A model generated the notes under the pieces. That model did not search any database, had not been told where the DNA came from, and saw only the letters and a list, made by a program, of their open reading frames with translations. The position numbers were made by a program, and so were the translations under genes. Positions 1 through 64,000 of a DNA stretch of 64,000 nt are shown here, piece after piece (the first letter of the stretch is position 1; the number at the start of each line of letters is the position of its first letter). This DNA comes from Asterochloris sp. CNOR1 (taxonomy: Eukaryota > Chlorophyta > Trebouxiophyceae > Trebouxiales > Trebouxiaceae): NCBI GenBank assembly GCA_963969365.1, contig OZ017761.1, positions 868,001 to 932,000 on the forward strand. The letters run 5' to 3'.

Positions 1-3000
1 ACCCTCTGCCGCCTGCAGGAGGAGTCTGAAGCGGTCACCCTGGCAGTCGACACAGTGGCCCGTGTTGTGCGCCTTATCTGGCCCCACGCCCGCACTGTGC
101 TGTTTGGCTCACAGGCCACCAGTTTGGCCCTGCCAGGCAGCGACCTGGACATTGTGGTGCTGGGCGTGACGCAGGACCTGGCCAGAGCTGGCACTGGCTT
201 CACCAAGTGAGCTGCTTGGCCTCGACGATGTGCTGGGTGTCACCGCTGGCTCTGGCTCCACCATGTTAGGGTGCAGCCCGCATTGCTGGCTGTTGAGCGC
301 AGTGCAGGCTGACACCTGCACTGTCAAGTGAATGACCTGTTGCTGGCCTGTCTTGCCTCAGCAGTGCTGGCTGTCAGCATCTTGCCGAACTGGCATGGCC
401 TTCACCATGGGCTAAACTTTTATTCGACTCAAATTCATGCCGCCAGTTGTGGGTATGGCCTCGTTTGAGGAGCTTTTCGCCAGAGGCTGCCCAGTAGTGT
501 GTGATGCAGTCGCTGCTGCTGCTCCTTACAGGAGCAGCAAGCACCCTGACAGATGACTGCTCGTCGCCTTGACAGCTGGTACATGTTTACTGTCCTGTGC
601 AAGCAGGGACTTGCAGAGCTTCCTGGTGGAGCTGCTGGAGGGCCTGCCTGTAAAGTGTGCTTCGGTCGCAGCATTGACAAGCCACCCACAGACTCATCTC
701 TGTCTGCAGGGACCAGCAGAGGTTCCTGGTGGAGCTGCTGGAGGACCTGCTGGACTGCCTGGTGTCAGGGGATATGGTGCTGGGGGAGCCCAAGATTATT
801 CAGGCCAAGGTACCCATCATCAAGGCCCGGCTGGACATTGGTGAGTCCTCGCTGCGTCGGCCATCACTAAGTGCGTAAACTGGAGGGCCTGTGCGCCTTT
901 CATCAAGGCTAAACTGAATCTGCATGAGTCTGCGCTGCATCGGCTGCTGCACTGGGTTGCTTGGCTTTGCCAGCAAGCTCATGTATCATGATTTGGGGCC
1001 CCTGCCCTTGGGACGGCCACCGCTGCTCATGTTGGGTGTCTTGGGTGCTCGAGCTTGGACTGACAGCAGCCACGCAGATCACTCCTACCTCGACAGGATC
1101 TTGAGCCACTATGACTGCAAGTTGCTGTGCCATACACGCAAGGGCTGACACGCAAGGGCTGACATGCAAGGGCTGCCCAGGCTGCCAAATCCGAGCCTGC
1201 CTGGACCAGCGCTGCGCAGGCTGCAATGCAGCTTGCTGCATGGGGATGTGCACTCCAAAGATGCTGATCTCTACAAGTCATTGCCCTGCAGGCGGCGGGC
1301 TGCCAGCAGACATCTCCCTGGCTGCTGCCAATGGTGCCGCCGCCGTGCAGCTCATTAAGGACCACATCCAGTCCATGCCCTGCCTGAAACCCCTGGTGCT
1401 GGTGCTGAAGGCATTTCTCAAGGTGAGCTGCGAGCATTTTGCTGCCAACATGGCCAGAGCACAGCAGAGAGGATGCTGCCAACATGCTGAGCTGAGCATC
1501 TTTCATTGGCTGGATGGGCCGACTGCAGGTTGTGGGCAGCATGCTGTGCCAGGCACAGGCTGGACCTTGGTGTTGTGTGGGCTGAGCTGCTGCCTTCCAG
1601 CTTGATGCTGTCGAGAATCCTGCTTGGCTGCGGCACATTGAGCTTGCACCTGAACCTGTGCCTGCTGAGGGCGTCTGTGCAGCAGGAAGGAACGAGGACA
1701 CCTCGGTCCCATCAGGCTGCGGCTGCCTCTGCTGCAGGAGGCTGGCCTCAATGAGGTTTTCACGGGAGGCCTGTCTAGCTACAGCCTGGTTTTGATGGCT
1801 GTCGCCCACATGAAGGCAGACCCTTCTGCTGATCTGGGGGACCTGCTCATCGGCTTCTTACGCCGCTTTGGAGCTGGGAGCACCACCTTTGACTATGTCA
1901 CCCACGCCGTGAGCCTGCGACAGGTGGGTGCTTGGGTTTGCTGCTTGATAGCTGCTGTGCATCGGATCACCTCAGCAGCTTGAGGGGGTGGGGTTTACCA
2001 ATTGGCCGCTGTGGCTGCTGTGCAAAGCAATTTTATGAGGGTGTCATGGTAGCCAATCTGCATGTTGCAGCAGTCTGTGGCAGCTTGACCTTAAGACTTG
2101 CTGCGCCAAGTTGTCAAGCGCAGGAATATCTGGCAGCCAGGGCAGTGAGTTCTGCAGGCACCTGAGGCAGACAGCCGAGTCCAGCTGTGTGTTGGGTGTT
2201 GACAAGCAGCCCTGGCAAGTGCAGGGTGGTTTCAAGCCAAAGAATGAGGAGTGGAAACAGGCCGCCAGGCCCCAGCTGCTGGCTGTTGAGGATCCTCAGG
2301 AGGCCGGCAGGGACATCGGGTCAGGCTCATTCAACATCAAAGCGGTGAGACTGCTGAGCGCTCTTGAGGCACCAGGCTTGCACAAGGCTGCAGTCGAAAT
2401 ACTGCTGACATGAAGCCCCTGCTCAAATGACTGTGAGACATGCACTCTGTGCTGGCCTGCCTCAAATCTGAATCCATGCCCCATGATACAGCTTCTCGCC
2501 AGCTGAAGTGGGGGTCTGCAGTGTGCAGGACTTTTGTCTGCCATAAACTGAGGAAAGCATGTGCTGTGCTGAGCAGCCCCTCAGGGCTGCAGCCCGGCAA
2601 TCCCAGCTGCGGTGCTCCTTTGTGTGAGTTCTGCCAGCTGCCTCTGCAGGTGGCAGAGCTGTTCTCTGATGCTGCTGAGGCGCTCGAGGCCAAACAGGCT
2701 GGCGCGGTGAGGCAGGGAGCTGTTGGCGGGGAGGCGCAGCTCTGGGCTACAGTGCAGGCTGATGGGCACAGTCAGAGTGTTGCCTCTAGGCGCCCTGGCT
2801 ATGCTGAGCAGTACCCCATCCTGAGCAGCATCCTAACGGTCGACCTGGCTGTTGCGCGTGATGCGAAGACTGCCAAGGCAAGCTCCCTGCAGTTGCCGGT
2901 GTGGCGGTTGCTGTGAGAAGGGGTGTGACTCCCTGCACAAGGGACCTAGCCATTGTAGCCGATGTGAAATCAGCCAATGCAAGTCCCTGATGAGTGACGA

Positions 3001-4128
3001 GTTGTGGCAGCTCCTGCGGAGGAACGGGACTCCTTGCGTCTCCTCCTGTGCTGCACAAACAGATATGTTGGTCAGCACCTGCATGGACGATGTGCAGATG
3101 CTTCACATGTGGTGGCAGTCAGCACCAGGCCAGCTCGCAGCAGCGCATGCATGTTGGCGCATGTCAACTACTCATCAAAGGTATGGCTCAGGGTTGCACC
3201 CTAGCTCACTTGCCTGCTCCCTGTGTGACGTGTGAGAGCCAGCTATGCCTCTGCTGCCTGTTGCTCCTGCAGGCTCGTGCAGACTTGGCCAGCGGCGTGC
3301 ACAGGCGTGCAGCCAAGATGAATGGGCAGCTGCAGCTGAGAAGCTGGCGGGACCTGCCCTCATGGGCACATGGGCCCATGCCCCTGAGGAGTGGGGCACA
3401 CTCCCAGCCCTCCAGTGTGGCAGCAGGTGGGGCGCTCTGCTGCATGTCGTGAATTTTCTGCATTGTATTGACTAGGGGGCGCTACACTTGTTGCTGTGAC
3501 AATTTGAGACACAGCAGCCCAGACTTGGAGGCCCACATTCTCATAGGCCTGAGGGAGCGGCTGTTGCTGGCGGTGCTGCAGGCTCGGCACTCCCTGGGCC
3601 GCCACGTGGGTGCACTGCTGCATGCTGCACATGCTGGGTCGGGCTGTGTGAGCGCTGCTGCCTGCCATGCTGCACATGCTGGGTTGGCTGTGCGCGCTGC
3701 TGCAGGCTGTGCACTTCCTGAGCACCCTGCACGTGCAGCTGGCATGCTTTTCTCACTGGACTGACGCTCAGAGCGCTGCTGCATGCTGTGCTACTCGCAT
3801 TTTGTCTGCTGTGTCAGGTGGGCACGCGAGGGGCGCAGCAGCCAGCCAGGCTCAGGACAATGCTGTTGCCAGTCTGCACCCAGCGCAAGAGGAGGGGCGG
3901 AAGGCTGCCAGGACCACCAAACGCACGACACGGGAAGCGCACCAGACGGCTCTGCGGGCCAGTCTGCAGAAGGTCCTGGTCGGCACCAAAGGCACGCCTC
4001 AGCACCTGCAGACAGTGCTGTCCAGGAATCAGGCCATTGCTGGGCGCGCCCGCCGCCCAACACGTCGAGGCGGCAAGCGGAAGAAGCCCGCCAGAACGGC
4101 AGCTGCTGCTGCACGAGACCATTCCTGA
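1..4128 (+). CDS. TRF4/PAPD5-like non-canonical poly(A) polymerase (5' end outside window)
   Basis: This is the 3' part of a nucleotidyltransferase of the TRF4/TRF5 (PAPD5/7) family, which adds short A tails to nuclear RNAs for exosome decay. Exon 1 (to 206) carries the catalytic signature: FGSQATSLALPGSDLDIVV, a Gly-Ser followed by the DxD metal-binding pair. Phase-consistent exons follow at 710-840 (ends KARLDI), 1292-1422 (PLVLVLKAFLK), 1738-1923 (the family motif LNEVFTGGLSSYSLVLM), 2225-2344 (VEDPQEAGRDIGSGSF, the nucleotide-recognition region), 2650-2706 and 2812-2877. Later exons near 3275-3400 and 3520-3612 are approximate. The last exon (about 3826-4128) ends in a strongly basic tail (RRPTRRGGKRKKPARTA), probably for RNA binding or nuclear import. 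The intron after 2877 starts with GC. Family assignment is firm; the C-terminal exon chain is tentative. Confidence 0.85.
604..648 (+). repeat. Intronic partial copy of the downstream exon start
   Basis: This intron segment matches the start of the real exon at 706-752 almost base for base: both run from gcaggga through tcctggtggagctgctggag. It would encode QSFLVELLEGL against QRFLVELLEDL in the real exon, but is followed by gtaaag and no usable frame. Either a decayed tandem copy or an alternative exon. Confidence 0.7.
1135..1176 (+). repeat. 14-bp tandem repeat, three units
   Basis: Three head-to-tail units of cacgcaagggctga (the last one slightly changed) lie in an intron of the poly(A) polymerase gene. 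No coding role is seen. Confidence 0.8.
3578..3745 (+). repeat. Degenerate duplicated segment near the poly(A) polymerase 3' end
   Basis: The segment at 3578-3615 (caggctcggcactccctggg onward, ending in cacgtg) recurs in degraded form at 3704-3740 (caggctgtgcacttcctgag onward, ending in cacgtg). Between them lie repeated gctgcacatgctggg blocks. The first copy is probably the exon end before the gtgggt donor. Confidence 0.55.
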
Positions 4129-5265
4129 CGCAATGTCCCAGCGCTATGCCTGAATTCAGTCAATAGCTGCCTCCTGTCCTGTTACACTGCCCCCCTTAAT
4201 GTTACCAGCCCTGTCAGCTCCCCAATGACCAGGTGCAAGCAGAGATGTGCAGCAACTGTGGAGTGCATCCTTGCTCAAAGACAAGGGGGCATGTCCCAGG
4301 GGCTAATAGCAGTGGCCTCCCTTTCATTGCATGGAAAGTGACATTCCATACGTGCTGGAATGTTGCACAAACGCCTCTCTGCTGATCTAGGCTGCCACCA
4401 AGCAGCTGACAACAATCATGAGCAAACACTGAGGTCCCGGCGGCAGCAGCATTTTGATGGCTGGTGCATGCCTTGATTCCCACAGCAGTTCAGATGGGAC
4501 AGCATTCACCTTGACCAGCTACTCTAATGATTCCACTTGACACGGCTGCACTGCTCAACATGTTCTCAAGTGGTCAAGCGGTGTGCATGTTGACAATGCG
4601 CGCTGCTGCCCAGGCATCTCCTGCGGGGTTAGCAGCAGGCGCAGGTTCTGGCCCCACTCATGCCTGCCTCTGCCACACTGCTGGGCTGTGCATGGAAGGC
4701 CAGGCCGCTTGGCATCCTCAGTAGGGGCGCTGCCATGGGCAGCCAGCCCCAGCCGATGCTGGAGGTCCCCCATGCTGCGCAGGAAGTTTGGGCGGCTGGC
4801 TGCTGGGCCTGCGGGGATGGTGCGCCAGGCTGCAGGCCACCCACTGCCTCTCCAGACTGGGCAGCAGCACCTGCCAGGAGCCTGACAGCAGTCAGCAGCA
4901 GCAGCAGGTCCCTTTGCAGCGTGCTGGCAGGCAGGGGCTGTGGGGGAGGGGTCTGCCCTGAGGGGGCAGGGGTCTGCCCGGAGGGGGCAGGGGCCTGCCA
5001 AGAGGGGTCAGGGGCCTGCCTCCCTTGCAGGTGTGCATTCAGCAAGCCAGACTAACAGCGCTGCTTCATGGGGCCCCCGCCAGGAGCGCAGTGCGGGGTA
5101 CAGCCTTGTTGCTCCAGCTGAACGTCACCAAGCAGGGAACCCAAAGTCGCAGCAACGCTTCAGGCGCGGGTCTGCTGGCAGCAGGTGGGGGGTGCCTGGC
5201 TGCCGGCTGTCTGGTGTCACTCTTGCCTCCAGCTGGACTGTGTGAACCCCTTTTTCTCCCAGAGT
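4129..5265. other. Region without a supported gene
   Basis: Downstream of the poly(A) polymerase stop I see no recognisable domain. Open frames near 4560-5055 on both strands are Pro/Ala/Gln-rich and mutually antisense, so they cannot both be coding. The only clear structure is the 21-bp tandem repeat at 4941-5024. Confidence 0.5.
4941..5024 (+). repeat. 21-bp tandem repeat, about four units
   Basis: About four units resembling gggggcaggggtctgcccgg, each 21 bp, so a coding reading would give 7-residue repeats: on the plus strand RGQGSAR-like, on the minus strand PAPSGQT-like. Each unit holds a short GC-rich palindrome (gggcag/ctgccc). Confidence 0.75.
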
Positions 5266-5281
5266 TACAGCATGGCTCCTT

Positions 5282-5870
5282 TTGTTGAGGCCAGCCAGTG
5301 CACATGCTGCCAGCCTGGAGTCCAGCAGTGACGGTGCTGCAAAGCCCTTTGATTTGCTGGCTGCTGGGGGCAGCCTTGATGCTCTGCACCACCTCTGGCG
5401 GCCTGCAAGACAGGGGCAGGCGGCCATCCACTTTGCAGCAAAGGTATGCAGCCGGCTGTCGGAATCCATCGGTCACAACTTGCAGCCATCTGGTGGGGTG
5501 CTGCAGAGGGCGCCATATGCGTCAAGGCAGCTCTGTTTGGCGCAAGACCCCCCGCTGCTGCATGGCCGGCAGCGCCCTTGGGCGATGGGCAGGGGCGGTC
5601 CACTTTTTGAGAGGGCGTCCAGTTACCGCCACAGGCAGTTTTTTGGGCGCTGGCACCCCCTCCAGCACAAACCTTTGTGTGCCCTGCACCCTCCTCCTGA
5701 GCCAGACGAGGCAGCCTTGCAGCACTGCTGAAGGGCAGCTGGCGTGGCATGCCTGCACATTCTCCTGCAATAGGCACATGGTCTTCAGTTTCCTACAGGT
5801 CAGCACAAGGCGCTGGTCCTCGGCAGTGCCGAAGGCTGCAAGGTGGTGCCCTGTGACCAGGGCAAGAACA
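5282..5870 (+). other. Possible small ankyrin-like exons, unconfirmed
   Basis: A plus-strand stretch ending at an acceptable donor (gtatgc, about 5442) reads AAGGSLDALHHLWRPARQGQ followed by AAIHFAAK, which resembles an ankyrin repeat core. After an acceptor near 5800 another stretch reads ALVLGSAEGCKVVPCDQGKNN in separate short blocks and then stops. The two do not form a complete protein, and no start was found that reads cleanly into them. This could be a small gene, a decayed one, or untranslated sequence upstream of the AP2 gene. Confidence 0.25.
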
Positions 5871-7037
5871 ATTGAAAGGCTGATGGCTTACATGCTAATG
5901 CTCAAAGTACTGCTGTGGCTGCTGGCGCCATGGCGCGCGCAGCATGCAGCTCTGGGCTGCGCAGTGTCACTCAGGCACACAGCGCCTAGTCAGGTGATTG
6001 ATTTGCTCACTTCGATCTCGAGGGATTCACCTTGGGTCTGGCAGGTGTGACCCACTTCACTGAAGCGGTTGCTGCTGGGCTCTGCAGTCATTCCGGATGT
6101 CCGTAAAGGCACGGCCTCAGCTTTATGACTGGCGCTGACTGACCTTTGACTGGCCGCAGTGTGGTTCCAGGAGTGCTTTTACGGTTGTCTTTGTATTTCT
6201 GAACAGCAGGGAGCTGCATGAATTGGGCCGTAGACTACGGCTGCCTGAGATACCAGGAACCTACATGGCCATGCATGTGAGCATCTACTGTCATTGGACC
6301 AGTAGTGAGGTAAGTCGACGAAAACAACCATGCAATGGTTGCCTCGAGGAGCTCCTCCAAACTCCTGGGCTGGCACGGTATCCGGAACGCGAAGTGCATG
6401 AGCATGCAGCAGGAGCTGGCGTTGGTTCTGCACACCTCATTGTGGCTGCACATTGATCTGCCAGCGCCTTGAGCCAGCTTTCCTAATAAGGAACGATGGC
6501 CTCATCACGGCCTGCCATCCATGTGATCACCCCGTGAACAATTTCAAGCTGCCGATGCCCCAAGCGCTGCCCACATGCTGCCCATTGCACCCTACCCGAG
6601 ACGTGCAGACAGGCAGACTAAGCACTTGCCAGAAAATGTAAACGGTAAAGGAACCAACACACTTTGTCAGAGTGTTGCGCTGCATCCGCCAGGCTCCTCG
6701 ACCTCTGTCGGGCTGCTTTGGGCTGCAGCTGAATCCAGCGCCCTGTGAGACAGGACGAGTCCTCGCTTCCTGCACCTGGAGCATCGTACTCCACACAAGC
6801 TCAAGATCAGCCAACAGTGAAGCCAGAAGAGAGTGCACTCCCGTGCAGCAGGCCCAGGCAAGCTAACAGGCTTGTTTTGCAGCAAGCCCTGAGCCAACGC
6901 ACATGTGTTCTGGGACATCACCTCCTGCATGCCAGATCTGCCTCTGCCCCGCCTGAGATCAAGGGCGTGCGCAGCCGGCCTGGCTTGTATTGCGTCCCGG
7001 TGCAAGGGGTGCTCATGTGTGCAGACAGGTACATGGT
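5871..7037. other. Unassigned stretch before the AP2 gene
   Basis: No domain is recognisable. One short plus-strand piece near 6206-6277 (ELHELGRRLRLPEIPGTYMA) ends at a gtgagc donor and could be an exon, but it has no partners. The rest may be the promoter or 5' UTR of the AP2/ERF gene. Confidence 0.4.
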
Positions 7038-10000
7038 ATGAGTTTTGGGCAGCCCAGCATCGAGGGCTTTGCTCCCAAGCAGCAGGGGAGCAGCCTGCAA
7101 AACGGGGTGGGCCCCAGCAAGCCCAGCGCCCAAAGCTCGCCAGCGTCTTCCCAGGGCTCAGGATCCATGCTGGCACCCGGCGCCCTGGGCACTGCTCTGA
7201 GGAACAGCCCTGCCCGCAGTCAGAGCTCTGAGGGGTCGCAGAAGGAGGCCCAGGGGCCCACAGCGGAGCAGCGGGCGGGGAGGTCTCCCTACAAGGTGAA
7301 TGGTTCTGGGTGACCGTTATGCAACCGCCAGCTGCACGCAGTGCAAGACTGCAAGATCGGCCCACCTGACCTGTGTGCCTGCCTGCTCATTGGATGTGCT
7401 CTTTGGAGCTGTGCCAGTGCTGTACAGCAGGCCCTGGGAGTGCTACTTTGTGGTGGTCAGGCAAGACTTGGGCTGCTGTGCGTGGGCCCGCAATGTGGCA
7501 TCGGCAGACGCATGGCAGGCCCAGTCTGTGCTGTCGTGCAGGAAGTACATCCTGGGCTTGGAGATGTATCCTGCCCTCAGCATGAAAAGACGCTCATAAG
7601 CTCGACATGTATGGGCAGCCAAGATTCTCTCTGATGACTCACATCCAGACTGCCTTGAGGGCAGCAGCAGGGCTGCCTGCATGTGGCTCATGTGTGCAGC
7701 CCTGCAGCTGCCTGGCTGACCGCATCGGCCAGGAATTGCAAAGTGCAGGCGGCCCTGTGTCCAACAGTGCACCCGCCTGCTGCAGGTGGAGCGCACCAGT
7801 AACGGGGCACGAGAGGGCAGCACCACCTCCAAGCCAGCCCAGCCCCAGCACCAGATGGCGGCGCAGCCAGCCATGCACGCAATGCCCGCGGAGTGGCCCA
7901 AGCACCAGACGGTGGCCCAAGCGCCAGCCCCTCGCTCCATGGTGGGCCAGCCAGTGGCCATGGCCCCTGTGACCCCCCAGATGGTGGCCTCTGCAGGGGT
8001 GCCTGCAGGGCCCTACCAGCCGCAGTACATGCGCCAGCTGCCGCCCCAGGGACAGCAGCAGGGGCCGGGGACCCACCAGCAGGGCCCCCAGCTCCACCCC
8101 CACATGCACTGGCAGCAGGCAGCGCAGCGGCCCGGCGCCATGCGCCCCCCCTTCCGCCCCATGATGGCCGGCATGCCCGCCATCCCCCCGGGCTCAGCCG
8201 CCACGCCCGCCCAGCAGGTGCCACCTGCCCACCTGGCTGCAAATGCAGCAGCCGCAGCGGCGGCAGCCGCTGCCAATGCGGCTGCCTGGCAGCAGCGCGC
8301 CGCGGCTGCAGCCGCACGGCAGCAGCAGCTGCACCAGCAGGCAGCGGCGGCGGCCGCCGCCCGTCAGCCGCAGGGGCAGCCTGCGGCTGCCCCTGCCCAC
8401 AGGCCAGGGTCGCAGGCCTCTGGGCTGCCAGCAAGGCGGGCCCCGGCCAGCAGCGAGCCGGCCCCTGCCCCCATCCTGCCTGATGGGGTCCCCCCTGAGA
8501 CAGTGATCCCCAAAGGCAAGAACAAGACCTATCGTGGAGTGCGCCAGCGCCCCTGGGGGAAGTGGGCTGCAGAGATCCGGGACCCCAATGCGGGCGCCCG
8601 GCGGTGAGTGCCTGTCTGCGGTGTCACACACGAGAGCCCTGCGCGCGTCCATGCCACAGCCTGTTCTTGATGCAAACCTGTGCACATGGCTCTGGTGCGC
8701 AGGCTTCCGAGTCAGGGCCATTGACACCACTTGACACCCTGCAAACTACGCTTCAGCCTGCACTGCGTGGCAGGTTGCTTCTTTTTGAGCTCATGTGAAG
8801 GCTGAGATGGATCACCACACCTCCATTCTTGGCACTGGCTGGCTGTCCATGCTTCACATTGGCACTTCTCATTCTGGCATACCGCATGCAACGTCATTGC
8901 ACAAAGCAAGTCGCGCCACCCTGCATACCTCCCTACATGGTGCATGACAGCTTCTGGCTGCAAAGGTGGCCTTCACCCCCGCCCCCCCCCCCCCCCCCCC
9001 CTGCATGGCGGGTCATGCGTGCTATTGCTTCTATGGCCATGGACGCAGTGCATCTGCACAGCCAAAGGGCTGCATAGCTGGATCAGTCAGCAGTGTGAAG
9101 CAAGCAGTCCCCAAGCTCCTGCAGGTGGCTGGGCACCTTTGACACGGCGGAGGAGGCTGCAAGAGCTTATGACGCTGCCGCAAGGCAGATACGCGGCGCA
9201 GCAGCCAAATGCAACTTCCCGGAGGACGGTCTAGCCCCAGAGCCGGTGCCAAACCCCTCAGGTGCAGGTTTGTCAAGACACGATGACCGCGTGGGAGCTG
9301 CTGCCTAGTCCTGCACTTGCTGAGGTCACTCCTGATGTTGGCAAAGCCTTGCTAGGAGCTGGTGCAAAGAGCCTAAGGCTGATGCTCTGGGCAAGCTTTC
9401 ATTTTGGTCATTTGCTGCGGTCTATTGACAAAAGCTGCATGCTGTAAACGATGCAGTGGAACCAGGCTCGTGACATCACTGTCCCCTCGTTGCTGACTGC
9501 GTGATGTCATCTGCAGCAGGTCCTCGGGGTGCAGCAGCCAGGAGGACAACCTCAGCTGCTGCCCGCCAGGCCGCCAGGCCTGCTGTGCAGCCGGCAGCTG
9601 CTCCGCCTGGTGCAGATAACATGGCTGCTTCCCTGGAGGAGGGCAGGCTCATACACAACCACATGATGAGCAGCCGGGAGGCCATGGTGAGTGGCGTGGG
9701 CATCTTGGAATGTGCAAAGCTCAGCTGTGTGAACAGGTGCTGCTGGATGAGCAGCTGGGAGGCTTGGGCTGGAGGCCTGGGGCTGGGGGATGGTGCACTT
9801 GCTTAGCTGCCTCCACAGCTGCCTTACTAGCCGCCTACCATCCTTCTGACGGTCTGCTAGCCTTTTGATGACCTGATTTCCTCATGAAGGTGGATGCACT
9901 CTTTGACAATTGCCATGCAGATGTAGTCGTTCCCAGCTCCAAGATCTGGGGCAGAAGCACACTTGTTGATGCCAAAAAGCAGAGGCGCTGTGCTGCCATT

Positions 10001-13000
10001 GAGGAAGTCTGGGATCACCAAACTATTGGGAGATGTAGTCCAGGCGCAAGGGTGTGCCACAGGCACAGCGTGTGTTTCAGCTGCCTGTGACTTGCTCGAG
10101 CTGGGGTCTCCTGCAGGGAGTGATGACCGTGAGCGACGCCATGATGATCCCTCACGGGACGTCGCCAGGAGCCAGCCCAGCAGGCGTGCCCATGCAAATG
10201 CGAGCTCCCTCGGGTGGGCCTCAGCTTCTTTGCTCATCCAGTTGGGCAGGATGCACCAATGCTCTGCAACCTGCAGGCCTGCATACTGAGTGCACAGGGG
10301 CGTGTTTGTGTGCAAGGCATGCAAGGCTGCTTGCTGCCTTGTACTAATGCGGCCTCAATTCAGAGCAGCCTCTGCTGTGGCAACACGACAGCTTTGGCAC
10401 AATGCCAGAGTGTGTACTGGAGAGCTGGAGACTTCAAGGGGCGTCATCGCGGCGGTCTGTGCGTATGCTCCCAGACCATGCTAATTTCACTGATCACTTT
10501 GCCCTTGGGGAGCTTTGCAGGCACCACTATTGTGCCAATGTTGCAGCACCGCGGTCATCAGCGCCATGCAGGTTTCAGCCAAGCACTTCGCTGTGACAAG
10601 CACAAGCGACACTTGCCCTGCCGGTGCAGTGCTTTGGCCAGCAAGCAGTGTTTCTGCAGACATGCATGTGCTGGCGGGGTCCTGCAGCTGATGGCTTGGA
10701 GCTGTGCAGGCTTCGCCATGGGTCGGCATCGTGGAACTCCAGCCGGAGGCTGGTCAGCTGCAGACTGGCCAGGGCTGGGAACCTCTGCTGGGCGAGCAGG
10801 CGGTGTGGCCCTGGGGACCAGCCCCTTTGGCAAGAGTGTGGACATGGTGGACGTGTGCAGCCAGCTCATGGAGGAGGGAGGTGGGTCTGTATAACAGGGT
10901 CCCCCTTCAAGACTATGAAGAAATAGGTATGCAGCCAGCTCATACAGAAGGTGGTGCAATTAATTCTATGGAGGAGAACACCAATGTGTGCTGCCCAGTT
11001 CATGGGAGAGGGAGGTGGGGTTTTGGAGGGCCTGCTGGTTGGGAGTGGCAGTCGAGGCGGAGTGCGAATAAGTGCAGCCAGCTCATGCAGCCAGATTCTG
11101 GTGGCTTGAATCAGGTTCCAACGTCACTCCATGCTGAGTGCGATGCTTTGCTGAGAGGCGCACCATGCTGTGCCAATGCTGCAGTCGTATGGTCCTGCAG
11201 GCTGCACAGATGGCATCAACATGGGGAGTCTGCGGGCGGAGTTGGACATGCCCCAGTACTTCCGCGGTGCGCACACAATGGCTGACGGGGACTCAGAGGA
11301 TGATGCCATGGTCATGGGCTCCACTCCTGGGCTGCGGAGCGTTGACTCTGTGGTGAGCCACCTGCATGCCAGGCAGAGATGAGCCAGAGTCTGGCGTGTT
11401 CCGCTGCTCCAGAGGTGGCAGCATCAGGGTTTTGAATACCTGCAGCAGATGGGGCTCACACCTGTGATGTGAAGGACGGCAGACATGTGCCAGAAGGGCA
11501 CGATGCAGTTGCCTTGTGCTGCAGCTGCACTCCAGCATTGTGACAAGGACTTGCTCTCGGTACCAAAGCCGGCCTGCTGCAGATGGGCCGGCCACCTGTG
11601 GTGGTGCCTGCCCAGTGCAGTCGTCCGTGAGGCCACACTCTGATCCCGAGCATGTGGTGCAGATGGGGTCCACCCCTCTGGAGTGGAAGATGGCGCGTGA
11701 CCGGCAGACGTATGCCAAGGTGGCAGGCTCCCCTGCTCCCCCCCGGCACCCACTGGTGCAGCAGCAGCAGCAGCTGAGGGAGATGGCCATGCGCCAGCAG
11801 CAGCCCTGGCAGGAGGGGCAGAGCCAGCACATGGAGGTGCCGGGCGGGGGAGGGGCAGAGGGCCCGGGGCCCACGCAGGTGAGATCTGCTGAATGGGCAT
11901 GTGCTGTTGAGCTGTGCTGCAGTAAGCTGTGCATGCCCCAGCAGGGGCAGAGCGGGCACATGGTGTGCAGTGCAGGCCAGGGGGACCTGTCCCAAGTGAG
12001 GTATGGTGATGGTCTTGGCCTGCGGAGTGTGAAAGCTGTTAGCAAAGACAGCCTAGGTGGGAGCTCAGCGGCTAGGGCCCACACCGTAGGGACGGCAAGA
12101 CCGGTGCTGACATTTCTGGGCCTGCAGAGGTGGCTACTGTGCAGACTGTGGGCACAGAGCAGCTGTAGCAGGCACAAGCCTTGGCCAAATTCTGTGCATA
12201 AGGCCTCCGCCAAGCAATGGCGCTCTTCAGCGCTGCTACTGCCTGGCAGCTGGAGCTTGTCTGTGTGCCAGTGGGCTTCAGCACTTGACTCTGACCTGCT
12301 TGGCAACTGCTAGCATGCCTGAACATTTTCTGCAGCCGTGCAGAATCAACCAGACCTGGACTCTGCGACTGCGTATGGCTGTCTGCTGTGGTTTCATATT
12401 CTGCGCAGCAGGCCATCGTCAAGAGGTGCCTGACTGCTTTCTTGAAGCATGCTTTTGCCTGCTGTGCAGCCGCCCGACGGCCTGGCAGCACCGCCATCCA
12501 CCCCGCTGCGGGCGCAACCCGCCCTGCAGCAGCAGCAGCAGCAGCAGCAGCAGCCCACTATCGCCACACCTGAGCAGCCGGCCTCTGCACAACCGCAGCA
12601 GCAGCCTCGCACAGGCACCCTGCCCCAGGTAACGCTGTTTTCCCCATCCCTGAAGCAATAGTTTTGCATGCCAGCGCTACCGGCCACCTTCAGGGAGTTG
12701 TACCAGGCAGGAGCAGCACTTGCTGAGACTGCAGGTCTTTAACTGCAGTTCACATCTAAGGAGCCCACTCCTGATGTCTTGAAGCTGATGTTGTCTGCTG
12801 CAGTCGCTGCAGCAGCCGCAGACCTTTGCACCTTGCACTGCTAGATTTGCACCAGGGCCTGTGAGTCATTGTGGACTGCAACCCCAGCTCTTTGCATGCT
12901 GCAGGTGCAGTCGCTGCTGCTGACCTCATTTGGTGCGAGCCCTGTGGCTCCTCCAACCTGGTCCAACTACACTCATCATGCTGCAGGCGTGGCGGCAGCT

Positions 13001-13352
13001 GCCTATTTCTGACCCTTAGGGTCTGGCGCTGCAGCAAGGCCTCAATCAACACCTGCTTGCTGCAGCAGCTTTGATCCTGCGCCCCAGAGCCTGCAGCTGC
13101 AGCCGCAGTCCAGGTCATGACCCCATGTGGGCCTGAAGCATTTCTGCCATGCTGCAGGCACAGCATCAGCTGCCGACCTCTGCCCCGGTGGAGCTGCACC
13201 AGGGCTTGGACACAGACGAAGAGGATGTGCACATGATGGGCATGAGCCCTGTGATGGACTTTATGCACCTGCCCTGGGGCAGCCCAGGCGGTGGCACCAG
13301 CCTCCAGGTGCCTGCTGTCAGCTTTGCCATGGGCATTGGCGCCCACCAGTGA
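7038..13352 (+). CDS. AP2/ERF-domain transcription factor with long disordered arms
   Basis: A single AP2/ERF DNA-binding domain is split by one intron: exon 7786-8603 ends with [20 protein letters not shown] and GAR, and exon 9125-9261 continues [32 protein letters not shown]. This is the full GCC-box-binding fold, with RRWLGTF where plant ERFs usually have RVWLGTF. Other exons with agreeing phases are 7038-7295 (start ATG, Ser/Gln-rich), 9517-9686, 10117-10213, 10710-10880, 11201-11352, about 11621-11878 and 12470-12628 (nine consecutive CAG codons). Small exons near 12905 and 13080 are less certain. The last exon (13158-13352) has an acidic patch ([13 protein letters not shown]) and stops at 13350. 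Ala, Gln and Pro runs flank the domain and probably act as activation or repression regions. Targets unknown. Confidence 0.85.
8982..9001 (+). repeat. C20 homopolymer in the AP2-domain intron
   Basis: An uninterrupted run of twenty C lies in the intron that splits the AP2 domain (8604-9124), just after a shorter cccccg run. The template strand is therefore G20 and could fold into a quadruplex. Confidence 0.9.
10854..11092 (+). repeat. Ladder of copies of the AP2-gene exon end at 10880
   Basis: The true exon end and donor (gcagccagctcatggagg, then gagggaggtggg) at 10858-10885 recurs in degraded form at 10930-10956, 10986-11022 and 11071-11092, all in the following intron. Confidence 0.7.
11441..11720 (+). 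repeat. Partial copy of an AP2-gene exon start
   Basis: Intron positions 11441-11500 (tgcagcagatggggctcaca onward) match the real exon region 11656-11720 (gtgcagatggggtccacccc onward), with further similarity through the cagacatgtgccag/cagacgtatgccaag part. A shorter echo lies at 11577-11600. Confidence 0.6.
12527..12553 (+). repeat. (CAG)9 coding for polyglutamine
   Basis: Nine perfect CAG codons lie inside the 12470-12628 exon of the AP2/ERF gene and encode a Gln tract. Confidence 0.9.
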
Positions 13353-14335
13353 AAACACCACCCAAGAGCATACAGCCGGACGAGCTGGGCGTCTCTGGCC
13401 AGCATGGCCAGCCGCTCAGCACTGACTGCGTCAAGAGTACGGCCACAGCGATGCGCCCAAGTCGTGATCAGTTCCAGCAAGGCCCTGCTGCATAAGCACT
13501 GTACACCTGTGCACACAGAACCCAAGGAGCTGGAGGGGCCCTGCACGACATCAGCCTGGGTGCCGAGGTGGGTCCCACCCTAGACAGCAAGTTGCACAAC
13601 AGGCACCACCATTGACTCTTGGCCTCAGAAGGCCTTGGACCAACAGCCCTGCATCTCAATCCTTCAGTCTACGGGAACCTCAGTCTGGTGGCTTGCATGG
13701 CAGTAGGCCAGCACCACAAATTTATAGATCCTGCAACTGTAGGCCGCAAATGTCTGTCAGGCTTCTGTCGCATTCTGGTGCACTTGGCGAGCACTTTCTG
13801 GAGCCGAGTCCAGGGAGCATCCAAGTGACCGTTTGTTCCGCCTGACTGCATGGTATGCTGGATCGCTCAGCTGTCATTGTTTTCACGTTTTGAAGGTTTT
13901 GGGATCAGCAATCTTGTAGTTACTTCACCAAGCAACGTTTGTAGCAAATGAGAACCAGTCACACTGGAGCCTAGTTTTGTTGATGAAGCAGTTTCAAAAG
14001 CACCATAGGCTTGATGTGCTGAGTTGAGAATGCAAGAAGTTACAAATTCGACTCTGTCAAGGGGCCCTTGACAAGGGTGTGTTGCATGACTGTCAAGCCT
14101 TGTTAATAGTGCCAGATCAAGCAGCAGGTCAACGTTTTGTCCTGTGAGGCCCCTCTGGCTCGTCCATGGGAAGGCCTGTCCTGAACAGCGAGGCTGTTGT
14201 GGAGCTTGCTTCACAAGCTGAGCGTCTTCTCCACAGGTTGACTGCCAAGGAACCTCCTCTGGTAGGGCCCTCAGCAGAGCCCTGATGCTGTCGAGCTGTG
14301 GCTGCTTTCAGTGATGGCTCCTTGATTGCTTGCAG
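13353..14335. other. Intergenic stretch; one orphan minus-strand ORF
   Basis: This lies between the AP2 stop and the first recognised SYLF exon. It should hold the 5' end of the SYLF gene, which I could not place. A minus-strand frame is open for 115 codons at 14214-13867, in a more AT-rich part with A/T-ending codons unlike its neighbours. It contains GQNVDLLLDLALLTRLDS and matches nothing I recognise. Confidence 0.35.
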
Positions 14336-16402
14336 CACCCTTTGGGCATTCTCAACCCCCATGCAATTCAGCACTGCAAGGTGAGCAAGCAGGCAGGCTA
14401 CATTGCTTGGGCAACATCAGCAAAACACAGCAGACACACAGGCTCCTGGTCAGGTGTGCCTTCCTGACAGCAGGTACCTGTGCTGCAGGGCGTCTTCATT
14501 TCTCACACAACGAAGATGGGCTTGGTGGCCTCGTTCAAGTGGGGCAGGTGAGCTGCCTTCACATGGTCAGCACCTGGGCAGCAGCCTCACCTGTGACTCC
14601 TCACTCACCCCGCAGTTGCTACTAGGTATCCCACAACTGCTCCTCAGTGCTGGCCCCCTGCAACGGCATGCTGCACCACTCCTGTCTGCCTCCAGGCGAC
14701 ACATGGCGCACCGCAACTTGGACCTCATGCTCACTGACCAGATGGCACACTTGCCATGCAGGGGCCTTCTGCTTACCAAGCATGACAAGGCTGATGAAGA
14801 TGCAGCAGATGGCATCCTCTGGAGTGCAGCAGCCTTCTACAAGATCCACTCTGCATCTCTGGGCCTCTCTGCAGGTAAGCAACGTCCTCGAATTTTGCCT
14901 GAAGCACACTGCTTTGACACATCAATGGGGTACATGCTTGAGAGCTGCTTGGCTGAACCTGCACTATATGCTGCGCCTCACTGGCCTGGTGTGGGGCCCA
15001 GAGGCCCTGCTGGCGAGCCTCACTTCAATGTGCGCAGCTGAAGCTGCACAGCTGTGCCTGCACATGCTTGCTCCCCCAAGCTGCATGCCTTAAGCTGTGA
15101 AACTGTGCCTCAGTGGCCTGACCTGCCAAGTACGCACCTATTTACGGGCCTTGCATCTGTTCGTACAGTTGGGCCTGCACAATCTGGCATTGGCTTACAG
15201 CAGATGACACAGCAGGACCTGCAGCAGCTTGCCTGGCAGAATCTTTGAGAGCCTGCTGCCAGGGAGCCAACCTGATTTTTGGCTGCTTTGGTGACAGCAT
15301 GCGTGTTGACAAGGCCCTGAATGCTCCTCGTCAGCAGTCAAATCTGCTGGTTGCTGCTGCCATGCGACGTCACGCCTACATGCCTGCAGGCGTGGACCAC
15401 GTTCAGACTCTGCTGATACTGGGCACGCAGAAAGCTGTGGACGCCTTCAGGTACAGCGGCAAAGGCGGCACCCTTGTGCTGGTGAGGCCTTCTGTGCGCT
15501 CTTGTGTGCCAAGCCCAGAACAGCCCCGGTCTACATGCCTGCACCGTGCGTCACGGCATCAACGGGGAGCCATTATGCAATAGGACACCTGCCATGAATC
15601 CCTCATGCAGGGGACTGACTTCACGGTGGCTGCCATGGCTGGCGGAGATCTGGGTCTGGGGTCCAGTGAGAGCAGCAACCCGTTTCTGGACCGCGACGCC
15701 ATCAGCCTCAGCCTGTCGGATGGTGCCATGCTGGACTTGAGCCTTGCAGGTGAGCAGTCAAGCCCCAGCTTGTGGGCCACTTGTAGGGGTTCCTCAGCTT
15801 CTCACCTGGTGCACCGCTGGTAATCTTGCAGCCCAAATGCTTCTCTGTGTGTAAGGCACCTAAGCGTGTGCAGAAGATGGAGAGTCAGATGCTTAGGGAC
15901 CTCAACCCTTGGCATGCATGTCCAGGAGGGCCCATTATGTGGCACAAAGTGCTGCAAGCCTCCTTACACATATGCAGTCCAGCCAACGCCAGCTGGAGCT
16001 GCAGCTGTCAGGCACGCACTGCCTGCCTTGCAGGCGGCAGTATCACCCCAGACACAGAGCTGAATAGCAGCTTGTATGGGAACAGCGGCCAGAACATGAG
16101 CCCCCGGCAAATAGTGGATGGCACTGCAGCTGCAGAGGACAGGGCGCAGCCTGCTCTCCTGCCACTCTACAAGCTGCTGCAAGTGAGAGCCTTTTGAACA
16201 GGTTGAGCCTGGCAGGCAGCCATGTTGAGCTTGAGGTGCACCGACACATGCTTCCTGGCACCGCATTGCTGCTTTGTGTCAGATCCGCAGACATTGGCCT
16301 GCAGCTACACGCACACACTTACACTGTCGACTAGTGTGCTTCAACTCAATGTCCTGTATGCTGCAGCAGATACAAGCTTCAGCAAAGGATGACCCCAGGT
16401 AA
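14336..16402 (+). CDS. SYLF (Ysc84/SH3YL1-type) lipid-binding domain protein, 5' end not resolved
   Basis: Seven exons with consistent phases give 210 residues that follow the SYLF domain in order: 14336-14380, 14489-14547 (GVFISHTTKMGLVASFKWG), 14762-14874 (GLLLTKHDK, then ILWSAAAFYKIHSASLG, the WSxPS-type core), 15390-15481 (DHVQTLLILGTQKAVDAF), 15611-15749 (TDFTVAAMAGGDLGLGSS), 16034-16182 (GSITPDTELNSSLYG, then MSPRQIVDG and LLPLYKLLQ), and 16367-16402, which ends in taa. SYLF domains bind phosphoinositides and in yeast Ysc84 also actin; they act at endosomal membranes. Nearly the whole length is SYLF, with no SH3 or FYVE domain. The N-terminal exon lies upstream of 14336 and was not found. 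Confidence 0.82.
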
Positions 16403-17445
16403 TCTTTGTTCAGAAATTGAGCCGGCTCAAGCATTCCAGATGCCTTGACTCATGCAGGTAACTGCCTCAATCAAGAGCATGCTGACGCTCCGATGCTTGC
16501 AGGTCATTTGATGGCTTTGTCAGGCACTGGGAGCCACAGTCCATTTTCCAATCAGGCTCGCCTTCCAAGGACAAGACTGAGCGGCATGCACATGCAAGCA
16601 GCCCCAGCGGTGTTGTCCCGGTCTGACTGCCAGGCACCACATCTGAGAAACTCCGTCATCCCAGCCCTTTGGCGCATTGCCTTCTCTCGAAGTAAGCTAG
16701 GACTCGGGCAACCTCCCTTTGTGTTTACATGCCCACCTTCAGGTCGGGCATTCCTGACTTCAGAAGTACTCAGCAAACTTGTTTGACTGTCATGAACAAT
16801 GAATTGGAAGCAAGTCATGGGCAGGTCCTCCCCAGTTTTGGTCAGCTGAACTCACACAACAATGTAAAGCTGAATTGGGGATGGCAAATGTTGCCATCAC
16901 AAGGTACACGAGCAGTCAGTCCACCATGGGACTACTCTGCTCTTCTGCGCAGGCGATGCAGGGGCCAGCCCTGTATCCTGGCAGGCGGAGTGGTTGGCTG
17001 GCTGGACACCTCTAGATGCTGCTGCAGGGGGGAAGACTCTCGCAGTGTGGTTCCAGAGTGGCCTGCGATGCTGCTCCCAGTGTCGCTTTCAGCATATAAT
17101 GCAGCACGCTGCTTGCCCTGGACACACTCATCCAGTCTGTGTCCACTGCTGGACTGGGACAGCTTGTGGGGCAGGTGTGGGCTCCCAGGCTGCACTGCCT
17201 GCATGCAGGGATTCGTGTTGGACATGTGACTTGCAGGGTTGCATGAGAAAGACTGCCTGCCTGAAGCATGAGACTCGGCAGGGGTTGCTGACCTTGCAGG
17301 AATGCAGCAAGGCTTCATCACAGGGCAAGCACGGGAGCAGGCAGCTGCTGTTGAGGAGCTGCCCTGCCCTGGGCACAGCTGCTGCACTAGATGCACCCAG
17401 GCTGGAGCAGGCAGGCAGGCTATCACAGTCCAGCCTGAAACTCAC
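16403..17445. other. 3' flank of the SYLF gene and possible tail exons of the minus-strand membrane gene
   Basis: No plus-strand gene is supported. On the minus strand, frames between 17426 and 16932 read Ser/Pro-rich sequence (SDTGSSIAGHSGTTLRESS) and could encode the cytosolic tail of the TMEM8-like protein, but no splice chain could be fixed. Confidence 0.35.
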
Positions 17446-19388
17446 CTGAGCAGGCTGGCTCACTGTTGTCTCTTCCTCTATCATTCTGTAGAGCTCATAG
17501 TACCCGACGGACAGGAAGACGTGCCAGATGGAGTGGAACAGCCAGTAGTGGCGGGGAAATCTCTCGGGCATGGGGAAGGCCACCAGAGCAATGATCATGC
17601 AGCCTGCAGCGCAGGCAGAGTCATCAGTTGCCTGACATGCCCTGCTGAGCACCGCACGATTCAGCAAGACACGCAAGCTAAGCGGGAGCGGCCGCTGGGA
17701 CGCTGAGGATGTTGAATGCACTTGGGCAGCCCACACTCTGGCTGCCACACAGATCAATGCTGTCAGATACCAACCAAAGGCTGACCCAGCACCACATGGC
17801 CTGTAAGCACACTCAGCTCCTGCAGGCTGCACAGCCCTCACAGACCGCTTGGGCAGGCTGCCAATGCTGCAGAGCAGCAACAGATCATGTTATCAATCAA
17901 TCACCCAGCAACACACAACATCATCCAGCATTTCCCCTAGTGTGCGGAGGCCACGCCCCAGCTGCTACAAGGGCATGCTGCTGGGGCACGGCACCTCCAG
18001 CACCTCATGAAGACCTCCACCACGCACCTAGTGTGCGCAGGCCACGCCCCAGCTGGTACTTGGGGAAGCTGCTGACGCCCTCCTGCGCCAGCTTAAGCAC
18101 CAGGGACCCGGCACAGATGCTCCCCAGGGTGCGCACGATCAAGCGCATGGGCAGCGCGTCTGTGGCGGCCAGCATCAGGTGCAGGCAGACCGCGGGGAAC
18201 ACCAGATTGGTCACCAGGCGATTGGTCAGGGACCTACAGGGGCAGGGGTGCACTCATGCCTGAATTTCTATTCAGTTTGCAGCGGAATCAATGCGTCAAC
18301 CCAGCAGTGTGTTGGGAGACCATTGCTCAGGGACCCTGCAGGGAAATTGTGGGCAGGCCTCGAGCAGTGGCAGCTGGCAATGGCAACCATTTATCATGAA
18401 ACATTCCTACCAAGGGGGTCCACTCGACACAAGCAGCAGCTGGTGCTGGCGGCCTGCATGCAGCCACCATGGGGGATTGTCTCCAATGGTCACCCTCCAG
18501 CTGGCTGGGGGAGTGCATTGCTCGGACTCCTGTGCTGCAGATGGCCGGCGCCACTGACCCTGACTGCCACCCGCTGCCGGTCCTGGGGCGGCCTGAGCAG
18601 TGCCCAGCGCCCCAACGCACTGTGTCCATGTCAATCAGGCAGGCACAGTGCATCTGTCTGTGTCCCAGTGCCTCAACGGCCAGTCTTGAAGCAGGTGAAT
18701 GCACATCAGCCCCCAAGGCCAGGGTCTCTGATCAGGTCTCCCCGCACCTGGCTCCGATTGCGTGGCCCCAGGTTCGTCCCAGAAGCCACTGCGCGCACAA
18801 CACATCCAGCGTCCTCCACATCGGCCCTGCCACCCCTAGAATGGAAGAGCTTTCGAGGCCCTTGCTGTGCATGTGAGCGGCATGGTAGATGGTCGCCAGA
18901 GCGAAGCCAATCGAGAACAGCACCTGCTGGCCAGGCATATGTCAGGAAGAATTGAGTTGCAGCAAGAGTGATGGAGAGCAGGGCATTCAGCCATTGCAGA
19001 TTGCTTCTTACAAGCTGCCAAGGCTGGCAGGCCTGCATAATGATCACCAGTGCCAGTACCCCACCAGACAGGCAGCCACAAGTCAAGCAGGGCTTGGGTG
19101 CAGCAATTCTGACGGCATTCAGTGGTTGCTGATTGCAGTCAAGTCATTTGAAGAACGGCAGGCCTGCCTGACAACTTCTGTTGCCAACAGCGCAGCCAGC
19201 CAGGCAGGTATGCAGGGCAAAACCACCTGAACTGAAAAGGTGGGGGGCCGTATGTCACGTGGAGCAGATGAGCTCACCAGGTCTGTCCACCGTTTACCTC
19301 GCCAGTACAACCAGAGTGTGGGCAGGCAGGCTGCCATCGTGACAAGTGGTAGCAGGTCCAACACTGCAGCATGATGCATGTGGTACAT
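17446..19388 (-). CDS. TMEM8/PGAP6-like (DUF3522) multispanning membrane protein, C-terminal tail unresolved
   Basis: Four phase-consistent minus-strand exons. 19388-19279 starts with ATG (MYHMHHAAVLDLLPLVTMAA) and has a first membrane segment. 18923-18748 reads FSIGFALATIYHAAHMH, then WRTLDVLCAQW. 18233-18028 holds two hydrophobic segments (NLVFPAVCLHLML; GSICAGSLVLKLA). 17603-17446 reads CMIIALVAFPMPERF, then HYWLFHSIWHVFLSVGYYEL. The YH...D...HxxxHSxWH pattern is the metal-site signature of the CREST superfamily, to which TMEM8/PGAP6 belongs; PGAP6 is a GPI-specific phospholipase A2. The usual catalytic Ser position appears to be Thr here (LATIYHA). Hydrolase activity is inferred, not shown. 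The gene converges on the SYLF gene. The 3' end after 17446 is open. Confidence 0.75.
17935..18082 (-). repeat. Duplicated exon end in the TMEM8-like gene
   Basis: The real exon end with its donor (plus-strand ctagtgtgcgcaggccacgc, from 18028) is repeated at 17937-17990 (ctagtgtgcggaggccacgc), inside the next intron in transcript direction. The copy keeps about 25 nearly identical bases, then diverges. Confidence 0.8.
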
Positions 19389-19743
19389 TGTTCATGACTG
19401 GATGGACAAGTGCTTGGATTTCAACATTCAGACGACTGGCTTCTTGCTGGGCAAATTCCAAATGAGTGCTGGTAACTTCGGACAGGTGCATGAACGGTGC
19501 GGGAAAAGCTACCTGGCATCCCAACATTGGTGTTTGATAGCTCAGAGGGCAACTCCAGTGTCACTACTGGCATGCCGGATGCAGTGGTAGGGAGGTTCTA
19601 AGCTACAAGATGGAAAACACTCAACAGCCTATCTGAGACTGGCCGAAATGACTCTGCAGATCTCAACTCACTGCCGACCTCTGCCAAGCCTGACTCACAG
19701 AAGAAGTCCAGCTGCCAGAAGACTACATACCACAGTGCAAGCA
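19389..19743. promoter_or_regulatory. Short divergent intergenic region
   Basis: About 355 bp separate the start codons of the minus-strand TMEM8-like gene and the plus-strand DUF427 gene, so both promoters must lie here or in the first exons. No TATA-like element stands out. Confidence 0.4.
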
Positions 19744-20340
19744 ATGGTCAAGGCCACATGGCAGGGTGCCGTCCTTGCCACGAGCAATGACACTCAGCAG
19801 GTGGAGGGCAATCACTACTTCCCTCCTGAGAGCATCAATAAAGAGGTGGGCCTCCTCGACCAGAACCAGCCATTGAGCCTCATCTGCCCTAAAGGTTCCC
19901 CATGCTGCAGCACTTCAAGCCCAGCAGCAAGACCACCTTTTGTGGATGGAAGGGGACGGCCTCATATTATGACGTGGTCGCAGATGGACAGGTGTTGCAT
20001 CTGCAGTGATGAATTGTGCCAGAGCAATCTGCTCATTGCCGAGCACCCCTTCTGCTGTGCAGACCAACAAGGATGCAGCATGGTGAGGTGGATTCCTGGC
20101 AGGGAAAGGGCCAGGCCTGCCAGTGTTATGTCATGGGTTCCAGCTTTAGTGGAGATCATGTTACTGGAGCTAGATCACTGCTGCTGCAGGTACTATGCTG
20201 AGCCTTTTGAAAAGGCAACCAACATTAAAGGTGAGGTTTACTCAGGCCCAGCCCAATCACAGAGGCGGCAGATGCCATGCTGACACAGCCTTAGCTCTGC
20301 AGACCATGTCGCATTTTGGCGCGGTGTCAGGGTGGAATGA
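19744..20340 (+). CDS. DUF427-domain protein, five exons including a 20-nt microexon
   Basis: Exons 19744-19845, 19911-19991, 20063-20082, 20190-20230 and 20303-20340 join in phase to a 93-residue protein, the normal length of a stand-alone DUF427 domain. It starts MVKATWQGAVLA, continues VEGNHYFPPESINKE, HFKPSS, WKGTASYYDVVADGQ, then TNKDAAW from the microexon, YYAEPFEKATNIK, and ends VAFWRGVRVE. These are the conserved DUF427 landmarks (GNHYFP, WKG.A.YY, A.W.Y..P, AFW..V.V). The fold is a small beta structure of unknown function, common in bacteria, fungi and algae. Two TGTAA motifs, the usual chlorophyte poly(A) signal, occur about 210-225 bases past the stop. Function not known. Confidence 0.93.
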
Positions 20341-20548
20341 GCGGACATCCATGACAGCACCTGTTCTTGCCAGCCCAACATCGCTCTGCTGATCATTACT
20401 TGCCACTTTTCTGAGTTCACATGCTGGCATGGCAAAGATGCCACATCGATCTGTGCCACATTGCCGCTCTCAGCTCTTGAGCTACAGCTATGCCACATGT
20501 ATGCAACATTTAGCTGAGCTCTGCTGTGTGAGAATGTGTGTGTCACTG

Positions 20549-20567
20549 TTGTAACCCCTTGTCTGTA
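20549..20567 (+). promoter_or_regulatory. Candidate poly(A) signals (two TGTAA) for the DUF427 gene
   Basis: Two TGTAA pentamers, at 20549-20553 and 20563-20567, lie in the convergent region between the DUF427 and DUF4385 stops. TGTAA is the typical polyadenylation signal of chlorophyte algae. Confidence 0.45.
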
Positions 20568-20711
20568 AAGGAGCGCAGCGCCCACAGCAGCAGCTCTCAA
20601 GGTGGTGTTCAGCTGGCATTCCTTGCTAACAAGCAGCAGCTATAGTGGCCATCAGCCCAGCTCATCCGAGCTCATATCCCACAGGCCTTCACTGCAAGGG
20701 CTCTCGACTGC

Positions 20712-21777
20712 CTAAGCAGGACTGGCAGCCTTCGCCTTCGCCGTTTTGGCTGATGCCTGTGCAGACTTTTCGTGTCTCTCCAGGTGGCTCTGCTTTGCAA
20801 TCTGATATGCCCCATCAGCCTCTACCTGCAGCAGCACATTCTGCCTCATGTCTGGTCCCCTGCAACCACACGTGTCCACACATCGAAGCCACCCAGACAT
20901 TCTATTTGCTTCGTGCGAGCCTGCAGTGAGGTTAGGCCAAGCACCTGCCCTTCTGCTGCTGACACGGTCCACACCTTGTATTACTTTTGGTGGGTCAGGC
21001 ACCAAAGTCAGACCAGCTATTGCTTACCTGCTTCCACGCCTTATCAAATATCCTTGCGCTGGCCAGCTTGACCAGGTCCAGCACCTCCTGCTTGGGCAGC
21101 AGTGTACCATTGCTAGTATACTTGCGGCCACCCTTACGATTAGCATAGCGCATGCTCCTGGTGTACCCCATCTGAAGAAACCTGCACATGTGCACCTGAA
21201 GTCATTCCAAAGGCTGTGGAGCAGCAGGCCTAAACAGGGCCTGGTCAACCACAATCGCAGCTGAGGCACTGCTTGGCAGGCTCACACAGAAAGCCTGATC
21301 AGACCAGCTGGCTCTCGGTGTCGCAATGCGCGCCCTTGCAACACTGCCATGATGGCTGCATGTGGAGTGGCTCTCTTGACTGCTCACTTTCTGGCCATGT
21401 CCATCCCCACAAAGTCAGCTGCATCCCTGTAGTCTTCAAACATGCCTAGAATCTTGGCAGAGGATGCCTCAGCACAGGCCTCATCCTTGAACTTCCAGTG
21501 TGGCAACAGCTCCTGCACACATAGCAGACGTACTGTCCATGAGCATATTACAGTTATGCAAGCAGGCTCAGGTGCACAAGCTGCGCAGCAGCTAACTGTG
21601 CATAGGTTGTCTTACAGCTTTGTAAGGCTGGAACGTCAGCACCCCCTGCTCCCCTTTTCCAATGGGGTAAAGCTCTGGATGTTGCCTGTAATCTATCTGC
21701 TCGACATGCTGGGTCACAACATCGCGCTGCTTGCGCTTCTTGCCTGCAGTGGCAGCACTGGATTTCTTTGCGCCCAT
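20712..21777 (-). CDS. DUF4385-domain protein
   Basis: Four minus-strand exons (21777-21616, 21512-21388, 21181-21028, 20825-20712) join in phase to 184 residues. The N-terminus is basic (MGAKKSSAATAGKKRKQRD), then come the DUF4385 landmarks: YRQHPELYPIGKGEQGVLTF, ELLPHWKFKDEACAEAS, DFVGMDMARK joined to FLQMGYTRSMRYANRKGGRK, and SARIFDKAWKQ. The tail is Lys/Ala-rich (KSAQASAKTAKAKAASPA). DUF4385 is a short family of unknown function found in algae, protists and some viruses and bacteria. The lysine-rich ends suggest nucleic-acid contact or nuclear location, which is inference. It converges with the DUF427 gene; the stops are about 370 bp apart. Confidence 0.93.
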
Positions 21778-21866
21778 TATAGCCCAGTTTCGAGCGTGGC
21801 AAAGGCCCGAACGCAGAGACATGCACAAATCTTAATGCATTGACCAGTGCCATGCGGGCTTCCGTG

Positions 21867-22790
21867 TCAGGACTCAATGTTGGGCCTAGATGTTGTCCTT
21901 GTGATGTGCACCGCTTTGTGGTGCAGGGCTACCAAACAGCAGCCAGTGCTGCCATGAGCCTGCCTCTTGCTCTGTGCTCGTATTGACTTGTCCAGCAGCA
22001 GGCAGAGGACGTGCATGAGAGCGCCTTTAGTACAGTCGGCCTGGTAGCAGAGTTCAGGGACCTGTGCAGCACCATGTGGCAATGATGGGACCTTGACCTG
22101 GGAGGCTTGTGCTTGGGTCTACCTTTGGCTGGTCTAGTGTCCTGACCCAGCCTGCCTGCATATGAGGGGCTTGCCATGGCTGACCAGGTCCCTTCCAGGC
22201 TGGCTGCAGACCAGGCCCAAGCCTTATCTGACGATTCAGCCTGAAGACTTGTCACAATCTGGGCCCTGGGCTGGTCAATGTGTCAGCACAGCTGTGTCAG
22301 GATGTCACATGGAATGCCTGTTGGTGGAGCAGCCCGAAAGACCAGGTACAAGAAGGTCACTGTGAGTCTTCAGCTGCTCAGCGTTGGCAAGAATCTCTGC
22401 ACTGCAGGGGTAGGCATGTTTGCATGTCAACCAGAGAATACGCAGGTGGCGCCATACAGCTGCAAATTGCGTGGTGTCCTCTGTCCAAGTGCATGGCGGC
22501 TTCTGGGTGCATGCCCACTGCAGCACCATGAGGCCCTGCACGTCCACTTTCATCTGGCATGCGATGCACCAGCATGTGATGCACCAGCTTCTACCTGCGC
22601 ACTCCTGAAAATCTGCCCAAAGCGGCTATATCACAATGACCTTCTTGCAGCTGCAGGCAGGAGATGTTACTGGGCAGTCTCAGAAGCACCAAGGAAGTGC
22701 AAGACATGAGCACCAAATTCATGTATTCCGGTAGCATTGCCATGGGGCTTTCAATGGGAAAAAAGGGGGTGGCGGGCAATCGAACTACCT
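21867..22790 (-). other. Unidentified minus-strand exon candidates between DUF4385 and RsfS
   Basis: Three open stretches look better than chance: 22790-22655 (MAMLPEYMNLVLMSCTSL), 22545-22330 (VDVQGLMVLQWACTQ, then EILANAEQLKTHSDLLVPG) and 22082-21867 (ALMHVLCLLLDKSIRAQSKR). Acceptor- and donor-like sites border some of them, but phases were not reconciled and no family is recognised. They fill the gap between two confident minus-strand genes, so a small gene here is plausible. Confidence 0.3.
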
Positions 22791-22952
22791 CCAAACAATC
22801 TGCAGGCCTTGGATTGCAACAGGTCGCGTGTCAGCATGTTGGTAGTCATGTGCGGCAGCACATTCAGGCAGCATAGGAGGCAATGAAATGTATCAACTGG
22901 TAGGACCATGACATGACACAAACAAAGCTGTTCTCAACACATCATCCAGAAC

Positions 22953-25900
22953 TCAGATGGCATGCAAGGTGTCCAGCGTTTGTGGCCCCTGAATATGCAC
23001 CAGGTTGCTGCCGTCGTCATGCACCCAAAGCCCCTCTAAGTCATATGTCTGGCGTGCATCCTCCATGAAGCAGTGTGCGACCACTGAACCTGCAGTCAAA
23101 AGCCATTTCCCTAGATGTGCTTCAGGCAGGCAACTCAAAGCATTTCTCTTGCTCACCTGCATCAACTGCTAGCCAGTCGGGGCTGTCCCTTCCCTCAATG
23201 CCGGCTTTCAGCCCGGGGATAAACTTGGCAGCACGCTGCTCCACCTGCGGGGACATTGGTGGTTGTGGGCACTCCTGAGCAGCACCCATCTGAGCAACGG
23301 GTATATGGCGTCTGCTGGGCATTGCCTTGCGGTGGCCATGATGCAGAGCAGGGCAGGCAGACAGCTGCTTCTGTGCACTCTCAGCTATCCTGGTCCGCCA
23401 GGCACTGCAAGCATAATTTTTTCACATCACAGGCCTCTGGCTAAACTCCTGAGGATGGTCTCTGTCGTCATACCACCAGCACAAGCATGAGGCCTCAGTG
23501 CTGACCTGGTAAGCCACAGCAGCTGCCGCAGCCTGGATGTGCTGAGCAGAGCGCCCTGAAGCAATGACCATGTGATCTGTCCAGTTGCACCTGCAGGCAT
23601 GCATGGATGCTGACAGGAACACCGAATCTTGCATGAAGTCACCAGCAGCAGTCCATGCAACCCCAACATCAGGCAACAGCCACTACTGCATTGCCTGAGA
23701 CCTGCCACTAGGACTGCAGCAGATAACTTGTGGTGAACACACATGCCCAGCTGCCGTGCACTCCCACATGTTGGGGTTGCACAGGCAGAGCCAGTGGCCG
23801 CACAAGCAATGGCCTGCACAGCCACAGCCACTCCAGGTTGCCCAGCCAGGTGCCAGCAGAGACTGGTAGCCAAGCCATCCTGGATGCAGCCAAGCTGTTC
23901 TGCTCCGCCAGGCACCTCCAGCTGCCACCCAGCAACTCCCTGCCCCACAGACGCACACAAGTTGCCGTCCCAGGCAGGGCCATGGACCATTGCAGGACAG
24001 TGTACCTGACTTGTAGACCCTGCCAATCAGGTCGCCCAGCCAGGAGCCAGCCGTCAGGCCTGCAGAAACCAAGGCTGCCAAGCCAGCCTGCATTTGAGTC
24101 AGTGTCCGTTGCCTACCTGCCCCTCACATCCAGCATGCAGATGTTGTCCATCTTGGCAGCTGCCAACATGTCGGCCACTTCCTGTGCCGACACGATGTTG
24201 GGGCAGCTGCCAGTGGCGAGGTGCCGAGGAGCAATACTTGGCTTCTTGTTAGTGATCAGCTGCCTGCACAGGGTGCACAGGGGACAGGCTGAGATGTGCT
24301 GCCAGACCACAGCCCCTGCCTCATGGGTAAGGGGCGGCCAGCAGGTTGCAGAGAAGGCTGCCTGAAGCGCGCGGCCAGATCACAGCGCTGAGATCTGCAG
24401 TTGGCTCACAGCCAGATACCAAAGATGCAGCCGAGGGGTCTGTGTGATGCAGCACTGGGCAGGTGGTTCTCCTACGCCGCTGCTCTGGCCGTGGCAAGGC
24501 GGCGGCACTGGTCATGACAAGGAGGTGCCGTAAAGCTTACCGGCCTGTTGCGCCCGTTGGGGCAGTAGCTGCATTCTGCTGCTGATCTCCATGCTGCTCA
24601 TTCAGCCCACCCTGCCTCAGCCCTGGATGCTGATGCTCAGCGGCAGCTTGAGGGGCAGAGGGATCGTGGCTATTATCATGCCCCACCTGGCTACTGCCCC
24701 CAACATTGACAGCAGCTTTAAGTGCTGCTGCCTGGGCAGAGAGGAAAATGTCCAGAGGGGTGTGCATGCTGTTGGTGGCCAGCACACAGGCCAGCCGCTG
24801 CACAAGCACATCCTTGTTGCCTGTCGTGAACTGGCCTAAGGCCTTCAAAGGGGCCTGCAGCTGGGGCTTGCTGAGCTGCCGAAGCTGATCCAAAGGCTGG
24901 GTATGTAATATATGCTCTAGCACAGACCTCTGCTCTGCCTCCTGCATGGGCGCAACAGCAACCTTGGTGGCATAGAGGCTGAGAGGCATCTGCTGAAAGC
25001 TATGCACCCCAAGGACATTCAGAGTGTCGCCTCAGCTTCTTAGGATGTGAGTGCCACCTCAGTAACAGAAAGGGTTGTGCATGAGGCAGATGGAGCTGAT
25101 TAGTACCCCAGAGACCGATGCCATCTCAGGAGGCTGTGCGCAAACATGTGCAGCGCACCCTGCATGTTCATGTGGTAGACCGCTCCCTGGCTGTGCCCTT
25201 CATCAACTGACAGGCAAGCACACTCACCATCATGGCCTCCCACTTGTTGTGCAGCAGGAAGAAAGTGAGGCGCTCCTGCCGGTGTTCCAGGTTGTGTGTC
25301 TCCCAGAGCCTGTCCCACAGCATGTCTACCTGGGCACTGTGGCACGCAGCAGGCACAGCATCGTGAGCAGGCTGGCTTGAAGAACCTGTGAGTGGGCATG
25401 CAAGCACTTCTAGAGCTGGAGACATGTGGGCTTGCCTGATGGTTGACTTTGCTGACCAAATAATTCAGTTCAGCCTGCGATGGCCAATCTGCAGTTATGC
25501 AGAGTGACTGTCAGCACCGCCCACCTGTCAGGCACAGGCAGGACTTTGAGCTCCTCTTGGGCCTGCGGCCATAGCTCCAGCTGTGCAACAACAAGCTGTT
25601 GCTGCTTCCCCATGTTGCCACTGGGAGGTGTCGCATCGGCGGCATAAGCTGTGCCCTTGTCCAGACTGGGAGAGCTGAGGCTTGCTGCCTGGGCTGGAGA
25701 TTCTGCGTCAGGCTGAGAGTCATCCGCATCACTGTCATGGCCCTGGTGGGCGTACTGCTCTGCCTGGTCCATCAGTTCCCGGAGGACGGGGTTGGCGGCC
25801 AATGCTTCAGGTGCGGGTGGCCATCTGAGCTGCTCTCCAGGGTCAGGTAAGTCCTCAAAATCTGCCCTGGAAAGTCCTGCAGAGACAACCAGCACTTGCA

Positions 25901-26109
25901 CTCAAAAGTGGCCACAGCAAGCCGCCACAGCAGGCCCCAAGATCTGCAAACATCATGCAGCAGCTTGAAAGCTCACCTGGTGCTGGAACTTCAGCCTGAG
26001 CCGCGCTGGAGTATTGCAGACCAGCCACAGGCCACTTGTGAGCACAAAATGCTGTTGTCTGAGATTCAGACAGAACCACCAGGCGCCTGAGACATTTTCG
26101 CATGATCAC
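22953..26109 (-). CDS. SAP-domain / RsfS (iojap) fusion, probably organellar ribosome-silencing factor
   Basis: Eight exons (26109-25977, 25876-25525, 25336-25228, 24992-24541, 24263-24117, 23590-23506, 23244-23157, 23089-22953) total 1503 nt in phase, giving 500 residues. The N-terminus is basic and Ser/Ala-rich (MIMRKCLRRLVVL), as in a mitochondrial or plastid transit peptide. An acidic region follows (FEDLPDPGEQLRW), then HNLEHRQERLTFFLLHNKW, then a SAP-like helix-turn-helix (LRQLSKPQLQAPLKAL, then GNKDVLVQRL). The last 150 residues are a complete RsfS domain: EVADMLAAAKMDNICMLDVR, NWTDHMVIASGRSAQHIQA, DWLAVDAGSVVAHCFM, YDLEGLW. RsfS binds uL14 and blocks joining of ribosomal subunits. A roughly 350-residue SAP-bearing extension is unusual; the exon joint (24541 to 24263) keeps the frame, so the fusion looks real. 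Confidence 0.9.
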
Positions 26110-28245
26110 AGAGGAGACCTAATGTCTGCAGGCTTCACAGAAGACACTGGTGCTCAGAAAAACAGTGTCTGCAGTTGAATTTTCTTGCAAGAAGCTGAAG
26201 TGATTCCAGCATGTATACAGCTTGAAGAGTAGTGTCTACCACGTTCTGTACCGCCTGAGATGCGTACAGTGTTGCGCACATGTGCCAGGTCCATTCAAGA
26301 CCGGCTGAAGCTAGCCGTGACCTGATCTGCAGGCTGTGAGCTGTGCCACAGCCTCTCTCTACATGACAAGTGCGGTCACCTGTGGGCCCTTCATCTCAGA
26401 GGCTGATCTGATATATGTCGCAAGCGCTAATTGCAGCAACAGGGACTGAGCCATGACCAGCAGCAGCAAGCTTGCCCCCGACAGAAGCAGCAGCAGCAAT
26501 CTCTTAGCATCAGGAGCTGTAGCAGGAAGGCTGGACCCAGGGACGACCGCATAGGCCAGAAGAGGAGGGAATTCGCCACCTCCTAGCATTGACGCCGACT
26601 GCATGCATTTACCCCTCGCAGCAGCGCATAACATTGTTGGCAGCAATGTGCTTGATTTGCTATTTTAAGCTGGCACAAAAGGCATCCCTGCGGACCCATG
26701 GCCACCGTCTGCACAAATTGCATCAACACACCTGCACATGGCAGCCTGGCTAGCTAGCCGCACTGGATCATCATGTTACATTTTTCTGGTGCTGGGGCAG
26801 CCTACCGAGGGAAAAGCAAACCCTGGTACTGCCGCTTCAGCAACCTGGCAGGGAAGCTCCAGGCCATGCATGTGGCATGGGTGAAGTGCCGCAACTTGTG
26901 GTTTGCATTCTCACCAGCCTGTGACCTCCCAAGCAATGGCTTGTGCCGCCTGCTGGTGTCTTTTGCTCACTGGCTTGATGGTTGGCCAGCTTGCGCAGGT
27001 ATTCATAATGGCAATGTGTCCTGCAGGAGCTGGGCCACTGAGCAACCAGCTGTGATATACCATCCTGTCCTGCTGGTACAACGCGACGATGCCGTTGTCA
27101 CAGCCCTCACAGTGTCAGATGGTGTAAGAAGCTTTGCCATGCAGGTTGCAGCTGCTTTTGGTCGAACGGCCAGCCATGTTATGGTGGCCTGTCATACGGT
27201 TTCTAGTCTTAGCTGCATAGAGTGCCTTGTCAATGAATGGGAATGGTCATGCTGCTGATTGCAAAAGCTCCTGCACGGCAGATATGTGCCTTGTAGGATG
27301 TGATGAGTTGCATGTCTCTTTTCAACAGCCTCTAGCAGTCAAGCTGATCAAAAGCACTCCCACCTGTGGGCGTCCTGTGTGAATTGATCTGTTTGGCCAC
27401 CTTCATGCCTGCATGGTGAGATGAAACATGGCTGAACATGAGTCCTCAGGTAGGGCCCAACTAGCACCTTCAAAGCTGATGACAGCAGCTCCCTCACCTG
27501 CCTCCCTGTTGCCCAGCTGCTGCGGCGTCAGCCAGGTGGCTGCCAAGGCCTTGATGGTCTGCCCCACAGGATGGGGCTCTGGAGTCAGCACCACACCAGC
27601 CTTCATGTTCTTGTCCCTGGCCTGCTCCTGCTCTTTCACGCGTTGCAGCAGGTCACCCATCTTCCCACTGGCCACCAGTGCCTCCTGGCTTAGGTTGGGT
27701 TTCGATTCCGAGAAGAGGCTGCACGGCAAGCAACAGATCAGTAAGAAAGCAAGGATGTCAAAGCAACTGCACAGCCTGGCCACACTTCATGACACCGTCT
27801 GCATACAAGGACATGCTGCATGCTTTGTGCCTTTCAGAATTGAACCTTGTACTTAAGCTGCGCAAGTGCTGAGCAAGCGGCAGGATGCGCAGGAGGCCAG
27901 GGCTGACATGAGAGCAGGAGACCGAAGCCTTTTGGGTGGTGAGGCGTTGTTAGCTGTTAGTGTGCTGGCATAGCGGTGGCAGCCTGAACACTGCTGTGGC
28001 TGCACTGGCTGGCTGCGGGGAACTGGATTGCAGCAGTGCTTCTCTTGGCTCAGCTGCAAGGCTGCACAGCTTACTTCTGGCGCCTGCCTGTCACAATGTG
28101 ACCACTGACTGTGGCGTGGTGGATCAGCGGCCGATGCTGGGGCTGCACAGCAACAAGAAAGTGATGAGCAGAGGGATCCTGCCCCTGAAGGGGAGCATGC
28201 CGTCCCCACCTGTATGTCGTCTCGCATGGTACTTCTCAATGAGTT
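26110..28245. other. Sparse region with weak ORFs
   Basis: A minus-strand ORF at 26646-26359 (95 residues) has a Leu-rich hydrophobic stretch (LLLLLLSGASLLLLVMAQSL) and could be a small membrane protein or a first exon. A plus-strand ORF at 26773-27258 (161 residues) is open without introns, odd for this genome, and matches nothing I know. A minus-strand exon candidate at about 27722-27510 reads ESKPNLSQEALVASGKMGDL and VKEQEQARDKNMKAGVVLTP, and ends at a gtgagg donor. None has a confirmed start, partner exon or family. Confidence 0.35.
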
Positions 28246-28310
28246 GTTCAGACTGCCAACTGGCTTGTCTCCATATGTCTTGGCATTCTCCACTGCACTG
28301 CCCAGGAAAT
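28211..28310 (-). other. Orphan exon of an unidentified minus-strand gene
   Basis: A minus-strand stretch reads NDFLGSAVENAKTYGDKPVG, then SLNNSLRSTMRDDIQ, and ends precisely at a cag/gtgggg donor. Its composition is protein-like, and it may belong with the exon candidate near 27722-27510, but the two differ in phase, so a missing exon must lie between them. No family recognised. Confidence 0.4.
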
Positions 28311-28660
28311 CATTGATGCAACCTCACCAGAAAAACGACGCAAGCAGCCTTGAAAGCAGGACAACCTGAACGGTCGTGCAGAAGGATGTTGAGATGTCTG
28401 CAGCACAGGGAAGCCTAATCAGCCACTGAGCAGCTTCAAAGTTGCTTAGGTCTGCAGCTGGCCTACCTGCGCTTTGTGTGGGCACCTCTCAAGGGGTCAT
28501 GCTGCCTCACTGCATGATTTGGCATTGCTAAGATGGTCACAAACAAGCACACAGCGGAATTTCTGGAGGGCAATTTAGTATCTTGACCTGCAGCAGCCTG
28601 ATGCTGAGATTCGCCCAGAGATCAAGTCTGAGCCCAGCCTCACGCCAGATCACACGCGCA

Positions 28661-30023
28661 ATGGGAGTGCAAGTGAGTGGCTCTTGTTAGGCACCTTGAA
28701 CGAGTTTGGCTCTTGAAGCAGAGGCTCCTCCGCTGCCACCTTCCACACGTGATCTGGAGTGATCCTGGTCAGCTCTTTGGATCTGAAACATCAGAATGCA
28801 TGCATCAGCACGCCTGCCTGCAGGTACAGCAGGTCAGCCCTGGCAATGGCGACAAGCCCAGGAAAGGTGCGTTGCAGTGAAGTGAATGACAATGCAACTT
28901 GTAGAGATTCCCAGACAATGACTTGAAGGGCTGGAAAGTAGGCCCACTTGTGTCAGCATGCGACTCAGCAGCTTGGGCTACTGCGCTGCAGGCCAGACAG
29001 TGAATGTGCACTACACAGGGACCCTTGCCAGCAACGGCAAGAAATTTGACAGCAGCCGTGACAGGGGCCAGGTACACCACTGCCAGTAGATTTTGTGCTG
29101 CTGCCCGTGGGCAGGCCATTGCTGGTGCAGTGCGCGCTTGGGTCTTGCCAGTAAGCAGCACTCTTGTTTGTGATGGAGCTGGCAAGGGCCTCACCTGTGC
29201 TGTGCACGTTTGCATTCTGCCAGCAGCCTGGCCTCTGTGTTGTGCGGGCTTGCTGTGCCAGTCAGTAGCTCATGCCCAATCAGTTCAGCGTAACCAGGAA
29301 TTTGCCCTCCTGCTGTAGCCATTCTCCTTCAGGCTGGGCGAGGGCCAGGTTATCAAGGTGAGGCAGGCTCAGGAGCTTGAGGGAAACGAACCGCAGTGGC
29401 CCCTTAGCGCATTCTGATACCGCTGCCACCTCACTGATGCGGCTTCCATGTCTTTGTTGCGCTCAGGCCAAGAGGCGTAGCACCTCCTGTAGCAGTGCTT
29501 TCCTGATGCTGCTGATATGCTCCAGATGCTTGCTGTGGCATTGGCTCAGCTGCTTGCCCCTCCTGCAGGGCTGGGACGAGGGAGTTGCCCAGATGAGCAA
29601 GGGCGAGCGTGCAAACCTAAAGATCACCAGCGACTACGCTTATGGCTCACAGGGTGTTGGTGGGGTGGGCCCAATTTGCTTGTGTTGTTTCTCTGCTGTT
29701 TGATTCGCTCATGTGCTCCTGATCTTGCGGGAATATTTGGCTTGCGTGCACTCCACGGCTTCCGTGGCAGGCTGCTGTGCGGCAGGTGGGGGCGGGTCTT
29801 GCCCCTGTTGCATGCCTTTAACCGCGGAAGCAAGATCATGGGTGCGTGCTGATGTCCTCCTTGCTGATTGCAGGGTCTCATCCCACCTAATTCAGGTGAG
29901 TGCAAACTACACCTGTTCTGTCCTGCTGCACCTCTCTTGTCCTCAAGCCTGTCCCTCAAACTCCTCACCAGCCTTTGCCCTGCAGACCTGAATTTTGACG
30001 TGGAGCTGCTCTCATTCAAGTAG
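28661..30023 (+). CDS. FKBP12: FKBP12-type peptidyl-prolyl cis-trans isomerase
   Basis: Seven exons (28661-28672, 28824-28866, 28992-29071, 29319-29357, 29569-29664, 29874-29895, 29986-30023) total 330 nt in phase, giving 109 residues, the canonical FKBP12 length. It starts MGVQ, then [80 protein letters not shown]. The drug-pocket residues of human FKBP12 (Tyr26, Phe36, Asp37, Phe46, Val55, Ile56, Trp59, Tyr82, Phe99) are all present by alignment from memory. It is cytosolic, catalyses prolyl isomerisation and, with rapamycin, should bind TOR. The first coding exon has only 12 nt. A TGTAA poly(A) signal lies 53 bases past the stop. Confidence 0.97.
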
Positions 30024-30075
30024 TCAGTACCTGCCTGCACGACGCTGGCATGCTACTCAATCAAGTCACACAACC

Positions 30076-30080
30076 TGTAA
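30076..30080 (+). promoter_or_regulatory. Candidate TGTAA poly(A) signal of the FKBP12 gene
   Basis: A TGTAA pentamer lies 53 bases after the FKBP12 stop codon, in the 107-bp gap to the convergent CFAP119 stop. Confidence 0.5.
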
Positions 30081-30129
30081 CACACATCTGGTCCATTTGA
30101 AAGACCGGTACACACAGGGTCCCTATCGC

Positions 30130-33100
30130 TCATGCCTTCTTGGGCCCTGCCTGCAGCCGCGCTTCAAGGCTCCTGATAGTCTCCAGCAGGGCAGCCTCCT
30201 TTGTCTGGTATTGGGTCTCAAGAACTATCCGCTCTGCCTCCAGGCGCTTGGCCACTGCCTGCTCAATGGCCTCGTCAAGGTTCAAGACGGGCTGCAGCCA
30301 GGTAGAGAAGCGGTTGAATGCATGAGGAGCTGTTCCATCATGCCTGTTCAGTACCTTGATCCAGGATTTCACTGCAGCCAATGGTGCAGGCATGAAGGGT
30401 CAGGACTGCTACATTGGCCACAGCCTGGTTAATGGCTTTGATTGGGTTGTGGTCCAGTTGCAGCACAACATAAGAGGTGTAGACTTCAGCATGAGCTCTC
30501 ATGACAGGTGGCTGAGCACATGACCCGCCATCCCGGTGCTTGGCCGCTCATCAGCCTCATCTAGCCTCATGGCTGGCCGTAGAGGCACAGCAACAAGGTA
30601 ACACCAGAATGATATGCTGCCATGCACAGCTGTCACAGCTATGCTGTTGATGCCTGGCTGACATGGGCACAATGCTTGCTCCACGGCCAACACAGCGCTG
30701 GCCCTGGTCAGAGCCACCCATGAACTGAAGCTGCAGCACAGCAACCAATTTTCACGCTGTCCTGTGCTCACCCCTCTGCCTCCCTTTGGTCAGCCCATCC
30801 AAGTACTGCTGCCTGATATGCCCACCACCCTGCCTGCCGCTGGTAGTATAAATGCTCAGCTTCATGCCTTTTATCCTGCTCCACATGCGCACCTTAGTCA
30901 ACTGCTCCTGCCTGGCTGCGGCAGCTGCCGCAGCTTCCTGCTGCCTGCACAGCTCCTCAGCAGCAGCCTGCTCTGCTGCAGCGGCATCCTGGAGGGCCTG
31001 CTTGGCGGCGGCTGCCTGGTCTGCCAGCTGCAGGTTGTGTGCAGCCCACTGGTCTGGGGTGAGGCAGTCCTTCATGGGCAGGGGCTCTGCAGCAGTTTCC
31101 ACCTGCATAATGGCACGGTGACAGTGTGCCATGACCCAGTGTCAGACACCCTGTCCAAACGCAGGGCCTCCATGGGGAGTCGTGGTGTTGCCTGCCCATT
31201 TCAAGCCAGGCTTCTCCAGAAATGGCCAAACAGCATGCTGCCACTACTCCAGTTTGCGTCCTGAGGGCTCCTGGTGCTGTTGGCCCCAGTAAATGTGGCA
31301 GCTTTGATAGAGGAGGCCTGCTGCACAGGCTGCCCCAGGCAAAGAGGTGCGCCCCTCTCATCCTTGTCCAGATGCCGCATGAAGGAGGACGACAGGCACA
31401 TGAGCACCTACCTGTGCACTGTGCCCCAAGACCTCTGTTGGCTGACCCCCAGGACACCTTCTCACTTGAGCTCTTCTCCTTGTTCTCTTGCTGCCAAATG
31501 CACAGGCAGCAGGACAGCTCCAAAAAGGGCTGCCTTGAAGGCAAACACTGGGCTGACACTTTTGTTTTTCCCCAACCCGACACTGGCAGCACGCACAAAG
31601 ACCTGACACACTGGCAGCATGCACCCAATTGAAACAATGCACCCCTCTCATCATGCCCCTGCTGCTTTGCAAACAGGTAGCAAAGCAGCTACAGACGCTG
31701 GGGGATGCAAGCCCCCATCCTCCCCCCCTGAAGCCAAGGCAGTGGGCTGACAAGCAGCCAGAAGGCATCAAGCAACCAAGTGGCCAGGCTAACATCACTC
31801 AGCAGCCACCTGAAGCGCTCCTGTCGTTGTGCTCCTGCTGAGAAGACACACTTACTTCAAGGTCTGACCCAGCCCATGCAGGGCCGGTGCAGTTGACCTG
31901 ACCCACCTATTGCTGGTGCAGGACCCAACGGGGAGCCCCCCGGGAGTCATGAGCCCTACCTGAAGCAATGCGCTCCTCTCGTCGTGCTCCTGATGCTGAG
32001 TGAAGAGGTAGCGGTACAGCTGCAGGTGCTGAAGGACACTTGTTTTGAAGTGGGCTGCAATGCTGCTGGCCTGCTGGGGTGTGAAAGCTGCCTTGCCAGC
32101 CTGTGCCTGCACATGCAGTGGTGTGGGTCAAGGGTGGAGTGGTGAGCAGCTGAGCCTGCCTGAGGAGCAGTGAATGGCTGCGCCTGCCTGGACAGGAGCG
32201 GTCAGCCTTTGCGAAGACAAAGTAAAGCAGGTCAAGTGTGCAGGAATTTAGACGCAGAAAGGGAAGGTCTGTGCATGCTGGAATGGCCATCTGCTGGAAT
32301 GGCACCTTCATGTCACATCAAGCAGTTGCAGCTGGAAAATGGCTGGGGAATGAAGTGCAGCAAAGGTGACTGTGCCCTGCAGGACCTCAGCAGCAGCAGT
32401 CGGCGTGCTGACGACCTGCCCATGTGGAATGCAGAGCAGCCCACAGCCTCACATGCCCACCTGCATGCAGTTCCCAACACGAACTGCCGTGGGCGCCGCC
32501 GCAACCAGCTGCTGCTGTAGCTGAAAGTGCCTACCTTGTAGGACACCATGGACAGCAGGTGCTGCCTGAGCTCCTCTGCCATGGCTGTCGCGTCCGCTCC
32601 TCCTGCAACAGGGCAGCGTGAAGGTGAAACTCCAGGTATGCTGCAGCAGGCATCGCAGACCTGTCCCTTGCTGTGCGGTGCAGTGGTCATGCCATCAGCA
32701 TGAGGCCCTGCACAGCATGCTAAGCTGAGCGAGACGCAGCTGTGGCTGCACATCATCCAGCCACACAGCGTGCGGCAGCCTTTCTGCATGACCTGAACAA
32801 ACAGGGCGCCTAGGCTTCCCTCTGGCCCATGCTGCTTGCTTTCCAATAGACTGCATGTACAGATGCTGCAAGGCATTGGCCCCACATCGCACCTGCAGCC
32901 TGCTGAAGCAGCTGTTGCGCCAGGCTGTGGATGCATGCTGTCTGCTCAGGCCCAAACCCCTGCGCTGCTGCAAAGTCAGCTGCTGCACAGAAATAATCCA
33001 GCACCACTGCTTGTCTGGTTGCGCATCTTGAGTTTGGCAGGCTCAGAGCCTCGGCCAGGGCACTGCAGGCAGAATTAGCCAGTCCTGAACTGTGCAGTAT

Positions 33101-33235
33101 GCCCTGCAGCTTGTCCGGGGCATAAGCAGAGCACCTGGCATCCCGAGCTCCTGCCTGTGTGTAAGCAATCAAGGCGGCATGCTGTTGCTCGGTGAGCTCA
33201 CCGCTTTCCCAGCTTGATGCTACGAGGCCGGGCAT
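30130..33235 (-). CDS. CFAP119: CFAP119 (FAP119/CCDC189, DUF4464) cilia- and flagella-associated protein
   Basis: Five exons (33235-32893, 32602-32535, 32106-31960, 31102-30893, 30291-30130) total 930 nt in phase, giving 309 residues. The order matches DUF4464: VVLDYFCAAADFAAAQGFGP with EQTACIHSLAQQLL, then AEELRQHLLSMVSYK, then FTPQQASSIAAHFKTSVLQH with LYRYLFTQHQEHDER, then VETAAEPLPMKDCLTPDQW. An Ala/Gln/Glu-rich coiled coil follows, and the end (RLEAERIVLETQYQTKEAAL) is also coiled coil. CFAP119 is known from axoneme proteomes and vertebrate sperm; its presence suggests that the alga has, or recently had, flagellate cells. The last exon start (30291) was chosen because it keeps phase. The long intron 31959-31103 is filled with copies of the preceding exon end. 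Confidence 0.85.
31340..32010 (-). repeat. Ladder of copies of the CFAP119 exon-3 end
   Basis: The real exon end and donor (plus strand ctgaagcaatgcgctcctct onward, 31960-32010, encoding EHDERSALLQ) has degraded relatives at about 31805-31850 (ctgaagcgctcctgtcgttg onward), 31632-31680 (aatgcacccctctcatcatg onward) and 31340-31390 (gtgcgcccctctcatccttg onward). The last one translates as DKDERGAPL and mimics an exon. Confidence 0.75.
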
Positions 33236-33697
33236 TGCTGGGCGGCAGGGGAGGTCAACAGGTCAACAATCACTTCAGGCTTCAAGTGCTGTTAGACTGT
33301 TCTTTGATCGATGAGGCTTGGCCCAGTGAACAGAAAGCCCAACCCGAGGTCTGGGCGGGCAGCCACACAGCAGTGGCCCCTATACTTTGAATTATTCTAG
33401 CAATGATGCCTGTAGCTTGTGAGCAGCTGACACAGGGTCACTACATCTGCAGATGATCCCTGCTGGCCCACGGCTGGCCTTTCAATGGCACCTGCTTGTT
33501 GCTGATCAATGGCATCTGCATGTTGCTGAGCCTGCACTGGAGTCCAGGCCGCCTCTGTGTGCAGTCCCTTCATAGCAGCCATTCTGCCGCTGGAGTCATC
33601 CCAGCCTGGCAGGCCGATGCTCACCCGCACTCTCCCCTAGCATTGCAGAGCACCTGCCCAGCGCCGCCTGCTGCATACACCCAGGATGCTCCTGCTA

Positions 33698-36600
33698 TCA
33701 GGGCCCATGGTAAAGGATGGGGGCAAAGGTGGACATGCAGCTGTCAGGCTGCCTGTGTAGCTGGTCGTAGCTGGACATGGGACGTCGTGTCTTGGCTGCT
33801 GCCAGAATGCGCTGGTTCAGCTGGTACTGCAGGCAACAAAACCGGGTGATTGCAGCCCGCAGCAGAGGCTGGGGTACATGGGACCAGCAAGTGTGCTGCA
33901 TGCAGTTCCATTACTATCAAGCTTGTTGCTGGCCACTTGAGTGGCGCAGCTTCAGACCTGCTGCATGGAGAGCAAAGGACGGCCCAAAGCTGACCAAGCC
34001 TTGGCCAGCACTGTAAAAAGACAGCATACCTGGTAGCGGGCAAGAGGCAAATCATTTGGGTCATACCTGTAAGCAGATGAAATGCTTCAGATGGCAGATA
34101 TGAACCGCAACAGCAGAGCCACATCTAAACCGCAACAGCAGAGCCAGCTTCTGACCACAGTCAAATTCGACACAGCCAGCAGGCAAACTAGCAAAAGGGG
34201 GCTCCTGGCAGGCATGGGGGCCGCTGGACTGTCTAGCCTAGCATGCAGTTTAGCACAGCAGGCAGATTGTGAATTCAGGAGCTCACACAAAAGGATCCTC
34301 CAGGTCCCGGGAGACCTCATTCATGGACCAGTAGCTTTGAACTGCAGCAAGCCAGGTCAGTATGAGCCCCAGGCACAGCAACAGTGGCAGGCTGTCTGGC
34401 ATGTAGCATTGGCACTCGGGTACTGCATGGCGGCATCACATGGTCTTGAGGTCAGCGCGATGTTTGAGCATCTCACCAACAATGAGATCGATGACAATGG
34501 CCAGCCTGAACGAAAACATGCGCAGCTTTAGAGTCAGGGCACTTTGAACAATGTCACAGGCAGCAAGTAGGAAGGTGGGTGCTCAGGTGATTACCCCCTG
34601 CCATCTAATGCGCAGTGCTCTGCCACATGAGTACCAAGCCTGTTGCAAAAGGCCATGTAGCAGACTGGCGGATGCACAGCCACTCTTGGTGCTCTCAGGC
34701 ACCATGGCCTGAGCCTGCAGCATAGACCCCCTTGTGGGACAGGGCAGCCTATCTTCAGCAAGCTCTGCTCACCAGAGCGATTCAACAAAGGCCACAATCA
34801 TCAGGGGTGCAGTGAAGGCCAGGATGACCAGCAGGCTCAACACCATCTGGGCAAATGGGAAGGGGAATGGCGTGTCAGCGAGAGCCCTGCATGTGTAACA
34901 TTGAGCTGTGAGCCTTGCTGAGCTGCATAATCCACATTCTTTGCAGCCCCAAGCAGACCAGGGAGCCCGCCTCGCAGGTCACATGGAGTGAGCTGTGCTT
35001 CACATCATCAAGCAGCATGAAGCGATAGACGCACAGCCAGGGTACCTGGGGCAGCAGACCCCTGCTGCGTGTGCATTCACCAGCTCAGGCCAAAAGCAGA
35101 ATCTCCAACAGCTGCTGGTCTGCCAGTCAGATACAGCCTGCACCTGGCCGTGTGCCTGCTAGCCCACCTGCACTATTAACAAGCATGTACCCTCTCAATA
35201 AGCAGGGACCTCAAGCCATTACAGGAGCGCAGCAGCGTCCCAGTACCCAAACACACCTCTGATGCCCCACTTTGCGTCAGCTGCACATCAGCCCCACCTG
35301 CACTCTCTGAAGGTGTCCTACTGAGCGGGGGGGCGTGGAGGGGCGAGGGGTTCTGTTTTGGGGGGGGGGGGGGGGGGGGGGGGATTGTTTTGGCCCCACA
35401 TATATGTGAATATATCTCAGACACTGCGTCTTTCTGCAAGGCAGCCCCACCTGCACTGCTCAAAGGCCAGCATGCCCTCACTGAGCAGCTGCCACTCCCT
35501 GGACAGGATGGGGGCCTCCGCGGCCAGGCCGCCCATGCGCATGCGCTGCTGCAACAGCTGCTGGATCCAGGCATAGCAGATGTTGACACGCTCAGCTGCT
35601 CCTGGCACGTAGATGCCTGCATCAGGACCACAGCAGAGGGTCTGGCTGCTGCACATATTGCATCAGTATGGACCAAGCTGGTGGCCTCAGTCTGTACCCC
35701 ACTGCACCTCCTGTCATGAGAGCTGCATGCAGCATGACATGCCTGGCAGCTGCAGCTAATCATTAAAAGCTGTGCAGCTGTGACACTCATTGTGCAACCA
35801 TTTCTGATAGATGAAGGCCCTCACCCATTCTCGGCATCTCAAGTAGAATCAACACCACCACATGTGTCCACCAACGTGCACAGTTTAGAAGCCAGCCTGT
35901 GGAGCCCCTCTCAGTGCCCAGCACTTCAAGTCCTTGCAGGAACATGGCGAGCTCTGTGCAAGCCATGCAGCACGGCAGCTGGGCTCCTGGCGAGCTCACC
36001 CATGCTTAGCAGGTAGTGCTGTGCCGCAACACAATGAAGTGTGGGCCAGCTGCACAGCAGAGCGGTCAAGTCCCTGATGCCCTCACCAGTGCTCAGCACT
36101 TGCATTGTCATGAAGAATCGCATGCAAAGGCAACATGCTGAGCAGCATGGGCTGTTGGTGTGCTCACCAGTGCTAAGCATTTGGAAGCTATGCAGGAATT
36201 TGGTGAGCTTGGTGCGGTCCCCATTCTGGTCCAGCCCTGACATCAGGGTCTCTGTCTGGTTGGTGCTCAAGGACTGCAGGTCCCTGCCCAGGCTCTGCAG
36301 CTCGTGGACGGAGACATCCCCAATGACTGGCAGAGGCGTCTCCCTGCAGGCAGCACAGTGAGGCCCACTTTGCGTGCTGCTCGGCCGCTGCATGCTGGCG
36401 ACCCTGTCTGCGCTCTGCAGCATGTTGGCAGCTGTGGGCCTCTGTAGTGAAGTGTGAACACAGAATTGGCCCCTGAGACCGCCCCTGGATGCCGCGGCAA
36501 GTCAGGCTGCCTGCTTCAACACTGTGGCAGCACTGCCAAGCACTGAACCAGATAGCAAGTGGATGAGTAAGCAGAGCACTGCAGCAGCCTGCTGAACACC

Positions 36601-38675
36601 AGCTCAGTGCAGAATGAGGAGCTGTGTCTCACCTTGAGGCCAGCAGTGCCACATCAGTTCGCAATGCCAAACTCCACATACAGACTGCAGATACACTACT
36701 GCCACACATGGTAGAAAGCATGCACGAAAGTACCCCACTCACGCATTGTAATCCTTCATGTGGGTCAGCGTCCCCCGCAGCATGAAGATGTTTGCCAGGC
36801 GGAAGCGGTGCCGGTCACCCTGGCCTGAGGGAGGCAGCCCTGCAGCATCCTGCAGCAGACCACTGCCTGCATCAATACGCAGGCGACTCAAAGCACACGA
36901 TATGACATGAAGCCATGCCTGGGGGCTAGCAGCAGCCTTGCAGCAATCTGCCCTGCAGCACCAGACAGGTGAGCAAGCAGCATCCGAGATGAGAAGGTGA
37001 AGTAGCTCTGGTGGGGTTTGACAGCCATGCAGCATCCTTCAAGTGGCCGTCACACGCACCCACTAGCATGCAGCTAGAAGTGGCCAGCAGCTCGCAGACA
37101 TGGCGGTAATGGTAAGGTAGCATCCGCTGCAGCAGGCCACTGACGATGTGACCAAACAGAAGGCTACGGGCTCTTAGACGGGGTGCCCCTGGCATGAGAC
37201 AGCGTCTCTAGGTGGCAGCCAATGGTGAACGCCTGGCATGCTGGCAGGCAGCAGAAGGCAGGCACACGCAGGCTTTCCAGCTGGGCAATTGACCCCTCTG
37301 CGCCTGTCTTGAGTGTGGCAGGATGCAGGGCCCCACTGGAGTCTGTGGCAGGGATCCAGACCTTTCACTACTTGCTGCCTTGCGTGCAACACGACTGCAA
37401 CGAACTACAAAGCTTGCACGTGGGCCTCTCTTCCTCCATTAGCTGAACATGAGCAGGTCGCCAAGCTCAACCCTTCTGTGGGGGTGCTAAGCAGACAGAC
37501 TTTGCTGATAAGCAAGCTGCGCACCAGAGGTGGTGGGTGGTTGAAGCCGCTGTGTGGCTGCAGGTTGTCCAGCTGCCAGTCACCCCTGCACTCCAAGAGA
37601 GACTCTCAGCTGTGCCATAAATGCTGCACAATGCCAGCAGAGCTCCTCTGAAACTAGCATCACACCAAGCACCATCCCTCAAAGCGCTGCACATCTTCAG
37701 ACAGATGTGTCACTCACCTGAGGTGCTGCAGGGCGAGAGCATGCATCAGGCTCACAAGGTGGGCCAGGTTCTCAACAAACCAGGTGGCTGCCTGGCATGC
37801 CTTGGGGTCAGCCTTCAGATCCTGGGGCAGGTTGCCAGCATCCATGTACATGGTCTGCACAGCGGCATCAACGACAGGCTCAACAGCATGTCTCAGGCTT
37901 TAGTTGTCTCAAAGAAAGGCTGCAGGTTTGGCTGCGCAGCCAATTGATTAGCAGGGTGGAGGCCTGCTGTCAGCCCGGCTGGTGTCTGCATGCCAATGGT
38001 TTCTAATCAGGCTGAGGTGACCCTGAGCACATGCAAGTGCCTGGCTGCTGCTCATTCAGGGACCGATACCACATGCAGGTGCAAGCGTGGGTGACCATGT
38101 GAGCACCTGGATGCAAAAGTCTGACCAGCGCGCCGTCATGTTCTGTAACTTGTTCCGCCCGTCAGTGTACCTGCCATAGCTCTGCTGTGACCTGCACTCG
38201 CCAGTGCAAGTGAACTGCTGTACCTCCAGCTGACAGGTGTTTGGCTGTCTGGTCTTACCTGAAGACCACAAGGAACCCCACCACATTTGCATAGATCAGA
38301 AAAGGGTAAGGGTGACGCCAGTCCTGCAGGTAACCTTCAGCCATCAGACAGTCAAGGGAATGGCATGACAGTCATTGCAGCAAGGTGCCGACTTACCGCA
38401 TGAAATTGGTCAGTTCTGAATATGAAGAGCAAGCCGGTCATCATGGCGCTCAACAGGCTGAAAGGCAGGGCTCGTGGAATCGCTGAGCCATACCACCGGA
38501 ATAGCAGGTGCAGGCCCCACGTGGTCTTGCTGCAGGAACAGCTGAAGTCTGTACAGACACAAGACGTAAGGGCCCAACTCTGCTGCAGTCTGTAGCCTGA
38601 CTTTGCCCACCTGTATGATATCATAAAACAGCCCGCACCGGCCCTGCACTCGAGCGTGACTTTCACAAGGGTCAC
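33698..38675 (-). CDS. Bestrophin-family anion channel (N-terminus and middle exons partly tentative)
   Basis: Minus-strand exons with matching phases: 38529-38397 inside an ORF open from ATG 38675 (FRWYGSAIPRALPFSLLSA), 38323-38259 (DWRHPYPFLIYANVVGFLVV), 38191-38107 (SQQSYGRYTDGRNKLQNM), 37718 and upstream (FVENLAHLVSLMHALALQHL), 37585-37525, about 37187-37060, 36743 and upstream, 36343-36168 (PLPVIGDVSVHELQ), 35616-35451 (GAAERVNICYAWIQQLL), 34886-34773 (FPFPFAQMVLSLLVILAF), 34505-34477 (29-nt microexon), 34341-34287 (SYWSMNEVSRDLEDPF), 34066-34030 (YDPNDLPLARYQ) and 33826-33698. The NEV..DLEDPF block and the PFPFAQ segment are bestrophin hallmarks; the acidic block forms the Ca-sensing clasp in animal members. 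In algae these channels carry chloride or bicarbonate. The membrane (thylakoid, plasma or other) cannot be told. Joins near 37.9 and 37.2 kb are unresolved. Confidence 0.85.
34103..34152 (+). repeat. 25-bp tandem duplication in a bestrophin intron
   Basis: Two head-to-tail units beginning aaccgcaacagcagagcca lie 25 bp apart in the intron between the last small bestrophin exons. Confidence 0.8.
35360..35383 (+). repeat. G24 homopolymer in a bestrophin intron
   Basis: An uninterrupted run of twenty-four G on the plus strand follows tttt. The gene is on the minus strand, so the pre-mRNA carries C24 and the template strand carries G24, the same orientation as the C20 run in the AP2 intron. Confidence 0.9.
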
Positions 38676-39061
38676 TTATGGATGAAACTTGGCTTGTGAG
38701 TGTGTGACATAGGTATATTTGCGGGTTGAACTTTCACAGCTGTGGGGCCATATGCTGCAAAAGGACTTGTCAAGGCTGCTTCCCGATCTCTGCGGCCCCT
38801 CATGATGCAAGGCACAAGCACATGATCTCTTAGCTCCACTGAGCTTGTTGAGCCAAGCAGCATGTCATATATGTCCTGCCAGCTTGGCTCCAGCCTTGGT
38901 GTATACCAGTACAATCCCTCTGTACTGTCCGAAGTTATCGTGCTGCAGATCAGACCTGGCACCCATGGCCAGGCCTGCAGCTGGGACCGACATGGGCTTG
39001 GTGAACCTGTCCAGCTTGGTCCACCCTGCCTGATCAACCTGATCTGAGAACATTCTAAGCA
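38676..39061. promoter_or_regulatory. Divergent promoter region between bestrophin and SEN1 genes
   Basis: About 390 bp separate the likely start codons of the minus-strand bestrophin and the plus-strand SEN1 gene. If the bestrophin has a further 5' exon, as a minus-strand frame to 39146 allows, the two transcripts would overlap. No core promoter motif is evident. Confidence 0.4.
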
Positions 39062-42000
39062 ATGGCCAAGTCAGCTGATCAGAAGGAGGAGGCAGAGCTG
39101 CTGCATTTGTGGCAGCAGCAGGAAGCATCTGCGGACACAGCTGCACGGCAACGCTGGTTCAGTAGGGCCGCACAGTTCCTGCAGGCTCAGGAGGATCATT
39201 GGTGGTGCGGGCACAGCGAGGTCACCCAGGTCATGGCACAGGTGTGCTGACAGGCCACAGCCTATGGCTGTGCTCCTGGTTTGGACAGGCTGTAGGGCGC
39301 AGTTTCGGTATTGGGTCAGCCTACATTTGTCCAACAGCAGTGTCAGGGCAGTGTGGCCTGCGCTAGCTCTGCTTGACAAATTATCTAGGCTTTCCAAAGG
39401 CCCTGCACCTCTACCCAGTTGGCAACCAGTGCCAAGCCGGGCACTTGGTCACAAAAGCGCAATTACATGGCGCCATTCAGATGTGGCAGCTGAATTTGGC
39501 TGCAGGTGCTGCGCCATCACTCCACCCAGCCTCTGGTGCAGCAGCTTTGGGAGCGCATGGCAGGGGAGCTGGCTAGTTGCTCTGCATGTGTGGTGGCCTT
39601 CCACCAGGCACAGGCAAGCATAGCACACACAGGCACCCCTTCTAAAACGATGTGTCAAAGCCGTGCTGCTACACATTGACCCAACAGGTGCCCGATGTTG
39701 TGCTTGATGTTCGGAACGCAAAAACAGGTCTGATGCCCCTGGGCTCACCTGCAGCATGCAAGCAACACAAGCTGAGTTTCGCCCCAAAATTGTCTCATAG
39801 AACAGGCGCTGATGACCTGCGCAGATGCTGGGGCATGCGCTGCCCTGGCACCTGGGCAGCTGACATGACTGCCAATCAACTACAGGCCCGTCTGCCTCCT
39901 GCAGGAGTACTATGAGAACACCTATGACAATGCTGCTCCCCTGCTGGACACCCTGCACCAGCTGATGATGCAGCGCCTGGTCCCCCACCTGCGATCTGCC
40001 TCAATGTTGCAGCCAGGTCTGCTGACATGTGCACTACATTGCATATGTGGATGCTGCTCCTGAACGCCACCTGAGTGCAGCTTCTGCGCTACCCTGTGTT
40101 TCAGCCAAGGGCAAGCACTGTCAACATGATTGTTGACCCTGCTCATGTAGTGTGGCGCTGGACTCAAAACGACTGCATATGATGGGTGCCAGCCTGGATG
40201 GACAGCTTGACTCGTAGGAGGCTGTGCTGTGTGGTGCAGCTGCTGGCACTGCAGGGTCAGGCTTGTGTGCCGGCCTGCAGGCGATGCCCTCCCGTCACCC
40301 CTGGTGACAGCCCTGTTTGAGGCCCTCAGCTTCCCGGTGTGCCTGGAGGACCTGCAAGTAAACCAGGCTCTGGAGGCAGCCCTCCTCCACCTGCAGCGCA
40401 CCCACCAGCTGGACCTCACCAGTGGGGGCCGCTATGCAGGGCTGTACAGCCTGCTGGCCCACCCCACTGCGCAGATCAGAGCTGTGGTGGGTTGCCTGGC
40501 TGCCCATGGGACATCATGGCGGGCACTGGTCTTTGCAGCATCTTCACGCTGCGGCCCAGAGCGGGGCATGCATGAGCAATGGCCGAGGCTTTGCTGTAGG
40601 CACACTCTCACATGTTGAGTCTGTTTTGCAGTCAGCTTTCACACGTGAAGCGGCGGCGCTATGCAGCTGCCATGCAGAACAGTCAGTCAGTTCCCAGTAT
40701 GATCAAAAGCCTGCATGCAGTAACGGACGTCACCGCCTGTACAGGACTGTGGGGTGCTTTCTGCTTTGAGATCATCCACAACAAAGGCCGTACACTGCCA
40801 CTGCCGCCCGTTGCTGATACTTCTCAAGGCATTGCTGGGCCCGGGCGCAGGTGCAGCCCATGGTGATGGAGCTGGGGCCCTTTGAAGAGCCAGAGGACCT
40901 GCAGGGCATCATGGGCGTCCTGCTGCACTGGGCACATGTGCTGCGTGCTCGCGAGCGTCCAGAGGTGCGGGGGGCCACTCCCTGACTGAAGAGTGTCTGC
41001 CTGCGACAGGGGTGCATGGACCATCAGTGAAACTGCTGCCAGGCAGCACAAGACCTCCTGAGACATGAGGCTGTTGTAGGCAGCAAACTGCCCATCAGGG
41101 ACATCAGTGCTGCCCTCCAGATGAACAATTGGTGGCAAGGCCATCGCATAACATTAGCTATCATCCCCTGCAGGGGGAGCAGCCCATGCTGCACGGGCGC
41201 CCCGCCTTCCGCCAGCCTCTGCAGCCGGTCTGGCGCGCTCTGCTTGTGGTGCTGCCCCTGCTGAGGCGCGCTGCGATGGCGCAGCTGCTGAGCGAGTGGA
41301 GTGACCTGGTGGAGATGCTATGCAATGCGCTGCAGCAGCAGACAGGCCTGGCCTGGGCAGCGATAGGCTGCCTGGAGAGGGTAGTGTCCACCATGGGAGC
41401 TCAGGTGACCTGCTGCACCATGACTTATCTCAGTGCGACAGGGTCGATGTGTGCTGTTGTGGAGCAGAATCTTCATGCCCTCACTGGAAGACTGACAACC
41501 TGAGGCACAAGAGATGCTCCTGTTGCTTGCGCCCTGCCCAGAGATGCTCTGCCTGCACAACTTCTGTCAGCAGGCTGCGGGCAATTGGCTGCACACCCAA
41601 TCTTGCTGGGCAGAAAAAGCCTGTCAATCATTCAGCTGCATGTCTTGTATTCAAATAGCTGAAGTTCAGGCGAGGCTTGCCTGTCTGGGCCGGCATCTGG
41701 CACCTTGCTTTATACATTGCTGTCCCTGCCTGCAGCTCTGGAAGCTCACCCAGATGGTGCCCTCTGTGCTGATTGGCATTCTGGCAGGGGCTTGCTGGAG
41801 CAATGACGTGAGGGTGGCCAAGACGGCTGTGCAGGCGCTGGCTTCTGTGACCCACTGCCTGCTGGCAGCAGGTGCGGAGCGCATGCCCTACACCGGGGCG
41901 AGGCTTGCACTGCATGCTGGCAGTACAAGCAACTGAACTGCTTACTTGCAGCGTCTCAACAGACATGGGATCCTTCTGGTCAATGAAACGCCAGCCTAGG

Positions 42001-45000
42001 TTGAGGGCCTCGTCAGCCATTGTCATTTACAGATACTTTGCAATCTCTCAGCGGCTGCACCAAGTTCTGCCTGTGCCGCAGAACAAGTTGACAACTCCCT
42101 GATGTAGGCCCCCATGATATCTGAAAACGCGATGACACCGTCCCCTGAAAGATGCAAATGTGTCAAGCGCCCTGGCTGCAGGCAACAAGGACTTGCCGCA
42201 GCTGCTGCACCAGGTCCTGGTGCTCACGCTGTGCCAGCTGTCGGGCAATGCGTCCGTGCAGCCCATTGTGCAGGGCATGGCGGAGCGGGCTGGCTTTGCC
42301 ACCCTCCTCAAGATGGTGGGCAAGCAGATGGCCGTGCACCACATGGTCCACATCTGGGGCCCTACAGCCTGCAGGTGGGGCTGTGCTGGCATTCTGCTGC
42401 TTTGGCGCTGTGCTGTTGCAGTGGCTGAACTCTATGTTAATCATCTTGTGCTTTATGTTGCCTGTGAGAGCTGGCAGCTTTCTTGTCAATGATTACAGCT
42501 CAGGCGCCACATCTTAGATGCGCTGTGTATGTGCGACCTCTGATACCCTCCAAACGCAGGGTCCTAGTTGCCAGCCCATGCAGTGCACTTCACAGCCACC
42601 CTGCAGTCTTGCTGGTGGTGTGCCGCCTTCCTGGCTGCAGGCTGGCCTGAGTCAGAAGCCGGGCCAGCAGGCGGTCACGAGTGCTGCTGGCCGTGCAGGC
42701 GTTTCAACAGTGGTCCTCCAGTGCTAACAAGTGCGCCGCTGTCCTGGCTGCAGGCTAGCACAGGCAGAGGCGGGGCAAGCCACCAGCGCAGGCCGCCAAG
42801 AGTGCTTGCGCCTCTGCTGCGCGGTGCTGAAGGAGGATGCAGACACACTGGCAGCCTGCACGCGCAATGAATGGACTGGAGCAGATGGCGTGCCTGGCGC
42901 CACGTCTGGTCTCTGTGCGCCTGCGCTGTGGCAGGCACGAAAGTTTTGATACAGATGTGATGATGCCTCATGTCCATTGGCCATACATCACCAAGACGGA
43001 ATGTGTGTGCATAGCAAGTTTCCACCTGAGTCACATTCACTTGAGAGCCTGTCACTGCTGCCATCGATGCCCACAACAGCAAAAAGCACCCTGAGGTCAA
43101 TATCGTGTACCTCCATTACTCACTTCAGGGTCTGGCCTCCAGCCGCAACCCCATGATCCATGAGGCACTCCTGGCTGTGGCAGCCCAGCTGGCGCTGCAC
43201 ACAGCACCGCTGCCGACATCATCCCCCCCTCAGGCTGGCATACGCTCACCTCCCCACAGCCCAAGCCCAGCTGCAGGCACTGGCTTTCAGCAGCAGGGGA
43301 TTGCGGTGCAGGAGCAGGTGCATCAAGCACTTATTTGGGCTGCAGCAGACCCGGACCGGCCTGCAGTAAGCTCAGCAAATGCCATCAGGTAGCAGTGTGT
43401 TGCTGGGGCTTTGCCTGCCTGTGGAGTCAGCCTAGCAGTCCATGATGACCAAGGAGAAGGCACCTTGCTGGCCTTGTGTGCACAAGGAGCTGGACTGTCC
43501 ATCTCAGACACAAATGCAGAGCTCTTTTTGCTCAGCCAGCACCCTGCCGAACAGATTCTTGCAGTGCTGGCCTGGCTTCTCCAGGGATTGCCGCTCTGTG
43601 ACAGCCCGCCTGAACTGCTGCCCGCTGGCAGTCTCCGTCCCTGTCCACAGAGCTCAGCTCTGTCATTGCCTGCTGCAGGGCCGCTGCCCAGCCAGCGCTG
43701 GCATTGCACTTCCTGCGTGAGGCAGTCATCACGAACCTGGAGGGTCTTGTGCACAGCCTGGCACCAGCCCAGCTGGCACAGTTGCTATGGACAGAGACAC
43801 TGGCATCCCTGCTGGCGGTGCTGGTGAGCAGTTGTGCTTCTTGGATGCGGGCAGCTGCGTTGCAGGTGGGAGCTGCCATCCAGTGTGTACCGTGATTGGG
43901 CTAGCGATCACTGCCACCCTTGGCAGTTGGCCACAGCCGGTGCCACACAATGAGTTCAGACCTTTTGAGAGCTGCTATTCATGGTGTGTCAGGGTCAAGC
44001 TGGCCGCCATGGTCACCCTTGCCTTGGGCTGCCAGCATCAGCTGTTCCCCTTGCGACAAGCCTATATTTTCCTCAGCAAGGCCTGCCGTGGATGGCTAGC
44101 ATAGCGGCAGTATGTTGTCCAGGCTGGTCTCCAACCTGCCTTCAACATCTCCACAGAGCAGTTCCTCTTACTTTGAGGAGACTCACGGGGCCTCCGTGTT
44201 CCCCTCCGACACACCAGCCCTGCGTGACCTGCAGGCTGGGTCCCACCCCACCCTAAGGAGTACAGCAGAGCAATTCCTGCTGGCTGCCACCTCCGAGAAG
44301 TCACTGGCGCCTGCCCTGCGCAGCCTGACGCGCAGGATGCCGGAGGCTGTTGATGCACTGCTGAGCTGTGCCGACAGCTTGAGTCCCCTGCTTGAGGATG
44401 TGCCAATTGTGCAGGTGAGCGGCTGCAAAGTCATGCATGTAGCAGCAGCCTGCAAGATGCAGGCCTTGATGGTTCTATGCACATGGCACTGGGCAAGGCC
44501 TGCCTGAACAGCACTGCGATGCACCAGGCAGACATGACGCCTCCTACGGCTCGAAAATGGGTCCACAAACCTGCGCATGCCAGCAGCTCTCCATGTGACT
44601 GGCCACCAGACAGCAGGACCTCCTCAGTTTGCGCTGCGAAGTGGTTGCGTGGCAGGCTGAGCTCCCTCTCAGCATCTGCTGCCTGCTGAGCTTGTCTGCA
44701 TCTCCTCGGCAGCACACAGTCTTCTGACATGCAGGCGCTGTGCAGTAGAGAGGCACCCCACATGCTGCGCGTGCTGGGCGCCTCACTGGACTGCCTGCGC
44801 GGTGCTGCAGCTGGGGCAGCGCATGAGCTGGCACAGCAACTGTGGGCGGTGGTCATGGGGTGGCTGCAGGCCGGCAGCGCAGCTGCCAAAATGGGTTCGG
44901 TATGGCACTTTGCCTGCGCAGCATATTGTCTTGCACCAAAAGAATATTGCATGATGCTTTCAATGAGTCCAGAGTGCAGGCTGCCTGCCTCACGGGCAGC

Positions 45001-48000
45001 ACTTGCACCCTTGTTTGTTTGGAAGAGCAGCTTGTATACATTGCACAAGCTGGCAGGGCCCGCAGCTCAGTGAGTACCTGCACTTCCTGCAGGCGCAGCT
45101 GGCTTTGCAGCAGCTTTTTGGCCTGGTGGCAGTTGCCTGGAGGGTTCTGCTCGCGCCCCACCAGCCTGACAGGGCAGCTGCAGCTAGCGCCAGCCACCAG
45201 ACGGTGGACCTGACATTGACTGAGGGGGATCACAGCCCAGAATCCTCCTCAGCTGAGCAGGTGCTGCCAGAGGACCTCCTGTGGCTGGCTACTCTGCTCC
45301 AGTGGGGCCCACTCTGTGGCGGCCACCCAGCCACCATTGGAGCATGGGCAAGCACCTTAGTCAAGGTCTGCATGCTTGTGATCAGCACTGGAGGTTGTTG
45401 TGGCAGTGCCAAACAGCTGCCTGGCTACACAGCAGCCTTGGCAAAGCAATCCTGCACATGCTCATGGGCTTGAGACCAGATGAAGCAGTCTCTCGTCAAG
45501 CTGTCTATCACGAGCATGTACACCAGGTGCAAACAATGGCGCTCTTTACAAGCTGTAGCTACAATAGCAGTATGTGTTACCTGCAGGTGCTGCAGCAGCC
45601 AGGCATGCCCAGGGCAAGTGCTCTGCCTGCACATGTGCTGGAAACTGCGGCACGCATGCTGCGAGTGAGCTCCAGCCTGCCTGAGGCAACCCGGTGAGCT
45701 GCACTGTCAAGGCGTTTCATATCAATGCCCGCCTGAGAACATTTGATGCTATATTTGGTTTGCATATTGACAATGGAAGACATGCAGGCTTGCATGTCAT
45801 CTGAGTGTGACTGTCGCTGCGCCTGCTGATGCTTTTGCGTGTCTATCGTTCAAGCATTCCACGTGAGAGGCCATTTTGTCATGCAGGGTGCAGCTGGGGC
45901 CTCTGTTTGGAGCAGCGGCCCCTGGCAATCTATCAATGGCCAGGACACCTCTGGCCAACTTGCCCAGCAGGGCACAGTCCCACAAGCCCCCTGCAGCGGA
46001 AGGTGCATGCAAATGTGTTGCGCCATACCCCAAAGTCATACCTGGCATGATAGCACCCTCCCAGTCCCGCAAGCAAATGGATGTATCTGTTGCCCATTCT
46101 GCACCTTGAATGGCAATGAGAATGTCCACATGCACTAAGCCATATTGAGCAGGGTCATGCACCTGCAGGTGGCGCTTTCACGTCTGCAGCCACAGACTGC
46201 TGTTTGATCTGCAATGAGAACCTTCACTTGCATGAAGCACCTTTGATCTGTAGCATGTACCTGCAGGCAGCGCCTCCACCTCTGCAAGCGCCCAGCCAGG
46301 CAGCAGAAGTAGCCCCCCAGCCAAGCCTCGCCAGTCGTCCCTGCTCAAGTTCCTCAGTCCCAGCAAGCAGGGCGCCGCGGCCGGGGCTGCAATTGCATCA
46401 ACGGCCGATGCCGCCACTCACTTTCCGCAGTCCTCTGCCGACCAGAGCAGTGGGCCGTCCTGGTGGGAGCAGCCACATCAACAAAGGCAGGCGCCGCAGC
46501 AGCAGCCTGCTCATCAGAGCAGGCCCCCTGCTGGTGAGGTCTGAAGCACGCGCCTGGACTCCACTGCCTATACTGACTGACAGAATTTCCCTGCTTCAGC
46601 CGCTTCAATGGACCCTGATGCATTGAGGATGCCAAGCTCTGTCAGCATGCTGTTTGCTGAGGTCAATGCTGTTGATCTGTGTCCTCGTGTCTTTGAACTA
46701 GCCAGTGTTACAGCAGATCCGGCGTGCCTCCCTCTGAATGCATGTCAGTGGATGTGCAGGTCTTGCTGCTACCCCGCCTGTGCCTGTACGCCCCTCTGGC
46801 AAGCGCTCACGCTCAGAGACACCTGCAGCAGACTTGGATACCTTTGCACCGCCTGAGTGGCACAGCAGCAAGACCAGCAAGCCTTTCCAGGCAGCCACAG
46901 CTGCCAGAAGGCGCCCGCAAACTGGATCTGCAGCAGGTACAGGGTGCAGGAGCAGCGAAGCTTATCTTGTGCAGCATCTGCACCCAGACATTGTTGAGAC
47001 TGGCAGGCATTTGGGGTCAAACTTCAAGCTGACCGCAGAGATAATTACTGCGTCACGGCTTGTTGTGTGGCCAACACCTGAGTGAGCCTGCTGCTTTGAC
47101 AACAGGCTGGCAGACAGGGGACAGCCTGCTGAGCAAGGCCTGTATTGATCGCTCGTGAAGCTGGCTGCACATGCGGCAGGTGCTGGCAATGGCAATGGCA
47201 AGGTGTCTCTCACCAAGATGTACAAGGAGGCCACGGGGCATCCGCCCCACATTGAGCGGTCCAGCCGCGTCAACGCAACAGCTGCCGCCAGAGAGCAGCG
47301 CACATCACCGCCTGTTGCTGGTGGGGCTTGCCAGAAGCCTGTTCTGTTGTGTGACTGTCCATGCAGCCTTGCGCATTCCTCTGGTGCCTGATTATGCTGA
47401 ACAGCAAACAATCGCTGCATTATCTCTCACACAGAGATTGGCAGTCTCTGCTGGCTGTGTGCAAGCTGCGCCCTTAATATGAGATTGTGGGGGGAACACT
47501 GGGCCTGCAATGCAGGTTGCAGGCTCATAGAGCGCATTGATGGGCTGCAAGCTCCAGCACTGTTCGCAGCCAATGCTTTGAGCACATACATCAGCTGTAG
47601 GACTTCATATGCAGGCTCTGAACCTGGACAGAGGGGTGGGCTACAGACTGGCAGGGCTGCTAGCAAGGGTCCAAAGCCGCCTGCATCGCGGTCGCCAAGC
47701 CCTCCTCTGCGGCTGCTTGAGAATGATGACTGGCTGACAGAGCCCAGGCAAGCTGTGCAAAACCTTTGAAAAGGCCTACCTGGTTGCAGTCCATGGACAG
47801 ACCTGCTGAGATGCTCACGCACATGGGCGGCGTGCCAACGTAAGTTGTCTGTGGACATCAGCCTCCCGCCAATGCCTCAAACCTGTTCTCGAGGGGTGGC
47901 TGACAGCTCTGGTTGCTTGCTGCAGGCCAACCAACAACAGCCTGCTGAATGAGGCGCAAAAGCAGCAGCCTGCTCGCAAAACCATCAGGCTGTCGGCCGC

Positions 48001-51000
48001 GCCCAAGACCCAGCTCTCCAGTGCCAAGTGGGCTCAGAAGCGGGCGCAGCCAGGCACAGCTCAAAGGCCCAGTCCGCCGCAGGAAGTGGGTGGCCACTCA
48101 TCTCATGCCTAGGAGGCTGGGCTCTGTGCCAGAGATGCGCAGGACATCATCCACAGCTGTGACAGTAATCTGTACCCTGGCCTTGAGCATGTTTGTTGGC
48201 TGGCTTCTGAAAGCCTGGAAGTTGCAACCTGATTGCAGGTCCTGGGTCTACCATTCCATAACACTCTGCCTGCATAGCCCTGCCCCATGCATGGGGCAGT
48301 GATGGCTGTACCTTGGGTGCACCGTGCAGGTGCCTCTTTTGATCAGTAAGGTACACCGGGAGGTCCTCAGCTGGAGTTACAGCGACGTGATTGCTGGCAG
48401 GCACCTGGCCGGAGACCTTGTGAAAGTTCCCCGCCGCTTCGATGGGCTGCAGCACTACTGTGGCATATTCAAGGATCTCCTGTTGGCCGAGCTGCAGGCC
48501 TCCCTTCTGCAGGTGACCCAGCAAGCTCAATGCATCAGCATCCACTCAAGAGTGCCAACAACAGGCTGACAGCAGAACTGCTTGGTGTTTCTCGGCTGTT
48601 CTTATGATGGAAGCAGCATGCAGTTTCCTGTGCTGCACTTTTGCTTTGGCCCTGCAAGGGCCCCTTGGTGAGAGCCCTGCAATCATCACATTCCCAAAAG
48701 GCACTAATCCATGTATATTGGCCATGCTGACACATGCCTGATTCCTCTTGTGCACCCTGAGAGGTGCAACCTGGATGCTCAGCAATCACTGGCACCATGA
48801 TTTGCTTTGAACAGGCTGCTCACTGGTCCTCCAGTGTAGACCTTGAGGCTCCCATTCATCACGCAACAGGACAACGGCACAGGGCACCTTGGCTATTGCA
48901 GGTTCACGAGGCGCCCCAGCACAGCAGCGATGACACCACCAACTCAAACCCAAGACGTGCAAGCTTCTGCATGAAAGACACATGTACTGCAGGCTCACAA
49001 TGAGGAACAGGGCAACAGCGCTTCCTCCTTACCGCCTGCACATGATCACAAAATTTCACAAAGCAAATGATTGGATGGGCATCTGCTGCCTGCAGGCTCA
49101 CGAGGAGGGTCAGCGCAGCAGCAGCTCATCTGCAGGCAGCGGAGCTTGTGTGGGAGCCACCCTGCGCTCCATGCAGCTGCGAGGCGAAGTGCACCACATT
49201 GAGCTGGTGCTGGACATGTCTGACAGGCAAGCCCCATTGCAGACTTGTTGGGGCAGCCTTTGAACCACCTTGGCTGCTGTGCTGGGGCCTGTTCAGGCCC
49301 CCTCTCTTATTACTTAGCCCTTGTTGGCCCTTCTTTGACACTTCCAGGTCATTGTGCACAATGCTCTGCTGAACGCAAGCATCATCACATCTTCACAGGT
49401 GCTCTGCTTGGCCACACTGATAGCTGCAGAGCTGACCACTGAGGCCCCCAGGTAGTCCTCCTCTGAAGGCCTGACAATTTCCTACAGGGAAGCTATACAA
49501 ACGCTATTACGAGCAACCTCGGCAGGCTCCAATGGATGCCTGTAGGGGAGCTGTGTGAGAAAGCTGAATGGACTCTGAGGGCCCATCAAGTGCCTGCAGG
49601 GAGGCTGTGAGGGGTGATGACCTCATTATCATGCAAGCCAGCCAGGCCAGCATGGCAAGCTCCAGCGCCAGCTCAGGCGGGGCCCTGCAGCTGATGGCCA
49701 TCATAGACAAGCTTGAGAATGAGAGGGTGGCTGGAGGAGGTCGGTGCTGGGTGGTACATGCCCTCATCTGCACTGGTGAGCTGCACCTTGCTTGGCAATG
49801 CTGTGTGGCACATGCCCATACTTGCTCTGATGGGCGGCAGCTGGCGGGAGAGCATGGCCGGCCAGACACGTGTAGTTGCCTGGCCTGACAGATCAAGCAC
49901 TGTTGATGAGGCCATGGGGTGGCAACTTGTGGCCAGTATTGAATTGTGCGAGCCTGCAACTGCTTTGGTGAGCCACATGCACGTGCAGGGCGTGGGGGCC
50001 ATGGCATCATACTCAACTCTACATGGTCAGTCCAACGGCTGATGTCCTGGACTCCCCATCTGCGCCAGCTGCAGGCAAGCATCTCATACTGTCTGACCAC
50101 CGAGCTGGCTGCTGCCCCCAATCTTGTGTAGCCCGTAATGCATGCTTGGCGTCGCCGCATCTGCACCATGAGTGCATCTTCATGTCAGGCCAGATGAGCT
50201 GCACTCCATTGCATTGGTCTATGCCAGCACAGCTGTTTCTGGACGTCTGCCTGCAGGCGCTGTGCAATGTGTCCAAGCTGCCTCAGACCCTGCGCCAGCA
50301 GCTGTTCAGGCCACAGCCCCCGCAGGGAGCCACTGCTCAGCTCTCTCTGGACAAGTGAGGATGCATCTCCGGCAGCACAGGAAGCCTGCCGGCATTGCTC
50401 CACCAATCCACCTGCGCTGGCGGTCACTGCTTTGCGCCAGGCTGTCCCTTGCATACTGTCCACTGCTGAGGTGACAGGTGAGTGCTGCCCCTTGTACGGG
50501 GTCAAAAGCTGCCTCACCCCAATGGCCCCTGGCTGCAGGTGCGCTCATCTGCCACAGGGGCTGAGGGCCGCCTTGCAGCAGCGTTTCAATGGCTCCCAGC
50601 AGGCTGCAATTGCTGGCGGCATGGCTGGAAGCGCCCAGATCACACTCGTGCAGGTAAGGAGCCTGGCAGCCCACAGCTTGGCTGTCCAGAGCCAAAGCTG
50701 CAGCACCGCAAATGCTTGCCAAACCTTCAGCCTGGCACACCTGTTTGTGCACGGTGCACACAGGGAGACGGCATTGCAAGCAATGCAAGCAACATCAAGG
50801 GCTGTCCTGTGGAAAAGACAGTAGATCAGGCAGCAGCTGCCTCACATGCAGTACATGCAGCATCATGCGCTGCCCTTTGCCACGCACCAAAACATGGACA
50901 TGCAGCTGTTGGCTGGCCAGCATAACATGCAGCATCAAGGGGTGCCCCCTGCCAGACACCATTGAGTGAACATGCAGCGGCCGCCTGGCACCCCACGCAT

Positions 51001-54000
51001 ATGCACCTTCATGAGCCGTCCTCATACCCAGGTGACCCAAACCTGGACCTGCAGGGGCCTCCTGGCACAGGCAAGACCTCAGCCATCATAGGCATGGTCT
51101 CTGCCCTGCTGGCCAGGAATGCTGAGGTTGCCGTCCAGCAGCAGGAGCAGCATGCTGGCAAGCCTCATGCCGTCAGCTGGGAGGGTGGTGGCCAGGGAGG
51201 CAGCCCTGACAGGGACAGCAGCGTGCCGATGGCACGTGTGCTGGTCTGCGCTCAGTCCAACGCGGCCATTGATGAGCTCATCGCCCGCCTGGCAACCCCG
51301 GGCCTCATCACTCCAGGCAGGCCTGCTCCTGCGAGCTTCACCTCTGCCCTCACCGCCTTTTGTACCCTGCTGCATGCTCGATGCAAGAGGCGTAGGCCCT
51401 TGCCGCATGACTCCATCTGGATCCAGCTGCTGGTGGGTGACATTGCTGCAAAGGCACTTGAAGGTGCAACCGTCTGTCACGCTTCTCAGGCCAGAACATT
51501 GTGTTGGCCTTCATTTTGCTGCCAGCTGCCACTGCCCCAACAGGCAACAGAAGCATTCAGGCACACAGCTGCCACACCCATGCAGAGCTGCCACAGCACT
51601 GCTGCCTCCCCGCTGCAACAGGGTCACGGCGCAGCCAGGGTGCTGCCTAGAGCATTTACGCAGCTGACAAGCTTCCAGCCATGCCTCGACGCTGCAACCG
51701 GCATGCTTTCCCCTGACTGGTGCCGCCCCGGCATGCACGCGGGCCGCCTAAGAGAGCTGAGGCATGCGCGTAGTGCTCTGCTCAGGAGCGCCTTGCATCA
51801 TCACCTACATGCCAAGGCCCTGCTGGGAGCCATCCTGGCCAATCCTCCTGGACTCAGGCACTGGGAGTGCCCAGAAGAGTGGAGTCAAGGGCAAGATGCC
51901 AGCCATGCCTCAATGGGGCCAGCAGCCTCCTCCCCTTCAGCTGTTGCTGCCCCTGCAGGCACTGTGCGTGCCCAGGAGAGCCCAGGGCAAGGGCAGAAAC
52001 TGCGCCTGCATGTGCAGCCTGTGACAGCGCGGGCAGCTTGCCTTCACCACTCAGGATGGGCAGGCTGCTGGCACCCAGCTTCAGTCGCCCCTGCAGGCAC
52101 TGGGGGGGCCCAGGAGAGCGAGGGCATGGGCAGGGTGCCGGCCATGGTGCGCCTGGGCAGGATGGAGACCATGAGTCGCGAGGTGCAGGCGTGGCACATG
52201 GACCGAGTCGCGGAGCAGCGCATGGCAGCCACCGGTGACGTCGCGGCAGCTGCAGGTGTGCCAGGGTTCAACAGCCCCGAACACAGCGCTACTCCGAGCC
52301 AGAGGATGCCTAGCACTGCCTGCTCAGAGCTGTGGAAGGCAATGGTCGCAAATCGAGCAAGCACGCTGTGAGGACTGCAGTCTAGCTGCCCCAGCCGTAT
52401 GCAGCTTGTGTGGTTCTAGCTGCAGTGGTGGCCCCCAGGGCAAGGTGTGGTCCCGCAGCTTGAGAATGAGCTTTGCTGCTCATGCTTGCATTGCTCAGTC
52501 ACTGTGAGATCACCGGGAGGTCCTACATCTTGCAACCGCTGAGGAGACCCCTCTGCTCAGGCACCGTGGCGCAGGCCAAGCAGCGATGCACAGACCTGAG
52601 GGCCCAGCTGGACCAGGTGCACTCCCAGATCAAGGCGCTGGATGCGGGGCAGGAGCCTGGCGGCCCGCCCACTGAGGTGTGCACCATTGCTGAAGCACAT
52701 TCGTGCAGTCTCAGGTCAAAATGCGGACGGCAAGAGCCCAGCAGCCCAACCAACAAAGGTGGGGGCTGCTGCTTGTTGTTGCTGGACCAGGCATGCCCCC
52801 AAATGCAGGCAATGGAGACAGCAGAGGGGGGTTGCAAGAGCCCAGCAGCCTGCCCAAGGAAGAAAGGGGTTCCTGCACAGCCGTGCATTGCGGTCAAGGC
52901 ACTACAAAGGGTCATGCTTCTGGCAGCACCCCCATTGAGGTGCGTCATTACACTCCTGGTGTTGGGCAGACCTGATTATGGTACTGCAGCAGTGGGCCGA
53001 CCTCACCTGTACCTCACACATCAGAACATGCAGTGCCATGCATGCGCAGGGGGCAGACCATGGTGGAGGCAGCACAACTACCTCCCCGAGCCCTGCCAGC
53101 ACTGCTGAGCCAGTCGCAGCCGGCAGGGGTCCGCCCAGCAGGAGCACCAGCCCCCCGCTGCCAAGTGCGCAGACCACCTCCTCTGCTGGCCCTGGAGAGG
53201 GTGGCGGTGCCACATCCACCAAGACAAGGAGTCCCGACTCTGCAGCAGGTGTGGCAAGCTGTCATGGGAGCATCAAAGTCCTGTCAAAGACTTGCGGTTG
53301 TCAAAGCACGGCTGCTCAGGGCCTGCAGTGTCTGTGCTTGTCTTCTCTCATGGGGCGAGGAGGCCGTGGCAGGGAGCTCACCGACCTGTCTCAGCTGCCT
53401 TGTGTTGGCATTGACAGTGAATTGCGAAGAGAGGTCGCCCTGCCTTGCAGCAACTGCGTGACATGTGCTGCAGATGGGCAGGGGCAGGATGTCGTAAGCC
53501 AGGTGACTGGGCAGGGTACCCGCCAGCATGCAGGCTCCCTTCAGTCTGCTCCTGTGGAGGCAACAAGAGCAGGGCCTGCCCTGGCAAAGGGCAAGAGGCC
53601 ACCCAGCTGCACGGCGCCAACAGGGCCACCTCAGGAGATTGCCAGCCCCCCCTTGCTGTGCAGGCAGCAAGCGCAGAGGCCGCCCTCGCAAGGGGCAAGA
53701 CGCTGCTCCCCCGGCCAAGCGCCAGCGGGGGCGCCTCGCGGCCAGTGCGACCCCCAGCCCCACCCCAGACCCGGTGGCGGCTCAAGAGGCGCGCCTCAAG
53801 TCCCTCAAGGACCAGCGCCACAGGGCCTACACCCAGCTGCAGGACGCGAGGCAGCAGGTGTCACCTTGTGCCTCCGCTTGCGCTGTGGCTACAAGTCCAG
53901 GCAGCCCGCATCTCTGTCTCTTTCTAAGTCTGGCTTAGGGCTGGGGCACTTCCTGGCAGCAGGTCTTGCGGTGGCTGCTGCTTGCAACCAGATGAAGGGT

Positions 54001-57000
54001 GTCCAGCATCAGGTGCACAGCAGCAGATGACAGTGCAAACCTGGGCTCCCAGACGGGCAGGCGCTTGAGCTGGCTGTTGTGCTACAGGTCAAGGCAGCTG
54101 CGCTGCCCCATGCCCTGTGGGTGCCTCAAGGCAAGGGCCCCACCCATGGTCCACCACATCCGTCATGAGCTCAGGCACCCACATGCGCTGCAGGTCAAAG
54201 CAGGTGGCGCAGCCGCAGCACGCGCCCGCAGGGAGGTGCGCCTCGCAGTGGTTCGCAGTGCCGAGGTGGTGGCCTGCACGCTCTCCAGCGCAGGGGGCGA
54301 CCTGCTGGGGCTGGTCACCGAGAATGCTGCTGGGAGCCAGCCCTGCCCGCTGTTCAATGCTCTGATCATTGATGAAGTGAGCTGCCGGTGCCGCCTGGCT
54401 GGCTGCATGCCAGCTGGTGTCTGGGGAGTCATTGTCTGCGCTGCAGCCCCAGCGGTCTTTTCTTGTGAGTGCTGGGTTGAGTACACTTTCTGCAGGTGGT
54501 GGTCACTATCTGTGCAGCCAGCAGAGGCCGTGCTGCAGCTGAAAGCTCAACAGCCGGGCTGGTGCTGTGCAGGCAGCTGCGGGTATTGGAGTGCAGCCCC
54601 AATCGTGCTGCACCTCTTTGAGCCACCGCATTGCTGTTGGTCATCAGGCAGCGCAAGCACAGCTGGGGGGCTGCCCCTTGCTGCAACCCATCAGTGCAGC
54701 TGCAGGCAACCGGCGCTGCAAGGTTGTCTCTCGTTTTGTTGCAGCTGCACTAGCGCACTCAGCTGCTATGCAGGCGGCTCAGGCGCTGGAGCCTGCAGCC
54801 CTGATTGCTCTGCAGCTGATTGCGCCTGGTGCCAGGGTGGTGTTGGTGGGGGACCCCAAGCAGCTACCTCCTACCGTGCTCTCCCGCGCGGCAGAAGCCA
54901 GTCACCTGGCACAGTCGCTGTTTGAGCGGCTGCAGCAGGTGAGTTTGTTGCAACTCTCAGTTGAAAACGCGCTTTGCTTCAGACTTGATGATGTGCACAG
55001 CAGATCACAGGCCCCTGTGTGTGCTGAGACCCGGCATCAAGTAGTTTCGCTGTCTGATCAACTGCAGCAGGTGGCATCCTTGTGTCGTGCTCAGGGCTGC
55101 TAGGTGCCCATGCTTGTGGCTCCCAATGCCTGTCACCTGGCTTGGCAACTCTTCTCAGCACTGCACACTGCTCTGCTGAAGAGCAAACTCTCTGAGTCAG
55201 CTGCCTGTCCTGATGTAGCGCGGGTGTCCTGTGCCAGTCCGGGCTGTTGTCTTTTTGCAGCATCGCATGCACCCTGCCATCCACTGCTCAAGACTGCACC
55301 TGACCTTACAATAGGCCTGCACTTCTACAGGCTGGGTACCCTGTCACTCTGCTGTCTGAGCAGCACCGCATGCACCCCGCCATCGCCGTGTGGCCCTCGA
55401 CCTTCTTCTACCAGGGCAAGCTGGTCACTGCGCGCAGCCTGGCAGACGGCAAGGCTCGCAGGGCAGATTTTCACAGCCAGCCCTGCTTCCCTCCGCTGGC
55501 CTTCTTTGATTGCAGGCAAGCAGAGGCCGACTTGCCGTTGTGCCTTCTTATTGTACACCTTGTTCGCTGCTTTAGACATTCGAAGCGCGCAACACAACAG
55601 ATTCTATAAGCGAAGTCCTACACGCACAGCATGTCCTTACAGCAAAGAACACGGAAGTGCGATTTTGCTGTGCACAGAGGGGCACGAATTGTTTTGTCTT
55701 GGTCTTGGTCCTCCATGCGGTTGAATGTTCTGCAGCTGAGGCAGCGTATACTGTTCCCTGGTCTTGACCCAGCTGCTGCCTGCCACAGGTCCGGAGAGGA
55801 ATCGGGGGGGGGTGGAGCCTCCCTCTCCAATGCTGCAGAGGCCGTCGTGGCAGCCACTCTGTTTAAGGTGGCCGCACTTTGTGTGGCTTCACTGTAGAGT
55901 GCCACAGCTCACCATAGTTAAGGAAGCTCTGTTTCGTTCGTTTTTGAGTGGCCTGGCAGCTGACTGATGCATGGTCGCTGCCCTGCAGCTGCATTCACTC
56001 AACCAGGTCTGGCTGCATTGCCAGTCCTGTGAAGCTGGTCTCCGTGGACAAAGGAAGCCTCCTGATGTTTGACGCAGCCTAAACTTCATTGCAGGGGCTG
56101 ATGCGAGATTTTGGGTATGAGGTCCGCTCAGCTGTGGTGCTGACCCCCTACAGAGCCCAGCTAGGTCTGCTGCAGCGTGAATTCCAGAAAGTGCTGGGGC
56201 GCGGCGCAAAGGAGCTGGCTGCTGTCGAGTTCGCCACCGTGGACGGCTTTCAGGTGGGCCACTGTGCAAACTGTCCTACTGGCTTGTGAGGTGGCGGCCA
56301 TCTGCATTGTCAGCGAGGAGCTGGCTCTGTTGACGGCTGAGTGTTGCTACAATTATGACCGGCACAGTCGAAGCCCTCTGGGGGAGCCTGACAGCATCCT
56401 GCACTGTATCGTTCAACACGCAGAACAATGAGCTCGGCAGGGGTCGGTTGAGCTGCATTCCCTCAGTCATGCTTCACCTCACAAGATGCCTGCAGGGGCG
56501 GGAGGCGGACGTGGTGCTGTTCAGCTGTGTGCGCGCCCGTCACCCCAGCAGTAGTGGAGGGGTGGGCTTCCTAGCAGACGTGCGGCGTATGAACGTGGGT
56601 TTGACCAGGGGCAGGTACGCTGGCAATGTTGCTCTGCTGTTGCTTACTGTGTGTGCAGTCTTGAGACTGGCTTTTCTCAGTCTGTTGATGGCACTGACAG
56701 GTCAGGTTTGTAAAGGATAGGCCTTGGCTGCTATATGCTGCATGCTGATGAAAGAGAGCAATGGCGGTTCTGTTGCTTGCTGGCATGAGAGTGCTGCCAG
56801 GATTGACAGCTTGTGCTGCAGGACAGCCACTGGCTCACATCTGCATCCAGAAGGTCAGCTGCCAATATGCTGCTCTCCATGATACTCAGCAGCTGTGCCT
56901 ATCTTTGCAGACGGGCAGTCTGGGTGATTGGCCATGCTGCCACGCTTGAGAGGAGCCCGCCCTGGAAGGCATTCATGGACCATACCCACCAGCAGAAAAC

Positions 57001-57079
57001 ACATTTCGTGGTGCCCAGGAGAGCTGGCGAGCTGCTGAAAATGAGCAGGCAGCAGCTGCAGGAAACACTGACATCTTGA
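39062..57079 (+). CDS. SEN1: SEN1/senataxin-like superfamily 1B RNA-DNA helicase
   Basis: An 18-kb gene with about 30 exons. The start (39062-39241, [17 protein letters not shown]) and helical N-terminal exons (39905-40016, 40281-40486, 40851-40964, 41174-41404, 41736-41871, 42182-42374, 42754 on, others to 48093) match the SEN1 N-terminal repeat region. Then 48330-48512 ([15 protein letters not shown]) and 49096-49226. The helicase core is phase-consistent from 50257: 50539-50653 ([14 protein letters not shown]-motif), 51055-51316 ([11 protein letters not shown], motif I), 52097-52234 (VRLGRME), 52561-52676, 53050-53248, 53664-53857, 54194-54376 (VACTLSSAG, then NALIIDE) joined to 54774-54938 ([16 protein letters not shown]), 55331-55515 ([10 protein letters not shown]), 55789-55867, 56095-56253 (LTPYRAQ), 56496-56614 (NVGLTRGR) and 56911-57079. 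SEN1 resolves R-loops and ends RNA polymerase II transcription. Exons between 42.9 and 48.1 kb and at 49.3-50.1 kb are approximate. Confidence 0.92.
42621..42800 (+). repeat. Duplicated exon start in the SEN1 N-terminal region
   Basis: The real acceptor region (42735-42800, gtcctggctgcaggctagca onward) is preceded by a copy at 42621-42690 (ttcctggctgcaggctggcc onward). The shared gctgcaggct core and following gccgg/gaggcgg blocks are degraded. Confidence 0.6.
46155..46300 (+). repeat. Duplicated exon start near 46.2 kb of SEN1
   Basis: cacctgcaggtggcgctttc at 46160 and tacctgcaggcagcgcctcc at 46259 share an acceptor and about 30 following bases. The downstream one is taken as the true exon start because its frame continues. 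Confidence 0.55.
48890..49135 (+). repeat. Three-step ladder of an exon start in SEN1
   Basis: gcaggctcacgaggagggtc at 49092 (the true acceptor and exon start) has relatives at about 48898 (gcaggttcacgaggcgcccc) and 48990 (gcaggctcacaatgaggaac), a spacing of roughly 90-100 bp. Confidence 0.75.
49735..49840 (+). repeat. Tandem partial duplication in SEN1, about 57-bp period
   Basis: gctgggtggtacatgccctc at 49745 and gctgtgtggcacatgcccat at 49800 are adjacent relatives, each followed by a ctctgatggg- or tctgcactggt-type block. Confidence 0.6.
51853..52150 (+). repeat. Three-step ladder of the VRLGR exon start in SEN1
   Basis: The true exon start (52092 on, tgcaggcactgggggggccc, then aggagagcgagggcatgggc) has copies at about 51952 (tgcaggcactgtgcgtgccc, then aggagagcccagggcaaggg) and 51853 (ctcaggcactgggagtgccc, then agaagagtggagtcaagggc). 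All copies lie in the preceding intron. Confidence 0.85.
52630..52850 (+). repeat. Three-step ladder of a SEN1 exon end
   Basis: The true exon end (52625-52680: cagatcaaggcgctggatgc, then caggagcctggcggcccgcc) is followed by copies at about 52708-52762 (caggtcaaaatgcggacggc, then aagagcccagcagcccaacc) and 52795-52850 (tgcaagagcccagcagcctg). The period is about 85-95 bp. Confidence 0.8.
53545..53720 (+). repeat. Copy of the AT-hook exon start in SEN1
   Basis: The true exon start at 53658-53720 (gcaggcagcaagcgcagagg, then ccgccctcgcaaggggcaag) has a relative at 53545-53605 (ggaggcaacaagagcagggc, then ctgccctggcaaagggcaag) in the intron before it. Confidence 0.75.
54088..54235 (+). repeat. Copy of the 54194 exon start in SEN1
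   Basis: ctacaggtcaaggcagctgc at 54083-54125 mirrors the true acceptor and exon start ctgcaggtcaaagcaggtgg at 54188 on, about 100 bp downstream. Confidence 0.7.
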
Positions 57080-57808
57080 ATAAGAATTGCCATGATCAAT
57101 TCAAACCATAAAGTGGCATGTGCTCATTGGCACAAAGCAGCCTTAACCTGTGCAATTTTGGCTCTAGAGCTCACTGCAATGACACTTTGCCCATTCATGC
57201 ATCACTCAGAGTGTCCAGCACCTCAAATTTGTGTGCCTGCCCTCCTTGCCCCACCTCAGTGACATTCACTTCAAGGATACACTCCATCTGTCTGACAGGC
57301 AGATTATGCATGCGCTGCGGCGATCACATGGATTTATTGTGATCAATTTTATCAAATGGATGGCTAGAATGGAACAGGATGACAGTGGGTACGGGCACGT
57401 ATATTCAGGGCGGTGCAAATGACAACAGCATGAAGCAGAACAGCATACGGTGTGAACCTCTCAGATGAGCTTGTAAGTCAGGCTTCAAGCTCCTTTGAAG
57501 GCATGAACAGGCTCATTTTGGGCAATGTGACAACCGGTGAAGCTGCAGGGGCAAGACAGACAGACAGTCGGAAACAAGACAGCACATGATCTTGCTACTT
57601 CTGTTTATACGAAGGACTGTGCATCATAAAGGACATGTTGAGTGACGAGCAGCAGATGCGCAGCAGCCCAGGCTGCAACGTCAAGCCTGCCTGGCCCCCA
57701 TGGGGCAGCGCTGAGCTGACTTGGCAAGGCTGATAGTGGCATCTGTGACACTTGCAGACACCCAGGTCAGGGTAGATTGGGCCAACCTGGCCATGGCCAG
57801 AACAACCT
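57080..57808. other. Convergent intergenic region, no gene seen
   Basis: Between the SEN1 stop and the end of the minus-strand S/P-rich gene the sequence is more AT-rich and holds no exon-like frame with splice sites. It should contain both 3' UTRs. Confidence 0.6.
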
Positions 57809-60800
57809 TCAGCAGGGCACTGACTTAAACCCCAACACCTCGAGCACGGTTTCCTTCAAGCAACAAAGCAGGGTTACCTGGACCAGTAAGTGAGCTGACT
57901 TCAGCAGGGAGGCGCTAAGCTGTGCGAGCAAACCTGAGTCACAATTCTCTTTAGCAGGCTCCCCCTGGCCCCCTGCACCGGCAGGCAGCAGACCTGTCCG
58001 AAAGCAGAGCGCCCCACCTGGGCCGTCGCCAGAGCTGACTTCAGCAGGCTCTGCTTTGACCCCCAGCACTGACAGGCGCTCCAGTGCATTGCAGGCGCTG
58101 TTCTCCTTGTCGCGCAGAGGCCTGTGGGCCTCCAGGTGGGGGTGAGGCCCCAGGGATTGCGGCTGCACGGGCTGCTGCTGGTGCAGGTGGGCTGGCTGCG
58201 CCTGATTGGCCGATGTGTCCATGGACGAGAACGCCTGCGGCAGCACGATCAGTTGGCGACGCCGAGCCACTGTGATGCACTCTGGTCTGGGTGAAGGGCT
58301 GCATGCTGAAGGTGCTGCTTTGTCGTATGCCATTAGGTGCGGTCCTTTCCCCAGATGTGAAGCTCATGACAAGCGCAACACCTGGACCTCTACTGCGCTT
58401 GCTGCCACCGGAGGTCTCCGCCCTGCCATGGCTTGCGGCTCTACCAGGATCATGGCGCAGCCCAGGCCAATGGTGGGCCTCAAGGTGCTGGGGATTTCAT
58501 GTTATGCCCTGGTGCAAGCACTGCCCCACACCATACAGGGGTGCAGGTTTACACAAGGTGTGTACTGCCCAAAAAGGGAGCCTCTCTGGCTGATCTGGGA
58601 GCCTCCCCGTACCTGCTGGGCCTGAGGCGGCCCCAGTGGTCCCCCTGGCTGCCCTGCGCCGTCTGTGTCCAGCATCCTGTGAGCTCCCCAGGAGGCGCCT
58701 GCATCGCCCGACTGCACCGCCGCACCCCATGTGCCCATCTCAGCACCTGCGTGCAATTGGGTGATCTCTCAGCAACACAAGCCACAGTCCACCTGCCATG
58801 CAGGTGCTGCAGGTGCTTGCACGAGGCTGGCGCCGAGCAAGCTCAGCCTTGTACAGGCTTGGGCAGAAGAGGGACCCATTGGCAGGTGGTCTGCGACTTC
58901 ACCCTCCTTGCAGTTATGCCATGACCACAGTGAGTGAGGGCTGAATTAGAGGAGGGCCTGGACAGGTGCTCAAAAAGCAGCCAATTAATACACTGTGAGC
59001 GACCCACCTGCGTGGGGGCTCGGTGGGGGAGGCGTCAGGCGGATGTCCAGCGGCGCGACCTCCAGCAGGGCAGCCGTGCTGGGGGGCGGCATGAGCCCGG
59101 CCTCGCCCGCCAGGCACACCGAGCCCGCCGGCAGCCACCCCTTCACTGCCGACCCCTGCTGGGGGAAGGCAGGGCTCCCACACCCCCCACAGCCATGCAG
59201 CGGACGCTCCACCCGGGCGCTGCCGTGGGCCCCCGCTGCAGCCGGCGAGGCCCGTGAAGCCGCTGAGCCATAGCCATGGGTGGCGGCAGCAGCTGCGCCG
59301 GCCGCCAGCGCAGCGGCTGCCAGGGGGTGCGTCGTCTCCGCTGCTGCGGCCAGGGCGTCCAGGCTGCTGGAGTGGGGGCTGTAGCAGGGGCCCCGCAGGC
59401 AGGGGGAGCCTGCAGGGCCCAGGCCCTGGCCAGTCGTCAGGGGGCTGCCAGGCAGGCACCCAGGCGGCGCGGAGGCGCTCGAGTGCAGCCCACAGGCATC
59501 CCGTGCAGTGATGTAGTGCTGCAGGCTGATGCGCACATCTGCAGGGAGCAGGGGGTCGGAGGGCGTCGGTATCTGTTTGGAGTGTGGCCTGTGAGATGCA
59601 GTGCTGCTGGCTGTTGCACATATCTGCACTGACCAGGGGTGGTGCCCATGTAGGGTGCAAGCTAGTTGATGTGGTGCTTCAGGCTCATGCTGCACAGAGC
59701 AGGGGACGAAGGAGTGCAGGCAACTGATTCAGGTGGCAGAGAGAGGCAGAAACATGTGTCAGTGTCAGCGAGGTGACTACACCTGCTCCAGGGAGGGTGC
59801 AGCTGCGCATTGCAGCACTTTAAGGACTTGTGTCGATGTCACCACATTGCAGCCTGAGTTGTTCACAGTGTCAGGCATGCTGCATCTGGTCGGCCTGAGC
59901 ACGCCGGCATGCTCGGCAGGCATGGCCAAACCTGAGCCAAAGCTGGGACTGGCTGCCACGTCTGACTTGTGCTTCTTGGCAGGGGACCCCGTCGTCAGCG
60001 TTTCCTTGGAGTCTGGCTGCTGCTCAGCCACCTCTGGCCATCCTGCAGAGGCGCAGGCAGCCATGAAAGCGAACCATGAGCTGGGTCTGCAGGCAGCTGT
60101 GTTGTCAGCGCGCCTTTACAGTCCCCTGCTGCTCAGCCTCTCTGAAACAAACTGTTGTGGCGCAGGCAGCCAGGAAGTTGAATCAGGGGGGTTGATCTGC
60201 AGGCAGCTATGTTGTCACTGTGTCTTGAGAGTCCAGCTGCTTGTCACCCACCAGTGGCAGCCCTGCTGTGGATTTAGACTGCACCAGCAGGGGGGCAGTG
60301 CATGGGCAAGATTGGTGTAATGTGCGCTTGCATACCACCACAAGTGCCAGTGTGCCTGCAGCACCTTGCCCCGCTCATGCTGCCTCAGCACGTGCGGATG
60401 TTGAGCCTTCCCAGGCTAGCCAAAGTCCCACGAGCAACTCTGCTCACCAGCAGGGGTGGCATAGGGCTCGTAAAGATTTTGCAACTGCAGCTGCATCCAT
60501 CAGAGTGCTCATGCTGGTACATGTGCCTCCCCTCATGCACAGACAAATCACCATGTGCAATGAGGCAGCTCCTCAGACCTTGCAGCAGCCCTGCATCTGA
60601 GCTCACCAGCAGGGTCACAGCAGAGCACAGCTGGGCAGCGTCATGGGCCCAATCATGTGCCCCCAGACCGCTTGCATCAGCACTGCAGCTGGGCTCACCT
60701 GCGGGGATGGTCTGGGGCACATAGGTGGCCTCCCCCGCCTCCTTGCCCTGCTTCAGCGCCTGCTCCACGTTGAGCCGCCGCGCAACAGTGTGGCGCCCAG

Positions 60801-63800
60801 CTGTGCGCGCCATGCTGCTCCCGGGCATGGGGCTCCACCCTGCAGGCGCACAGCCAAAGCAATCATGATGAAGGTGGAGCTCAGGAGGTGGGCTTGAATA
60901 GTGGTCCTTGCATCACAGCTCAGACTGCACCAAAACATGCTCAAGCTGACAAGCAAGGTGGACAGGTGAACACCTCCACACACAAAAATTGGGTGGCACC
61001 ACCCTCCCTCCAAAGAGCTTCCAAGCAGCACCTCCGTTGGCAGTCTTCTCGCCATGGGCTCAGGGGAGAGTGACATGGACCAGTGCGCATATCCGACGTG
61101 CAAATGCACTGCACCCATCTGATGTTTAGGTCCGAGTGCAGACAGCCCAGCTTTGCTGTCAGAGTGCCTCCCCAAACATGGGGCGCAAGTCACAATGTTG
61201 TGCAAGGGTCGATTGCAGGTAAAGGCAGCCCGACTGCACTTATGGCGCTCATCTCCGGATGAGCAGTGACTTCTGTCCCACAAGAGCAGTCTCTATATAG
61301 GACAGCCTGCAAGACCCAGGCACCACTGTTGCGATCCCCAGCGGGGCACTTCGTGGCATGGGCTCCCTGCCGCGCCAGAAGGGTGTCATGCATGCCTGGC
61401 CAGACTACCAGAGACAGCAACTCTTCGTGCCAGCAGCCGACCTGCCCCTGTGGTTGTCCTAGACAGAGCACCCAGCGGCGCCCCTTGTTCAACAACTGCA
61501 TGCTTGCCTGACCAGTCCAGGCAGCCCACTCAGCCCCACTGCGCCTCCTGGTGGGACACTTTGCAGCGTGCACCACTCCCCAAGCTTGCTCCTGGCCCAG
61601 CAACTTCCCAGCCAAGGGCGGCTTGTTTGCCTTTGTGGCACACTCAGCCGGGAGGGACTGGTCATTCAGCAGTCTCCATGCAGCACACAGCCTTGCGAAC
61701 CCACCTGTCCCCGCTGCGCTCCCAGAAGGGGCACTCTGCGGCGTGCCCCCTTCCCCCAGCTTCCTCTTGGCCCACTCAGGGGTGAACAGCCCTGCCAGGG
61801 CGCTGCTGCCGCCATTGGGGCTGTGGCACCCGGTGGGAGACTGCAGCATGCTGGCCAGGTGCATCGGCGACATGTTAGCCGGGGGCCAGGGCTTGCCTCG
61901 CAGGCTCTGCGGTGTCACCTTGGGCTGCGCACCTACAGAGTCAATCACTCGGATGTCAGAGTGGGGAAGAGTGATGCAAGTGGCACTCCCCTGCAGGTTC
62001 AGGGACATGACCCGGCGGCCTGCGCACACACTCACACATTCCACTGTTGCGCAGGCTGGAGCTCAGAGAGGCAGCCTGGGCTGTGCTCGAGAAGCCCCTC
62101 CAGTTGTGTCAGATGCGCCCTGCAGGCTCTGCCAGCTCACCTTGGACTGCACACATTGGCAGGGTGCACACAGGTATCTTCCAAGACTGAACAAGGGTCT
62201 GCCACAGCATCCCCTGTCAGCCACCTCACAATCCAATCCCAGGGCTCACTACCCTGGGCGTCCATCCACCTTTGGCGGAGTGCACAAGGCGTCGCCGTTA
62301 TCGATGATGGCCTGAGTGACCCTAGGATGCACAAAGCACTGCAATAGAGCCTTGTCTTGACAGAGAAGGACACTGGGCCCCAGGCTCACCTCCCTGGGCT
62401 GTGGCCCCTTCATTGCTCTGCGGCTGGGGCGGCTGCACGTGAGTGGGCGTCCCCATCTGGGCAGCCACGCTGCTGGGCAGGGGGTGGGGGCCACGCTTGG
62501 GGCTCCTGAACACTCCTGCACAGCAGGGGCAGGCCACGCAAGCAGTCAGCACTGCAAAGTCACAGGGTGTGGCTGGGGCTCCTGGACGCTCCTGCACAGC
62601 TGGGCAGGCCATGTCAGCACTTAGCGCTGGAGATTCCCAGATCCTGGATCTCAAACCAACTGTGTGCAGAATCCTACTCAATGCATGCAGGACGCGCCTG
62701 GGCAGCAGGCAGCTTGAGCGAACATAACACCCTGGAGTAGGCTGCACATGGCGGCACTCCACGTTGGGCAGCGGCCTCATGGCAAACAGTTGCCAAGCGG
62801 CACCATGATGGCCAGGCTGCGCACCTGCTGAAGGCCTGGGGTGGGGAATGGAACGGGGGACAGGGGGACTGGAGAGGTAGGAGCGCCCCTCAGCATCCCT
62901 GACAAACAGATCCACCTCCAGCAGCCCTGTGTCCACGCCTGCAACAGGACAGCATCACATCTCAAAGTCAGTCATTATGTCTTACATAAGCGCTGAGGCA
63001 TGGTTGTGCAGGATGGGGCCAACTTAGATGGACAGAGCAATGTCCCTAGCATGCAGCGCGAGGTGCAGGCAGCAGCGTGCAAAAGGACCAAAATACCCAT
63101 GTGAGCTGAAGGACATCCCTTGTGGGTGAAGGATTGCACAGCCAGCAGCAGACCTGTGCTGCCTGCGCTGCTGTGACGTCGCAGAGGGGAAGCAGCCGAG
63201 CCGCGTGGGGCTTTATAGGGGGAGAGGGCTCGCCTGTAGCTGCGTGTGAGCGGCCTGCACCCAGCAGCAAGGCACACTCGATTCGTACGCCTTAGAAGCT
63301 GCAGTATTTGCCTGCCTCAACCCAAGCTGGCTGGCAGCACTGTGCCTTGTGGTTTCAAGAGCAGGCAGTGATGACTGCACAGTTTAGTGTATGCACAGAG
63401 GGCTTGGCCAGCGGAGACAACATGACAAGAGGCAAATAGCTTCAATGCATGTCCACCACATGGTAGCGATGCTGAGCTGCTACAGCAGCATCAGATCTGG
63501 TTGCATGCTCATTGACAGTTGGACAGTGATGCTGAAGTATCTCTCTGCCAACTGCATGCCTCTCAACAAGTCTTCAGCAGCTGGGGGGGTTCACTGCTCC
63601 ATAGCCTTACCTTGTGACAGCACTGCTGAGCTGCTGCAGCGTCTCCCCAGCCTCCAGGTCTGCCTCGTCCACATCTCCCAGCTCAGTGGACAGGCTGGCG
63701 TGAGTAAGGCTGGCGCTCCCACTCTGCATCGGGGACCCTGCAGCATTGTGGGAAGTGCTGCATGCCACCCCCCAAGATGGCATGAGTCGAGCTGGGGCTG

Positions 63801-64000
63801 TCAATGTGCATGGCCCAATGCAGCACAGGGGAGCAAGTGTGCGGGGCTCCCTGGACGCAAAGTACAGGCTGGCATGGGGCGGGGCAGCGCCTCCACCCTA
63901 CAAAGGGCAAAACAGGTTGAGAGGCTGGTCATGAGATGCTGTGCAATGCAGCGGAGGACAGGCTGGCATGAGTCAGGCTCTGGCTCTCGCTCTGCATGGG
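57809..64000 (-). CDS. Unidentified Ser/Pro/Ala-rich protein, 5' part beyond the window
   Basis: A run of minus-strand exon candidates with Ser, Pro, Gly, Ala and Gln bias fills this region: 63737-63611 (SASLTHASLSTELGDVDEAD), about 62943-62820 (GLLEVDLFVRDAEGRSYLSS), 62520-62390 (FRSPKRGPHPLP), 61935-61700 (SPMHLASMLQSP, then FTPEWAKRKLGEGG), 60830-60700 (ARRLNVEQALKQGKEAGEAT), 60045-59900 (SPAKKHKSDVAASPSFGSGL), 59560-59000 (Ala/Ser-rich), 58750-58617 and 58240-57950 (DKENSACNALERLSV). Motifs such as AKKHK and GSKRSR hint at nuclear location. No catalytic or binding domain is visible; the conserved part may lie beyond 64000. A regulatory or chromatin protein is possible, but that is a guess. 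The end near 57809 and exon borders are approximate. Confidence 0.5.
59985..60262 (-). repeat. Three-step ladder in the S/P-rich gene
   Basis: The exon part at about 59993-60045 (plus strand cgtcagcgtttccttggagt, then ctggctgctgctcagccacc) recurs at about 60105-60150 (tgtcagcgcgcctttacagt, then cccctgctgctcagcctctc) and 60212-60260 (tgtcactgtgtcttgagagt, then ccagctgcttgtcaccc). The period is about 105-110 bp. Confidence 0.7.
61335..61830 (-). repeat. Three degenerate units, open in one minus-strand frame
   Basis: Plus-strand blocks gggcacttcgtggcatgggc (about 61340), gggacactttgcagcgtgca (about 61551) and gggcactctgcggcgtgccc (about 61727) are related, as are the segments after them. On the minus strand all three stay in one open frame from 62044 to 61190 and read THATKCP-, VHAAKCP- and TPQSAPS-like units. 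Confidence 0.65.
62495..62632 (-). repeat. Duplicated exon start in the S/P-rich gene
   Basis: ggggctcctgaacactcctg with cacagcaggggcaggccacg (62499-62540) and ggggctcctggacgctcctg with cacagctgggcaggccatgt (62574-62615) are tandem relatives. On the minus strand both place a tgtgcag acceptor before gagtgt/gagcgt and a caggagccccaagc-like start. Confidence 0.75.
63685..64000 (-). repeat. Repeated segment at the right edge
   Basis: The exon region 63688-63735 (ggacaggctggcgtgagtaa, then ctcccactctgcatcgggg) recurs at 63956-64000 (ggacaggctggcatgagtca, then ctctcgctctgcatggg), with a shorter echo at 63864-63885. One of the copies may be the neighbouring exon, cut by the window edge. Confidence 0.65.

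What the first reader, a model, noticed from the sequence alone, without database searches (positions are those of the whole stretch)
604..64000. Introns carry ladders of degraded copies of the adjacent exon edge
Seen in at least six genes. Copies of an exon start, with the tgcag acceptor, sit in the intron before it; copies of an exon end, with the gt donor, sit in the intron after it. There are two to four steps, usually 60-210 bp apart, and similarity falls with distance in some ladders. This suggests that introns here grow by repeated tandem duplication across splice junctions, leaving decayed pseudo-exons and competing splice sites. I know of no named system matching this polarity rule.
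Basis: partly seen in the sequence, partly recalled or inferred. Interest (0 to 1): 0.85.

Follow-up and report, generated by a model that had tools for sequence, protein, structure and literature searches.

The report
Introns stretched by local tandem duplications
In this green alga, short stretches of DNA that cross an exon-intron border have often been copied in tandem, and the spare piece of exon stays in the intron as a decaying fossil, so introns grow and keep dummy splice sites.

Summary
I sampled 324 kb of this 56.4 Mb genome with a self-trained gene finder (571 introns). Exon ends had a top-ranked copy in their own downstream intron in 68 of 416 cases, exon starts in their upstream intron in 48 of 413; chance is 1.6%. 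Opposite polarity, mid-exon, inverted and same-gene non-adjacent-intron controls were near chance (1.0-3.3%).

Several of the best-preserved copies align over their whole period, so they look like tandem duplications across a splice junction, mostly 75-330 bp apart. A plain model explains most of this: small tandem duplications arise in genes; alleles survive when the exon stays intact, which sets the polarity; exon-derived copies stay recognisable longer because one partner is constrained. Random placement plus simulated decay predicts nearly the observed junction share (92 of 123, p = 0.24; stricter alignment 50 of 71, p = 0.04), so a strong junction-seeking mechanism is not needed, though a mild excess remains possible.

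Weaker than claimed: two or more copies at only 17 of 829 edges, and no steady fall of similarity with distance (9 versus 6, 2 ties). The intron-gain signature is rare (2 of 462). Copies keep GT or AG at about the neutral rate.

The parts
603..647 (+). Copy of the exon start (706-750) with the last four acceptor bases gcag; my gene finder called it an exon (607-654)
   Evidence: 91% over 45 columns, offset 103; palm-domain Pfam score 48.8 bits without it vs 46.5 with it
900..944 (+). Copy of the exon end plus donor region 817-861 in the downstream intron; donor GT reads AT in the copy
   Evidence: 71% over 45 columns, offset 83; not among the systematic hits
364..413 (+). Copy of exon end 157-213 (donor at 207) in intron 207-606; a second copy lies nearer
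   Evidence: z 4.8, id 0.72; two copies
2943..3037 (+). Copy of exon end plus intron start 2842-2936 (donor at 2899); nearly abutting, offset 101
   Evidence: z 5.6, id 0.69
9746..9822 (+). Copy of 9665-9740 (donor at 9687), AP2-domain gene
   Evidence: z 4.9, id 0.69
10927..10956 (+). Ladder step 1 for the exon end at donor 10881
   Evidence: 83% over 30 columns
10986..11019 (+). Ladder step 2 for donor 10881
   Evidence: 88% over 33 columns; z 5.8 for the longer alignment
11072..11126 (+). Ladder step 3 for donor 10881
   Evidence: 79% over 52 columns
17905..18001 (-). Copy of 17997-18092 (donor of intron 17604-18027), abutting tandem, offset 91
   Evidence: z 21.4, id 0.73
23760..23897 (-). 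Copy of 23951-24090 with offset 194, close to the intron length of 197: candidate intron gained by tandem duplication (intron 23814-24010)
   Evidence: donor-vs-acceptor score 157; no null score reached 105
31613..31705 (-). Copy of 31942-32036 (donor of intron 31103-31959); three copies in this intron
   Evidence: z 8.1, id 0.71; ladder
35817..35959 (-). Copy of 36079-36215 (donor of intron 35617-36167); two copies
   Evidence: z 6.3, id 0.62
49231..49338 (+). Copy of 49166-49263 (donor at 49218), helicase-like gene
   Evidence: z 3.9, id 0.63
52703..52761 (+). Copy of 52617-52679 (donor at 52677); two copies
   Evidence: z 3.9, id 0.67
53475..53649 (+). Copy of exon start region 53582-53755 (acceptor before 53664) in the upstream intron
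   Evidence: z 11.7, id 0.65
55047..55073 (+). Copy of exon end 54915-54941 (donor at 54939)
   Evidence: z 4.5, id 0.85
57782..57838 (-). Copy of exon end 58013-58069 (donor of intron 57543-58017); two copies
   Evidence: z 4.6, id 0.74
59667..59749 (-). Copy of exon start region 59509-59601 in the upstream intron 59539-59931; two copies
   Evidence: z 6.5, id 0.69
61488..61660 (-). Copy of 61665-61843 (donor of intron 60840-61704), nearly abutting tandem, offset 175
   Evidence: z 5.5, id 0.66
62542..62640 (-). Copy of exon start region 62461-62565 in the upstream intron 62516-62824
   Evidence: z 4.7, id 0.71

Best explanation
Small direct tandem duplications (units roughly 60-350 bp) arise at many places in the genes of this alga. 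When the duplicated unit crosses a donor or an acceptor, the product holds two copies of that exon edge with its splice site. The allele survives if splicing uses the copy joined to the rest of the exon: the upstream donor, or the downstream acceptor. The other copy then lies in the intron and decays freely. This gives the polarity. Exon-derived copies remain detectable longer than intron-derived ones because one partner stays under coding constraint. Repeats of the event give ladders and longer introns. Shown here: direct, local, polarised copies, tandem in the best cases; decay without frame; junction placement near that expected from chance plus decay. Inferred: the order of events, that the outer splice site is used, and the molecular cause (probably end joining of staggered breaks or nicks, as proposed for rice).
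For: Polarity and adjacency: 68/416 and 48/413 vs 1.0-3.3% in the controls. No excess of inverted copies (10/416, 5/413). Tandem geometry: L008 offset 101, original -50..55, copy 51..159; L012 offset 98, -95..2 and 4..100; L012 offset 74, -53..27 and -126..-47. TRF finds 14 arrays of period 50 or more, 8 of them part exon and part intron. Annotation-free census: 202 near pairs vs 7 far-control pairs at score >= 120 (about 9.5 after scaling for length). Random placement expects 54.5 junction and 34.1 intron-internal pairs; observed 92 and 31. With simulated detection the expected junction share is 0.698 (observed 92/123, p = 0.24) or, with strict alignment, 0.584 (observed 50/71, p = 0.04). Wholly exonic repeats tend to keep frame (strict 7 of 8, loose 12 of 20; some overlap one another), while junction and noncoding ones show no preference. 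Exon codon-position identities 0.779/0.813/0.751, gap lengths rarely multiples of three. Introns with edge copies are longer (median 429 vs 297), though longer introns also offer more room.
Against: Strict alignment leaves a mild junction excess over random placement plus decay (p = 0.04). Over all 89 hits the aligned span is only 0.70 of the offset (median), so tandem contact is shown only for some; the L016 acceptor pair (80% identical) spans 117 of 214 bp. Very young pairs are somewhat few for a constant rate: identity >= 95% in 3 of 102 vs 146 of 1102 simulated. Intergenic DNA may hold fewer pairs (8 of 39, p = 0.045; 3 of 24, p = 0.07). No RNA data show which splice site is used. No related genome could be read.
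Confidence: 0.83

Rival explanations
1. Introns born by tandem duplication of exonic AGGT: the whole intron is the duplicate, so its 3' end resembles the upstream exon end and its 5' end the downstream exon start.
For: Two introns fit: window 23814-24010 (score 157) and L012 955-1189 (score 197).
Against: Only 2 of 462 introns of 120 bp or more reach score 90, against 0.09% in the null. Typical offsets (median 130) are shorter than the introns. Introns under 120 bp were not tested.
Confidence: 0.04
2. The duplication machinery prefers splice junctions or transcribed DNA (for example breaks at R-loops or stalled spliceosomes).
For: Strict alignment gives 50 of 71 junction pairs vs 0.584 expected (p = 0.04); intergenic pairs 8 of 39 vs 0.368 expected (p = 0.045) and 3 of 24 vs 0.303 (p = 0.07); bases in pairs 5.3% intergenic vs 13.8% intronic.
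Against: The loose census fits without it (p = 0.24). The simulated constraint and indel rates are assumed. The gene finder may pull duplicated coding-like DNA out of 'intergenic'.
Confidence: 0.1
3. The copies are functional: alternative exons or maintained decoy splice sites.
For: AG is intact in 19 of 24 gap-free acceptor copies vs 58% for control dinucleotides (p = 0.04, uncorrected); 26 of 48 donor copies and 11 of 25 acceptor copies still score above the weakest 5% of live sites. The copy 607-654 is open and in frame.
Against: GT retention 31/46 is not above control (p = 0.29). Gap lengths are rarely multiples of three and copies are exon fragments. The palm domain fits slightly better without the 607-654 copy.
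Confidence: 0.05
4. Chance or compositional similarity.
For: Some background exists (far control 7 pairs at score 120).
Against: Same-composition controls stay at 1.0-3.3%; one pair is 84% identical over original -50..55.
Confidence: 0.01

Closest known systems
Intron gain by tandem genomic duplication (reviewed in PMC3443670; Drosophila cases in PMC2891723; passages seen)
   Same: Local tandem duplication inside a gene, with duplicated splice-like sites; outcome filtered by splicing and selection
   Different: There the duplication makes a new intron as long as the repeat. Here an existing intron grows and its length is unrelated to the repeat. Only 2 of 462 introns fit the gain model.
Patch-mediated tandem duplications in rice (Vaughn and Bennetzen 2014; known to me here only through a passage and reference in PMC7407515)
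   Same: Direct local duplications of about 10-1000 bp, explained by staggered nicks and end joining
   Different: The pairs here are mostly old (86 of 102 strict pairs under 90% identity) and breakpoints were not resolved.
Tandem exon duplication / mutually exclusive exons (PMC9013439, start of abstract in a listing only)
   Same: Exon sequence repeated inside the neighbouring intron
   Different: Here exon edges are copied, usually with one splice site and no conserved frame.
Introners (PMC9860276, start of abstract in a listing only)
   Same: Mass change of intron content
   Different: Introners are dispersed copies between genes. Here copies match their own neighbouring exon and not non-adjacent introns of the gene.

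Membership tests
Intron growth by local tandem duplication | Direct copies lie in the adjacent intron only | tested here: met
   68/416 and 48/413 vs 1.0-3.3% for opposite-polarity, mid-exon, inverted and non-adjacent controls
Intron growth by local tandem duplication | Copy and original abut, aligned span equals period | tested here: inconclusive
   Met for several of the best-preserved pairs; over all 89 the median span/offset is 0.70, which decay could explain
Intron growth by local tandem duplication | Unduplicated state in a relative | not testable with these tools
   No related genome is held for G000
Intron gain by tandem genomic duplication | Donor region homologous to acceptor region, repeat length = intron length | tested here: not met
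   2 of 462 introns
Patch-mediated (staggered nick) tandem duplication | Local direct duplications of tens to hundreds of bp | tested here: met
   Offsets 75-327 bp for 5-95%
Patch-mediated (staggered nick) tandem duplication | Breakpoint signature in young alleles | not tested
   Few young pairs; no population data
Functional duplicated exons | Whole exon, both splice sites, frame kept | tested here: not met
   Exon fragments; gap lengths rarely multiples of three
Minisatellite arrays | Many nearly identical copies | tested here: not met
   14 TRF arrays of period 50 or more in 324 kb, 12 of them under three copies; 86 of 102 strict pairs under 90% identity
Introners | Same element in introns of many genes | tested here: inconclusive
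   Exon-edge copies do not match non-adjacent introns of the same gene; other genes served as background, and a general search for introners was not made

The most novel reading that the evidence does not exclude
Tandem duplication here is coupled to transcription or intron removal, so introns grow by their own activity, and the spliceosome of this alga tolerates or even keeps the resulting decoy splice sites, some as strong as live ones.
Probability: 0.12. Interest if true: 0.75.

Novelty: new variant of a known kind. Interest (0 to 1): 0.5.

Why it matters
Intron lengthening is often credited to transposons (general knowledge). Here 116 of 829 tested exon edges (14%; chance 1.6%) keep a detectable fossil of small-scale duplication, and about 14% of intron bases lie in local pairs. 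The copies form a set of polarised events for testing how introns lengthen, how fast released exon sequence decays, and how splicing picks the right site beside a former twin. They can also mislead gene prediction: my own gene finder called one copy an exon.

Tried and rejected

Past burst of duplication: suggested by 2 of 202 pairs at 90% identity or more with loose extension against about 15-17% simulated. With stricter extension, intron-internal pairs fit a constant rate (7/21 vs 170/488), while junction pairs (4/52 vs 163/614) and the 95% class stay low. Some young junction pairs leave the class because the copy was called an exon (window 603-647 is one), so I do not claim a burst.

Intron birth: 2 of 462. 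Inverted copying: no excess. Gradient of similarity: not found. Selection against decoy splice sites: not found. Codon-position and gap counts rest on alignments with loose ends; the simulated junction pairs were donor-type only. Dropped rows: single-exon gene models, introns under 120 bp and exons under 40 bp in the edge test (571 introns gave 416 and 413 edges); 89 of the 829 edges passed z >= 3.5 for the alignments. Literature: nine searches listed no title or abstract start that I recognised as this pattern; the library lacks most subscription papers.

Full report
Where the window lies. It is G000:C16:868001-932000 in a 56.4 Mb genome of 21 contigs; the first 18 are 2.0-4.5 Mb long. COX1 lies on C20 (110,056 bp) and rbcL on C21, so these look like the mitochondrial and plastid contigs. 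Size, GC near 58%, many introns and the mitochondrial length resemble Asterochloris glomerata: 56 Mb, GC 56-62% in 98% of the genome, 9 introns per gene, mitochondrion about 110.9 kb (passages of PMC6652019). Trebouxia 'A48' fits less well (69 Mb, GC 49.7%; passages of PMC12712428). That the organism is an Asterochloris-like alga is an inference; no named record was compared.

Data and gene models. I read the window, 18 stretches of 10 kb from 18 contigs and two blocks of 40 kb, 324 kb in all. A hidden Markov gene finder trained on these data settled at 571 introns with clear signals, donor CAG|GTGAG and acceptor CTGCAG|G. Eight of nine window protein segments matched a Pfam family: poly(A) polymerase-like, AP2, Ysc84, DUF427, DUF4385, FKBP, bestrophin-like and AAA. 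The gene models are therefore good overall, though not exact.

Local repetition without annotation. In the window, identical 12-mers are shared about 5 to 45 times more often in every bin from 45 to 180 bp than at kilobase distances; there were none at 180-210 bp, and sharing nears background beyond about 300 bp. Over 324 kb, 202 local pairs reach score 120 at offsets 40-499, against 7 at offsets 4000-4459 (about 9.5 after scaling for usable length).

Main test. The last or first 40 nt of each exon were aligned to the neighbouring intron and to 60 length-matched stretches of introns from other genes. The real intron ranked first for 68 of 416 exon ends and 48 of 413 exon starts; 1 in 61 is expected. 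Reversed polarity gave 7/296 and 3/307, mid-exon pieces 4/198 and 7/214. Intron-only pieces gave 19/465, 20/465 and 23/389, a smaller excess. Reverse-complemented edges gave 10/416 and 5/413, and non-adjacent introns of the same gene 6/395 and 5/389. The window and the other loci agree (D 16/92 and 52/324; A 6/91 and 42/322), and hits are not significantly clumped by locus (p = 0.10) or gene (p = 0.40): 41 of 70 genes have at least one.

Geometry. Of 829 edges, 89 passed a strict cut (56 donor, 33 acceptor). In several of the best-preserved cases the aligned span is close to the offset and the copy starts where the original ends: offset 101 with span 105 in L008, 98 with 97 and 74 with 80 in L012, 151 with 157 in L008. 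Others do not show this: an L016 acceptor pair, 80% identical, spans 117 of 214 bp. The median span/offset is 0.70 and the median offset 130. Tandem Repeats Finder, which knows nothing of genes, reports 14 arrays of period 50 or more; 8 are part exon, part intron, 4 intronic, 2 exonic, 0 intergenic.

Why the polarity. A unit with both sides of a junction, copied in tandem, leaves one edge joined to the body of the exon and one not. Only the allele that splices at the joined edge keeps the message. So exon-end copies must lie downstream and exon-start copies upstream. This is reasoning, supported by the frame test: repeats lying wholly in exons have offsets divisible by three in 7 of 8 (strict) or 12 of 20 (loose) cases, some of them overlapping repeats of one exon, while junction and noncoding pairs show no preference.

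Why exon edges stand out. Random placement of the 202 pairs expects 54.5 junction pairs, 34.1 intron-internal, 19.9 intergenic, 81.0 with exon on both sides, 9.2 exon against intergenic and 3.4 mixed; observed were 92, 31, 8, 69, 2 and 0 (one search gave nearly the same with finer classes, among them exon-exon pairs 22 vs 5.7). Simulated decay with a constrained exon partner makes junction pairs about 1.45 times (loose) or 1.26 times (strict) as detectable as intron pairs. The expected junction share is then 0.698 against 92/123 (p = 0.24), or 0.584 against 50/71 (p = 0.04) with strict alignment. Most of the prominence of exon edges is thus accounted for; a mild preference for junctions is not excluded. 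The constraint (0.25) and indel rate in the simulation are assumed, and only donor-type junctions were simulated. Identity is higher in the exon part (median 0.785) than in the intron part (0.743), as expected.

Ladders and decoys. Two or more copies occur at 17 of 829 edges, 0 of 827 controls, 7 of the 17 in the window. The nearest copy is best in 9, the farthest in 6, with 2 ties (p = 0.61). A clear ladder is at donor 10881 with three steps. Donor GT is intact in 31 of 49 aligned copies and acceptor AG in 19 of 28, against 59% and 58% for control dinucleotides. Of 48 donor copies, 26 still score above the weakest 5% of live donors and 9 above their own live donor; of 25 acceptor copies, 11 and 3. 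Competing sites are therefore not visibly removed; for AG there is a faint hint of retention (p = 0.04, uncorrected).

Age. With loose alignment very few pairs were young (2 of 202 at 90% or more). With strict alignment 16 of 102 pairs reach 90% identity, among them L006 6818-7350 (265 bp, 94%). Intron-internal pairs fit a constant rate (7/21 vs 170/488); junction pairs (4/52 vs 163/614, p = 0.001) and the 95% class (3 of 102 vs 146 of 1102, p = 0.0007) are low. Gene-model error and assembly collapse are possible causes, so a decline in rate is only a suggestion.

What is known. Tandem duplication as a source of new introns is established (PMC3443670, PMC2891723, passages seen). Local tandem duplications of 10-1000 bp in rice have been ascribed to staggered nicks and end joining (PMC7407515, passage). 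The present pattern uses the same kind of event but lengthens existing introns. Nine searches of the paper library showed no listing that I recognised as this pattern, which does not prove absence. I call it a new variant of a known kind, of middling interest: the mechanism is plain; the prevalence and the clean polarity are what stand out.

Noticed in passing
window 23814-24010 (- strand); L012 955-1189: Two introns whose donor and acceptor regions are homologous with a repeat about as long as the intron: candidates for introns gained by tandem duplication.
   Followed up: partly
L006 6818-7350: Young tandem duplication, 265 bp unit, 94% identical, covering exon and intron sequence.
   Followed up: no
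324 kb sample, predicted intergenic parts: Intergenic DNA may hold fewer local pairs than introns (5.3% vs 13.8% of bases; 8 of 39, p = 0.045, and 3 of 24, p = 0.07). Could be biology or gene-finder bias.
   Followed up: partly
L017 947-1236; C3b block (L022) block coordinates about 21067-22900; C8b block (L025) about 15142: Repeats inside predicted exons, mostly with offsets divisible by three, probably protein repeats.
   Followed up: no
window 8982-9001: Run of 20 C inside an intron of the AP2-domain gene.
   Followed up: no
window 39062-57071: A single predicted gene of 39 exons with an AAA_11 helicase-like domain; may be two genes joined by the gene finder.
   Followed up: no
G000 C20 and C21: COX1 falls in two matches on C20 (perhaps an intron in mitochondrial cox1); rbcL on C21.
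   Followed up: no
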